Below, piece by piece: positions 1-49,150 of a DNA stretch of 49,150 bases. The notes below the pieces were generated by a model. It was not told the DNA's origin and ran no database searches. It was given only the letters and a program-made list of their open reading frames with translations. The position numbers and the translations under genes were made by a program. Position 1 is the stretch's first letter. Each line of letters starts with the position of its first letter. Source of the stretch: Rubrivivax sp. (GTDB lineage Bacteria; Pseudomonadota; Gammaproteobacteria; Burkholderiales; Burkholderiaceae_C); contig JAIXTY010000284.1 in the NCBI GenBank assembly GCA_027483705.1, forward strand, positions 1 through 49,150, in the 5' to 3' direction.

Positions 1-1
1 G

Positions 2-376
2 CGCGGCACCATCCAGGACGAGCTGCTGAAGATCTGCGCCGCCACGAAGCAGACGGTCTTCATGATCACGCACGACGTGGACGAAGCCATCTTGCTCGCC
101 GACCGCATCCTGCTGATGGCCAACGGCCCGCAGGCGCGGGTGGCGGAGATCGTCGTCAACACGATGCCCCGCGACCGCCAGCGCGCCACGCTGCACCACG
201 ACCCGCAGTACTACCGCATCCGCAACCACCTCGTCGACTTTCTGGTCGAACGCAGCGCGACGCTGTCGCACGGTCGCGCGCCCGAGTTTCCGCCCGAAGT
301 TCGCCCCGGCCTGCCCGAAGCAGCCGAAGTCATCCCTCTCGACACCCACCCCGTCATCCACAGGAGCACCGCATGA
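2..376 (+). CDS. ABC transporter ATP-binding protein, nitrate/cyanate type (3' part only)
   Basis: C-terminal part of an ABC ATPase that starts outside the window; the reading frame is open from base 2. The visible 124 residues begin just after the Walker B region and contain the H-loop motif FMITHDVDEAILLADRI, followed by a C-terminal tail typical of nitrate/cyanate/taurine importer ATPases (NrtD/CynD/SsuB group). The stop codon overlaps the cynS start (ATGA), so the two are translationally coupled. With cyanase next to it, a cyanate or nitrate importer is the natural reading, but the substrate cannot be told from this fragment. Confidence 0.85.
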   Translation, partial: RGTIQDELLKICAATKQTVFMITHDVDEAILLADRILLMANGPQARVAEIVVNTMPRDRQRATLHHDPQYYRIRNHLVDFLVERSATLSHGRAPEFPPEVRPGLPEAAEVIPLDTHPVIHRSTA

Positions 377-816
377 GCCGCCTCGAAGTCACCGAAAAAA
401 TCATCGCCACCAAGGTCGCCAAAGGCATCAAGTGGGCCGACGTGGCCGCCGACATCGGCCTCAGCAAGGAGTGGGTCACCGCGGGCTGTCTGGGCCAGAT
501 GACCTTCAACGACGAACAGGCCGCCAAGCTGGCCAAGACCTTCGACCTGACCGAAGCCGAGACGCAGTGGCTCAAGGTCGTGCCCTACAAGGGCAGCCTG
601 CCCACCAGCGTGCCCACCGACCCGCTGATCTACCGCTTCTACGAACTGGTCAGCGTCTACGGCACCACCTTCAAGGAGCTCATCCACGAGGAGTTCGGCG
701 ACGGGATCATGTCCGCCATCGACTTCCGCATGGACCTGCAGCGCGAGCCCGACCCCAAGGGCGACCGCGTGAGCATCGTCATGAGCGGCAAGTTCCTGCC
801 CTACAAGACCTACTGA
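373..816 (+). CDS. cynS: Cyanate hydratase (cyanase)
   Basis: This 147-residue protein has the length and layout of bacterial cyanase: an N-terminal helical, HTH-like domain (about 1-75) and a C-terminal catalytic dimerisation domain. The catalytic Arg, Glu and Ser of the E. coli enzyme (R96, E99, S122) match R88, E91 and S114 here with a constant offset of 8. The enzyme converts cyanate and bicarbonate to CO2 and carbamate, which breaks down to ammonia. The start overlaps the stop of the upstream ABC ATPase gene, suggesting an uptake-plus-detoxification or nitrogen-supply operon. Confidence 0.97.
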   Translation: MSRLEVTEKIIATKVAKGIKWADVAADIGLSKEWVTAGCLGQMTFNDEQAAKLAKTFDLTEAETQWLKVVPYKGSLPTSVPTDPLIYRFYELVSVYGTTFKELIHEEFGDGIMSAIDFRMDLQREPDPKGDRVSIVMSGKFLPYKTY

Positions 817-826
817 GGCCATCACC

Positions 827-1909
827 ATGCAGAACCAACGACGCAACGCCCTGAAGGCCGGCCTCGCCGGAGCCGTGCTGGCCGCACCGGCCATCGTGCA
901 GGCCCAGCAGAGCTACCGCTGGCGCATGACGACCACCTGGCCTGCCGGCCTGCCGTTCTACCAGGTGGGCCCGGGCAGCGCGCAGGCCTTTGCCGAGCGC
1001 TGCGACAAGATGTCCGGCGGCCGCATCAAGATCCAGGTGTTCGCGGCGGGCGAGCTGCTGCCGGCCTTCGAGGGCTTCGATGCCGTCTCCAACGGCACCG
1101 TCGAGCTCAACCACGGCGTCTCGTACTTCTGGTCGGGCAAGACCTTCGCGGCGCAGTACTTCGCCACCGTGCCCTTCGGCATGAGCTTCATGGGCCACTA
1201 CGCGTGGCTCAACTTCGGCGGCGGCAACCAGCTCTGGGAAGAGGTGTATCGCCCGCTGAACGTGATGCCGTTTGCCGCCGGCTGCACCGGCGCGCAGATG
1301 ACGGGCTGGTTCAAGAAGGAGATCAAGACCCTGGCCGACCTGAAGGGCCTGAAGATGCGCATCCCGGGACTGGCCGGCCGCATCTACGCCTCGCTGGGCG
1401 TGGAGGTGCGGCAGCTGCCCGGCGGCGAGATCTTCCCGGCGCTGGAGCGCGGCGTCATCGATGCCGCGGAGTTCGTCGGCCCCTTCCTCGACGCCCGCCT
1501 GGGCCTGCAGAACGCGGCCAAGAACTACTACGGCAGCCCCTGGCACGAGCCGAGCACGGTGTCGGAGATCGTGCTGCAACGCAAGATCTGGGACGCGCTG
1601 CCCGCCGATCTGAAGGAGGTGGTCAAGGCCGCGGCCGATGCCACCAACCAGGAGGGCCTGTTCCTGCTGGAGGCGCGCAACGCCGACGCGCTGGACCAGC
1701 TGATCAGCCGCGACAAGGTGATGGTGCGCCAGCTGCCCGACGAGGTGCTGAACGCGCTGCGCAAGAACACCACCGACGTGCTGACCGAGGCCGCCGCCAA
1801 GGACGCGATGACGAAGAAGGTGCACGACTCGTTCTTCGCGTTCAAGAAGAAGCACGACCGCTGGAGCGAGATCAGCGAAGAGGTCTTCCTGTCGAAGACG
1901 CGCGGATGA
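827..1909 (+). CDS. TRAP transporter substrate-binding protein (DctP/TakP type)
   Basis: A 360-residue periplasmic solute-binding protein. The N-terminus has a twin-arginine-like stretch (QRRNALKAG, residues 4-12) followed by a hydrophobic segment and an AxA-type cleavage region near residue 26. The body carries the DctP-family stretch around LKGLKMRIPGLAGR, including the arginine that usually binds the carboxylate of the ligand, then GEIFPALERGVIDAAEF, characteristic of the 2-oxoacid (TakP-like) subgroup. It is followed immediately by genes for both membrane subunits, so the transporter is complete. The ligand is probably an organic acid; the exact one is unknown. Confidence 0.92.
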   Translation: MQNQRRNALKAGLAGAVLAAPAIVQAQQSYRWRMTTTWPAGLPFYQVGPGSAQAFAERCDKMSGGRIKIQVFAAGELLPAFEGFDAVSNGTVELNHGVSYFWSGKTFAAQYFATVPFGMSFMGHYAWLNFGGGNQLWEEVYRPLNVMPFAAGCTGAQMTGWFKKEIKTLADLKGLKMRIPGLAGRIYASLGVEVRQLPGGEIFPALERGVIDAAEFVGPFLDARLGLQNAAKNYYGSPWHEPSTVSEIVLQRKIWDALPADLKEVVKAAADATNQEGLFLLEARNADALDQLISRDKVMVRQLPDEVLNALRKNTTDVLTEAAAKDAMTKKVHDSFFAFKKKHDRWSEISEEVFLSKTRG

Positions 1910-2425
1910 GCCTCGCGTGGAAGGCCGCCGACGCGGCCGATGCCCTCATCGACCGCCTCGGCGCCTTCACCGCGTGGGTCGTGCTGGCGATGGTGCTGCT
2001 GATCAGCGGCAACACGCTGGCGCGCTATTTCTTCAACGCCAGCACGGTGTGGCTGCAGGAGCTGGAATGGCACCTGCTGGCCTTCACCGCGCTGTGGGGC
2101 ATCTCGATCATGCAGCTGCGTGGCACGCCGGTGCGGGTGGACCTGTTCTACCAGCGCTTCAGCGAGCGCACGAAGCTGTGGATCGAGTTCCTCACGGCGC
2201 TGTTGGTGATGCTGCCGTTTTCGCTGTTCGTCTGCTGGCTGGGCTGGAAGTTCGCGGCGTACTCGTTCTCCCTCGCGGAGGTGTCGCCCGACCCCGGCGG
2301 CCTGCCCTGGCGCTGGGCGGTGAAGTCGCTCGTGGTCTCGGGCTACGCGCTGCTGGCCGTGGTGGCGCTGAGCACGCTGGTGCGCTGCGGCGCGCGACTG
2401 GCCGGGCGCCCGGCAGGAGGCGAGC

Positions 2426-2436
<11 letters not shown>
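1906..2436 (+). CDS. TRAP transporter small membrane subunit (DctQ)
   Basis: A 176-residue protein with four predicted membrane segments, about residues 17-40, 50-68, 88-112 and 132-155. The motif WLQELEWHLLAFTALWG is typical of DctQ subunits. The start (ATGA) overlaps the stop of the binding-protein gene, and the end overlaps the large-subunit gene by 11 bases. A longer frame opens upstream, but the binding-protein gene occupies it. With DctM it would form the ion-coupled membrane part of the TRAP importer. Confidence 0.93.
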
Positions 2437-3757
<1,321 letters not shown>

Positions 3758-3768
3758 CGGTTCCCGCC

Positions 3769-4236
3769 ATGGCTACACGTCCGCCCCTGCCGCCGTTCGA
3801 CACCGACAGCGCCACGCTGAAGGTGCGCCTGGCCGAGGACGCCTGGAACACGCGCGACCCCGACCGCGTGGTGGGCGTCTACACCGACGACACCGAGTGG
3901 CGCAACCGCGCCGAGTTCCCGCGCGGCCGCGAGCAGGTGCGCGCCTTCCTGCAGCGCAAGTGGGCGCGCGAGCTCGACTACCGGCTCATCAAGGAGCTGT
4001 GGGCCTGCGGCGGGCAGCGCATCGGCGTGCGCTTTGCCTACGAATGGCACGACGACTCCGGCCACTGGTTCCGCAGCTACGGCAACGAGAACTGGGAGTT
4101 CACGCCCGAGGGGCTGATGCGGCGGCGCTACGCCAGCATCAACGACCTGCCGATCGCCGAGAAGGAGCGCCTCTTCTTCTGGCCACTGGGGCGGCGGCCC
4201 GACGAGCACCCGGGGCTGTCGGAACTGGGGCTGTAG
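3769..4236 (+). CDS. NTF2-like protein, DUF1348 family
   Basis: A 155-residue soluble protein with the alpha+beta cone signature of the NTF2/SnoaL superfamily: an N-terminal helix ([25 protein letters not shown]), a central [18 protein letters not shown] strand pair and a C-terminal [10 protein letters not shown] segment. This matches DUF1348. No biochemical role is established for the family to my knowledge. It lies 11 bases after dctM and may be cotranscribed, but nothing ties it to the transporter. Confidence 0.85.
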
Positions 4237-4266
4237 CGCGAGCGTGCGCGCGCCTAGCATCGGCGC

Positions 4267-4749
4267 ATGAGCGAGCCGCTGCTGTTGCGCGCGGCCACGG
4301 CGGCCGATGCGCCGCGGGTGGCGGAGATCCTGATCGCGTCACGCGCTGCGCACCTGCCGTTTGCGCCGATGGCGCACACGGCCGACGAGGTGCACGGCTG
4401 GGTCGTGCAGGTGCTCATGCCGTCTGGCGGCGTGCGCGTGGCCGAGGTGAGCGGCGTGCTGCGTGCGATGGCCGCGCACGCGGTGGACAACGGCTGTGGC
4501 TGGATCGAGCAGCTCTACGTCGAGCCCGGCTTCACCGGGCGTGGCCTTGGCGACGCGCTGCTGCAGCGCGCGCTGGCCGAACTGCACGCGGCCGGCGCGC
4601 ACCCGGTGCGGCTGTGGTGCTTCCAGGCCAACAACGGCGCGCGCCGCTTCTACGAGCGCCATGGCTTCGTCGCGGTCGACTTCACCGACGGCCGCGGCAA
4701 CGAAGAAGGCTGCCCCGATGTTCTTTACGAAAGATCAAACATGCGCTAG
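4267..4749 (+). CDS. GNAT family N-acetyltransferase
   Basis: A 160-residue protein with the GNAT fold. The acetyl-CoA pyrophosphate-binding motif is IEQLYVEPGFTGRGLGDALL (about 80-99), and the C-terminal NNGARRFYERHGF motif (about 121-133) is the usual beta6-alpha4 signature. The substrate is unknown. A longer plus-strand frame overlaps it (3897-4880) but looks like GC-rich shadow. The gene ends just before the long leader of the cold-shock gene. Confidence 0.9.
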   Translation: MSEPLLLRAATAADAPRVAEILIASRAAHLPFAPMAHTADEVHGWVVQVLMPSGGVRVAEVSGVLRAMAAHAVDNGCGWIEQLYVEPGFTGRGLGDALLQRALAELHAAGAHPVRLWCFQANNGARRFYERHGFVAVDFTDGRGNEEGCPDVLYERSNMR

Positions 4750-4958
4750 AGCGATGTGGGGTACAGTCCGCCCGCGGATTCGCTCCGATCTTCTCGTTCG
4801 TCGGCTCTATTGAGTTTGACCGGCACCCGGCTTCCAAGCCCTGCTGCCGTGCTAGGCCCAGTTCTTCCATCGGTGAGTAGCGTTAGGCGTCTTTCGCACG
4901 CGTGTGCGGCAAAGGTGCCGGTGCGCGTTGTCAACCTCACACCGAAAGGAAAACTCTC
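4750..4958 (+). promoter_or_regulatory. Long leader and promoter region of the cold-shock gene
   Basis: About 209 bases without a convincing gene separate the acetyltransferase from cspA. A possible -10 (TACAGT, 4762-4767) would give a leader of roughly 185 bases, as is usual for cold-shock mRNAs whose leader refolds with temperature. A good -35 is not evident, so the transcription start is a guess. The cspA Shine-Dalgarno GAAAGGA lies at about 4943-4949. Confidence 0.4.
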
Positions 4959-5174
4959 ATGGCCAACAAAGAAACCGGAACCGTCAAGTGGTTCAACGAA
5001 GGCAAGGGCTTCGGCTTCATCGCTCCTGATGGCGGTGGCAAGGACCTCTTCGCCCACTTCAAGGAAATCCAGGGCACGGGTTTCAAGACCCTGCTCGAGA
5101 ACCAGAAGGTCGAGTACGAAGTGACGCAGGGCCAGAAGGGCCCGCAGGCTTCGAACATCCGCGTTCTGAGCTGA
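4959..5174 (+). CDS. cspA: Cold-shock protein, CspA family
   Basis: A 71-residue OB-fold single-stranded nucleic-acid-binding protein. Both RNA-binding motifs are present: RNP1 as KGFGFI (16-21) and RNP2 as LFAHF (30-34), plus the N-terminal [11 protein letters not shown]. The ATG at 4959 follows the sequence GAAAGGA at a suitable distance and gives the standard family length; an in-frame start at 4902 adds an unlikely 19-residue extension. CspA proteins act as RNA chaperones. A strong intrinsic terminator follows the stop, so it is probably monocistronic. Confidence 0.96.
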
Positions 5175-5214
5175 TCGAAGCCGCCGGGGCCCCGAACAGG
5201 GCCCGGGCGACCCG

Positions 5215-5243
5215 GGGCGCGCTTCGGCGCGCCCTTTTTCTTT
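5215..5243 (+). terminator. Intrinsic terminator of cspA
   Basis: A perfect 8-bp GC stem (GGGCGCGC at 5215-5222 with GCGCGCCC at 5227-5234) closes a TTCG tetraloop and is followed directly by TTTTTCTTT. This is a textbook rho-independent terminator, 40 bases after the cspA stop. Confidence 0.95.
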
Positions 5244-5271
5244 GTCCAGGCGCCAGCGCCGGGGAGCCGCG

Positions 5272-5535
5272 GTGAACAACCTTCAGGAAGCCACCGAGAA
5301 GATCTGCGAGCTCAAGGGCGGGCTGCTGGCGCTGGACGCCGTGGTCACCACCCTCATCACCGCGATGCCCGACGCCCAGCGCGCCGAGATGGCCCAGACC
5401 TTCGAGCGCTACACCGAGGTGGCGCGCGCCGTGCTGCTGAACGCGCCGATCTCCGAGCACACCATCAGTGCCTACGAACACGAGGTCAAGCGCTTCGGGG
5501 CGCTGTTCGGGCGTGCCTCGCCCAGTCAGGGCTGA
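5272..5535 (+). CDS. Small conserved helical protein of unknown function
   Basis: An 87-residue protein that I do not recognise. It starts at a GTG preceded by GGGGAG (5261-5266) at 5-base spacing; an upstream TTG at 5242 would lie in the cspA terminator and is less likely. The sequence is charged and predicted almost fully helical (LQEATEKICELKGGLLALDAV, then RAEMAQTFERYTEVARAVLLNA), with no signal peptide. The last 10 bases overlap the end of the convergent nucleotidyltransferase gene. Confidence 0.65.
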   Translation: MNNLQEATEKICELKGGLLALDAVVTTLITAMPDAQRAEMAQTFERYTEVARAVLLNAPISEHTISAYEHEVKRFGALFGRASPSQG

Positions 5536-6338
5536 AGGTACCCGGGCGGCAAAGCCGCCTCGCCCAGCCCCACGCCGGGGCCGTGCTCACGCAGCCGGCG
5601 GTGTGCCACCTCGAACCAGGCCGCGGCACGCGCCTGGTGCGCAGCCAGAGCCTCGGGCGACGCGGCGTAGGTCAGCGCGGCAGCGGCCTCGGCCGTGGCG
5701 GCGGGCAGGTCGCGCTGCAGGTAGCGCGGGCCGAAGACGCGCGTGTGCGGTGCGTGCAGCAGGCGCAGCGCCTCGATGAGCGGCCGCCAGGTGTAGCCCT
5801 GGTAGAAGGCCATCGCGTCGGCGGCGCGGCCACGCGCGAGATCCTTCTTCACGAGGTGCTGGAACATCGCGAACGCGCTGCCGAGCGGCTCGATGCGCGC
5901 GCGCGCCGCGGCCGCGTCGGCTTCGGCATCGAGGTGGGCTTCGACCAGCACGCCCGTGCGGTCGAACCAGGTGAGGCCCTGGCCGTGGATCTCGGCCTCG
6001 CGGAACAGCAGCGGGTCGCTGCGGCGCATCAGCGCCAGGTCGACGACAAGGAACTCGCCCGCGCCGTGCAGCCGGTAGAAGCGCTGCGCGTAGCCGGCGG
6101 TGCCGATCACCGGGTGCGTCAGCTCGCGCGGGCCGATGGTGTCGAGCGCGGCCTCGACGGCGGCGAAGGTGCTGTCGACGGCATCGTCGGCCACCACGGC
6201 CACGACATCGACATCGGACCATTCATCCTCGCGGCCAAAGGCGGCGCTGCCGCCCTCCCAGGCGGCGTCGACGGTGGGCAGCGCCTCCAGCGCCGCGCGC
6301 AGCGTGGCGATCAGCGGGCCGCGCGCCACGCGCTGCAT
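5526..6338 (-). CDS. Nucleotidyltransferase-domain protein
   Basis: A 270-residue protein with the minimal nucleotidyltransferase signature near the N-terminus: EGGSAAFGREDEWSDVDVVAVV (about 28-49), giving the GS and DxD metal ligands D42 and D44. The rest is mostly helical, as in aminoglycoside-type or DUF4037-like transferases. Its ATG overlaps the stop of puuD (ATGA), so it is the last gene of the uraH-puuD unit. The substrate is unknown, and a role in purine breakdown is not shown. A longer frame upstream is only the shadow of puuD. Confidence 0.8.
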   Translation of the reverse strand: MQRVARGPLIATLRAALEALPTVDAAWEGGSAAFGREDEWSDVDVVAVVADDAVDSTFAAVEAALDTIGPRELTHPVIGTAGYAQRFYRLHGAGEFLVVDLALMRRSDPLLFREAEIHGQGLTWFDRTGVLVEAHLDAEADAAAARARIEPLGSAFAMFQHLVKKDLARGRAADAMAFYQGYTWRPLIEALRLLHAPHTRVFGPRYLQRDLPAATAEAAAALTYAASPEALAAHQARAAAWFEVAHRRLREHGPGVGLGEAALPPGYLQP

Positions 6339-7561
6339 CAGGGCCCCGGCGCGCCCGCCTTGAACCAGCGGCCGATCAGCTCGCGCTCGGCCTCGGTGAT
6401 CTGCGTGGCGTTGTTCTGCGGCATCAGCTTCAGCACCACGGCCTGCTGGTAGACCGCCTGCGCATGCTGCTTCAGAAGTTCGGGCGTGTGCAGCGCCACG
6501 CCTTTCTGCGCCACCACGGCGTTGTGGCAGATGGCGCATCGCTGCTCGAGCACGGCGCGCACCTCGGCGTAGGTGGCCGGTGCAGCTGCCGCCTGCGCCG
6601 CCGCCGCCGGCCGCGGCGCGGGCTTCAGCGCCAGCGCCAGGCCCAGCAGCAGCACGGTGCCGATGGCGGCGTATTCCCAGGGCACGCGCACACCGTTCAC
6701 CAGCGCCTTGTGCCGCGCCACGAAGCTGTGGCGGATGAGCGCACCGGCCAGCATCAGCACCACCAGCACGAGCCAGTTCCACGCGCCCTGGTACAGCCAG
6801 CCGTAGTGGTTGGACAGCATCGCGATCAGCACCGGCAGCGTGAAGTAGGTGTTGTGCACGCTGCGCTGCTTGGCGCGCTGGCCGTGGATGGCTTCCACCG
6901 GCTGGCCGGCACGCATCTGCGCGATCACGGTCTTCTGGCCGGGGATGATCCAGAAGAAGACGTTGGCGCTCATCGCCGTGGCCAGCATGGCGCCCACCAG
7001 CAGGAAGGCCGCACGGCCGGCGAACAGCTGGCAGGCCAGCCACGAGGCCGCGATCACGAACACCAGCACGGCGATGCCCACGCCGAGGTCGCCACCGACC
7101 TGGCCCTTCTTGCGCTCGCCCAGCAGCCTGCAGATGCCGTCGTACAGCAGCCAGAACACGACGAGGAAAGCCAGCGCCGCCACCACCGCCTGCCACGGCG
7201 CGCCCCAGGCGTGCACGTTGCGGTCGATGAGAAAGGTCTCGGCGTTGAAGAGGTACAGCACCGCAAACAGCGCAAAGCCCGTGAGCCAGGTGCTGTAGCT
7301 CTCCCAGAAGAACCAGTGCAGGTGCTCGGGCAGCGTCTTCGGCGCCACCAGGTACTTCTGCGGGTTGTAGAAGCCGCCGCCGTGCACGGCCCAGAGCTCG
7401 CCGTCCACGCCCTTGGCCTTGAGATCGGCGGCCGTCGGCTTGACGAGGCTGGAGTCGAGGAAGACGAAGTAGAAGCTCGAGCCGATCCAGGCGATGGCCA
7501 CGATGACGTGGGCCCAGCGCAGCAGCAGGTTGGCCCAGTCGAGCAGGTAGGTCAGATCCAT
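6338..7561 (-). CDS. puuD: Membrane urate hydroxylase with C-terminal cytochrome c domain
   Basis: This 407-residue protein has about eight membrane segments in residues 1-315 and a C-terminal c-type cytochrome domain. The haem-binding motif is CAICH (342-346), with a likely axial Met in KLMPQNNATQ (M380). This is the architecture of PuuD, the membrane-bound, cytochrome-linked urate oxidase of many proteobacteria, which makes 5-hydroxyisourate and passes electrons to the respiratory chain rather than making peroxide. uraH, acting on its product, is two genes upstream in the same unit. Confidence 0.95.
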   Translation of the reverse strand: MDLTYLLDWANLLLRWAHVIVAIAWIGSSFYFVFLDSSLVKPTAADLKAKGVDGELWAVHGGGFYNPQKYLVAPKTLPEHLHWFFWESYSTWLTGFALFAVLYLFNAETFLIDRNVHAWGAPWQAVVAALAFLVVFWLLYDGICRLLGERKKGQVGGDLGVGIAVLVFVIAASWLACQLFAGRAAFLLVGAMLATAMSANVFFWIIPGQKTVIAQMRAGQPVEAIHGQRAKQRSVHNTYFTLPVLIAMLSNHYGWLYQGAWNWLVLVVLMLAGALIRHSFVARHKALVNGVRVPWEYAAIGTVLLLGLALALKPAPRPAAAAQAAAAPATYAEVRAVLEQRCAICHNAVVAQKGVALHTPELLKQHAQAVYQQAVVLKLMPQNNATQITEAERELIGRWFKAGAPGP

Positions 7562-7592
7562 CGAAGGCGACGGCTCGGCAGCGCGGCCGGGT

Positions 7593-8573
7593 TCAGTTCT
7601 TCACGTCGGCGGCCTTGATCGCGGCAGCCCAGTCGGTGACCTGCTTGGCCACGAAGGCACCGAACTCGGTGCCGCTCATCTTCACTGGGGTGATGCCCAG
7701 TTCCTCGAAGCGCTTGATCACGGCCGGGTCGGCGGCCACGTCGGCCAGGGCCTTGGCGAGGCGGTCGGTCACCTCCTTGGGCAGGCCGGCCGGGCCGCTG
7801 ACGCCGAAGTAGTTCTCGGCCTGCAGCTGCGGCAGGCCCAGCTCGCCCACCGTGGGCACGTCGGGCGACAGCGGCGAGCGCGTGCGCGAGGTGACGGCCA
7901 GGCCCTTGAGCTGGCCGCTCTTCATCATCGGCACGTAGGCGGTGATGACGTCGATGCCCACCGGGATGGTGCCGGCGATGAGGTCGGTCGTCATTGGCGC
8001 GCCGCCCCGGTAGGGCACGTGCGTCATGTTGAACTTCATCGCGTCCTTGGCCATCTCGCCCACGATGTGGCCGATGCTGCCGGGGCCGCCGCTGCCGAAG
8101 CTGCCGGGGCCCGCAGGAGAGGTCATGAACTTCGGCAGGTCCTTCAGGCTGGCCGGGCCGCTCTTGGGGTTGGCCATGATCAGCACCGGCGCGATGCCCA
8201 GCATGTGCACGTGCGTGAACTGCTTGATGGGGTCGTACGGCTGCTTGGGCACCGTGAAGGGGCCAATCGACAGCGGCGTGCTGTTGCTCAGCATCAGCGT
8301 GTAGCCGTCGGGTGCCGCACGAACCACCTCGAGCCCCCCGATGGTGCCGCCGGCACCGGGCTTGTTGTCCACCACGACCGCCTGGCCCAGAGCCTTGGCC
8401 AGCGGCTCGCTGATGGTGCGCGCGACGATGTCGCTGGCACCGCCGGCGGCGAAGGTGACGACGATGCGCACCGGCTTCTCGGGCCAGGCGGCCAGGGCGG
8501 GCAGCGACAGCGAGCCCAGCAGGACGGCACCGAGGCCGGCGAGGGTGTGACGGCGAGCAGGCAGGGTCTTCAT
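7593..8573 (-). CDS. Bug/TctC-family periplasmic binding protein
   Basis: A 326-residue tripartite tricarboxylate transporter binding protein. It has a signal peptide (MKTLPARRHTLAGLGAVLLG, with cleavage near ALAAWP) and the family motifs WPEKPVRIVVTFAAGGASDIVAR and VDNKPGAGGTIGG. The ATG at 8573 has GGAG upstream; an alternative GTG at 8597 adds eight residues. No TctA or TctB membrane subunit is in the window, as is common for orphan Bug proteins. Its position between uraH and puuD suggests binding of a purine-derived compound, but this is inference. Confidence 0.92.
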   Translation of the reverse strand: MKTLPARRHTLAGLGAVLLGSLSLPALAAWPEKPVRIVVTFAAGGASDIVARTISEPLAKALGQAVVVDNKPGAGGTIGGLEVVRAAPDGYTLMLSNSTPLSIGPFTVPKQPYDPIKQFTHVHMLGIAPVLIMANPKSGPASLKDLPKFMTSPAGPGSFGSGGPGSIGHIVGEMAKDAMKFNMTHVPYRGGAPMTTDLIAGTIPVGIDVITAYVPMMKSGQLKGLAVTSRTRSPLSPDVPTVGELGLPQLQAENYFGVSGPAGLPKEVTDRLAKALADVAADPAVIKRFEELGITPVKMSGTEFGAFVAKQVTDWAAAIKAADVKN

Positions 8574-8632
8574 GCGCGGGATCTCCAGGGTTGGCACCGG
8601 TGCATCGCAAGCACCGTGCCCGGCAGCGGCTG

Positions 8633-8989
8633 TCAGCTGCCGCGGTAGGTGCTGTAGCTCCAGGGGCTCACCAGCAGCGGCACGTGGTAGTGCCCTTGGG
8701 CGTCGGCGATGCCGAAGTCGAGCTGCACGACGTCAATGAACGGCGGTTCGGGCAAGGCCACGCCGCGCGCGCGGAAGTAGTCGGCCACCGCGAACACCAG
8801 GCGGTAGCGTCCCGCGGCCATCTCCTGGGCGTTCAGCAACGGGCCGTCGGCGCGGCCGTCGTGATTGAGCGCCAGGTGCCTGAGCTGCAGGACCCCGCCG
8901 TTGGCGTCGATGCGCTGCAGCGTGACGGCCATGCCGGCGGCCGGGCAGCCGTGGGCGGTGTCGAGGACGTGGGTGCTGAGGTGGCCCAT
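8633..8989 (-). CDS. uraH: 5-hydroxyisourate hydrolase
   Basis: A 118-residue transthyretin-related protein. The N-terminal [14 protein letters not shown] (4-17), the mid-chain NHDGRADG (42-49), HYHVPLL (100-106) and the C-terminal YRGS tetrapeptide are diagnostic of HIU hydrolase. Expected catalytic residues are H7, R46 and H102. It converts 5-hydroxyisourate, the puuD product, to OHCU. It is the first gene of the minus-strand unit, and its promoter region overlaps a palindrome shared with the divergent GntR regulator. Confidence 0.96.
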
Positions 8990-9048
8990 GGCGGCTGGCG
9001 GCAATGCGGGTTGCCGAGGGGTTGGACGGTGTGGTGCGGTGGCGGCAA

Positions 9049-9076
9049 AGTGTATACAGTTGCGCATACACGTCAA
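9049..9076 (-). promoter_or_regulatory. Candidate uraH promoter
   Basis: Read on the minus strand, TTGACG (9076-9071) and TACACT (9054-9049) form a -35/-10 pair with a 16-base spacer. The spacer is almost fully occupied by the inverted repeat at 9050-9071, so a bound regulator would block RNA polymerase. Confidence 0.5.
9050..9071. promoter_or_regulatory. Candidate GntR operator between uraH and its regulator
   Basis: Inverted repeat with arms GTGTAT (9050-9055) and ATACAC (9066-9071) separated by 10 bases. The left arm is part of a perfect 8-base palindrome TGTATACA (9051-9058). A GTATAC core is typical of FCD-type GntR sites and recurs in the palindrome before the atzF operon. The divergent GntR gene starts 12 bases further on. 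Confidence 0.6.
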
Positions 9077-9082
9077 CGCCTC

Positions 9083-9868
9083 ATGAGCCGAAGCGCCCAA
9101 CCCTACACCGGCCTGAACGGCATCCACGCTGCCGTGGCGAGGCCGCGCCGTGGCGCCGTGGCGCGTGCGGGCTCCAAGCGCGTCGCCAGCAAGGCCGACG
9201 CCGCCCCCGCGGGCAGCACGCAGCGCATCGTCGACGCCATCACCACCGCCATCGTCGAACGCCGGCTGATGCCCGGCACCAAGCTGGTGGAGCAGCAGAT
9301 CGCCGACCTCTTCAAGGTGAGTCGCACGCTGGTGCGGCAGGCGCTCAACCAGCTCAGCCGCGACCGCCTGGTGGTGCTGGAGCCCGCGCGCGGCGCCTTC
9401 GTCGCGCAACCCAGCGTCGACGAGGCGCGCCAGGTGTTCGAGGTGCGCCGCATGGTCGAGCAGCAGATGGTCCGCCAGCTGTGCGCCACCGTCACGCCCG
9501 AGCAGGTGGCGGCGCTGCGCGCGCACCTGGCGCGCGAGGGCGACGCCGTGGCCCGCATCGACGTCGCCGGCCGCACGCGGCTGCTCGCCGACTTCCACGT
9601 GGTGCTGGCGCGCATGCTGGGCAACGAAGTGCTGGCGCAGCTGCTGGCCGACCTGCTGGCGCGCTGCTCGCTCATTGCGCTGATGTACCAGAGCGCCCAC
9701 TCGGCCGGCCACTCGGCCGAGGAGCACGTGGCCATCGTCGACGCCATCGAGCGCCGCGACGCCCGCGCCGCAGCACGGCTGATGGACGCCCACATCGGCA
9801 ACGTCGAGCGCAACCTGCAACTGCATCCGCGCGTGGCTGATCTGGCCGCTGCGCTGAACCCCGCCTGA
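9083..9868 (+). CDS. GntR/FCD-family transcriptional regulator of purine catabolism
   Basis: A 261-residue regulator. After a basic N-terminal tail of about 40 residues come the GntR winged helix (about 46-110, with [28 protein letters not shown]) and an all-helical FCD ligand-binding domain (about 115-250). It lies between divergent uraH and puuE, so it most likely controls both, with a purine intermediate as effector (inference). The ATG at 9083 has no strong Shine-Dalgarno. A frame extending upstream of it crosses uraH and is not used. Confidence 0.9.
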
Positions 9869-9879
9869 ACCCGCCTGCC

Positions 9880-10845
9880 ATGACAGCACCCGCCCGCTAC
9901 CCACGCGACCTCGTCGGCCACGGCCGCCGCCCCCCGCATGCCCGCTGGCCGGGCGGCGCGCGCATCGCCGTGCAGTTCGTCCTCAACTACGAAGAAGGCG
10001 GCGAGAACAACCCGCTGCATGGCGACCCCACGAGCGAGACCTTCCTGTCCGAGCTGGTCACGGCGCAGGCCTACGAGAACCGGCACATGACGATGGAGAG
10101 CATGTACGAGTACGGTTCGCGCGCGGGGCTGTGGCGCATCCTGCGCGAGTTCGATGCGCGCGGCCTGCCGCTCACCGTGTTCGGCGTCGTCTCGGCGCTG
10201 CAGCGCTACCCCGAGCTGGTGGACGTGTTCCTGAAGCGCGGCGACGAGATCGCCAACCACGGCCTGCGCTGGATCCACCACCAGCACATGCCCGAGGCCA
10301 CCGAGCGCAAGCACATCGCGCAGGCCACGCAGCAGCTGAAGGAGCTCTGCGGCGACGCCTGGACGGGCGGCTGGTACACCGGCCGCGACAGCCCCAACAC
10401 GCGCCGCCTGGTGGTGGAGCAGGGCGGCTACGACTACGACAGCGACTACTACGGCGACGACCTGCCGTTCTGGCTGCAGGTGAAGAAGGCCGACGGCACG
10501 CTCGTGCCGCACCTCGTGGTGCCCTACTCGCTGGACACCAACGACATGCGCTGTGTGCAGGCCCAGGGCTTCAACACCGGCGAGCACTTCTTCACCTACC
10601 TGCGCGACAGCTTCGACGCGCTGTACGCCGAAGGCAACCCCGAGGGTGAGGACCGGCCCAAGATGATGAGCATCGGCATGCACTGCCGGCTGCTGGGCAA
10701 GCCGGGGCGCATCGGCGCGCTGCAGCGTTTCCTCGACCACGTGCAGGCGCGCGAGGGTGTGTGGATCTGCCGCCGCATCGACATCGCGCGGCACTGGCGC
10801 GCCACGCACCCTTTCAACGCCGACACCGCCTTCGTGTGGGAATGA
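9880..10845 (+). CDS. puuE: Allantoinase, PuuE type
   Basis: A 321-residue polysaccharide-deacetylase-fold protein (NodB homology). Motifs include [17 protein letters not shown], the [20 protein letters not shown] segment and [14 protein letters not shown], all seen in cofactor-independent PuuE allantoinases rather than the urease-like AllB family. It hydrolyses allantoin to allantoate. It lies 11 bases after the GntR gene, and its stop overlaps the start of the fused UraD-AllC gene, so the three form one unit. Confidence 0.95.
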
Positions 10846-12638
10846 GCATGAACGCGAACCCGCTCACGCTCGCCCAGCTCAATGCCGCCGACCAGGCCAC
10901 GTTCACGGCGCTGCTCGACGGCACCTACGAGCACTCGCCGTGGATGGCCGAGGCCGTGTGGCAGCGCCGGCCCTTCGCCACGCTGGCGCAGTTGAAGCGC
11001 GCCTTCGTCGAGGTGCTGGCCGATGCCGGGCGCGAGGTGCAGCTCAAGCTCATCCGTGCCCACCCCGAGCTCGCCGGCAAGGCCATGGTCAGCCAGACGC
11101 TCACGGCCGAGAGCACGAACGAGCAAGGCAAGGCCGGCCTGACGGACTGCACGCCCGCGGAGTTCGCGCACATCCAGCGCCTCAACGCCGACTACAACGC
11201 CAGGTTCGGCTGGCCCTTCATCCTGGCGGTGCGCGGTCCGCGCGGACTGGGGCTGCACCGCACCGAGATCATCGCCACCTTCGAGCGGCGGCTCGCGGGC
11301 CACCCGGACTTCGAGTTCGCGGAGTGCCTGCGCAACATCCACCGCATCGCCGAGATCCGCCTGGCCGACAAGTTCGGTGCCGTGCCGCGCCAGGGCCAGC
11401 AGGTGTGGGACTGGGCCGAGCAGCTGGCCGCCTTCAGCGACCCGGGCTTTGCCGAGCAGGGCCAGCTCACGGTGACGTACCTCACCGCCGCGCACCAGGC
11501 GGCGGCCGCGCAGCTGGCCGGCTGGATGCGCGAGTGCGGCTTCGACCGCGTCGAGATCGACGCCGTCGGCAACGTGGTCGGCGTGTACGACGGCGCCACG
11601 CCCGAGGCACGCCGGCTGCTCACCGGCAGCCACTACGACACCGTGCGCAATGGCGGCAAGTACGACGGCCGGCTGGGCATCCTCGTGCCGATGGCCGTGG
11701 TGCGGGCGCTGCACGCGCAGGGGCGCCGGCTGCCGTTCGGCATCGAGGTCGTGGGTTTCTCCGAAGAGGAAGGCCAGCGCTACAAGGCCACCTTCCTGGC
11801 CAGCGGCGCGCTCGTGGGCCAGTTCGATGCGGCCTGGCTCGACCAGACCGACACCGACGGCGTGACGATGCGCGAGGCCATGCGCGCCGCCGGCCTGCCG
11901 GCCACGCTGGAGGCCATCGCGGCTCTGCAGCGCGATCCGGCGCGCTACCTCGGCTTCGTCGAGGTGCACATCGAGCAGGGCCCGGTGCTCAACGAGCTCG
12001 ACCTGCCGCTGGGCGTGGTCACCAGCATCAACGGCAGCGTGCGCTACCTGGGCGTGGTGCAGGGCATGGCCAGCCACACCGGCACCACGCCGATGAACCG
12101 CCGGCGTGATGCGGCTGCGGCGGTGGCCGAGCTGGTGCTGTTCGTGGAGAAGCGAGCCGGCGCGGTGCCGGACGTCGTGGGCACGGTCGGGCAGCTCGAA
12201 GTCCCCGCGGGCAGCATCAACGTCGTGCCGGGCCGCTGCCGCTTCAGCCTGGATCTGCGCGCCACCACCGACGCCGCGCGCGACGCGCTGGCGCACGACG
12301 TGAAGGAGGAGCTGGCCCGCATCTGCCAGCGCCGTGGCCTGAGCTTCACACTGGAGCCCACGATGACGGCCGCCGCCGCGCCCAGCCACCCGGCGTGGCA
12401 GGCGCGCTGGGAACGCGCCGTGGCGGCGCTGGGCCTGCCGGTGTTCCGCCTGCCCAGCGGCGCCGGCCACGATGCGATGAAGCTGCACGAGCGCATGCCG
12501 CAGGCGATGCTGTTCCTGCGCGGCGGCAACTCCGGCATCAGCCACAACCCGCTGGAAACCATCACCGCCGAAGACGCCGAGCTGTGCGTGGCGGCCTTCC
12601 GCCAGCTGCTCGACGATCTCGCGAGCGACACACCATGA
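10842..12638 (+). CDS. uraD-allC: Fused OHCU decarboxylase / allantoate amidohydrolase
   Basis: A 598-residue fusion of two purine-pathway enzymes. Residues 1 to about 175 are UraD: catalytic-type His in RAHPELAGKA (H74), Glu in STNEQ (E94) and Arg in EIRLADK (R173). Residues from about 190 to the end are an M20 allantoate amidohydrolase: TGSHYDTVRNGGKYDG (H264, D275), SEEEGQRY (E308-E310), VHIEQGPVL, SHTGTTPM and GISHNPLE supply the metal and substrate ligands. The halves catalyse OHCU to allantoin and allantoate to ureidoglycine, the steps on either side of PuuE. Start and stop both overlap neighbours by 4 bases. Confidence 0.95.
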   Translation: MSMNANPLTLAQLNAADQATFTALLDGTYEHSPWMAEAVWQRRPFATLAQLKRAFVEVLADAGREVQLKLIRAHPELAGKAMVSQTLTAESTNEQGKAGLTDCTPAEFAHIQRLNADYNARFGWPFILAVRGPRGLGLHRTEIIATFERRLAGHPDFEFAECLRNIHRIAEIRLADKFGAVPRQGQQVWDWAEQLAAFSDPGFAEQGQLTVTYLTAAHQAAAAQLAGWMRECGFDRVEIDAVGNVVGVYDGATPEARRLLTGSHYDTVRNGGKYDGRLGILVPMAVVRALHAQGRRLPFGIEVVGFSEEEGQRYKATFLASGALVGQFDAAWLDQTDTDGVTMREAMRAAGLPATLEAIAALQRDPARYLGFVEVHIEQGPVLNELDLPLGVVTSINGSVRYLGVVQGMASHTGTTPMNRRRDAAAAVAELVLFVEKRAGAVPDVVGTVGQLEVPAGSINVVPGRCRFSLDLRATTDAARDALAHDVKEELARICQRRGLSFTLEPTMTAAAAPSHPAWQARWERAVAALGLPVFRLPSGAGHDAMKLHERMPQAMLFLRGGNSGISHNPLETITAEDAELCVAAFRQLLDDLASDTP

Positions 12639-13870
12639 CCACTCCTTCCCACGCCGCGCTCGACGCCTGGATCGACGCGCACTTCGACGAGCAGGTGCGC
12701 TTCCTGCAGGAACTGGTGCGCGTGCCGACCGACACACCACCCGGCGACAACGCGCCGCACGCCGAGCGCACCGCCGAGCTGCTGGCCGGCATGGGCCTGC
12801 AGGCCGAGAAGCACGCCGTGCCCGACTGGGCGCTGCAGGAGTACGGCCTGAAGTCCATCACCAACCTCGTCGTGCGCCAGCGCTTCGGTGCCGAGGGCCC
12901 GGTGATCGCGCTCAACGCCCACGGCGACGTGGTGCCGCCCGGCGACGGCTGGGTGCACCCGCCCTACGGCGGTGTCATCGAGGACGGCAAGCTCTACGGC
13001 CGCGCGGCGGCCGTGAGCAAGAGCGACTTCGCCACCTACACCTACGCGCTGCGGGCGCTGCAGGCGCTGGGCCTGCCGCTCAAGGGCGGCGTCGAACTCC
13101 ACTTCACCTACGACGAGGAGTTCGGCGGCGAGCTCGGCCCCGGCTGGCTGCTGAGCAACCGCGTGACGAAGCCCGACCTGCTCATCGCCGCCGGCTTCAG
13201 CTACCAGGTGGTGACGGCGCACAACGGCTGCCTGCAGCTGGAGGTGACGCTGCACGGCCTGGCCTCGCACGCCGCCTACCCGCACACCGGCGTCGACGCG
13301 CTGCAGGCCGCCAACCGGCTGCTGACCGCGCTGTACGAGCACAACCGCGTGCTGCGCACCCGGCGCAGCCAGGTGGCGGGCATCACGCACCCGTACCTCA
13401 ACGTCGGCCGCATCGAGGGCGGCAGCAACACCAACGTCGTGCCGGGCAAGGTGGTGATACAGCTCGACCGCCGCATGATCCCCGAGGAAGACGCTGCCGC
13501 CGTCGAGGCCGAGGTGCGCGGCCTGATCGAGGCTGCCGTGGCGCTGTCACCCGGCGTGCGCGTCGAGATCAAGCGCCTGCTGCTGGCCCACGCGCTGAAG
13601 CCGCTGCCCGGCAACACGGCGCTGGTGCAGGCCATCCAGCGCCACGGCCAGGCGGTGTTCGGCGAACCCATCCCCGAGAGCGGCACGCCCCTCTACACCG
13701 ACGTGCGCCTGTACGGCGAGCACGGCGTGCCGGCCGTCATCTACGGCGCCGGCCCGCGCACGGTGCTCGAGAGCAACGCCAAGCGCGCCGACGAGCACCT
13801 CGTGCTGAGTGATCTCCGTGGTGCGACCAAGGTCATTGCGCGCACCTTGTTCGACCTTCTCAGTGACTGA
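12635..13870 (+). CDS. M20-family hydrolase with altered metal-binding residues
   Basis: A 411-residue ArgE/DapE-like protein. H96 and D98 (NAHGDVV) and E161/E162 (YDEEFGGE) fit M20 ligands and the catalytic Glu, and the lid domain has SHAAYPHTGVDAL (211-223). The usual bridging Asp after GRG is replaced: the segment reads LYGRAAAVSKSDF with Val at 127. The C-terminal His ligand region reads SNAKRADEHL, with Lys383 where His is usual. It overlaps the UraD-AllC stop and is probably cotranscribed. It may act on a ureide such as ureidoglycine or ureidoglycolate, but the substrate is not recognisable. Confidence 0.85.
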   Translation: MTTPSHAALDAWIDAHFDEQVRFLQELVRVPTDTPPGDNAPHAERTAELLAGMGLQAEKHAVPDWALQEYGLKSITNLVVRQRFGAEGPVIALNAHGDVVPPGDGWVHPPYGGVIEDGKLYGRAAAVSKSDFATYTYALRALQALGLPLKGGVELHFTYDEEFGGELGPGWLLSNRVTKPDLLIAAGFSYQVVTAHNGCLQLEVTLHGLASHAAYPHTGVDALQAANRLLTALYEHNRVLRTRRSQVAGITHPYLNVGRIEGGSNTNVVPGKVVIQLDRRMIPEEDAAAVEAEVRGLIEAAVALSPGVRVEIKRLLLAHALKPLPGNTALVQAIQRHGQAVFGEPIPESGTPLYTDVRLYGEHGVPAVIYGAGPRTVLESNAKRADEHLVLSDLRGATKVIARTLFDLLSD

Positions 13871-14012
13871 CCGCCCCGCCCGAGTGCGAATGGCCGCCTC
13901 ACGCTGCATCGTGGTGCAAGCCCCGAGTCCCTGCTGAGCATGGAACTTGCAGAATGAAACGGCCGTCCGTGTTCGACCTTCCTTCTCTCGACTCTCTGCC
14001 CGGAGCCTTGTC

Positions 14013-15053
14013 ATGCCCTCGTTCCTGATCACCCGCCGTGCCGCCGCCGTGGCGGTGGTTGCCGCCCTGGCCGCGCCGCTGAGTGCGCTGGCCCAGACAC
14101 CGATCAAGTTCCAGCTCGACTGGCGCTTTGAAGGCCCGGCCGCGCTGTTCCTGGCCAGTGCCGCCAAGGGCTACTACAAGGCCGCGGGCCTGGACGTGAC
14201 CATCGACGCCGGCAACGGCAGCGGCGGCACCGTCACGCGCGTGGCCGGGGGTGCCTACGACATGGGCTTCGCCGACATGGCGGCGCTGATGGAGTTCCAC
14301 GCCAACAACCCCGAGGCGCCGAACAAGCCCATCGCGGTGATGATGGTCTACAACAACACGCCGGCGGCGGTGCTGACGCTCAAGAAGAACGGCATCAGCA
14401 AGCCCGCCGACCTGAACGGCAAGAAGCTCGGCGCACCCGGCTTCGACGCCGGCCGCAAGGCCTTCCCGATCTTCGCCAAGGCCAACAACATCAGCGGCGT
14501 GCAGTGGACGAGCATGGATCCGCCGCTGCGTGAGACGATGCTGGTGCGCGGCGACATCGACGCCATCACCGGCTTCAGCTTCACCAGCCTGCTCAACCTC
14601 GAGGCGCGTGGCATCAAGACCGAGGACATCGTCGTCATGCCCTACCCGGCGCACGGCGTGAAGCTCTACGGCAACGCCATCATCGTGAGCCCGAAGCTGC
14701 TGAAGGAGAACCCGGCCGCGGTGAAGGCCTTTCTGAGCGCCTTCCTGAAGGGCGCCAAGGAGGTGATGGCCAAGCCCGACGACGCCATCGAGTTCGTGAA
14801 GGCGCGCGACGGCATCATCAACGTCGACCTCGAGAAGCGCCGCCTGCGCATGGCCATCGACGCCGTCGTGGCCAGCCCGGATGCGCGTGCCGAGGGCTTC
14901 GGCGTCGTCAACCCCGGCCGCCTGGCGCTGATGGCCTCGCAGGTGAGCGACGCCTTCGGCACCAAGACGCGCATCGACCCCACGGCCGTGTGGACCGACA
15001 CGATGCTGCCGGCCAAGGCCGAGCTGAACGTGCTGCCGCCCGCCAAGCGCTGA
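14013..15053 (+). CDS. ABC transporter substrate-binding protein, NMT1/SsuA type
   Basis: A 346-residue periplasmic protein. It has a signal peptide (RRAAAVAVVAALAAPLSALAQ) and the family start IKFQLDWRFEGPAALFLASAAKGYYKAAGLDVTI, close to the THI5/NMT1 pyrimidine-precursor and taurine binders. The ATG at 14013 has CGGAG 7 bases upstream; an in-frame ATG at 13947 adds 22 residues that do not look like a signal. The matching ATPase and permease genes lie about 1.5 kb downstream behind two unrelated genes. The neighbouring deaminase and purine genes suggest a nucleobase-related ligand. Confidence 0.9.
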   Translation: MPSFLITRRAAAVAVVAALAAPLSALAQTPIKFQLDWRFEGPAALFLASAAKGYYKAAGLDVTIDAGNGSGGTVTRVAGGAYDMGFADMAALMEFHANNPEAPNKPIAVMMVYNNTPAAVLTLKKNGISKPADLNGKKLGAPGFDAGRKAFPIFAKANNISGVQWTSMDPPLRETMLVRGDIDAITGFSFTSLLNLEARGIKTEDIVVMPYPAHGVKLYGNAIIVSPKLLKENPAAVKAFLSAFLKGAKEVMAKPDDAIEFVKARDGIINVDLEKRRLRMAIDAVVASPDARAEGFGVVNPGRLALMASQVSDAFGTKTRIDPTAVWTDTMLPAKAELNVLPPAKR

Positions 15054-15084
15054 GACAGCGGCGATGAGGCCCTGGGCGACGGGA

Positions 15085-15621
15085 TCAGCGCAGGTCCCAG
15101 GAAAACTGGAACATGATGCCTGCGTCGCCCAGCAGGTGAACGGCCGCGGAGGACTGGCGGTTGAACTGCCAGCCCAGCGTCGCCAGCGCCCCAGGCGAGA
15201 AGCCGTTGCTGTTGAGCGGCACCTTGTCCTCGAACTTGCCCCGGTAGCCATAGAGCAGACCGGCCGAGACCTGGCCGAACAGTTCGGGGCGCTGCCACAG
15301 CGCCGGCCAGCGGCGGCCGACGTAGAAGTACGCGCTGGGCTGGCCGAAGGAGTTGGAGAAGCGCGACGCGCCGAGCAGCCAGTCGTCCTGCCGCTGGCGC
15401 TCGACGGCCACCGCCCAGACGTGCCGGTGCTCCGGGCTGTAGCGGTAGTGCTGGGTGAACGGGGACGCCGCGACGCGCCAGTGGCCCGGCCCCGCCCAGC
15501 CCTCGATCCAGCGGCCGAGGTCGGTCTGTTCGGCCTGGGCCGGCGCGGCCAGCGCCAGAGCGGCCATCAGGCTGGCGAGCGTTTGCAAGAGGGCGGCAGA
15601 CCCGCCAATGGGCACTTTCAT
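15085..15621 (-). CDS. Putative outer-membrane beta-barrel protein
   Basis: A 178-residue protein with a signal peptide (hydrophobic LLQTLASLMAALALAAPAQA, cleavage before EQ) and a mature part rich in alternating aromatic strands, such as HRHVWAVAVERQ, PSAYFYVGRRW, FGQVSAGLLYGYRG and AGIMFQFSWDLR. I do not recognise a named family, though similar proteins occur in Burkholderiales. It is convergent with the upstream binding-protein gene. Its ATG overlaps the ATG of the divergent hydrolase within the same four bases, so at least one of the two starts may be misplaced. Confidence 0.7.
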   Translation of the reverse strand: MKVPIGGSAALLQTLASLMAALALAAPAQAEQTDLGRWIEGWAGPGHWRVAASPFTQHYRYSPEHRHVWAVAVERQRQDDWLLGASRFSNSFGQPSAYFYVGRRWPALWQRPELFGQVSAGLLYGYRGKFEDKVPLNSNGFSPGALATLGWQFNRQSSAAVHLLGDAGIMFQFSWDLR

Positions 15622-16534
15622 GCCGCAAATTGTGCCGGGCAGCCCTGACGCGACCGGCCGCAAGGCCGTCCTCCTTCTCGGGTTGCTGGGCCTGCTGGCC
15701 CTGGGCGGCTGCGCCGGGCTGCAGGAGTGGACGCGCGAGCGCGCCTTGCGGCCCACGCCCACCGCCCCGGCCCACGTGCAGGCCGCGGCACCGTCGCTGC
15801 GCGAGGGCGACCGCCGCGAGCTGATCGAGTTGCCCGGCGGCGAGCGCCTGGCCCTGTGGTGGCTGCCGCAACCGCGCGACAACGCGCCGGCCCTGCTGTA
15901 CCTGCACGGCACCTTCCGCAACCTCTACCAGAACCAGCCCAAGATCGACGCCCTGCGCGACGCCGGCTACGCCGTGCTGGCGGTCGACTACCGGGGCTGG
16001 GGCGACAGCACGCCGCTGGTGCCCACCGAGGCCGGCATCCTGGCTGACGCCGATGTGGCGTGGCAGGCGCTGCGCCGCCGGCAGCCTGATGCCTCGCGCC
16101 GGGTGATCTACGGCCACTCGATGGGTGGTGCCGTGGCGGTGGCGCTGGCCGCGTCGCTGAAGGGCGGCCAGGACTACGCCGCGCTGGTGCTCGAGGCCAC
16201 CTTCACCAACCTGCCCGACGTGGCCCGCGAGGCCGGTTGGCTGGGGCGCATCGCGGCCCGGTTCAGCCCGGTGCAGTTCGACTCGCTGGCGCGCATCGCC
16301 CGCGTGGACGCCCCGGTGCTGATGCTGCATGGCAGCGCCGACGACACCGTGCCCATCGTGCTGGGCCGCCGCCTTCGCGACGCGCTGCCGGGTGCGCAGG
16401 TGCGCTGGATCGAGTTCGAAGGCGGCAGCCACAGCCGGCTGCACAGCGAGCGGCCCGAGGCCTATCGCCGTGCCTTCACCGAGACGCTGCCGGCGCTCAT
16501 GGCCCAGGCCGGACGCGGCCAGCTCAGCCCATGA
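15620..16534 (+). CDS. Alpha/beta hydrolase lipoprotein
   Basis: A 304-residue alpha/beta hydrolase with a lipoprotein signal (hydrophobic LLLGLLGLLALGG followed by Cys). The fold is clear: oxyanion region LYLHGTFRNLY, nucleophile elbow YGHSMGGA, acid in HGSADDTVP and catalytic His in GGSHSRLH. This resembles the YheT/BEM46-like 'alpha/beta hydrolase of unknown specificity' group. Starts at 15608 and GTG 15632 are also possible. It sits between a binding protein and its probable ATPase gene without an evident functional link. Confidence 0.88.
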   Translation: MPQIVPGSPDATGRKAVLLLGLLGLLALGGCAGLQEWTRERALRPTPTAPAHVQAAAPSLREGDRRELIELPGGERLALWWLPQPRDNAPALLYLHGTFRNLYQNQPKIDALRDAGYAVLAVDYRGWGDSTPLVPTEAGILADADVAWQALRRRQPDASRRVIYGHSMGGAVAVALAASLKGGQDYAALVLEATFTNLPDVAREAGWLGRIAARFSPVQFDSLARIARVDAPVLMLHGSADDTVPIVLGRRLRDALPGAQVRWIEFEGGSHSRLHSERPEAYRRAFTETLPALMAQAGRGQLSP

Positions 16535-16607
16535 GCTTGCCCGTGAGCCTGCCCATATTCGCCACACCCGCCACCCCTTCATGGCCCACTCCCTGGAAGC
16601 CACTCCG

Positions 16608-17420
16608 ATGACGCCCTTCGTCGACTTCAGCAACGTCTGGCTCGCCTACAACGACGAACTGCTCGCGCAAGGGCAGTTCGCCGTCGAGGACATCAGCCTG
16701 AAGGTGAACGAGGGCGAGTTCATCGCCATCGTCGGCCCCTCGGGCTGCGGCAAGAGCACCTTCATGAAGCTGGCCACGGGCCTGCGCCGGCCCAGCAAGG
16801 GCACCGTCGTCATCGACGGCAAGGAGGTCACCGGGCCTCTCAAGATCACCGGCATGGCCTTCCAGGCGCCGAGCCTGCTGCCCTGGCGCACGACGGTGCA
16901 GAACGTGATGCTGCCGCTGGAGATCGTCGAGCCCTACCGGAGCCAGTACAAGGCGAAGAAGAAGGAGTTCGAGGCCAAGGCGCGCGCGCTGCTGCAGAGC
17001 GTGGGCCTGGCCGGCTACGAGGACAAGTTCCCGTGGCAGCTGTCGGGCGGCATGCAGCAGCGGGCCAGCATCTGCCGCGCCCTCGTGCACGAGCCCAAGA
17101 TGCTGCTGCTCGACGAGCCCTTCGGCGCGCTGGACGCCTTCACGCGCGAGGAGCTGTGGTGCGCGCTGCGCGACCTGCACGCGGCGCAGAAGTTCAACGT
17201 CATCCTCGTCACGCACGACCTGCGCGAGAGCGTGTTCCTGGCCGACACCGTGTACTGCATGAGTCGCAGCCCAGGCCGCTTCGTCGTCAAGCGCGAGATC
17301 GACCTGCCGCGCCCGCGCGACCTGGAGGTCACGTACACGCCGCAGTTCACCGACATCGTGCACGAGCTGCGGGGCCACATCGGCGCCATGCGCAAGCCCG
17401 GCGTGGCCGTGGCGCAGTAA
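16608..17420 (+). CDS. ABC transporter ATP-binding protein (SsuB/TauB type)
   Basis: A 270-residue ABC ATPase. Walker A is GPSGCGKST (43-51), the Q-loop region is FQAPSLLPW, the signature is LSGGMQQRA, Walker B is LLLDEPFGALD and the switch region is VTHDLRES. These are the hallmarks of the nitrate/sulfonate/taurine importer group. The ATG at 16608 follows GGAAG; an ATG at 16581 would add nine residues. It pairs with the permease gene 34 bases downstream and probably with the NMT1-type binding protein at 14013. Confidence 0.93.
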   Translation: MTPFVDFSNVWLAYNDELLAQGQFAVEDISLKVNEGEFIAIVGPSGCGKSTFMKLATGLRRPSKGTVVIDGKEVTGPLKITGMAFQAPSLLPWRTTVQNVMLPLEIVEPYRSQYKAKKKEFEAKARALLQSVGLAGYEDKFPWQLSGGMQQRASICRALVHEPKMLLLDEPFGALDAFTREELWCALRDLHAAQKFNVILVTHDLRESVFLADTVYCMSRSPGRFVVKREIDLPRPRDLEVTYTPQFTDIVHELRGHIGAMRKPGVAVAQ

Positions 17421-17454
17421 CGGAGTCAAGAGGGAAGGGCAGGGGCAGAACACC

Positions 17455-18225
17455 ATGGTCGTGAGCAAGAACGTCGAACGCTGGTCGCCGCTGATCGTGC
17501 TGGTGGCGGCCCTGCTGCTGTGGCAGGCCATCGTGGCCGGCTTCAACATCCCGGAGTTCATCTTCCCGAGCCCGTGGCAGATCGGGCACCAGTTCATCGA
17601 ATTCCAGGGCCCGCTGCTCGCGGCCGCCTGGAAGACCTTCTGGGTCACGATGCTGGGCTTTGCCATCAGCATCGTCGTCGGCGTGCTGCTGGGCTTTCTC
17701 ATTGGCAGCTCGCGGCTGGCCTACACGGCGCTGTACCCGTTGATGGTGGCCTTCAACGCCGTGCCGAAGGCTGCTGTGGTGCCCATCCTCGTGGTGTGGT
17801 TCGGCATCGGCCTAGGCCCGGGCATCCTGACGGCCTTCCTGATCAGCTTCTTCCCCATCACCGTGAACATCGCCACCGGCCTGGCGACCCTGGAGCCCGA
17901 ACTGGAAGACGTGCTGCGCGTGCTGGGTGCCAAGCGCTGGGACGTGCTGGTGAAGGTGGGCCTGCCGCGCTCGATGCCGTACTTCTACGGCTCACTGAAG
18001 ATCGCCATCACGCTGGCCTTCGTGGGCACCGTGCTGGCCGAGATGACCGCCGGCGACAGCGGCATCGGCTACCTGATGCAGAGCGCCGGCAGCCAGCAGC
18101 GCATGCCGCTGGCCTTTGCGGGGCTGGTCACGATCGGCGCCATGGCCATGGCCATGTACGAGCTCTTCAGCTGGGTCGAGAAGCGCACCACCGGCTGGGC
18201 ACACCGCGGTTCGCAGAACCACTGA
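17455..18225 (+). CDS. ABC transporter permease (SsuC/TauC type)
   Basis: A 256-residue inner-membrane protein with six predicted membrane segments. The cytoplasmic coupling motif is the EAA-like LEDVLRVLGAKRWDVLVKVGLPRSMPYF. It belongs to the nitrate/sulfonate/bicarbonate/pyrimidine-precursor permease group and matches the ATPase gene upstream. A purine-type deaminase gene starts 11 bases after its stop, so import and deamination may be linked. Confidence 0.93.
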   Translation: MVVSKNVERWSPLIVLVAALLLWQAIVAGFNIPEFIFPSPWQIGHQFIEFQGPLLAAAWKTFWVTMLGFAISIVVGVLLGFLIGSSRLAYTALYPLMVAFNAVPKAAVVPILVVWFGIGLGPGILTAFLISFFPITVNIATGLATLEPELEDVLRVLGAKRWDVLVKVGLPRSMPYFYGSLKIAITLAFVGTVLAEMTAGDSGIGYLMQSAGSQQRMPLAFAGLVTIGAMAMAMYELFSWVEKRTTGWAHRGSQNH

Positions 18226-18235
18226 CACCCTGGCG

Positions 18236-18724
18236 ATGCCGCTGACGCACGAACAGACGCTGCGCCACCTGCGCGCCGCCAACGCGGTGGCGCAGGCCGC
18301 GCTGGCCCAGGGCAAGCACCCGTTCGGCGCGGTGCTGGTGGCGGCCGATGGCGAGACGGTGTTGCTGCAGCAGGGCAACGTCGACGGCGTCAACCACGCC
18401 GAGGCCGTGCTGGCGCGCGTGGCCGCGCACCGCTTCGACGCCGCCGCGCTGTGGGACTGCACGCTCGTCACCACGGTGGAGCCCTGCGCCATGTGCGCCG
18501 GCACGCAGTACTGGGCGCACATCGGGCACCTGGTCTACGGTATGAGCGAGGCGCGCCTGCTGGCAATGACCGGCAACCACGCCGAGAACCCGACGCTCGA
18601 TCTGCCCTGCCGCGAGGTCTTTGCGCGCGGGCAGAAGCCGATGCAGGTGGTGGGGCCGGTGCCCGAGGTGGAAGACGAGATCGCGGCGCTGCACCGCGAT
18701 TTCTGGCACACGCACGGGGCCTGA
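18236..18724 (+). CDS. Cytidine/guanine deaminase-fold nucleobase deaminase
   Basis: A 162-residue zinc-dependent deaminase. The zinc site is NHAEAV and EPCAMCAG, with the Glu of HAE as proton shuttle. C-terminal helices follow DFWHTHGA. The length and sequence fit the guanine deaminase / nucleoside deaminase group rather than TadA, whose tRNA-binding features I do not see. It sits between an ABC permease gene and ureD in a nitrogen-scavenging context, so deamination of guanine or a related base to release ammonia is a reasonable inference. The ATG at 18236 lies 11 bases after the permease stop. Confidence 0.85.
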   Translation: MPLTHEQTLRHLRAANAVAQAALAQGKHPFGAVLVAADGETVLLQQGNVDGVNHAEAVLARVAAHRFDAAALWDCTLVTTVEPCAMCAGTQYWAHIGHLVYGMSEARLLAMTGNHAENPTLDLPCREVFARGQKPMQVVGPVPEVEDEIAALHRDFWHTHGA

Positions 18725-18731
18725 TCGCACG

Positions 18732-19577
18732 ATGGCCGGCTGGCACGCGCGGCTTTCGCTGCGCTACTGGAACGACGCGGGCACCACGCGCGCGCACGAC
18801 CTGCACGAGGGCCCGCTGCGCGTGCTGCAGCGCCTGTACCCCGAAGGCCCGGGCATCTGCCACCACGTGGTGGTGCATCCGCCGGGCGGCATCGTCGGTG
18901 GCGACCGGCTGGAACTCGACGCGACGCTGGGCGAGGGCTGCCACGCCGTCCTCACCACGCCCGGCGCGGCGCGCTACTACCGCAGCGAGGGCCTGCCCGG
19001 CGTGCAGCAGGTGCGCCTGGCACTGGCCGGCGGCGCACGGCTCGAATGGCTGCCGATGGAAGCCATCGCCTACAGCGGCTGCCTGGCGCACAACCGGCTT
19101 CAGCTCATGCTCGAGCCGGGCGCGCAGATGATCGGCTGGGACCTGCTGGCGCTGGGCCTGCCGGCCTCGCAGCAGCCCTTCGTGGCCGGGGCCGTGCGGC
19201 AGCACCTGGAGCTGCCGGGCCACTGGCTGGAGCGCGGCCGCATCGCTGCCGACGACCGCCTGCTGCGCGACAGCCCGCTGGGCCTGGGCGGCGCCGGCGT
19301 GCTGGCCACCGCGTGGTGGGCCGAGGGCGAAGCCATCCCGCGTGAACGCCGCCAGCGCCTGCTGGACGCAGCGCGCGAGCACACCGAGCCGCTGAGCGCC
19401 GCCACAGGCAGCCCTCTGCGCGCGGGCGTGACGGCACCCAACGACCGCGTCGTGGTGCTGCGGGCACTGGCCGACAAGGTGGAGCCGGCCATGGCCCTGG
19501 TGCAGCGCGTGCGCGCCGCCTGGCGCGCCGAGGCCTGGGGCCTGAAGGCCGAGCCGCCGCGCATCTGGCGCACCTGA
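18732..19577 (+). CDS. ureD: Urease accessory protein UreD
   Basis: A 281-residue protein with UreD landmarks: HHVVVHPPGGIVGGDRLEL (about 51-69), LTTPGAARYYRS (about 78-89), LEWLPMEAIAYSGC and LRALADKVEPA. UreD (UreH) helps UreF and UreG load nickel into urease. No structural urease subunit or other accessory gene is present in this window; the next gene is atzF on a separate promoter. It starts 7 bases after the deaminase stop and looks intact. Confidence 0.93.
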   Translation: MAGWHARLSLRYWNDAGTTRAHDLHEGPLRVLQRLYPEGPGICHHVVVHPPGGIVGGDRLELDATLGEGCHAVLTTPGAARYYRSEGLPGVQQVRLALAGGARLEWLPMEAIAYSGCLAHNRLQLMLEPGAQMIGWDLLALGLPASQQPFVAGAVRQHLELPGHWLERGRIAADDRLLRDSPLGLGGAGVLATAWWAEGEAIPRERRQRLLDAAREHTEPLSAATGSPLRAGVTAPNDRVVVLRALADKVEPAMALVQRVRAAWRAEAWGLKAEPPRIWRT

Positions 19578-19640
19578 CGGATCGCCCCCGGCTGCGGGGC
19601 CCACGGCGCGTTCCGGCCCGCGGGTGAACCCGTGACGGAG

Positions 19641-19658
19641 TTGGCACGGTTGATGCGT
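19641..19658 (+). promoter_or_regulatory. Sigma-54 (-24/-12) promoter candidate for the atzF operon
   Basis: TTGGCACGGTTGATGCGT matches the RpoN consensus TGGCACG-N4-TTGC closely. The invariant GG (19643-19644) and GC (19655-19656) are separated by exactly 10 bases; the only deviation in the core is ATGC for TTGC. The expected transcription start is around 19667, about 27 bases before the atzF ATG. This implies control by RpoN and an activator such as NtrC, fitting a nitrogen-scavenging operon. I did not find a clear activator site upstream. Confidence 0.65.
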
Positions 19659-19665
19659 GTTCCGA

Positions 19666-19677
19666 CTGGTATACCAG
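19666..19677. promoter_or_regulatory. Perfect 12-base palindrome, candidate GntR operator
   Basis: CTGGTATACCAG is a perfect palindrome centred on GTATAC, the core also present at 9051-9058. It covers the start site predicted from the sigma-54 element and lies 17 bases before the atzF ATG, so a bound repressor would block transcription. Two GntR/FCD regulators are encoded in the window (9083 and 35230); the one at the end of this operon is the first candidate. Confidence 0.6.
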
Positions 19678-19693
19678 AAGGTGCACCTTTTCG

Positions 19694-21553
19694 ATGCCAC
19701 GCGATCCGTCGTCCCTCCCGCGCCCGCCCGGGCCGCTCACCCTCAGCGACTGGCGGCAGGCCGTCCGTGGCGGTGCGTCGGTGTCGGCGCTGGTGCACGC
19801 GCGGGTGGCGCAGGCCGTGGCCGGGCCGGCGGGCACGCCTGACGCCGCCTGGATCCTGTCGCCGCAGGCGCCCGCGATGCAGGCCCACATCGCCACGCGC
19901 CTGGCCGAGCTCGAGGCCCTGGCCGCCGCCACGCCCGACCGCGCGGCCCTGCTTGCGCAGCACCCGCTCTTCGGCGTGCCGTTTGCCGTCAAGGACAACA
20001 TCGACGTCGCCGGCCTGCCCACCACCGCCGCCTGCCCCGCCTTCGCGCACGAGGCCACGGCCAGCGCCACCGTGGTGCAGCGGCTGCTGGCCGCCGGCGC
20101 GGTGCTGATCGGCAAGACCAACCTCGACCAGTTCGCCACCGGCCTGGTGGGCACGCGTTCGCCCTATGGCCAGCCCACGTCCACCTGGTCGGCCGATCAT
20201 GTGAGCGGTGGCTCCAGCTCGGGCTCGGCCGTGGTGGTGTCGCGCGGCGCCGTGCCGTTTGCGCTGGGCACCGACACCGCCGGCAGCGGTCGCGTGCCGG
20301 CCGGCTTCAACCACGTCGTCGGCCTGAAGCCCACGCCGGGGCGCGTGAGCACGGCGGGCGTGCTGCCGGCCTGCCGCAGCCTCGACTGCGTCTCGATCTT
20401 CGCGCTCACGGCCGACGACGCGGCCACGGTGCTGTCGGTCATCGAAGGCGCCGACGAGGCCGACGACTACAGCCGCTTCGCGCCGGGCATCGCCGGCTGG
20501 AACCACGCGCTGCGCATCGGCGTGCCGACCTCGCCACTGCTCGATGCCGAGCAAGGCGGCCCCGCCGCCTGGGCTGCCGCCGAGGCGCTGGCGCGCGAGA
20601 TGGGTGCCACGCTCGTGCCCATCGACTTCGAGCCGCTGCACGCCGTGGCGCGGCTGCTGTACGACGGCCCCTGGGTGGCCGAGCGCCACGCCGTCGTGCA
20701 GACGCTGATGGACACCCAGCCCGAGGCGCTGGACGCCACCGTGGCCGCCGTCATCGCCCAGGCCCGCGGCTTCAGTGCCACCGACACCTTCCGCGCGATG
20801 TACCAGCTCAAGGCCGCGCAGGCCGAGGCCGCGGCGCTGTGGCAGCGGGTGGACCTGCTGATGGTGCCCACCGCGCCGCGCCACCCCACGCGCGCCGACC
20901 TGGCCGCCGAGCCCGTGGCTGCCAATGCCGCGCTGGGCGCCTACACCAACTTCGTCAACTTCCTCGGCTGGAGCGCGCTGGCGATGCCCGCCGCCGTCAC
21001 GACCGCCGGGCTGCCCTTCGGCGTCACCTTCATCGGCCCGGCCGATGCCGACACGGCGCTCGCACGCCTGGGCGCACGCTGGCAGGCCGCGGCCGCCCAG
21101 CCGCTCGGCGCGACGGGCGCGGCATACGTGCCGCCGGCCGAGCCGCTGCCGCAGCCGGCCACCGAGCCGATGCTCGACGTGGCCGTGGTGGGCGCGCACC
21201 TCGAGGGCCTGCCGCTGAACGGCCAGCTGCTCGAACGCGGCGCGCAGCTGCGCGAGCGCACCACCACCGCGGCCGCCTATCGCCTGTACGCGCTGCCCGG
21301 CACCACGCCGCGCAAGCCCGGCCTGCAGCGCGTGGCGCAGGGTGGTGTGGCGGTGGCCGTGGAGGTGTGGGCCATGCCGCAGCGGCATCTCGGCAGCTTC
21401 CTCGCGCTGATCCCGCCGCCACTGGGCCTGGGCTCCATCGAGCTGGCCGACGGCCGCCACGTGCACGGCTTCCTCTGCGAAGCCCACGCGCTGGCCGGCG
21501 CAACCGACATCAGCCACCACGGCGGCTGGCGCGCCTATCTCGCTTCGCTCTGA
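19694..21553 (+). CDS. atzF: Allophanate hydrolase
   Basis: A 619-residue amidase-signature enzyme with the C-terminal allophanate-hydrolase domain. The Ser-cisSer-Lys triad is K100 (FAVKDN), S174 (SGGSSSGS) and S198 (DTAGSGR), which matches K91/S165/S189 of the Pseudomonas ADP enzyme at a constant offset of 9. The C-terminal part (about 490-619, starting DVAVVGAHLEGLPLNGQLLERG) fits the second domain that completes conversion of allophanate to CO2 and two ammonia. There is no urea carboxylase in the window, so allophanate must come from another source. It is the first gene of the operon. Confidence 0.96.
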   Translation: MPRDPSSLPRPPGPLTLSDWRQAVRGGASVSALVHARVAQAVAGPAGTPDAAWILSPQAPAMQAHIATRLAELEALAAATPDRAALLAQHPLFGVPFAVKDNIDVAGLPTTAACPAFAHEATASATVVQRLLAAGAVLIGKTNLDQFATGLVGTRSPYGQPTSTWSADHVSGGSSSGSAVVVSRGAVPFALGTDTAGSGRVPAGFNHVVGLKPTPGRVSTAGVLPACRSLDCVSIFALTADDAATVLSVIEGADEADDYSRFAPGIAGWNHALRIGVPTSPLLDAEQGGPAAWAAAEALAREMGATLVPIDFEPLHAVARLLYDGPWVAERHAVVQTLMDTQPEALDATVAAVIAQARGFSATDTFRAMYQLKAAQAEAAALWQRVDLLMVPTAPRHPTRADLAAEPVAANAALGAYTNFVNFLGWSALAMPAAVTTAGLPFGVTFIGPADADTALARLGARWQAAAAQPLGATGAAYVPPAEPLPQPATEPMLDVAVVGAHLEGLPLNGQLLERGAQLRERTTTAAAYRLYALPGTTPRKPGLQRVAQGGVAVAVEVWAMPQRHLGSFLALIPPPLGLGSIELADGRHVHGFLCEAHALAGATDISHHGGWRAYLASL

Positions 21554-21591
21554 TCCACCCGTCTTGAACCCACCCCTCGCAGGAGACCCAC

Positions 21592-23202
21592 ATGGACCGT
21601 CGTGACTTCACCCTGGCCTCCTCGCTCGCGCCCTTTGCGCTGGGCGCGCTGCCGCTGGCCGCGCAGGCCCAGGCACGGCCGAAGGACGTGCTGGTCGTGG
21701 CCAACGAGTTCGGCCCCAACTCGCTGGACATCCAGACCATCGGCGCCAACCGCCCGGCCTACGGCGTGAGCTGGATCTGCTACGACCGGCTGATGACCTA
21801 CGGCAAGAAGAAGCTGCCCGACGGCCGCGTCATCTACGACAAGAGCAAGCTCGAGCCCGAGCTCGCCGAGAGCTGGCAGATCGCGCCCGACGGCAATTCG
21901 GTCACCTTCAAGCTGCGCAAGAACGCGAAGTTCCACGACGGCACGCCGGTCACCGCCAAGGACGTGAAGTGGAGCTTCGACCGCGCGGTCAGCGTGGGCG
22001 GCTTCGCCACCTTCCAGATGGGCGCGGGCTCGCTGGAGAAGCCCGAGCAGTTCATCGTCGTCGACGACCACACCTTCCGCATCAACTTCCTGCGCCGCGA
22101 CAAGCTGACGATGAACAACATCGCCGTGCCGGTGCCCTGTGTCTTCAACAGCGAGCTGGTGAAGAAGAACGCCACGCCGCAGGACCCCTGGGGCCTGGCC
22201 TGGACGCGCAACAACGTGGCCGGCGGCGGTGCCTACAAGGTCGAGGCCTTCCGGCCCGGGCAGGAGATCGTCTACGTCCGCTACGACGACTGGAAGAGCG
22301 GCCCGCTGCCGAAGCTGCGCCGCATCGTGCAGCGCGAGGTGCCCAACGCCGGCAACCGCCGCGCGCTGCTGCTCAAGGGCGACATCGACATGACCTACGA
22401 CATGCCGCCCAAGGACTTCAGCGAGATGGCCAAGGAGGCGGGCAACGTCAAGGTCGCGACGATGCCGATCGAGAACGCAATGCTCTACGTGGGCATGAAC
22501 GTCACCAAGCCGCCGTTCGACAACGTCAAGGTGCGGCAGGCGGTGGCCTTTGCGCTGCCCTACGACAAGATCCACGAGACGGCGCTGTACGGCCGCGGCA
22601 GCAAGCTCTACGGCGCCGCCAGCAACCAGGTCAAAACGACGGCCTGGCCGCAGCCCACCGGCTACAAGACCGACATCGCGCGCGCCAAGGCGCTGATGGC
22701 CGAGGCCGGTGCGGCCGCCGGCTTCGAGACGACGCTGAGCCTGGACCTCGGCGGTGCCACGGTGGGCGAGCCGGCGGCCATCCTGATCCAGGAGTCGCTG
22801 GCGCAGATCGGCATCAAGGTGCAGATCAACAAGATCCCCGGCGCCACCTGGCGCGCGGCGCTGCTGAAGAAGGACATGCCGCTGATCCTCAACCGCTTCG
22901 GCGGCTGGCTCGACTTCCCGGAGTACTTCTTCTACTGGTGCTACCACGGCCAGAACGCGGTGTTCAACACCATGAGCTACCAGAACCCGAAGCTCGACCG
23001 CGTGATCACCAACGCGCGCTTCGCCGAGAGCAAGCCCATCTACGACGGCATGGTGCGCGACATGATCCAGATCGCGTACGACGAAGTCCCGCGCATCCCG
23101 CTGTTCCAGCCCAGCCAGGACGTGGCGATGCAGAAGTACGTGCAGGGCTACGTCTACTGGTTCCACCTGCAGCCGGACTACCGGCAACTCTCCAAGGCCT
23201 GA
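21592..23202 (+). CDS. ABC transporter substrate-binding protein, family 5 (peptide/nickel type)
   Basis: A 536-residue DppA/OppA-fold binding protein with a Tat-like leader (MDRRDFTLASSLAPFALG) and cleavage near AQAQA. Family motifs are LEPELAESWQIAPDGNSVTFKLRKNAKFHDGTPVTAKDVKWSFDRA in several short conserved blocks. AGGAG precedes the ATG at good spacing. Its matching permeases and ATPases are encoded about 8 kb downstream (31389-35233) in the same operon. The ligand is unknown; members of this family also import opines, nickel complexes and small amides. Confidence 0.93.
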   Translation: MDRRDFTLASSLAPFALGALPLAAQAQARPKDVLVVANEFGPNSLDIQTIGANRPAYGVSWICYDRLMTYGKKKLPDGRVIYDKSKLEPELAESWQIAPDGNSVTFKLRKNAKFHDGTPVTAKDVKWSFDRAVSVGGFATFQMGAGSLEKPEQFIVVDDHTFRINFLRRDKLTMNNIAVPVPCVFNSELVKKNATPQDPWGLAWTRNNVAGGGAYKVEAFRPGQEIVYVRYDDWKSGPLPKLRRIVQREVPNAGNRRALLLKGDIDMTYDMPPKDFSEMAKEAGNVKVATMPIENAMLYVGMNVTKPPFDNVKVRQAVAFALPYDKIHETALYGRGSKLYGAASNQVKTTAWPQPTGYKTDIARAKALMAEAGAAAGFETTLSLDLGGATVGEPAAILIQESLAQIGIKVQINKIPGATWRAALLKKDMPLILNRFGGWLDFPEYFFYWCYHGQNAVFNTMSYQNPKLDRVITNARFAESKPIYDGMVRDMIQIAYDEVPRIPLFQPSQDVAMQKYVQGYVYWFHLQPDYRQLSKA

Positions 23203-23205
23203 GCC

Positions 23206-23421
23206 ATGGCGGCGCCGAACGACGATGTGCGTGCCGCCGCGGTGCGGGCCGCCGCCGCGCAGCTGGGCCTGGCGATCACGGCCGAGCAGATGCCGGGCGT
23301 GCTGCGCTACACCGGGCTGGCCGCGATGATGGCCGAGCAGGTGATGGGCCTGCCGCTCGGGCCCGCCGACGAGCCGGCCACGGTGTTCGTGCCCGTGGTG
23401 CCGCGCGGAGACGGCTCGTGA
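23206..23421 (+). CDS. atzG: AtzG/HpxX-like small amidase partner (DUF4089)
   Basis: A 71-residue protein of the DUF4089 type, the GatC-like partner of AtzE-family amidases. The core is AAAQLGLAITAEQMPGVLRYTGLAAMMAEQVMGLPL in two helices, followed by a proline-rich tail (DEPATVFVPV) like the AtzG segment that lines the active-site cleft. It starts 3 bases after the binding-protein stop, and its own stop overlaps the amidase GTG start (GTGA). In Pseudomonas ADP, AtzG is needed for a soluble, active AtzE complex; HpxX plays the equivalent part in Klebsiella. Confidence 0.85.
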   Translation: MAAPNDDVRAAAVRAAAAQLGLAITAEQMPGVLRYTGLAAMMAEQVMGLPLGPADEPATVFVPVVPRGDGS

Positions 23422-24821
23422 CGGCGCCCGCTGCGCCCACCGCTGCCACGCTGGCCGGCCAGGTGCGCGAGGGCACCACGCGCGCGGTCGACGCCGTGCA
23501 GGCCGCGCTCGACCGCATCCAGGCTAACGAGCCGCGTGTCAACGCCTTCACCGCCGTGCTGGCCGAGCGCGCGCTCAAGCGCGCCGCGCACATCGACCAG
23601 CACGAGCGCCGCGCGCGCATGCCGCTCGCCGGCGTGCCCTTTGCGGTGAAGAACCTGTTCGACGTGGCCGGCCTGCCGACGCTCGCGGGCAGCAAGATCG
23701 AAGCCACGGCCGCGCCGGCCGCGCGCGACGCCGTGCTGGTGCGCCGGCTCGAGACCGCCGGCGCGGTGCTGGTGGGCGCGCTCAACATGGACGAGTACGC
23801 CTACGGCTTCACGACCGAGAACACGCACTACGGCCCCACGCGCAACCCGCACGACACCACGCGCATCAGCGGCGGCAGCTCTGGCGGCAGCGCCGCGGCG
23901 GTGGCCGCAGGCCAGGTGCCGCTGACGCTGGGCTCCGACACCAACGGCTCCATCCGCGTGCCCGCGTCGCTGTGCGGCACCTTCGGCCTCAAGCCCACGT
24001 TCGGCCGCCTGCCACGCACCGGCAGCTACCCCTTCGTGGCGAGCCTCGACCACCTGGGCCCGTTCGCGCGCTCGGTGATGGATCTGGCCCTGGGCTACGA
24101 CGCCATGCAAGGCCCCGATGACGCCGACCCGGCCTGCGCGCAACGCGCCATTGAGCCCGTGGCGCCGCTCGTGGCGCAGGGCGTGGGTGGCTTGCGCATC
24201 GGCGTGCTCGGCGGCTGGTTCCGCGAGATGGCGCTGCCCGAGGCGCTGGCCGCGGTGGACGCCGTGGCGCAGGCGCTGGGCGTGACGCGCCTGGTGGAGT
24301 GGCCTGAGGTGGCGCGTGCGCGCGCCGCGGCCTTTCTCGTGACGGCCGCCGAAGGGGCCACGCTTCACCTGAACGACCTGCGCACGCGCGCGGCCGACTT
24401 CGACCCGATGACGCGCGAGCGTTTCCTGGCCAACGCGCTGATCCCCGCCGCGTGGGTGGTGCAGAGCCAGCGCGTGCGCCACTGGTTCGCGCGGCGCGTG
24501 GCGCGCAGTTTCGAGACGGTGGATGTCGTCATCGCCCCGGCCACACCCTGCGTCGCACCGGCCATCGGCACCGAGTGGCTGGAGATCGGCGGCCAGCGCC
24601 TGCCGGCGCGCGCCAGCATGGGCTTGCTCACGCAGCCGGTGTCGGCCATCGGCCTGCCGGTGGCCACCGTGCCGCTGTGGGGGCTGAGCGCCTCGTCGCC
24701 GCACATGCCCATCGGCGTGCAGCTGATCGCCGCGCCCTGGCGCGAGGACCACGCGCTGCGCGTGGCCGCGCACCTCGAACAACTCGGGCTCGTGCACGCG
24801 CCGGTGGCGCGGCTGAACTGA
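23418..24821 (+). CDS. atzE: AtzE/HpxY-family amidase
   Basis: A 467-residue amidase-signature enzyme that starts at a GTG overlapping the previous stop. The triad is K78 ([11 protein letters not shown]), S154 (SGGSSGGS) and S178 (DTNGSIR). The closest family I know is AtzE (1-carboxybiuret hydrolase) and its homologue HpxY of the oxalurate pathway, both always next to a DUF4089 protein as here. In the cyanurate pathway AtzE/AtzG removes ammonia from carboxybiuret to give 1,3-dicarboxyurea. The true substrate here is uncertain because no atzD is nearby. Confidence 0.9.
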
Positions 24822-24832
24822 AGGCCACACCC

Positions 24833-25219
24833 ATGGACATCAACCTGCCCGCCGTGCACGCCGAACTCAGCGCCGCGTTTGCGCGCTACGAGGACGCGCT
24901 GGTGCACAACAAGGTCGAGGTGCTCGACGAGCTGTTCTGGACCAGCCCGCACACCGTGCGCTACGGCGTGGCCGAGAACCTGGTCGGCATCGAGGCCATC
25001 CGTGCCTTCCGCGCCGCCCGGCCATCCGTGGGCCTGGCGCGCACGCTGCAGAACACCGTGATCACCACCTTCGGCGCCGACTTCGGCACCGCGATGACCG
25101 AGTTCCGCCGCGAGGGCGGCACCAAGCTCGGCCGCCAGAGCCAGACCTGGTGCCGGCTCGACGGACGCTGGGTCGTGGTGGCCGCGCACGTGAGCCTGAT
25201 CGATCTCCCCCACCCATGA
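24833..25219 (+). CDS. atzH: AtzH/HpxZ-like SnoaL-fold protein (DUF3225)
   Basis: A 128-residue cystatin-like/SnoaL-fold protein matching the HpxZ/DUF3225 family: [20 protein letters not shown] near the N-terminus, a central [21 protein letters not shown] and C-terminal [21 protein letters not shown]. To my recollection a DUF3225 protein, AtzH, was shown in Pseudomonas ADP to convert 1,3-dicarboxyurea to allophanate, bridging AtzE and AtzF; HpxZ is linked to oxalurate use. Both fit this position directly after the AtzG/AtzE pair. Confidence 0.88.
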
Positions 25220-25239
25220 ACACGCCAGGAGCGAGGACC

Positions 25240-26361
25240 ATGCAAGACCATTCCCTGAATCGCCGCCACGTCATCACCGCCGCCGGCGCGCTGCTGGCCG
25301 CCGGTGCGCTGCCCTCGGCGCGCGCGCAGGCGCCGCTCACCGTGGGCGTCATCTACGTCGGCCCCAAGGGCGACTTCGGCTATAACCAGGCGCAGGCCCA
25401 GGCCGCCGCGGCGCTGAAGAAGATGCCGGGGCTGAAGGTCGTCGAGGAAGAGAGCGTCCCCGAGACCGTGGCTGTGCAGAAGACGATGGAAGCCATGATC
25501 CGGCAGGACAAGGCCGGCCTCATCTTCCCCACCAGCTTCGGCTACTTCGACCCGCACATGCTGGCGATGGCGGCCAAGTACCCGAAGGTGCGCTTCGCCC
25601 ATTGCGGCGGCCTGTGGACGAGCGGCAAGCACCCGGCCAACACCGGCAGCTACTTCGGCTACATCGACGAGTGCCAGTACCTGGCCGGCGTGGTGGCCGC
25701 GCACGCCAGCAAGGGCAAGAAGCTGGGCTTCATCGCCGCCAAGCCCATTCCGCAGGTGCTGCGCAACATCAACGCCTTCACGATGGGTGCGCGCAGCATC
25801 GATCCGACGATCACGACGCGCGTCATCTTCACCGGCGAGTGGAGCATGCCCGTGAAGGAGGCCGAGGCCAGCACCAGCCTCATCGACCAGGGCGTGGACG
25901 TGCTCACCTGCCACGTCGACAGCCCGAAGGTCATCATGGAGACGGCCGAGAAGCGCGGCGTGTTCTGCAGCGGCTACCACGCCAGCCAGGCCGCGCTGGC
26001 GCCCAAGGGCTACCTGACGGGCGCCGAGTGGGACTGGAGCACGCCCTACGGCCTGCTGGTGAAGGCGGCGCAGACCGGTGCGGCGCACCCCAACTTCCTG
26101 CGCGGCGGCCTGAAGGAAGGCTACGTGAAGATGAGCGCCTACGGCCCGGCCGTGAGCGCCGCGGCCAAGACCAGGGCCGACACCATCCGCGCCGAGATGA
26201 TGAAGGGCAGCTTCGTCATCTTTGCCGGCGGCAAGGTGGGGCTGAAGGACAACAAGGGCGCCACGGTCATCGCCGCGGGCCAGTCGCTGGCCCAGACCGC
26301 GCCCGAGCTCGAGAAGATGGGCTACCTCGTCGAAGGCGTGATCGGCTCCATTCCAGGCTGA
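25240..26361 (+). CDS. BMP-family ABC transporter substrate-binding protein
   Basis: A 373-residue periplasmic binding protein of the Bmp/Med (PnrA-like, nucleoside-type) family. The leader carries a twin arginine (LNRRHVITAAGALLAAG) and cleavage near ARAQA. Features include VGVIYVGPKGDFGYNQAQAQ, a KYPKVRFAHCGG block and SSFGYIDECQYLAG-like sequence. AGGAG at 25227-25231 supports the ATG at 25240 over the in-frame ATG at 25216 that overlaps the previous stop. The family usually binds purine nucleosides or related compounds, and two permeases and a double ATPase follow. Confidence 0.92.
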   Translation: MQDHSLNRRHVITAAGALLAAGALPSARAQAPLTVGVIYVGPKGDFGYNQAQAQAAAALKKMPGLKVVEEESVPETVAVQKTMEAMIRQDKAGLIFPTSFGYFDPHMLAMAAKYPKVRFAHCGGLWTSGKHPANTGSYFGYIDECQYLAGVVAAHASKGKKLGFIAAKPIPQVLRNINAFTMGARSIDPTITTRVIFTGEWSMPVKEAEASTSLIDQGVDVLTCHVDSPKVIMETAEKRGVFCSGYHASQAALAPKGYLTGAEWDWSTPYGLLVKAAQTGAAHPNFLRGGLKEGYVKMSAYGPAVSAAAKTRADTIRAEMMKGSFVIFAGGKVGLKDNKGATVIAAGQSLAQTAPELEKMGYLVEGVIGSIPG

Positions 26362-26365
26362 TGCC

Positions 26366-27457
26366 GTGAACACCGCCGTGCTCCCGGCCGCCCCGGCCGC
26401 GCCATCGGCCACGCGCGAGCGTGCGCTGGCGCTGGCCGACGCGATGCTGCCGGCGCTGGCGGCGCTGGCCATCGCGGTGCTGGGCTTCTCGGCTGCGGTG
26501 GCGGTGGCGGGGCACGACCCGGTGGAGGTGTGGGGCCTCATCTTCAGCGGCGGCTTCGGCGACAGCTTCGCGTGGCAGAACACGCTGCAGCGCGCCGCGC
26601 CGCTGATCCTGACGGGGCTGGCCGTGGCGCTGCCGGCGCAAGCCGGCCGCGTGATCATCGGCAGCGAAGGTGCGCTGGTACTGGGCGGGCTGGCGGCAGC
26701 CGCCGCGGGCACCGCGCTGGCCACGCAGGGCGCGTGGCTGGCCTGGCCGCTGATGGCGCTGGCCGCGGCGCTGGCGGGTGGCGCGTGGATCGCGCTGGCA
26801 GGCTGGCTGCGCGAGTGGCGCGAGGTCAACGAGACGATCTCCAGCCTGCTGCTGAGCTTCATCGCCATCGCCCTGTTCAACCAGATGGTGGAGACGGTGC
26901 TGCGCGACCCCGCCAGCCTGAACAAGCCCAGCACGGCGCCGTTGCCTGAGGCGCTGCTGCTGCCGCCGCTGCCGGGGCTGGACGTGCACTGGGGCCTGGC
27001 GCTCGGCCTCGCGCTGGCGCTGCTGGCCTGGGGCGTGATGCGCTACACCCCGCTGGGCTTGGCGCTGCGCGTGGCCGGCGGCAACCCGCGCGCCGCTTTG
27101 GGCGTGGGCCTGCGCGTGCCGGTGCTCACCATCGGGGCCTGCGCAGCGGGCGGCGCCTGCGCCGGGCTGGCCGGCGCGGTGGAGGTGGCCGCGGTGCACG
27201 GTGCGGCCAATGCCAGCCTGATGGCGGGTTATGGCTACACCGGCATCCTCATCGCGTTCGCGGCGCGCTTCTCGCCGGCGGGCGTGGTGCCGGTGGCCAT
27301 CCTGGTGGGCGGTATTGCCGCCAGCGGCAGCCTGCTGCAGCGGCGGCTCGGCCTGCCGGAAGCCAGCGTGCAGGTGCTGCTGGGCATCGCCTTCGTGGCG
27401 CTGATCGGCTGCGAGACGCTGCGCGGGCGGCTCGTCGCGCGCTACGGGGGGCGCTGA
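26366..27457 (+). CDS. ABC permease 1 of the BMP-type importer
   Basis: A 363-residue membrane protein with about ten hydrophobic segments of the BPD_transp_2 (branched-chain amino acid/ribose/nucleoside) type. Motifs such as LPAQAGRVIIGSEGALVLGG and INETISSLLLSFIAI-like VNETISSLLLSFIAIALFNQ are characteristic of nucleoside-type permeases. It begins at a GTG 4 bases after the binding-protein stop and pairs with the shorter permease that follows 3 bases after its end. Confidence 0.93.
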   Translation: MNTAVLPAAPAAPSATRERALALADAMLPALAALAIAVLGFSAAVAVAGHDPVEVWGLIFSGGFGDSFAWQNTLQRAAPLILTGLAVALPAQAGRVIIGSEGALVLGGLAAAAAGTALATQGAWLAWPLMALAAALAGGAWIALAGWLREWREVNETISSLLLSFIAIALFNQMVETVLRDPASLNKPSTAPLPEALLLPPLPGLDVHWGLALGLALALLAWGVMRYTPLGLALRVAGGNPRAALGVGLRVPVLTIGACAAGGACAGLAGAVEVAAVHGAANASLMAGYGYTGILIAFAARFSPAGVVPVAILVGGIAASGSLLQRRLGLPEASVQVLLGIAFVALIGCETLRGRLVARYGGR

Positions 27458-27460
27458 GCC

Positions 27461-28384
27461 ATGGACGCCAACGACCTGGGCTGGTGGGGCGTGCCGCTGG
27501 CCATCATCGGTGGCGCCATTCGCGTCGGTACGCCGCTGCTGTGGGTGAGCCTGGGCGAGACGGTCACGGAGAAGGCCGGCCGCATCAACCTGGGCCTGGA
27601 AGGCACGCTCCTGATGGGCGCGATGGCCGCCTACTGCACCGCGCTCGTCACCGGCAACCCCTGGCTGGGCGTGCTGGCTGCCGCCGGCGTGGGCCTGCTG
27701 CTGGGGCTGCTGCACGGCTTGCTGTGTTCGCTGAACCGCGTCAACGACACGGCGATGGGCATTGCGCTGATGCTGGCCGGCTCGGGCCTGGCTTTCTGGC
27801 TCGGCAAGCCGCTGATCCAGCCCTCGGCACCCGACCTGCCGGCCATCGAGCTGGGCGGTTTCACCGATCAGCCGGCGATCCGCGCGGCTCTGGCCATCAG
27901 CCCGCTCTTCGTGCTGGGCCTGGTGCTGGCCTTCGTCGTGCACGCGGCACTGGGCCACACGCGCTTCGGCCTGCGGCTGCGCGTGGTGGGCGACAGCGAA
28001 CCGGCCGCCCGCGCCTTCGGCCTGCAGCCGGTGCTGTACCGCGTGGCGGCCACGGCCTTTGGCGGTGCCTGCGCGGGCGTGGGCGGGGCCTCGCTGTCGC
28101 TCGTGTACCCGGGCGCGTGGAGCGAGGCGCTCAGCAGCGGCCAGGGCGTAATGGCCGTGGCGCTGGTGATCTTTGCGCGCTGGGATCCGCGGCGCTGCAT
28201 CTGGGCGGCGCTGCTGTTCGGCGGCGCCAGCGCCATCAGCCCGGCCTTGCAGGCGCTGGGCTACACGGAGGGCTACTACCTCTTCGCCGCGCTGCCGTAC
28301 GTGCTGACGCTGGCGCTGCTGGTGGGCCTGGGCAAGCCGGGGCCGAAACATGGCGCGCCGGGTGAACTCTCGTTGAACCGGTGA
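27461..28384 (+). CDS. ABC permease 2 of the BMP-type importer
   Basis: A 307-residue BPD_transp_2 permease with eight or more membrane segments. The segment [28 protein letters not shown] is typical of the smaller nucleoside-type permease (YufQ/NupC-like), and [21 protein letters not shown] marks the cytoplasmic loop. It forms the heterodimeric channel with the 363-residue permease. An isochorismatase-like hydrolase gene, not the ATPase, comes next. Confidence 0.93.
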
Positions 28385-28391
28385 TGGAAAC

Positions 28392-29093
28392 GTGACGCAG
28401 ATGGGATTCGCCTCCGTCAACGCCGACCCGTACGCCTGGCCTTTCGACGGCGCCTGGCGTGCCGCCGACACGGCGCTGGTGATCATCGACATGCAGACCG
28501 ACTTCTGCGGCCACGGTGGCTATGTCGACCGCATGGGCTACGACATCAGCGCCACGCGCGCGCCCATCGGCCCCATCGGCGCGCTGCTGGAACGCGCCCG
28601 CGCGGTCGGCATGCACGTGATCCACACGCGAGAAGGCCACCGGCCCGATCTGTCGGACCTGCCGGCCAACAAGCGCTGGCGCTCGCAGCAGATCGGCACG
28701 GGCGGCGTGGGCATCGGCGACCCCGGCCCCTGCGGCCGCATCCTCGTGCGTGGCGAGCCCGGCTGGCAGATCATCGACGAGCTTGCACCCGCCGCGGGCG
28801 AGGTGGTGATCGACAAGCCCGGCAAGGGCTCGTTCTGCGCCACCGACCTCGATCTCATCTTGCGCCAACGCGGCATTCGCAACATCGCACTCGCGGGGAT
28901 CACGACCGACGTGTGCGTGCACACGACGATGCGCGAGGCCAACGATCGCGGCTTCGAGTGCCTGATCGTCAGTGACGGCACCGGTGCCACCGACCGCGGC
29001 AACCACGACGCGGCGCTGAAGATGGTGACCATGCAGGGCGGGGTGTTCGGGGCCGTGGCGTCGTCGGCGGCCATCCTGGAGGCCCTGTGCTGA
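28392..29093 (+). CDS. Isochorismatase-like amidohydrolase, probable biuret or triuret hydrolase
   Basis: A 233-residue cysteine hydrolase. The expected Asp-Lys-Cys triad is D33 (IIDMQTDF), K142 (DKPGKGSF) and C175 ([10 protein letters not shown]). The sequence [45 protein letters not shown] and [11 protein letters not shown] is, from memory, very close to biuret hydrolase BiuH of Rhizobium, whose triad is D36/K142/C175; triuret hydrolase TrtA is a near relative. Biuret hydrolysis yields allophanate, the AtzF substrate. It starts at GTG 28392 (ATG 28401 is possible), and its stop overlaps the ATPase start. Confidence 0.85.
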
Positions 29094-30715
29094 TCCCGCC
29101 GCAGCGCGAGCCCGAAGGCGCCGCGGGCGTGCAGATGCTGGGCTTCTCGAAGCGCTTCGGCAGCCTGCAGGCGCTGGCCGATGTGTCGATGACGGTCGAG
29201 CCCGGTAGCTTCCATGCGCTGCTGGGCGAAAACGGCGCCGGCAAGAGCACGCTGGTGAAGAGCCTGATCGGCTTCTACCGCGCCGACACCGGCACCGTGC
29301 TGGTGGACGGCCGCGAGCGCGACATCGGCAGCCCGCGCGACGCCGGCGCCGCCGGCATCGGCATGATCTTCCAGCACTTCACCGTCGTGCCCGGCATGAC
29401 GGTGGCCGAGAACCTGGCGCTGGCCGGGCGCGAGCTGCCGGCGTTCATCCGCTGGGGCCGCGAGCGCGAGCAGCTGCGCGCCTTCATGCAGACCGCGCCG
29501 TTCCCGCTGCCGCTCGAGAAACCCGTGGCGCAGCTGGCCGCCGGCGAGAAGCAGAAGCTCGAGATCCTGAAGGCCCTGTACACCCGCCGCCGCTTCCTGG
29601 TGCTCGACGAGCCGACCTCGGTGCTCACGCCGCAGGAGGCCGACGAGGTGCTGGGCCAGATGAAGGCGCTGTGCCGGGCCGGGCAGCTGACGGTGCTGAT
29701 CATCACGCACAAGTTCCGCGAGGTCTTCGGCTACTGCGACGAGGTGACGGTGCTGCGCCGCGGCCGACTGGCCGGTGCCGCGAAGGTGGCCGAGACGCAG
29801 CGCGACGAACTCGCGGCCTGGATGATGGGCGCCGAGCTTGCCACGGCGGTGCCGCCCGAGGCCGATGCCGCCTCCACGGCTGCGACGGAGGAGCCCGCCG
29901 TCACCGTGATGGCACCGACCGCGGCCCCGCGCCTGGCGGTGCGCGGCCTGCGCGTGGCCAGCGAGCAGGGTCCGCCGGCCATCGACGGGCTCGACTTCGA
30001 CGTGCTGCCCGGCGAAATCGTCGGCATTGCCGGTGTCTCAGGCAACGGCCAGCGCGAGCTGATGGCCGCGCTCACCGGCACGCTGCCCATCGCTGCCGGC
30101 ACGCTGGCCGTCGACGGCCGGCCCTACCGGCCCACGCGGATGGCGATGACGGCCGAGGGCGTGCGCAGCCTGCCCGAGGAGCCCTTGCACAACGCCTGTG
30201 TCGGCGCGCTCAGCGTGGCCGACAACCTGGCGCTGCGGAACTTCGACCGCGCGCCGCTCTCGCGTGGGGGCCTGCTGTCGGGCCGCGCCATCCGCGCGCA
30301 GGCGCTCGACGCGATTGCCGCCTTCAAGGTCAAGACGCCGGGGCCGGGCGCGGCCATCCGCAACCTCAGCGGCGGCAACGTGCAGCGCGCCGTGCTGGCG
30401 CGCGAACTCGGCGCCTTCAACGACACGCCGCCGCGCCTGCTGCTGGTGGCCAATCCCTGCTTCGGCCTCGACTTCCAGGCCGTGGCCGAGATCCACGCCC
30501 GCCTGCGCGCCGCGCGCGACGCCGGCTGCGGCGTGCTGCTGATCAGCGAAGACCTCGACGAGATCCTGGCGCTGGCTTCGCGCGTGCTGGTGCTGAGCCA
30601 CGGCCATGTGGCGCTGCAGTGCGCGGCGGCCGGGGCGGACATCGGCGCCATTGGCCGGGCGATGGCGGGTGACAGCGCCGGCGACACCGCCGACGCCCTG
30701 AAGGAAGCCGCATGA
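29087..30715 (+). CDS. ABC ATPase with two nucleotide-binding domains, BMP-type importer
   Basis: A 542-residue fusion of two ABC domains. The N-terminal half has Walker [10 protein letters not shown] (48-56), a variant signature ([11 protein letters not shown]) and Walker [10 protein letters not shown]. The C-terminal half has the degenerate P-loop GVSGNGQRE and the signature [15 protein letters not shown], as in sugar/nucleoside importer ATPases. It begins at a GTG inside the end of the hydrolase gene and completes the Bmp system (binding protein plus two permeases). Confidence 0.94.
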
Positions 30716-31392
30716 CGACGCTGACCGTGGCCGCACGCCCCTACGACTACAGCTTCGACCCCGCGCACACGGCGGTGGTGCTGATCGACATGCAACGCGA
30801 CTTCCTCGAGCCCGGCGGCTTTGGCGCGCTGCTGGGCAACGACGTCGCACCGCTGCGCCGTATCGTGCCCGCCTGCCAGCGGCTGCTGGCGCTGGCGCGC
30901 GCGCACGGCATGACCGTCATCCACACCCAGGAGGCGCATGACCCGCTGCTGGCCGACTGCCCGCCCGCCAAGAAGGCCCGCGGCCACCTTGCCTGCGGCA
31001 TCGGCGACCCCGGTCCCCTGGGCCGCGTGCTCGTGGCCGGCGAGCCCGGCGCCGGCTTCGTGCCGGAGCTGACGCCCGAAGCGGGTGACATCGTCATCCG
31101 CAAGCCCGGCAAGGGCGCGTTCTACGCCACCGCGCTGGACGGCATCCTCAAGAACCGCGGCATCACGCACCTGCTGGTGGGCGGCGTCACCACCGAGGTG
31201 TGCGTGCAGACCACGCTGCGCGAGGCCAACGACCGCGGCTACGAGTGCCTGCTGGTGGCCGACTGCGCGGCGAGCTACTTCCCGCAGTTCCACGACGCCG
31301 TCGTCGAGATGGTGGTGGCGCAGGGCGGCATCGTCGGCTGGGCCGCGCCGCTGGCGGCGCTGGAGCAGGCCTTGGTGGGGCCCGCCGCATGA
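30712..31392 (+). CDS. Second isochorismatase-like amidohydrolase
   Basis: A 226-residue cysteine hydrolase of the same superfamily as the 28392 gene. The triad is expected at D26 (LIDMQRDF), K131 or K134 (IRKPGKGAF) and C164 ([22 protein letters not shown]). It keeps the [17 protein letters not shown] block of the biuret/triuret hydrolase group but lacks the GYVD and [14 protein letters not shown] regions, so its substrate probably differs. Both ends overlap neighbours by 4 bases. Likely a ureide or carbamoyl-type amide hydrolase. Confidence 0.85.
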
Positions 31393-32405
31393 TGCTCAAG
31401 CTGATCGGCCAGCGGCTGCTGGGCGCGCTGCCCAACATCGCCGGCGTCATCGTCATCACCTTCATCCTCACGCGCGCGCTGCCGGGCGATCCGGCGGCCT
31501 ACTTCGCGGGCGGCTCGGCCACGCAGGAGGCGGTGGAGCAGGTGCGCCAGCAACTGGGCCTCAACAAGCCGCTGCTGGAGCAGTTCTTCAGCTACCTGGG
31601 CGCGCTGTCGCGCGGCGACCTGGGCCTGTCGCTCACCACCGGCCAGCCGGTGCTGCAGGAGCTGCTGTCGCGGCTGCCGGCCTCGCTGGAGCTGGTGCTG
31701 ATCGCGCTGGTGGTGGCCTGCGCGGTGGCGCTGCCGCTGGGCGTGCTGGCGGCCACACGGCCGGGCTCGTGGATCGACCAGCTGTGCCGCATCATCACCA
31801 CGGCGGGTGTCTCGCTGCCCACCTTCTTCACCGGCTTGCTGCTGGCCTACGTTTTCTACTTCCTGCTCGGCTGGGCGCCCAGCCCGCTGGGCCGTCTCGA
31901 CCCGCTGTACTCCCCGCCGCCCACGGTGACGGGCCTGTACCTCGTCGATGCCCTGCTGGCCGGCGACCGCGCGCTCGCGTGGGCGGTGCTGAAGCAGCTC
32001 ATCCTGCCGGTGGCGACGATGGCCCTCTTCGTGCTGGCGCCCATCGCGCGCATGACGCGGGCCTCGATGCTGTCGGTGCTGTCGGCCGACTTCGTGCGCA
32101 CGGCGCGCGCCGCGGGGCTGTCGCGCGGCACGGTGCTCGTGACCTATGCGCTGCGCAACGCGCTGCTGCCGGTGGTCACCACGCTGGGCATGGTGTTCGG
32201 CTTCATGCTGGGCTCCAGCGTCATCGTCGAGAAGGTCTTCGCGTGGCCGGGGCTGGGTGCCTATGCCATCGACGCACTCACGGCCAGCGACTACGCCCCG
32301 GTGCAGGGCTTCGTGCTGGTGATGGGCATCCTCTTCGTGCTGCTGAACCTGCTGGTGGACGTGCTGTACGTGCTGATCGACCCGCGCGTGGAGGTGAGCG
32401 CATGA
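31389..32405 (+). CDS. ABC permease, DppB type
   Basis: A 338-residue membrane protein of the peptide/nickel permease family 1: N-terminal [35 protein letters not shown], the long periplasmic loop after it and the EAA motif [32 protein letters not shown]. It probably works with the family 5 binding protein at 21592. A second ATG (31392) would drop one residue. The stop overlaps the DppC-type gene. Confidence 0.94.
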
Positions 32406-33262
32406 GCGCCGCCGGAACCACGACGACGCTGGGCCACGCGCGGCACGTGCTCAGCGAGAACCCCATCACGCTGCTCGCCGCGATGATGTTCACGCTGCTG
32501 GTCGTGCTGGCTCTCATCGGCCCCTACATCGTGCCCTACGACCCGCTGGCCAGCAACGCGGCGGTGGCGCTGCAGCCGCCGTCGGCCCAGCACTGGTTCG
32601 GCACCGACGCGCTGGGCCGCGACATCTTCTCGCGTGTGATCGTGGCCACGCGGCTGGATCTCGGCATCGCTGTCAGCGCGGTGGCCGCCAGCTTCGTCAT
32701 CGGCATGCCGCTGGGCCTGGCGGCGGGCTTCTTCGGCGGCTGGTGGGACCGCATCATCTCGCGGCTGGCCGACACCATCATGGCCTTCCCCCTCTTCGTG
32801 CTGGCCATGGGCATCGTCGCGGCCCTGGGCAACACCGTGGGCAACATCGTGCTGGCCACGGTGGTGATCAACCTGCCGTTCTACATCCGCGTGGCGCGGG
32901 CCGAGGCCAACGTGCGGCGCAACGCCGGCTGGGTGGAGGCGGCGCGCCTGTCGGGCAACAGCGACTGGCGCATCCTGGCCGTGCACCTGTTCCCGAACGC
33001 GTTGCCGCCGGCCATGGTGCAGCTGAGCCTGAACATGGGCTGGGCCATCCTCAATGCCGCGGGGCTGAGCTTCATCGGCCTGGGCGTGCGCCCGCCCGAT
33101 CCCGAGTGGGGCATCCTGGTCGCCGAGGGCGCGCAGTTCATCGTCAGCGGCGAGTGGTGGGTGGCGCTGTTCCCGGGCGCCATGCTGATGCTGGCGGTGT
33201 TCACCTTCAACCTGCTGGGCGACGCGCTGCGCGACATCTTCGACCCGCGGAGGCGGACATGA
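32402..33262 (+). CDS. ABC permease, DppC type
   Basis: A 286-residue membrane protein. It has the N-terminal DppC/OppC segment PYIVPYDPLASN and HWFGTDALGRDIFSRVIVATRLDL, the EAA motif VRRNAGWVEAARLSGNSDWRILAVHLFPNALPP, and the C-terminal GLSFIGLGVRPPDPEWG, all family markers. Start and stop overlap neighbouring genes by 4 bases. It forms the channel with the DppB-type permease. Confidence 0.95.
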   Translation: MSAAGTTTTLGHARHVLSENPITLLAAMMFTLLVVLALIGPYIVPYDPLASNAAVALQPPSAQHWFGTDALGRDIFSRVIVATRLDLGIAVSAVAASFVIGMPLGLAAGFFGGWWDRIISRLADTIMAFPLFVLAMGIVAALGNTVGNIVLATVVINLPFYIRVARAEANVRRNAGWVEAARLSGNSDWRILAVHLFPNALPPAMVQLSLNMGWAILNAAGLSFIGLGVRPPDPEWGILVAEGAQFIVSGEWWVALFPGAMLMLAVFTFNLLGDALRDIFDPRRRT

Positions 33263-34290
33263 GCGCCAACGGCCAGCCGCCCCTGCTGGAGGTGCGCGAC
33301 TTCGGCCTGGAGTTCCGCACGCGCAACGGCACGGTGAGCGCTCTGCAGGGCATCGACCTCACGCTGAGGAAGGGCGAGATCGTCGGCCTCGTCGGCGAGA
33401 GCGGCTCGGGCAAGAGCGTGCTGAGCTACGCGCTGCTGGGCATCAGCGACCGCGCCGCCCGCGTGACCGGCGGCACCGCGATGTTCGGCGGCCTCGACCT
33501 GCTGAAGGCCGACGAAGCCACGCTGGCCGATCTGCGCGGCCGCGAGATCGGCATGATCTTCCAGAGCCCGCGCACGGCGCTGAACCCCATCCGCCCGGTG
33601 GGCCGGCAGATCGAGGACGTGCTGCGCCGGCATGCCGTGGCCCGGGGCGCCGACCTCGGCCAGAGCCTCAAGCAGCGCGCGGTGCAGGCGCTGCGCGAGG
33701 TGGCCATCGCCGACCCCGAGCGCCGCGTGAAGGCCTACCCCTTCGAGCTGAGCGGTGGCATGTGCCAGCGCGTGATGATCGCGCTGGCGCTGGCCTGCCG
33801 GCCGAGCCTGCTGGTGGCCGACGAGCCCACCACGGGCCTGGACGTCACCACGCAGGCCGGCGTGATGGACCTGATCACCTCGCTGGCGCGCGAGCGCGAG
33901 ATGGCCACGCTGTTCATCACGCACGACCTGGCGCTGGCTGCCGACTATTGCGACCGCATCGTCGTCATGCACGCCGGCCACGCGGTGGAGGCGGCGCCGG
34001 CAAGGACGCTGTTCGCCGCCCCGCGGCACCCCTACACGCAGCGGCTCATCAGCAGCACGCCGGGCAGCGGCGGCCACATCGACGCACTGCAGCCCGTGCC
34101 CGGCAACCTGCCCGACCTGCGCCGCGGCGACCTGCCGGCCTGCCGCTTTGCCGAGCGCTGCCCGCGCGCCACCGAGCGCTGCCGCACCGAGACGCCGCGC
34201 CTGGACCCGCTGGCCGCGCACGCGGTGGCCTGCTGGTTCCCGGTCGATGCGACGACGGCGCCCGCGCCGACGGAGGCCGCCCATGGCTGA
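33259..34290 (+). CDS. ABC ATPase, DppD type
   Basis: A 343-residue ABC ATPase with Walker A GESGSGKS, signature LSGGMCQRV, Walker B LLVADEPTTGLD, H-loop FITHDLALAADY, and the C-terminal oligopeptide-type extension with HPYTQRLISSTPG and the cysteine cluster CRFAERCPRATERC, which in DppD homologues often binds an iron-sulfur cluster. It pairs with the DppF-type ATPase that overlaps its end by 8 bases. Confidence 0.95.
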   Translation: MSANGQPPLLEVRDFGLEFRTRNGTVSALQGIDLTLRKGEIVGLVGESGSGKSVLSYALLGISDRAARVTGGTAMFGGLDLLKADEATLADLRGREIGMIFQSPRTALNPIRPVGRQIEDVLRRHAVARGADLGQSLKQRAVQALREVAIADPERRVKAYPFELSGGMCQRVMIALALACRPSLLVADEPTTGLDVTTQAGVMDLITSLAREREMATLFITHDLALAADYCDRIVVMHAGHAVEAAPARTLFAAPRHPYTQRLISSTPGSGGHIDALQPVPGNLPDLRRGDLPACRFAERCPRATERCRTETPRLDPLAAHAVACWFPVDATTAPAPTEAAHG

Positions 34291-35233
34291 GCGCCCGCTT
34301 CTGAGCATCGAACGGCTGCACAAGCGCTATCCCGTGCAGGGCGCCCGCGGCTCGCTGCTGCACGCGGTGGACGACGTGTCCTTTGCCATCGCGCCCGGCG
34401 AGAGCGTGGGCCTGGTGGGCGAGTCGGGCTGCGGCAAGAGCACGCTGGTGCGCCTCTTGGCACGGCTGCACGATGCCAGCGACGGCCGCATCGTGTTCGA
34501 CGGCGACGACCTGGCCGCCACGCCGGCGCTGAAGTTCGCGCGCGACCCGCGCCGGGCGCAGATCCAGATGGTGTTCCAGGACCCCACCGACAGCCTGAAC
34601 CCGCGCTTCACGGCGCGCGAGACCATCGCCGAGCCGCTGGCGCTGCTGAGCGGCCTGCGCGGTGCCGAGGCCGCGGCGCGGGTGGACGAGGTGGCCACGC
34701 AGGTGGGCCTGCCGCTGGAGCTGCTGCAGCGCTACCCGCACCAGCTGTCGGGCGGGCAGAAGGCGCGCGTGGGCATCGCGCGGGCGCTGGCGGTGAAGCC
34801 GCGCCTGCTGATCCTGGACGAGCCCACCGCGGCGCTGGATGTCTCGGTGCAGGCGGTGGTGCTGCAACTGCTGGCGCGGCTGCGGCGCGAGCTGGGCCTG
34901 AGCTGCCTCTTCGTGAGCCACGACCTCAACGTCGTGCGCCTGCTCACCGAGCAGGTGGCCGTGATGTACCTGGGCAAGCTGGTGGAGTTCGGCCCCAGCG
35001 AGCAGGTGTTCCGCGCGCCGCGCCACCCCTACACGCAGGCGCTGGTGTCGGCCATCCCGGGCCAGGGCCCGCGCATCCGGCTCAACGGCGAGCTGACGAG
35101 CCCCATCGACCCGCCCAAGGACGCCTGCCGCTTCCACGGCCGCTGCCCGCGCGGCGAAGACCGCTGCGGCCGCGAGGCCCCGCCGCAGGTGATGCGCGGC
35201 CCGCACATGGCGGCCTGCCACTTTGCGACATGA
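34283..35233 (+). CDS. ABC ATPase, DppF type
   Basis: A 316-residue ABC ATPase: Walker A GESGCGKST, Q-loop FQDPTDSLNPRF, signature LSGGQKARV, Walker B LLILDEPTAALDVSV, H-loop VSHDLNVVRLL, and the C-terminal HPYTQALVSAIPGQG with CRFHGRCPRGEDRC. It completes the second importer. Its stop overlaps the GntR start. Confidence 0.95.
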   Translation: MAERPLLSIERLHKRYPVQGARGSLLHAVDDVSFAIAPGESVGLVGESGCGKSTLVRLLARLHDASDGRIVFDGDDLAATPALKFARDPRRAQIQMVFQDPTDSLNPRFTARETIAEPLALLSGLRGAEAAARVDEVATQVGLPLELLQRYPHQLSGGQKARVGIARALAVKPRLLILDEPTAALDVSVQAVVLQLLARLRRELGLSCLFVSHDLNVVRLLTEQVAVMYLGKLVEFGPSEQVFRAPRHPYTQALVSAIPGQGPRIRLNGELTSPIDPPKDACRFHGRCPRGEDRCGREAPPQVMRGPHMAACHFAT

Positions 35234-35925
35234 TGGAGCGCATGGCCGAACCCGCCCCCCGTGTCGCCCTGGCCGAGCAGGCCTACATCCAGCTCAAGGC
35301 CGAGCTGCACGACTTTCTCTGGCTGCCCGGCGAGCGCGCCAGCGAGCTGGAGATTGCGCACCGCCTGGGCATGAGCCGCACGCCGGTGCGCGAGGCGCTG
35401 TTCCGCCTGCGCAACGAGGGCTTCCTGGAGGTCGAGGCCAAGACCGGCTGGACCGTCAAGCCCATCGACTTCGCGCGCATCGACCAGATCTATGACCTGC
35501 GCATCGTGCTGGAGACCGCGAGTCTGGCGCGCCTGGCCCAGATGAGCGAGCAGCCCCCCGAGCTGCAGGCGCTGAAGGACGTGTGGCTGGTGCCGGCGGC
35601 CGAGCGCCTGGGCGATGGCCGCGCGGTGGGCGAGCTCGACGAGCGCTTCCACGCGCAGCTGGTGGCGGCGGCCGGCAACGTGGAGATCAGCCGCGTGCAC
35701 CGCGAGGTGACGGAGCGCATCCGCATCGTGCGCCGGCTCGACTTCACGCGCGGCGACCGCATCGACGCCACGTATGCGGAGCACGCCAAGATCCTGCGCG
35801 CCGTCATCCAGCGCAAGACCGACGCGGCGCAGATGCTGCTCAAGAGCCACATCGAGCACAGCAAGCTCGAGGTGCGCAAGATCACGCTGCACGCGCTGCA
35901 GGAGGCGCGCTCCAGCCGCGCCTGA
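35230..35925 (+). CDS. GntR/FCD-family regulator at the end of the ureide operon
   Basis: A 231-residue regulator. The GntR winged helix occupies about residues 14-80 (ELEIAHRLGMSRTPVREALFRLRNEGFLEV), and the FCD domain follows, with helices carrying the metal/ligand residues in RFHAQLVAAAGNVEISRVHREVTERIRI and EHAKILRAVIQRK. It is the last gene of the operon started by atzF and is a candidate for binding the CTGGTATACCAG palindrome before atzF. The ATG at 35230 overlaps the DppF-type stop; ATGs at 35233 and 35242 are also in frame. Confidence 0.9.
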   Translation: MMERMAEPAPRVALAEQAYIQLKAELHDFLWLPGERASELEIAHRLGMSRTPVREALFRLRNEGFLEVEAKTGWTVKPIDFARIDQIYDLRIVLETASLARLAQMSEQPPELQALKDVWLVPAAERLGDGRAVGELDERFHAQLVAAAGNVEISRVHREVTERIRIVRRLDFTRGDRIDATYAEHAKILRAVIQRKTDAAQMLLKSHIEHSKLEVRKITLHALQEARSSRA

Positions 35926-35967
35926 GGCGCCGCGGGGCGTCACGGGGCACCGCTATCCTCCGCGCCC

Positions 35968-37611
35968 ATGTACGCGGCGCACTTCGGCTTGTCGCGCGAG
36001 CCGTTTTCACTCGCGCCCGATCCGCACTTCCTGTTCATGAGCGAGCGCCACCGCGAGGCGCTGGCGCACCTGCTGTACGGCGTGCGCGGCGGTGGTGGCT
36101 TCGTGCTGCTGACGGGCGAGATCGGCGCCGGCAAGACCACCATCGCCCGCGGCTTTCTCGAGCAGCTGCCGGCGGGCTGCGTGGTGGCCTATGTCTTCAA
36201 CCCGCAGCTCAGCGCGCTGGAGCTGCTGCAGACGCTGCTCGGCGAGTTCGGCCTGCCGCCGCTGCAAGGCGCCGAGCGCGACAGCGCCAAGGCGCACATC
36301 GATGCGCTCAACCGCTTCCTGCTGCAGGTGCACGCCGAAGGCCGGCAGGCGCTGGTGGTCATCGACGAGGCGCAGGCGCTCGAGCCCGCGCTGCTGGAGC
36401 AGCTGCGGCTGCTCACCAATCTGGAGACGGCCGAGCGCAAGCTGCTGCAGATCGTGCTCATCGGCCAGCCCGAGCTGCGCGAGCGCCTCGCGTCGCTGGA
36501 GCAGCTGGCGCAGCGTGTCGTGGCGCGATACCACCTCGGCCCGCTCGACGCCGCCGAGACGCGGCACTACGTCGAGCACCGGCTGGGCGTCGCCGGCCTG
36601 CAGGGGCCGCCGCCCTTCGACCGTGCGGCCCTGCAGGCGTTGCACCGCCTGACGGGTGGCGTGCCGCGCCGCATCAACCTGCTGGCCGACCGTGCGCTTC
36701 TGGGCGCCTACGGCCAGGGCCGACGACAGGTGGGCCGGGCCCTGGTGGAGCGGGCCGCCGAGGAGGTGTTCGACCGCCGCTCGGCCCGCGGCCCGGCGCG
36801 CGCGTGGTGGCCGGTGGCGGCGGGCCTGGGCTTGCTGCTGCTGACCGGCGCGGCGCTCTGGGTCGCGTGGCCGGCGCCGCCGCTGCCGGCTTCGCCGGTG
36901 GCTCTGCCGGCGGGCACGCCGTCGGCCAGCGCGCCAGTCGTGGTGCCCGCGCCGGCCTCGGCGCCGGCGATGGCGCCGGCCTCGGCGCCGGTCATGGCGA
37001 CGGCGCCCAGCACCCCGGCCCCATCTGACGACCCCACCGCGCTGCGCGGCATCGCGCTGGCCGACGAGGCGCAGGCCTGGCGCGAACTGGCGCTGCGCTG
37101 GAACGTCGCCATCGGCGAGGGCGATCCCTGCGTGGCGGCCCGCCTGGCCGGCCTGGCCTGCTTCCGCAGCAGCGGCGTCGGCAGCCTGGGCCTGCTGCGC
37201 ACGCTCGACCGCCCGGTGCTGCTGGTGCTGCCCGACAGCGCCGGCTCGCGCCGGCTCGTGCTGCTGGTGGCGCTCGACGACGAGGCCGCCACGCTGCAGG
37301 GCGGGCGCGCGCAGCAGCGGCTCTCGCTGCCCGCGCTGGCGGCGGCCTGGCGCGGCGAGTTCGCCACCTTCTGGCGGGCGCCGCCGGGCTGGGAGCCGGG
37401 TGCACCCGGCCAGCCGGCGGCACGCCGCTGGGCGGCGCCTCAGCTCGCGGCGGTGCTGCCCGGCCCGCGCGACGCCCCCTTTGCCGAGCAGGTGTCGGCC
37501 TTCCAGCGCCTGCAGGGCCTGCCGGTCGACGGCCAGGCCGGGCCGCTGACGCTGATGCTGCTGTCGCGCACGGCGGGGCTGGACGAGCCGCGCCTGGGCG
37601 GGGGGCGCTGA
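35968..37611 (+). CDS. gspA: GspA/ExeA-type AAA ATPase
   Basis: A 547-residue protein. The N-terminal ATPase domain (about 1-270) begins MYAAHFGLSREPFSLAPDPHFLF and has Walker A TGEIGAGKTT (48-57) and Walker B ALVVIDEAQAL. It is followed by one membrane segment (about 282-306), a Pro/Ala/Ser-rich linker (311-352) and a C-terminal periplasmic region with a peptidoglycan-binding-like repeat (SAFQRLQGLPVDGQAGPLTLMLL). ExeA/GspA uses ATP to remodel peptidoglycan for secretin assembly of type II secretion. GspB follows 2 bases after the stop. Confidence 0.93.
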   Translation: MYAAHFGLSREPFSLAPDPHFLFMSERHREALAHLLYGVRGGGGFVLLTGEIGAGKTTIARGFLEQLPAGCVVAYVFNPQLSALELLQTLLGEFGLPPLQGAERDSAKAHIDALNRFLLQVHAEGRQALVVIDEAQALEPALLEQLRLLTNLETAERKLLQIVLIGQPELRERLASLEQLAQRVVARYHLGPLDAAETRHYVEHRLGVAGLQGPPPFDRAALQALHRLTGGVPRRINLLADRALLGAYGQGRRQVGRALVERAAEEVFDRRSARGPARAWWPVAAGLGLLLLTGAALWVAWPAPPLPASPVALPAGTPSASAPVVVPAPASAPAMAPASAPVMATAPSTPAPSDDPTALRGIALADEAQAWRELALRWNVAIGEGDPCVAARLAGLACFRSSGVGSLGLLRTLDRPVLLVLPDSAGSRRLVLLVALDDEAATLQGGRAQQRLSLPALAAAWRGEFATFWRAPPGWEPGAPGQPAARRWAAPQLAAVLPGPRDAPFAEQVSAFQRLQGLPVDGQAGPLTLMLLSRTAGLDEPRLGGGR

Positions 37612-37613
37612 GC

Positions 37614-38294
37614 ATGTCGCTGATTCTCGACGCCCTGCGCAAGGCCGAGGCCGAGCGGCAGCGGGGCCGCGTGCCGGGCCTGCACGTGCCCGCCGCGTCG
37701 CCGCGGCCCGAGGCTGGCGCCGGGGGCCCGGCGCAACGCGGCGCGCCCGTGTTCGCCGCGGCTGGTGCGCTGGCCGCGGCGGCTGCCGTGACGTGGTGGG
37801 TCTGGCCGGCTCCGCTGCCACCGGCCGCGGCCGTGGTGCCGGCGGCCACGCCGCACGTGGCGGTGGTGGGGCCCGCCGCCGCCACGCCGCCGCCGGCCTT
37901 GCCGGTGGTCGTGTCCGCGCCGCCGGCCGCGCCCGCGGCACCGGTGCCCGCGCCACCGTCCGCCCGCGGCACGGTGCCGACACCCATGCCCATGCCGTCG
38001 CCCATGCCGACGACGGCTCCGCCTCCCGCGCCCACAACAGCCGCGCCGCCGGCCCCCATCGTCACCCAGGTGCGGCGCCTGGCCGAGCTGCCGCCCGAGC
38101 AGCGCCGCGAGCTGCCGCCGCTGGCGGTGAGCGGCTCGGTCTGGTCCGAGCAGGCCGGCTCGCGCTTCGTCGTGCTCGACGGCCAGGTGCTGCGCGAGGG
38201 CGACAGCCTGCAGCCCGGCCTGGTGCTGGTGAAGCTGGCCCCGAGGGCCGCCACGCTGCGCTGGCGCGACACGCTGATCGAGGTGCCGTTCTGA
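37614..38294 (+). CDS. gspB: GspB/ExeB-type secretion accessory protein
   Basis: A 226-residue inner-membrane protein. It starts with the conserved cytoplasmic MSLILDALRKAEAERQRGRVPG, has one membrane segment (about 43-61), a long Pro/Ala linker with MP repeats, and a C-terminal GspB domain (about 150-226: LAVSGSVWSEQAGSRFVVLDGQVLREGDSL). It partners GspA in type II secretion. No core gsp genes are in the window. Confidence 0.93.
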   Translation: MSLILDALRKAEAERQRGRVPGLHVPAASPRPEAGAGGPAQRGAPVFAAAGALAAAAAVTWWVWPAPLPPAAAVVPAATPHVAVVGPAAATPPPALPVVVSAPPAAPAAPVPAPPSARGTVPTPMPMPSPMPTTAPPPAPTTAAPPAPIVTQVRRLAELPPEQRRELPPLAVSGSVWSEQAGSRFVVLDGQVLREGDSLQPGLVLVKLAPRAATLRWRDTLIEVPF

Positions 38295-38386
38295 ACGCCG
38301 GGCCCGGCGCGCCGACCTCCGCGATCGCGGGGGCTGCACCCCGTGGCGCGGAGATACTCTCTCGCGCAGTTTCCGCTCATGCACCG

Positions 38387-39640
38387 ATGACCCCGATGAC
38401 CCGATTGGCCCGCACGCTGCCCGTGCTGGCGCTCGCCGCGCTGATGTCGACGGCCCTGCTGGCCGCACCGACGCCGGCCGAACCCGCGGCCACCGTCGCC
38501 ACCGCGCTGCCGGCGCCGGCTGTGGCGGCGCCGAAGGTCTGGCTCGTCGGCCCGGCCGGCGCCGCGATGGCGCTGCCCGAGGCGCTGCGCCGCGCGGCCG
38601 ACGGCGACGTGATCGAGCTGATGCCGGGCACCTACACCGAGCGCGTGGTGCTGGAGAACCGCCGCCTCACGATCCGCGGCTTGCGTGGTGGCGAGCTCGC
38701 GCGGGTGCAGGGCGACACCAAGCCGATGGCCGGCCACGCGATGTGGATCGTGCGCGGCGGCGAGGTGCTGCTCGAGGACCTGGAGTTCCGCGGCGCCCGC
38801 AGCGTCGAGGGCGCCGGCGCGGCCGTGCGGCAGGAGGGCGGCCGGCTGACGATCCGCCGCTGCGGCTTCTTCGACAACGAGCACGGCCTCGTCGCGCTGA
38901 ACGACGCCAAGGCCGAGATCACCGTCGAGCACAGCGTCTTCGGGCTGGCGCCCAAGGTCGTGGGCGGGCTGCACCATCTGGTGAGCATCGGCCGCATCGG
39001 CCTGTTCAGCGTCAGCGGCACGCGCTTCCAGCAGGGCTTCGAGGGCCACCTGCTCAAGACCCGGGCGCGCGAGAACCGCATCACCTACAACTTCATCCAC
39101 GACGGCATGCGCGGCGGTGCCAGCCTGGAGATCGACATCGCCCAGGGCGGCATCGCCACGGTCCTGGGCAACGTCATCGGGCAGGGCGCCGACACGCAGA
39201 ACCCGGTGATGCTGTCCTACGGCAGCGAGGACGGCGCCTGGGACGTCAACCGCCTGCACGTGGCGCACAACACCTTCATCAACCACGGCTGGACGCCGGC
39301 GTGGTTCATGCGCGTGCACCGCGCGAAGCTGCCGCCGGGCGTCGAGGTGGTGGCCGTCAACAACCTCCTTGTCGGCGGCGGCCTGTTCGAATGGACCAAC
39401 GAGGGCCGCTTCGAGGGCAACGAGCACGCGCTGCGGCGCTCGCTCGCCGACGTCGACACCTACGCCTTCGAGCTGCCGCCGGCGTCCGGCCTGCGGGGCG
39501 CGGGCGTGGACCCGCGCCTGCCCCCGGCCGGCCCCGACCTCGCGCCGCGCGCCGAGTACGACTGGTCGGCCGGCCGCAAGCCGCTCGACCCGCCGGCCGA
39601 TCGCCGCACCCGCTGGTCGCCCGGCGCCTTCCAGAAATGA
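38387..39640 (+). CDS. Secreted right-handed beta-helix protein
   Basis: A 417-residue exported protein. A signal peptide (LARTLPVLALAALMSTALLAAP) is followed by an Ala/Pro stretch and then a parallel beta-helix fold: ALRRAADGDVIELMPGTYTERVVLENRRLTIRG is a typical opening rung, with repeated strand-turn units to about residue 330 (LTIRRCGFFDNEHGLVALN, RITYNFIHDGMRGG, RLHVAHNTFINH). I see no clear catalytic site. Related proteins include polysaccharide-binding or -cleaving enzymes. It is 92 bases after gspB and could be a type II secretion substrate, but that is inference. Confidence 0.85.
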   Translation: MTPMTRLARTLPVLALAALMSTALLAAPTPAEPAATVATALPAPAVAAPKVWLVGPAGAAMALPEALRRAADGDVIELMPGTYTERVVLENRRLTIRGLRGGELARVQGDTKPMAGHAMWIVRGGEVLLEDLEFRGARSVEGAGAAVRQEGGRLTIRRCGFFDNEHGLVALNDAKAEITVEHSVFGLAPKVVGGLHHLVSIGRIGLFSVSGTRFQQGFEGHLLKTRARENRITYNFIHDGMRGGASLEIDIAQGGIATVLGNVIGQGADTQNPVMLSYGSEDGAWDVNRLHVAHNTFINHGWTPAWFMRVHRAKLPPGVEVVAVNNLLVGGGLFEWTNEGRFEGNEHALRRSLADVDTYAFELPPASGLRGAGVDPRLPPAGPDLAPRAEYDWSAGRKPLDPPADRRTRWSPGAFQK

Positions 39641-39650
39641 ACCCCGGACC

Positions 39651-40805
39651 ATGAGCGACAAGACCCACCATCCCGACACCGTGGCCGCGCAGGCCCTGGG
39701 CTGGATCGACGAGCGCACACGCGCCGTGATCCCGCCGCTGCACGTGAGCACCACCTACCTGCGCGACGAGGACAACCAGTACCGCAGCGGCCGCATCTAC
39801 GCACGCGCCGACAACCCGGCCTTCGACCAGGCCGAGGCCGTGATCAACACGCTCGAAGGCGGCCACCAGGCGCTGCTGTTCGCCAGCGGCATGGCCGCGG
39901 CCACGGCGGTGTTCCAGGCGCTGAAGCCCGGCGACCACGTGCTGGCGCCCAAGGTCATGTACTGGAGCCTGCGCAACTGGCTGATGAACTTCGCCACCGA
40001 GTGGGGCCTGCACGTCGAGTTGATCGACATGACGAGCCCGGCGGCCGTGGCCGCGGCGCTGCGGCCTGGAAAGACGGCGCTGGTGTGGATCGAGACGCCG
40101 GCCAACCCGCTGTGGACCGTGACCGACATCGCCGAGACGGCCCGCCTGGCCCATGCCGCCGGCGCGCTGCTGGCGGTGGACAGCACGGTGGCCACGCCGC
40201 TGCTGACGAAGCCGCTGGCGCTGGGCGCCGACGTGGTGATGCACGCGGCCACCAAGTACCTCAACGGCCACAGCGACGTCATCGCCGGCGTGCTGGTGAC
40301 GCGTGAAGACTCGCCGTACTGGCAGCGGGTGCGCAAGGTGCGCGCGCAGGTGGGCGGCACGCTGGGCTCCTTCGAGGCCTGGCTGCTGGTGCGCGGCCTG
40401 CGCACGCTGCACCTGCGCGTGCGCGCGGCCAGCGTCTCGGCGATGGCCATCGCGCGGCACTTCGAGAGCCACCCGCTGGTGGCCGAGGTGCTGTACCCGG
40501 GGCTGCCCCGCTGCCAGGGCCACGAGGTCGCGGCGCGGCAGATGACGGGCGGCTTCGGCGGCATGCTGTCGATCCGGGCACGCGGCGGTGAAGCCGCCGC
40601 CATCGCCGTGGCCGCGAAGACGGCCATCTGGAAGCGCGCCACCTCGCTGGGCGGCACCGAGAGCCTGATCGAGCACCGGGCCAGCGTCGAAGGCGCCGGC
40701 ACGCCCGCGCCGCCGGACCTGCTGCGGCTTTCCACGGGCCTGGAGGACGTGGGCGACCTGATCGCCGATCTGGAGCAGGCGCTGGCGGCGGCGCACGGCC
40801 GCTGA
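39651..40805 (+). CDS. Trans-sulfuration PLP enzyme (cystathionine gamma-synthase family)
   Basis: A 384-residue fold-type I PLP enzyme of the Cys/Met metabolism family. The PLP lysine is K202 in HAATKYLNGHSDVIAG; LFASGMAAATAVFQAL binds the cofactor phosphate, and ETPANPLWTVTDI and DSTVATPLLTKPL are family blocks, as is the C-terminal SLGGTESLIEHRA. Sequence alone does not separate gamma-synthase, beta-lyase and gamma-lyase activities, so no symbol is given. It starts 10 bases after the beta-helix stop. Confidence 0.92.
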   Translation: MSDKTHHPDTVAAQALGWIDERTRAVIPPLHVSTTYLRDEDNQYRSGRIYARADNPAFDQAEAVINTLEGGHQALLFASGMAAATAVFQALKPGDHVLAPKVMYWSLRNWLMNFATEWGLHVELIDMTSPAAVAAALRPGKTALVWIETPANPLWTVTDIAETARLAHAAGALLAVDSTVATPLLTKPLALGADVVMHAATKYLNGHSDVIAGVLVTREDSPYWQRVRKVRAQVGGTLGSFEAWLLVRGLRTLHLRVRAASVSAMAIARHFESHPLVAEVLYPGLPRCQGHEVAARQMTGGFGGMLSIRARGGEAAAIAVAAKTAIWKRATSLGGTESLIEHRASVEGAGTPAPPDLLRLSTGLEDVGDLIADLEQALAAAHGR

Positions 40806-40806
40806 G

Positions 40807-40824
40807 CACCGGGTCTACCCGGTG
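40807..40824 (+). terminator. Hairpin after the PLP enzyme gene
   Basis: A perfect 7-bp inverted repeat (CACCGGG / CCCGGTG) with a TCTA loop lies 1 base after the stop codon. No T-run follows, so it may be a weak terminator or an mRNA-stabilising hairpin. Confidence 0.5.
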
Positions 40825-40949
40825 TCGGAACGGATGACAGGTGGTGCCGCACAGCGAGGTCCTCGCGGCGCAAGCCCTTGTTTTGCCGCAGGTTTTGTCC
40901 CCTGGCGTGAGGCTTGCTCAATTGCCCACCACACGGAGGATTTCTGATC

Positions 40950-41552
40950 ATGCGCATCGACACCACCCGCATCGCCGCCGCCGCGGCCCTGGCCCTGGCC
41001 GCGTTCACCGCCCAGGCCGGGACGATTCCGTATCCCAGCGGCGGCACCGAGAACTCGGTGCTGTACACCTTCACGGCGTCGTCCACGGGTTCCATCGGCG
41101 CCTACTTCTTCGCCGGCGCCACGGCCGCGTACACGAACGAGCTCACGATGCTGGTCAACGGCACCGCCACGGGCATTCAGGGCCTGAACAACAAGACCTC
41201 GGGCTACGGCTCGTACCTCGACCTGGGCACCGTGACGGCCGGTGACGTGATCGTCTTCAAGATGGTGAACCTGTCGCCCGGTACCGTCGGCCCGTGGTAC
41301 TCGGACAAGAGCATGAACAGCGACGGCGTGAACCACGTCTACTCGACCGACTTCGCCGGCGACACCTCCATCCCGGGTGGCACCTACGTCGCGTTCGAAG
41401 ACCTTCGCGGTGGCGGCGACTTCAACTACAACGACCTCGCCTTCGTGTTCACGAACGTCACCACCACGACCTCGGTGCCGACGCCGTCGCCGCTGACGCT
41501 GGTGCTGGCCGCCGGCGCGGCCGCCGCGTTGCTGCGCCGCCAGGCCCACTGA
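40950..41552 (+). CDS. Secreted DUF4114-like protein with PEP-CTERM-like tail
   Basis: A 200-residue exported protein. Signal peptide with ALALAAFTAQAG cleavage; the C-terminal part has the DUF4114-like calcium-loop motif GGDFNYNDLAFVF. The final 25 residues (VPTPSPLTLVLAAGAAAALL then RRQAH) have the layout of a PEP-CTERM sorting signal: Pro-rich motif, hydrophobic helix, basic end. However, the motif is PTPSP in place of the usual PEP. GGAGG precedes the ATG. It may be an envelope or biofilm-matrix protein. Confidence 0.85.
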   Translation: MRIDTTRIAAAAALALAAFTAQAGTIPYPSGGTENSVLYTFTASSTGSIGAYFFAGATAAYTNELTMLVNGTATGIQGLNNKTSGYGSYLDLGTVTAGDVIVFKMVNLSPGTVGPWYSDKSMNSDGVNHVYSTDFAGDTSIPGGTYVAFEDLRGGGDFNYNDLAFVFTNVTTTTSVPTPSPLTLVLAAGAAAALLRRQAH

Positions 41553-41577
41553 CGCGCTGCTCCTGCGCTGCCGTACC

Positions 41578-41600
41578 AAGGGGCCCTGCGGGGCCCCTTC
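41578..41600 (+). terminator. Intrinsic terminator after the DUF4114-like gene
   Basis: A perfect 9-bp stem (AAGGGGCCC at 41578-41586 with GGGCCCCTT at 41591-41599) closes a TGCG loop, 25 bases after the stop. The downstream T-run is weak (TTCTGCTT), but the A/T edges of the stem fit a terminator. Confidence 0.75.
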
Positions 41601-41617
41601 TGCTTGGCGCGGCCGCG

Positions 41618-41646
41618 TTGACCCGGCGATGAAACATGGGCATCAT
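41618..41646 (+). promoter_or_regulatory. Candidate zwf promoter
   Basis: TTGACC (41618-41623) and CATCAT (41641-41646) form a sigma-70 pair with 17-base spacing. The predicted start is near 41653, giving a leader of about 20 bases that consists mainly of the HexR-like site and has no Shine-Dalgarno. Confidence 0.5.
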
Positions 41647-41652
41647 CGCCAA

Positions 41653-41668
41653 GGTAACTTTATTACAA
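41653..41668. promoter_or_regulatory. HexR-like operator
   Basis: GGTAACTTTATTACAA is an imperfect palindrome; its reverse reads TTGTAATAAAGTTACC, close to the HexR consensus TGTAATTAAATTACA. It ends 4 bases before the zwf ATG, and a HexR-type regulator is encoded directly downstream of zwf, so autoregulation and control of zwf are likely. Confidence 0.75.
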
Positions 41669-41672
41669 GCCC

Positions 41673-43130
41673 ATGTCCTTCGACCTCGTCCTCTTCGGCG
41701 GCACCGGCGACCTCACCTGGCGCAAGCTGATGCCCGCGCTGTTCCAGGCCTTCCGCCACGGCAAGCTGCCCGAGGGCGGGCGCATCCTGGCGGTGGCGCG
41801 CGACGAGCGCAGCGACGCCGAGTACCGGAACTACATCCGCGAGAAGTTCGCCGGCGTCGACGAGGCCAAGCAGCCCAGCGACGAGGAGTACACGCGCTTC
41901 GCCGAGATGCTGCACTACCGGCGCATGGACCTCTCCCAGCCCGAGCACTACCGAGGCCTGAAGGCCTGGGTCGACGAGCGCGGCGCCGACACCGTGGTGC
42001 TGTTCCTGGCCACCAGCCCGCACCTGTTCCCGGTGATCTGCGAGCAGCTCGGCAGCGCCGGCCTGAACGCACCGCACATGCGCGTGGTGCTCGAGAAGCC
42101 GCTCGGCCACGACCTGAAGAGCGCCCGCGAGATCAACCGCGTCGTGCGCGCCGCCTTCACCGAGGAGCAGGCGCTGCGCATCGACCACTACCTCGGCAAG
42201 CCCGCGGTGCAGAACCTGATGGCGCTGCGCTTCGGCAACGCCCTGTTCGAGCCGCTGTGGCGCCGCGAGAGCATCGCCAACATCCAGATCACGCTGGCCG
42301 AGAGCATCGGCGTCGGCTCGCGCGGCGACTTCTACGACCGCACCGGCGCCCTGCGCGACATGGTGCAGAACCACGCGCTGCAGCTCTTGACGATGATCGC
42401 GATGGAGCCGCCGTCGACCAGCGATGCCGACGCCATCCGCGACGAGAAGCTGAAGGTGCTGCGCTCGCTCAAGCCCTTCACGGCCGAGTCGGTGGCGCGC
42501 GACGTCGTGCGCGGCCAGTACAAGGCCGGCACCGTGGGCGGGCAGAAGGTGAAGGGCTACCTCGAGGAAGAGAAGGTGCCCGCGGGCAGCGCCTGCGAGA
42601 CCTTCGTCGCGCTGCGCACCGAGGTGCAGAACTGGCGCTGGGCCGGCGTGCCCTTCTACCTGCGCACCGGCAAGCGCATGCCGGCGCGCGACGCGCAGAT
42701 CGTCGTCAACTTCCGCGAGGTGCCGCACCCCATCTTCCCGGGCACGCGGCGCGCCAACAAGCTCGTCATCAAGCTGCAGCCCGAAGACGGCCTGGAACTG
42801 CACCTGCTGGCCGCCAAGGGCGGCGGCGCGGCCAGCAGCGGGCAGGAGCTGCTGTACCCGGTGAGCCTGGACCTCGACTTCGACAAGGCCTTCCCGAGCG
42901 ACCGCGTCGGCGGCTACGAGCGGCTGCTGATGGACGCCATCGCCGGCCGCCTGAACCTGTTCGTGCGCAGCGACGAGCAGGAGCAGGCCTGGCGCTGGGT
43001 CGAGCCGGTGCTGCACGCCTGGGGCAGCGACACCGTCGGCCCGCGCCCCTACACCGCCGGCAGCTGGGGCCCCGCGGCCGCCAGCGCGCTGGTGGCGCGC
43101 GACGGCTGCGCCTGGGCCGAGGAACAGTGA
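41673..43130 (+). CDS. zwf: Glucose-6-phosphate 1-dehydrogenase
   Basis: A 485-residue enzyme. The N-terminal Rossmann domain begins FDLVLFGGTGDLTWRKLMPAL with the GxxGDLxxRKL nucleotide-binding motif, and the active-site peptide RIDHYLGK lies at 169-176. The length is standard. It oxidises glucose 6-phosphate to 6-phosphogluconolactone and feeds the Entner-Doudoroff or pentose-phosphate route. The hexR gene begins 24 bases after its stop, a common betaproteobacterial arrangement. Confidence 0.97.
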   Translation: MSFDLVLFGGTGDLTWRKLMPALFQAFRHGKLPEGGRILAVARDERSDAEYRNYIREKFAGVDEAKQPSDEEYTRFAEMLHYRRMDLSQPEHYRGLKAWVDERGADTVVLFLATSPHLFPVICEQLGSAGLNAPHMRVVLEKPLGHDLKSAREINRVVRAAFTEEQALRIDHYLGKPAVQNLMALRFGNALFEPLWRRESIANIQITLAESIGVGSRGDFYDRTGALRDMVQNHALQLLTMIAMEPPSTSDADAIRDEKLKVLRSLKPFTAESVARDVVRGQYKAGTVGGQKVKGYLEEEKVPAGSACETFVALRTEVQNWRWAGVPFYLRTGKRMPARDAQIVVNFREVPHPIFPGTRRANKLVIKLQPEDGLELHLLAAKGGGAASSGQELLYPVSLDLDFDKAFPSDRVGGYERLLMDAIAGRLNLFVRSDEQEQAWRWVEPVLHAWGSDTVGPRPYTAGSWGPAAASALVARDGCAWAEEQ

Positions 43131-43154
43131 GCGCGCTGGCGCGTTGACGGCCCC

Positions 43155-44114
43155 ATGCTCGACCGCATCCGCGCCTCCATCCCCGCGCTGCCGCCGGCCG
43201 AGCAGCGCGGGGCCCGGCGGCTGCTGGCCGATCCGCGCAGCTTTGCCACGCTGCCGGTGGTCGAGCTGGCCGAGCGCGCGCACGTCAGCAAGCCCACGGT
43301 CGTGCGCTTCTGCCGCAGCGTCGGCTACGACGGCCTGGCCGACTTCAAGCTCAAGCTCGCCGGCAGCGTGAACGAAGGTGTGCCCTTCGTGCACCGCTCG
43401 GTCGACGACGACGACAAGGCCGGCGACATCGTCGTGAAGGTCGTCGACAACGCGGTGGCGGCCCTGCTGCGCTACCGCAACGCCGCAGCCCACCAGAGCG
43501 TCGAGCGGGCCATCGCCGTGCTGGCCGAGGCCGGGCGCCGCAGCCACGAGGGCGCGCGCATCGAGTTCTACGGCGTCGGCAACTCCGGCATCGTGGCGCA
43601 GGACGCGCAGCACAAGTTCTTCCGTCTCGGCGTCAACGCACACGCCGTCAGCGACAGCCACGTGCAGGTGATGAGCGCGACCATGCTCAAGCCGGGCGAC
43701 GTGGCCGTGGTCATCAGCAACTCCGGCCGCAGCCGCGACCTGCTCGACGTGGCCGACATCGCGCGGCGGCGTGGCGCCACCGTCATCACCATCACCGCGA
43801 GCGGCTCACCGCTGGCCCTGGACAGCCGCCTGGCCGGCGCCAGCGGCATCCTGCTGGCGGCCGACCACCCGGAAGACGCCGACCGCTACAGCCCGATGGT
43901 GTCGCGCCTGCTGCACCTAATGATCGTCGACATCCTCACCACCGGCGTGGCGCTGCGGCTGGGCTCGGGCCGGCTGCGGCCCGCGCTGCAGGCGATCAAG
44001 AAGAATCTGCGCGAGCGGCGCTATGTCAGCGCGCCGGGCGCGGCGGCCTATGACGCGGCCGCGGGTGATGCCGAGGCCGACGGCACCAGCGCCAGCAGCC
44101 CGTCGACCCCATAG
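43155..44114 (+). CDS. hexR: HexR-type RpiR-family transcriptional regulator
   Basis: A 319-residue regulator. N-terminal RpiR HTH (about 1-80: LPVVELAERAHVSKPTVVRFCRSVGYDGLADFKLKL) and a C-terminal SIS sugar-phosphate-binding domain (about 130-265: IEFYGVGNSGIVAQDAQHKFFRLG, VVISNSGRSRDLLDVADIARRRG). HexR proteins sense 2-keto-3-deoxy-6-phosphogluconate and control central sugar metabolism. The location after zwf and a matching operator before zwf support the assignment. The C-terminal 67 bases overlap the end of the convergent mlaB-like gene. Confidence 0.92.
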   Translation: MLDRIRASIPALPPAEQRGARRLLADPRSFATLPVVELAERAHVSKPTVVRFCRSVGYDGLADFKLKLAGSVNEGVPFVHRSVDDDDKAGDIVVKVVDNAVAALLRYRNAAAHQSVERAIAVLAEAGRRSHEGARIEFYGVGNSGIVAQDAQHKFFRLGVNAHAVSDSHVQVMSATMLKPGDVAVVISNSGRSRDLLDVADIARRRGATVITITASGSPLALDSRLAGASGILLAADHPEDADRYSPMVSRLLHLMIVDILTTGVALRLGSGRLRPALQAIKKNLRERRYVSAPGAAAYDAAAGDAEADGTSASSPSTP

Positions 44115-44356
44115 AGGCGCGCCAGCTCCACCAGCTTGGGCGGGGCGCCGTGCACCTCGAAGCCGCGGCCGGCGGCCTGGGCCTGGCGGCGGGCCTCCAG
44201 CAGCAGCGCGATCGTGGCGCTGTCCGACGCCGTGAGTGCCGAGGCGTCGACCTGCAGCACGCCGCTGCCGGCGCGCACCTGCGCCGGCAGTTGTGCGGCG
44301 AGCGCCGCTGCCGTGTCGATGGTGGCGTCGGCCGGCAGCGTGAAGGCGGCGTCCAT
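44048..44356 (-). CDS. mlaB: STAS-domain protein, MlaB-like
   Basis: A 102-residue STAS-domain protein (VLQVDASALTASDSATIALLLEARRQAQAAGRGFEVHGAPPKLVELARLYGVDGLLAL) in the position of mlaB. The start overlaps the mlaC stop (ATGA). MlaB binds MlaF and regulates the MlaFEDB phospholipid transporter. The end is embedded in the end of hexR on the other strand. Confidence 0.88.
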   Translation of the reverse strand: MDAAFTLPADATIDTAAALAAQLPAQVRAGSGVLQVDASALTASDSATIALLLEARRQAQAAGRGFEVHGAPPKLVELARLYGVDGLLALVPSASASPAAAS

Positions 44357-44964
44357 CAGCTCTTCGAGCCCTTGTTGCGCTCCGCCAGCGCGCCGATCAG
44401 GCCGTCGATGCCGCCCTTGGTGAGCTCCTGCGCGAACTGCGTGCGGTAGTTCTGCACCAGCCACAGGCCGCCGACGTTGACGTCGATGATCTTGAAGGCC
44501 TCGCCGCGCTTGTCGAGGCGGTAGTCCAGCTTGATGGGCTCGCCCTTGCCACGCACCTCGGACTGCACGATGACCTGCGTGCTGCCCTGCACGGGCTGCG
44601 TGCGCGTGATCTCGACGGCCTGGTCCTTGAGTTGCGCCAGCGCGCCGGAGTAGACGCGGATCAGCAGCAGCTTGAACTCGGCCTGCAGCCGCGTGCGCTG
44701 CTCGGCACTGGCGTTGCGCCACTGCGGGCCCACGGCCGAGCGCGTGATGACCTCGAAGTCCACGTGCGGCATGACCTTGTTCTCGACCAGTGCTGCGACC
44801 TTGGCGATGTCGCCGGCCTGGATGGCCTTGTCGGTCTTGGCGACGTCGAGGACCTCGGTCGAGACCTGACGGATCAGCGCGTCCGGGGCCGGGCCGGATG
44901 CGAACACGGCGCCCGCGGCGAGCAGCAGGCTCGAGGCGACGAGGCGGCGGAAGGTGGTGAACAC
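44356..44964 (-). CDS. mlaC: Phospholipid-binding periplasmic protein MlaC
   Basis: A 202-residue MlaC/Ttg2D-family protein. The signal peptide ends near FASG; the body contains VMPHVDFEVITRSAVGPQWRNAS, EQRTRLQAEFKLLLIRVYSGAL and the C-terminal FKIIDVNVGGLWLVQNYRTQFAQEL, all characteristic. It begins at GTG 44964 with AAGGA upstream. MlaC carries phospholipids across the periplasm between the MlaA and MlaFEDB complexes. Confidence 0.95.
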   Translation of the reverse strand: MFTTFRRLVASSLLLAAGAVFASGPAPDALIRQVSTEVLDVAKTDKAIQAGDIAKVAALVENKVMPHVDFEVITRSAVGPQWRNASAEQRTRLQAEFKLLLIRVYSGALAQLKDQAVEITRTQPVQGSTQVIVQSEVRGKGEPIKLDYRLDKRGEAFKIIDVNVGGLWLVQNYRTQFAQELTKGGIDGLIGALAERNKGSKS

Positions 44965-45056
44965 GGCAGTCCTTTCTCTCTCTCAGGCACCCGCGGGGCG
45001 GGCGAAACAATCACCGACAAGGCTTCAACGCGCGAAGGCGCCTCGCCGCCGACCCC

Positions 45057-45839
45057 TCAACGGGTGGCCGGCCGCGGGGCGGACGCGGGCCGGGCCGGCG
45101 CGGCGGGCGGCGGGTCGTCGCCGATGTCCTCGAACACCTCGGCCGGTGCCGCGCCGTCGTAGACCGCATCCTTGCGGCGCGACAGGTAGGCCTGGCGGAA
45201 GAAGCTGTACTTGTCGAGCGACACCTGGTCGGCCAGGCCGGTGACGCCGAGCAGCGCGGCGCGCGTGTCGACGGCGTTCACCAGCGTGTAGGCCAGGCCG
45301 GCGCGGCTGTCGTCGAGCAGGTTCGAGGGCGACGCGGCGGTGTCGGGGATGCGGCCGACGCCGTCGCGCAGCGAACTCGGGCCCAGCAGCGGCAGCACGA
45401 GGTAGGGTCCGGGGCCGACACCCCAGCGGCCCAGCGTCTGGCCGAAGTCCTCGGACTGGCGCTTCAGGCCCATCTCCGAGGCCGGGTCGAGCAGGCCGCC
45501 CAGGCCGAAGAGCGTGTTCGTCAGGAAGCGCATGCCCTGCTCGAGGCCACTCTGGCCCTTGCCCTGCAGGAAGTGGTTCGCCGCCGACCACAGGTCGCCG
45601 AGGTTGCCCAGCACGTTGGACACGCCGGTGCGCACGAGTTGCGGCACGCGGTCGCGGTAGGCCTCGGCCACGGGGCGCAGCACGGCGTCGTCCACGGCCT
45701 CGTTGAAGGCGAACACCTTGCGGTTGAAGCCCTCCCAAGGATCGCCCGGGCTCGGCGTGCTGCCAGTGGTGGCGCAGCCACCCAGCGCCAGGGCCAGCAC
45801 CAGCACGGCCGGCGCGGTGATGGCGCGCATGCGGCTCAC
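45057..45839 (-). CDS. mlaA: Outer-membrane lipoprotein MlaA (VacJ)
   Basis: A 260-residue lipoprotein: lipobox LGGC after a short hydrophobic segment, then DPWEGFNRKVFAFNEAVDDAVLRPVAEAYRDRVPQ, RFLTNTLFGLGGLLDPASEMGLKRQSEDFGQTLGRWGVGPGPYLVLPLLGPSSLRD in typical family blocks. A GTG at 45839 overlaps the mlaD stop; ATG 45830 is the alternative. The C-terminal tail is rich in Pro and Ala. MlaA removes mislocalised phospholipids from the outer leaflet. Confidence 0.95.
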   Translation of the reverse strand: MSRMRAITAPAVLVLALALGGCATTGSTPSPGDPWEGFNRKVFAFNEAVDDAVLRPVAEAYRDRVPQLVRTGVSNVLGNLGDLWSAANHFLQGKGQSGLEQGMRFLTNTLFGLGGLLDPASEMGLKRQSEDFGQTLGRWGVGPGPYLVLPLLGPSSLRDGVGRIPDTAASPSNLLDDSRAGLAYTLVNAVDTRAALLGVTGLADQVSLDKYSFFRQAYLSRRKDAVYDGAAPAEVFEDIGDDPPPAAPARPASAPRPATR

Positions 45840-46321
45840 GGGCTGGCTCCGGACGCGGCGGTGCCGGCGCTGTCGGCGCGGCTGGTCAGGAACTGGCCGA
45901 TCAGGTTCTCCAGCACCACGGCGCTCTGCGTCTGCGCGATGGTGTCGCCGGCCGCGAGGTTCTTGTCGTCACCGCCGGGCTCCAGGCCGATGTACTGGTC
46001 GCCCAGCAGGCCGGAGGTGAGGATCTTGGCGGCGGTGTCCTTCGGGAAGGCGTAGGCCTTCTCGATGTCGAGCGTGACCACGCCCTGGAAGGTCTTGGCG
46101 TCGACGCCGATGCTCTTGACGCGGCCCACGGTGACGCCCGCCACGCGCACCGGGGCGCGCGGCTTCAGGCCACCGATGTTGTCGAAGCGCGCCTGCACGC
46201 TGTAGGTGGCGCCGCCGCCGCTGCTGCCGAGGTTGGCGGCCTGCAGCGCGAGGAACACGACGCCCGCCAGCCCCAGCAGCACGAACAGGCCCACCAGCGT
46301 CTCGATTCCCTTGCGTCCCAT
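45836..46321 (-). CDS. mlaD: MCE-domain substrate-binding protein MlaD
   Basis: A 161-residue inner-membrane-anchored MCE protein: start KGIETLVGLFVLLGLAGVVFLALQAANL (one membrane segment), then the MCE core YSVQARFDNIGGLKPRAPVRVAGVTVGRVKSI and TSGLLGDQYIGLEPGGDD. The hexameric ring of MlaD connects the MlaFEDB transporter to MlaC. GGGAG lies before the ATG. Confidence 0.96.
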   Translation of the reverse strand: MGRKGIETLVGLFVLLGLAGVVFLALQAANLGSSGGGATYSVQARFDNIGGLKPRAPVRVAGVTVGRVKSIGVDAKTFQGVVTLDIEKAYAFPKDTAAKILTSGLLGDQYIGLEPGGDDKNLAAGDTIAQTQSAVVLENLIGQFLTSRADSAGTAASGASP

Positions 46322-46355
46322 GAATGGGTTCTCCCAGAGTGGTTCGGCGCCCCGG

Positions 46356-47144
46356 TCAGGGCGTCGAGAACATCAGCGCCGTGAGCACGAAGTCCATGCC
46401 CAGCACCCACAGCGACGAGATCACGACGGTGCGTGTCGTCGCGTATGCCACGCCCTCGGGCGTGGCTTCGGTTTCGTAGCCCTGGTACAGGGCCACCAGC
46501 GTGCAGATGACGCCGAAGACGAAGGCCTTCACGATGCCGTTGCCGACGTCGCGCAGCACGTCCACGCGCGTCTGCATGATCGACCAGAAGTTGCCGGCGT
46601 CGACCCCGATCAGCAGCACCGCCACGATCCAGGCGCCAATGATGCCCACGGCCGAGAACAGGACGGCCAGGATGGGCATCGAGATCACGCCACCCAGCAG
46701 GCGCGGCGCCAGCACCCGGGCGCGCGGGTCGATGGCCATCAGCTCCATCGCCGAGATCTGCTCGCCCGCCTTCATGAGGCCGATCTCGGCCGTCAGCGAG
46801 GTGCCCGCGCGGCCCGCGAACAGCAGCGCCGCCACCACCGGCCCGAGCTCGCGCACGAGCGCCAGGTTGACGATCAGGCCCATGGTCTCGGTGGCGCCGA
46901 AGGTCACGAGCGCGTAGTACATCTGCAGCGCCAGCACAAAGCCCACGGCCAGGCCCGAGGCGCAGATGATGATCAGCGAGCGGTTGCCGATGGCGTAGAT
47001 CTGGCCCACCACCAGCCCGAAGCGGCGCAGCGACTGCGGCAGCACGCGCAGCAGGTCGAGCACGAAGTAGGCCGCGTGGCCCCAGCCGCGCATCTGCTCC
47101 AGCGTCCAGGCCCCCAGGCGCTGGATCGAGGCCGCCGGGCTCAT
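46356..47144 (-). CDS. mlaE: ABC permease MlaE
   Basis: A 262-residue integral membrane protein of the MlaE/permease family: ALVRELGPVVAALLFAGRAGTSLTAEIGLMKAGEQISAMELMAIDPRARVLAPRLL in the central family block. Its ATG overlaps the mlaF stop (ATGA). It forms the membrane part of the phospholipid transporter. Confidence 0.97.
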   Translation of the reverse strand: MSPAASIQRLGAWTLEQMRGWGHAAYFVLDLLRVLPQSLRRFGLVVGQIYAIGNRSLIIICASGLAVGFVLALQMYYALVTFGATETMGLIVNLALVRELGPVVAALLFAGRAGTSLTAEIGLMKAGEQISAMELMAIDPRARVLAPRLLGGVISMPILAVLFSAVGIIGAWIVAVLLIGVDAGNFWSIMQTRVDVLRDVGNGIVKAFVFGVICTLVALYQGYETEATPEGVAYATTRTVVISSLWVLGMDFVLTALMFSTP

Positions 47145-47944
47145 GGCAGGAAGTCCTCGGCCAGCTCGCGCGCCGGGAAGTGGAACTTCACCGGGCCGTC
47201 GGGCTCGCCGCGCACGAACTGGCGCGTCTCGGGATCGCGGCTGTCCATCAGGTCCTTCGGCGTGCCCTGGGCGACGACGCGGCCCTGGTTGGCCAGCAGG
47301 ATGACCCAGTCGCTGATGGCCATGCACTCCGGCACGTCATGGCTGACGACCAGGCTGGTGGCGCCGGTGGCGTCATTGAGCGTGCGGATCAGCTTGGCGG
47401 CCACGCCCATGCTGATGAGGTCGAGGCCCGCGAAGGGCTCGTCGTACATGATCAGCTCGGGGTCCAGCGCGATGGCGCGGGCCAGCGCGATGCGCCGCGC
47501 CATGCCACCGCTCACCTCGGAGATGCGCAGCTGGGCCGCGCCCCGCAGGCCCACGGCATTGAGTTTCATCAGGACGAGGTCGCGGATCATCGATTCCGGG
47601 AGCTTCGTGTGCTCGCGCATCGGGAACGCGACGTTGTCGAACACCGTGAGGTCGGTGAACAGCGCGCCGAACTGGAACAGCATGCCCAGCCGACGGCGCA
47701 CGCGGAACAGCTGCTCGGGGTTGCGGGTGTCCAGCACCTCGCCGTCGAACACCACGCGGCCCTTGTCGGCGGCGTGCACGCCGCCGATCAGCCGCATCAG
47801 CGTCGTCTTGCCGCAGCCCGAGCCACCGAGGATGGCGGTGACCTTGCCGCGCGGGAACTTCAGCGACACGTCGGAGAGGATCGTGCGGGTGTTGTCATAC
47901 CCGAACGTGACGTGATCGATCTCGATGAAGGGGTTGTCGAACAA
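47141..47944 (-). CDS. mlaF: ABC ATPase MlaF (start uncertain)
   Basis: A protein of about 267 residues with Walker A GGSGCGKTT, the MlaF-type signature SEVSGGMARRIALARAI, Walker B ELIMYDEPFAGLD and VSHDVPECMAI. No in-frame ATG or GTG with a Shine-Dalgarno is found near the expected start, where alignable sequence begins (FIEIDHVTFGYDN). I chose a TTG at 47944; the open frame continues upstream to 48286 but the extension reads like noncoding sequence. It energises the Mla phospholipid transporter. Confidence 0.85.
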   Translation of the reverse strand: MFDNPFIEIDHVTFGYDNTRTILSDVSLKFPRGKVTAILGGSGCGKTTLMRLIGGVHAADKGRVVFDGEVLDTRNPEQLFRVRRRLGMLFQFGALFTDLTVFDNVAFPMREHTKLPESMIRDLVLMKLNAVGLRGAAQLRISEVSGGMARRIALARAIALDPELIMYDEPFAGLDLISMGVAAKLIRTLNDATGATSLVVSHDVPECMAISDWVILLANQGRVVAQGTPKDLMDSRDPETRQFVRGEPDGPVKFHFPARELAEDFLP

Positions 47945-48217
47945 GGGTTTGCCGTGGGCGTGCCCGGGCCGGGCACCAGCGGCGCAGATTGTGGCATGCA
48001 GGGCAAACCCGGATGTTTCGGGCCGATGAAGTGCCGTGACACGGGTGCGAACGGGGGCTACCGCAGCATGGACGGCCGGCCGTCGGCGCGGCGTTCCGCG
48101 GCATCGAGGTCGACAAGTCGCACGATCAGGGCCGCGAGGTGATGCACCTCGTCGGCCCGCCGTGAACGGGGGCAGGCCCGTCGCGTCGGCCAGGATCGCG
48201 AGCCAAGGAACGCAGGT

Positions 48218-48235
48218 CCCGGGCCCGGGCCCGGG
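48218..48235. repeat. CCCGGG triple repeat
   Basis: Three tandem copies of CCCGGG make an 18-base self-complementary GC block. It could be structural or a chance product of GC-rich sequence; no protein site is known to me. Confidence 0.7.
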
Positions 48236-48320
48236 CAAGGGCGCCAGCGTGATCGCCGTGCTGGCGCAGTCGTATGGGCCGCTCATGATGGCGCGCGTGC
48301 CTAGGGCGGCGCCGCAGGCC

Positions 48321-48337
48321 CTCAGGACAGTCCTGAG
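48321..48337. repeat. Perfect inverted repeat CTCAGGA-CAG-TCCTGAG
   Basis: Arms of 7 bases with a 3-base centre, upstream of mlaF on the minus strand. It may be an operator or a hairpin in the mla leader or the gltD 3' region. Confidence 0.65.
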
Positions 48338-48369
48338 CGCTCCGCGGCCCCCTTCGTCGCTACAGTGAT

Positions 48370-48390
48370 CCGGTGCCCGGCCAGCACCGG
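48370..48390 (-). terminator. Hairpin after gltD
   Basis: CCGGTGC (48370-48376) and GCACCGG (48384-48390) form a perfect 7-bp stem with a 7-base loop, 13 bases beyond the gltD stop. No T-run follows on the minus strand, so termination would be weak or factor-assisted. Confidence 0.5.
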
Positions 48391-48403
48391 GACGACCGCA
48401 CGG

Positions 48404-49150
48404 TCAACGCGGCAGCGTGCTCGCACCCATCAGGAACTCGTCCACCGCGCGCGCGGCCTGGCGGCCTTCGCGGATGGCCCACACCACCAGGCTCTGGCCG
48501 CGGCGCATGTCGCCGGCGGCGAAGACCTTGTCGACGTTGGTGCGGTAGGCGCCGGCCGACTCGGTGGTGGCCTTGGCGTTGCCGCGGTTGTCGCGCGCCA
48601 CGCCGAAGGCGTCGAGGACGGTGGTGACCGGCGCCGTGAAGCCCATGGCCAGCAGCACGAGGTCGGCCTTCCATTCCTTCTCGGTGCCGGGCAGCTCGAC
48701 CATCTTGCCGCCCTGCCATTGCACATGCACGGTCTTCAGGCCGACGACACGGCCCTTGTCCTTGCCGGTGCCGCCGACGAACTCCTTGGTGGCGATGGCG
48801 AAGGTGCGCTCGCAGCCTTCTTCGTGGCTGGAGCTGGTGCGCAGCTTGGTGGGCCAGTAGGGCCAGGTCAGCGGCTTGTCCTCTTCTTCGGGCGGCTGCG
48901 GCATCAGTTCGAACTGCGTCACGCTGGCGGCGCCGTGGCGGTTGCTGGTTCCCACGCAGTCGCTGCCGGTGTCGCCGCCGCCGATGACGATGACGTGCTT
49001 GCCGTCGGCGCGGATCTGCTTCTTCAGCTTGTCGCCGGCCACGACCTTGTTCTGCTGCGGCAGGAACTCCATCGCGAAGTGCACGCCGTCCAGGTCACGG
49101 CCCGGCACCGGCAGGTCGCGGCTGGTCTCGCTGCCGCCGGTCAGCACCAC
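48404..49150 (-). CDS. gltD: Glutamate synthase small subunit GltD (3' part)
   Basis: C-terminal 248 residues of GltD; the gene starts outside the right edge. The NAD(P)H-binding motif [22 protein letters not shown] and the FAD-side C-terminal motif [34 protein letters not shown] are diagnostic. GltD supplies electrons from NADPH to GltB for glutamate formation from glutamine and 2-oxoglutarate. It connects the window to ammonia assimilation. Confidence 0.96.

Follow-up and report, generated by a model that had tools for sequence, protein, structure and literature searches.

Triuret catabolism has been described in Herbaspirillum sp. BH-1, in which TrtA, BiuH and AtzF are encoded in one operon (PMC7948467). 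This paper describes operons with trtA, biuH and atzF and, in its accessible text, mentions AtzEG solely as a cyanuric-acid pathway enzyme. In Pseudomonas sp. ADP, the atzDGEHF genes of pADP-1 combine the gene order atzG-atzE-atzH with AtzF, a reported sigma-54 control and a nearby Bmp importer (PMC6219798). The accessible part of the same work reports a ggt-atzGEH arrangement as well as atzF-ABC-atzGEH-ABC-amidase clusters of Burkholderiales with Variovorax, Rhodoferax, Rhizobacter, Leptothrix and Methylibium as carriers; it leaves the amidases and the function of these clusters unassigned, does not note a composite structure, and finds that gene context gave little more evidence on what AtzH specifically does in atzGEH clusters. 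Clusters of the type trtA-biuH-atzF-bmpA-nupABC are known from nitrifiers; in the accessible text the carboxybiuret step is assigned to TrtB or left open, and AtzEG and a Dpp importer are not named (PMC12625717). Published work already covers the pathway enzymes and much of the gene layout.

We analyzed a stretch of 49,150 nucleotides from Rubrivivax sp. (the window), which contains 16 open and closely packed genes, all on the plus strand, between positions 19694 and 35925 when the regulator is counted. The first-pass annotation had proposed an operon of fifteen genes that run in one direction, mostly with 4-base overlaps. The operon is real in that every gene named was found open, on the plus strand and tightly spaced. 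The single direction holds, but the number of genes is 16 with the regulator; overlaps occur at 8 of the 15 internal joints, with exactly 4 bases at six of them, 7 at one and 8 at another, while seven joints have gaps of 3-38 bases. The start given for the operon, 19641, is one base 5' of a promoter-like element (19642). A chance grouping of genes is excluded by family scores far over the cut-offs (atzF, atzE, atzH, biuH) and by the recurring gene order: the order from atzF to dppB was seen again in 6 of 80 named loci, one of which (L141) had no detectable atzG, and in genome G264. These six named loci all come from metagenome bins; G264 is a complete genome on a single contig. An Rfam search of the window gave no matches.

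The operon begins with atzF (19694..21553), for a putative allophanate hydrolase with an amidase and an allophanate C-terminal domain (TIGR02713, 737.5 bits against a cut-off of 511; best PDB match 4gyr). Further downstream lie atzG (23206..23421; PF13318, 46 bits against 24) and the adjoining atzE (23418..24821), which encodes a predicted carboxybiuret amidohydrolase with the Lys/Ser/Ser amidase residues. This protein reaches the subfamily score (TIGR02715, 685.5 against 425.75), and its best PDB match, 6c62, is the AtzE of pADP-1. The next gene, of the atzH/hpxZ family (24833..25219; PF11533, 191 bits; NF033625, 192 against 135), encodes an AtzH-like (DUF3225) protein that retains the catalytic Tyr and Arg of the AtzH site. 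In the AtzE tree, the pADP-1 protein forms a group (100/100) with L163 and the trtA-linked G049 protein, in the same family as the window AtzE and among rows many of which are trtA-linked; the tree held no proven HpxY row. The window AtzH sits on a short branch together with the AtzE-linked L031, in a tree in which 11 of 23 inner branches are open. AtzE, AtzG and AtzH probably correspond to the branch through which the cyanuric-acid pathway handles carboxybiuret.

The two isochorismatase-like hydrolases had been placed broadly among the BiuH/TrtA amidohydrolases, and published diagnostic residues sharpen this assignment to one predicted BiuH and one predicted TrtA. The first protein (28401..29093) reaches the equivalog score of NF050097 (406 against 370), has BiuH (6azo) as its best PDB match and contains the BiuH residues Y, Y, S, D, T and V. 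The second (30712..31392) is closest to TrtA (6xix, 299 bits), followed by the Rhodococcus biuret hydrolase (6xjm, 230 bits) and the Rhizobium BiuH (6azo, 202 bits). It is TrtA-like at 13 of 13 compared residues, with the catalytic D24/K129/C162 plus F35, N41, A134, E160, Y187, Q202 and I205. These residues cleanly part 52 TrtA and 24 BiuH proteins from 50 loci: all 13 are present in 50 of the 52 TrtA proteins, the other two deviate at A134 only, and one BiuH deviates at the same position. L081 and L082, although retrieved as trtA, lack the TrtA residues and are excluded from the counts.

Two ABC importers accompany the enzymes. The Dpp-type importer comprises a family 5 solute-binding protein (21592..23202; PF00496, 283 bits; no NCBIfam cut-off reached), dppB- and dppC-type permeases (31389..32405, PF00528 and PF19300; 32402..33262, PF00528 and PF12911) and dppD- and dppF-type ATPases (33259..34290 and 34283..35233; both PF00005 and PF08352). 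The second importer is made of a Bmp-family binding protein (25240..26361; PF02608), NupB- and NupC-like permeases (26366..27457 and 27461..28384; both PF02653) and a NupA-like double ABC ATPase (29087..30715; PF00005 in two stretches). An alternative bmp start at 25216 would give a 4-base overlap with atzH. The best PDB match of the Bmp protein is AtzT (6pi5). A comparison with the guanine contacts of AtzT (Y45, S97, F98, E165, W194, N218, N220) shows that the stacking pair is kept and that three contacts are changed (E165Q, N218H, N220D). The Q/H/D pocket occurs in 58 of 59 cassette-type Bmp proteins, the one in the L188 cassette being counted as the exception. With Q/H/D in place of E/N/N in the pocket, the protein does not match an AtzT-type purine-binding protein.

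Upstream of atzF lies a sigma-54-like -24/-12 element, TGGCACGGTTGATGC (19642..19656, plus strand), in a position before atzF that is kept in relatives; its pattern was defined after viewing the sequences and, taken alone, is not above chance across the window (25 matches against 28 expected). It is followed by a GTATAC palindrome, TGGTATACCA (19667..19676, plus strand), which is conserved in relatives, is the sole match in the window with at most one mismatch, and is proposed as the operator of the GntR/FCD regulator at the end of the operon (35230..35925; PF00392, PF07729). The strict control-region pattern is absent from 62 of 85 atzF genes. Under nitrogen limitation, sigma-54 polymerase would transcribe from 19642 unless the GntR repressor occupies the GTATAC site.

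The operon appears to be a composite of a host operon, atzF-sbp-atzGEH-dppBCDF-gntR, and an exchangeable cassette, bmp-nupB-nupC-biuH-nupA-trtA (25220..31392), which sits exactly between atzH and dppB. The DNA identity to L117, the nearest relative found, is 0.70 in the cassette (all columns; 0.73 without gaps) versus 0.85 and 0.89 in the flanking regions. Window and L117 are sisters at 100 in the core tree and stand apart in the cassette tree (AU p 4e-86, for a pair chosen after tree inspection). This drop in identity and the conflicting trees point to more than one exchange or insertion of the block. The host part is found as a stand-alone operon in L084, L086, L088 and L092, and also in L148, where atzF is absent from the stretch. 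Two cassette lineages occupy the same atzH/dppB joint, as would be expected if the full 16-gene operon were ancestral and relatives had lost the cassette. We regard this history as quite unlikely: loss alone cannot produce common flanks with different cassette ancestry in the window and L117, and cassettes are also located after gntR (L119, L129) or at a separate place in the genome (G137, with L034 and L088). We favour insertion over loss as the direction of events; with the cassette between atzH and dppB one promoter would serve both halves.

The composite operon probably serves to scavenge nitrogen from triuret and biuret, with two routes from carboxybiuret to allophanate; the functions, substrates, fluxes and regulation that we propose are predicted from sequence. 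The Bmp importer would take up flat ureides, and TrtA would convert triuret to carboxybiuret and ammonia. In one route AtzEG would deaminate carboxybiuret to dicarboxyurea, from which AtzH would form allophanate; in the other, carboxybiuret would decarboxylate spontaneously to biuret, which BiuH would convert to allophanate. Cleavage of allophanate to ammonia and CO2 by AtzF would mean that all four nitrogens are recovered. The import and breakdown of biuret and triuret via carboxybiuret and allophanate, as suggested by the first-pass annotation, are thus supported at the level of prediction. It had also seen neither atzD nor a urea carboxylase, and both absences stand: a search of the genome (88% complete) that detected the pADP-1 positive control returned no AtzD, and PF02682, a domain contained in urea amidolyase, was not found either.

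The gene neighborhoods are consistent with this pathway. Within the fetched stretches of 50 trtA loci, AtzE and AtzH occur together in 17, AtzH without AtzE in 6, and neither gene in 27, some of which are ended by contig ends; trtA occurs with atzE and without BiuH in 6. In G191 and G340, two genomes that are each 99% complete, trtA and atzE-atzH are present and a search at E <= 1e-30 gave no further hydrolase; AtzEG could therefore be the sole enzymatic exit there. A BiuH/TrtA-type hydrolase is encoded in 31 of 47 genomes with AtzE versus 27 of 352 others of the same order, and either such a hydrolase or an AtzD family protein in 38 of 47 versus 31 of 352; the odds are inflated by relatedness. 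The hydrolase is missing from 16 of the 47 AtzE genomes, and nine lack AtzD as well, which points to one or more additional roles or sources for AtzEG. Ten genes next to AtzE modules, from L148, L152, L170 and L171, included no shared additional enzyme.

Some of these data fit other assignments. The AtzH-family protein could be the carboxybiuret decarboxylase TrtB, so that triuret is degraded only via biuret and BiuH and AtzEG acts on another, Dpp-imported substrate. The six loci with AtzH but no AtzE near trtA and the same situation in Ideonella dechloratans agree with this, as do the long branches or stems that set five of the six solo AtzH proteins apart from the pADP-1 protein, the AtzE modules in genomes without a TrtA-type hydrolase, and the abstract of PMC12625717, which names atzH beside trtA and biuH where the accessible body has trtB instead. 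We nevertheless consider it unlikely, given the short branch of the window AtzH beside an AtzE-linked protein and the six stretches with trtA and atzE but no BiuH, two of them in genomes with no second hydrolase. It is likewise rather doubtful that the older half of the operon is a route for cyanuric acid or a related ring amide, in which the Dpp-type importer would take up the ring compound and an AtzD encoded elsewhere would form carboxybiuret. Of 29 genomes that encode the binding protein, 17 do have an AtzD family gene, versus 8 of 370 others, and in G169 atzD lies 237 bases before atzE; however, the source genome has no AtzD at its 88% completeness, 10 of the 17 genomes are from one genus (g22), and in 8 of these 10 AtzD scores at most 253 bits versus 430-515 for the clear ones.

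An oxalurate (hpx-type) operon is highly improbable, and oxalurate drops out of the substrates listed by the first-pass annotation. The NCBIfam name of the AtzH-like gene is HpxZ and purine breakdown genes lie upstream, but the pADP-1 AtzH carries the same label, AtzE is of the AtzE subfamily, and AtzF, BiuH and TrtA are all present. In the hpx oxalurate cluster, the gamma-glutamyltransferase-like HpxW is encoded beside XYZ; no gamma-glutamyltransferase was found in the 20 genes scanned from 19694 to 40805.

A uric-acid block is located upstream of the operon in the window. PuuE or an OHCU/allantoate fusion (E 1e-15) was found in none of 50 confirmed trtA stretches and in one of 30 atzE stretches (L109), which does not bear out a general urate link for such operons. 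A search of the G264 flanks for urate-block genes gave nothing over 90 bits. All 12 genomes tested have a urate oxidase; one plasmid record has none.

Compared with Herbaspirillum sp. BH-1, with which it shares the diagnostic residues of the hydrolases, the window operon adds atzG-atzE-atzH and the second, Dpp-type importer. It differs from pADP-1 atzDGEHF in having TrtA for AtzD, an added BiuH, GntR for LysR and a second importer. The nitrifier clusters resemble the cassette with its Bmp importer, and the Burkholderiales clusters are very likely of the same type as the window operon. The view that the combination is not a described system is therefore only partly correct, because similar clusters are in PMC6219798 and PMC7948467; the accessible literature that we searched has no report of an atzGEH-trtA linkage, a composite origin, a shared control site or a changed Bmp pocket.

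Urea fertiliser contains triuret and biuret as impurities, and the atzG-atzE-atzH branch has so far been known from a pollutant pathway, with no native role in print. We tentatively suggest, at somewhat less than even confidence, that this branch originated in triuret catabolism. Two sources (TrtA, AtzD) and two exits (AtzEG-AtzH, BiuH) would then meet at carboxybiuret, both exits being present in the operon; the atrazine plasmid would have taken the branch from such operons, the cassette would be passed on whole and placed at one fixed joint, and the Bmp protein with the Q/H/D pocket would be part of a dedicated ureide importer. The linkage of atzGEH to trtA allows a direct test of the native role of the branch and of the origin of the cyanuric-acid pathway, and the swap in place of a whole cassette of importer and enzymes would clearly illustrate how operons are assembled from modules.

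The operon (19694-35925) consists of sixteen genes, all open and on the + strand. Their order, 5' to 3', is atzF (allophanate hydrolase), the gene of a family 5 binding protein, atzG, atzE, atzH, the gene of a Bmp binding protein, two permease genes (nupB, nupC), biuH (biuret hydrolase), a double ATPase gene (nupA), trtA (triuret hydrolase), dppB, dppC, dppD, dppF and the gene of a GntR/FCD regulator. The six genes from bmp to trtA (25220-31392) are called the cassette here, and the others the core. Upstream, ureD is located 116 bases from atzF; a PEP-CTERM-type ATPase gene and a GspB-like gene start 42 bases 3' of gntR. The window is the entire contig C123 of a 4.8 Mb genome, which is in 359 contigs and about 88% complete. 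Among the best 80 of at least 562 AtzE matches, the named relative closest to the window is L117 from a Rubrivivax bin (AtzE identity 91%); on this basis the host would belong to the Sphaerotilaceae.

The two hydrolases can be told apart. The product of 28401-29093 scores 406 bits, above the BiuH equivalog cut-off of 370, and its closest PDB entry is BiuH 6azo (368). The product of 30712-31392 fails this cut-off with 248; its closest PDB entry is Herbaspirillum TrtA 6xix (299 bits), with biuret hydrolases at 230 and 202. The residues listed as separating TrtA from BiuH in the available text of PMC7948467 are all TrtA-type in 30712-31392 and all BiuH-type in 28401-29093. A hydrolase match occurs in 58 of 399 genomes of the order. 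From genomes of the order 52 TrtA-like places were picked by hand and fetched; the residues confirmed TrtA in 50 of these loci, while it was absent from 2. The 52 TrtA and 24 BiuH proteins from the 50 loci separate cleanly at these residues, except for A134 in three proteins, and the order biuH, ATPase, trtA is found in all 24 loci with BiuH. A resembling hydrolase-ATPase-hydrolase-gntR block is present on an enterobacterial plasmid (L200, CP110581.1). TrtA matches at E 1e-50, probably with BiuH-type matches among them, occur in 269 plasmid records (Rhizobium 121, Escherichia 77). In a genome from the host's family (L048; G171 contig C9), a biuH-trtA cluster is directly followed by an AtzD gene; this arrangement joins the triuret and cyanuric-acid routes.

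According to the available text of PMC7948467, the TrtA product is carboxybiuret, and half of it turns into biuret in about 20 minutes; PMC6219798, as far as available, describes the deamination of carboxybiuret by AtzEG to a product that AtzH probably converts to allophanate. In the fetched stretches of the 50 trtA loci, atzE and atzH accompany trtA in 17, atzH alone in 6 and neither in 27. AtzE is present in 47 of 399 genomes of the order. A BiuH/TrtA-type hydrolase occurs in 31 of these 47, an AtzD family protein in 19, at least one of them in 38 and neither in 9; odds calculated from this co-occurrence are inflated by relatedness. Among 80 named AtzE loci, the best of at least 562 matches and thus biased towards close relatives, 33 have TrtA, 32 BiuH, 37 either one, 55 AtzF and 67 AtzH. 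Linkage to TrtA/BiuH switches at least 14 times along the AtzE tree. In this tree, which was built without proven HpxY, the AtzE of the cyanuric-acid plasmid pADP-1 (6c62, identity checked against the plasmid) clusters with genome G049 and locus L163 (100/100). In G049 (L107) the biuH-trtA cassette adjoins atzE-atzH on the opposite strand. AtzE-like proteins from seven cyanobacterial loci (L152, L157, L158, L179, L183, L190 and L194; 57-59% identical) form one clade; at the thresholds used, no AtzH, AtzF or TrtA was found in their stretches.

The Bmp protein of the window is similar to AtzT, the ligand of which is guanine according to the available text of PMC6834077. Cassette-type Bmp proteins retain the AtzT stacking pair Y45/W194 and S97. 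AtzT residues E165, N218 and N220 are replaced by Q, H and D in 58 cassette-type rows including the window (at least 63% identical), a few of which are one gene counted twice and three of which come from stretches showing no biuH/trtA; F98 is Y in three of the 58. The cassette Bmp of the alphaproteobacterium L188 (49% identical) has T, H and D at positions 165, 218 and 220; distant paralogues have E, N, D (five, 36%) or E, H, D (one, 32%). Judged from these residues, the altered pocket would suit flat ligands other than purines, triuret or biuret for example. The family 5 importer co-occurs with AtzE in 22 of 29 genomes and with AtzD in 17 of 29.

Upstream of atzF the sigma-54-like element TGGCACGGTTGATGC (19642-19656) is followed, after ten bases, by the palindrome TGGTATACCA (19667-19676). 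A joint pattern of both, built after inspecting relatives, gave 29 hits across 163 sequences (2.9 Mb in total, with some near copies among them) and no hit when these sequences were reversed. Within 300 bases 3' of the hits we found atzF in 22 cases, bmp, a family 5 binding protein and atzE in one each, and no listed gene in 4. The strict pattern precedes 23 of the 85 atzF genes with 200 bases upstream. The sigma-54-like element suggests nitrogen control, and sigma-54 use is reported for atzDGEHF in the literature available; the palindrome is a putative GntR binding site.

The ureD gene (18732-19577) is the only one found in the genome and stands isolated; contig C313 carries the urease alpha gene that was found. 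The position of ureD before atzF is kept in L117 and in the named locus L118. A uric-acid catabolism block (6338-13870; urate oxidase, allantoinase PuuE, a fused OHCU decarboxylase/allantoate amidohydrolase and a deacylase) lies a few kb upstream of the operon. Uric acid oxidation is a suspected source of triuret in the literature; the linkage of such a block to trtA did not recur in the fetched trtA stretches. Positions 14013-18724 encode a deaminase along with a NitT/Tau-type importer made up of NMT1, an ATPase and a permease; homologues of this importer (40-57% identical) adjoin atzF-atzE-atzH in genus g22 (L085, L087, L099, L100, L111).

In the available literature on triuret, biuret hydrolase, AtzEGH and carboxybiuret we found no paper assigning atzGEH to triuret operons. 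The cassette with Bmp-Nup is already present in PMC12625717, as far as its text is available; the parts are therefore known, and the arrangement has been described at least partly before.

The core also exists on its own. Four loci of the order (L084, L086, L088 and L092) carry atzF, the family 5 binding protein gene, atzGEH and dppBCDF in stretches that show neither Bmp nor BiuH nor TrtA; atzG was not detected in L084. gntR is present in L084, L086 and L092, and the L088 stretch stops inside dppF. L102 is a variant with atzH after dppF. Genome G137 has the cassette-free operon (L088) and the biuH-trtA cassette (L034) on separate contigs; in G240 the two are divergent neighbours (L036, L096). 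The cassette is located between atzH and dppB in the window, in genome G264 and in six named loci (L117, L118, L120, L122, L127, L141), and after gntR in L119 and L129. Variovorax and its relatives have a NitT/Tau-type importer instead of the Dpp importer.

The DNA identity between the window and L117 is 0.85 in 22901-25219, 0.70 in the cassette and 0.89 in 31393-34675 (0.88, 0.73 and 0.89 without gap columns), and it climbs again towards the end of trtA, near 31.1 kb. At the protein level, core genes are 81-94% identical and cassette genes 57-82%, with the L117 sequence ending inside dppF. In the core-gene tree the window and L117 are sisters (support 100); the tree of the cassette puts the window in one group with L118, L031 and L120, and places L117 beside L127, L130, L131, L141 and L122. 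Forcing the pair together in the cassette tree was rejected (p 4e-86), a value for a pair chosen post hoc with the tree already seen. This conflict in identity and trees between core and cassette argues that the cassette has been exchanged or inserted repeatedly. Insertion is the likeliest, though not a proven, first origin of the composite operon.
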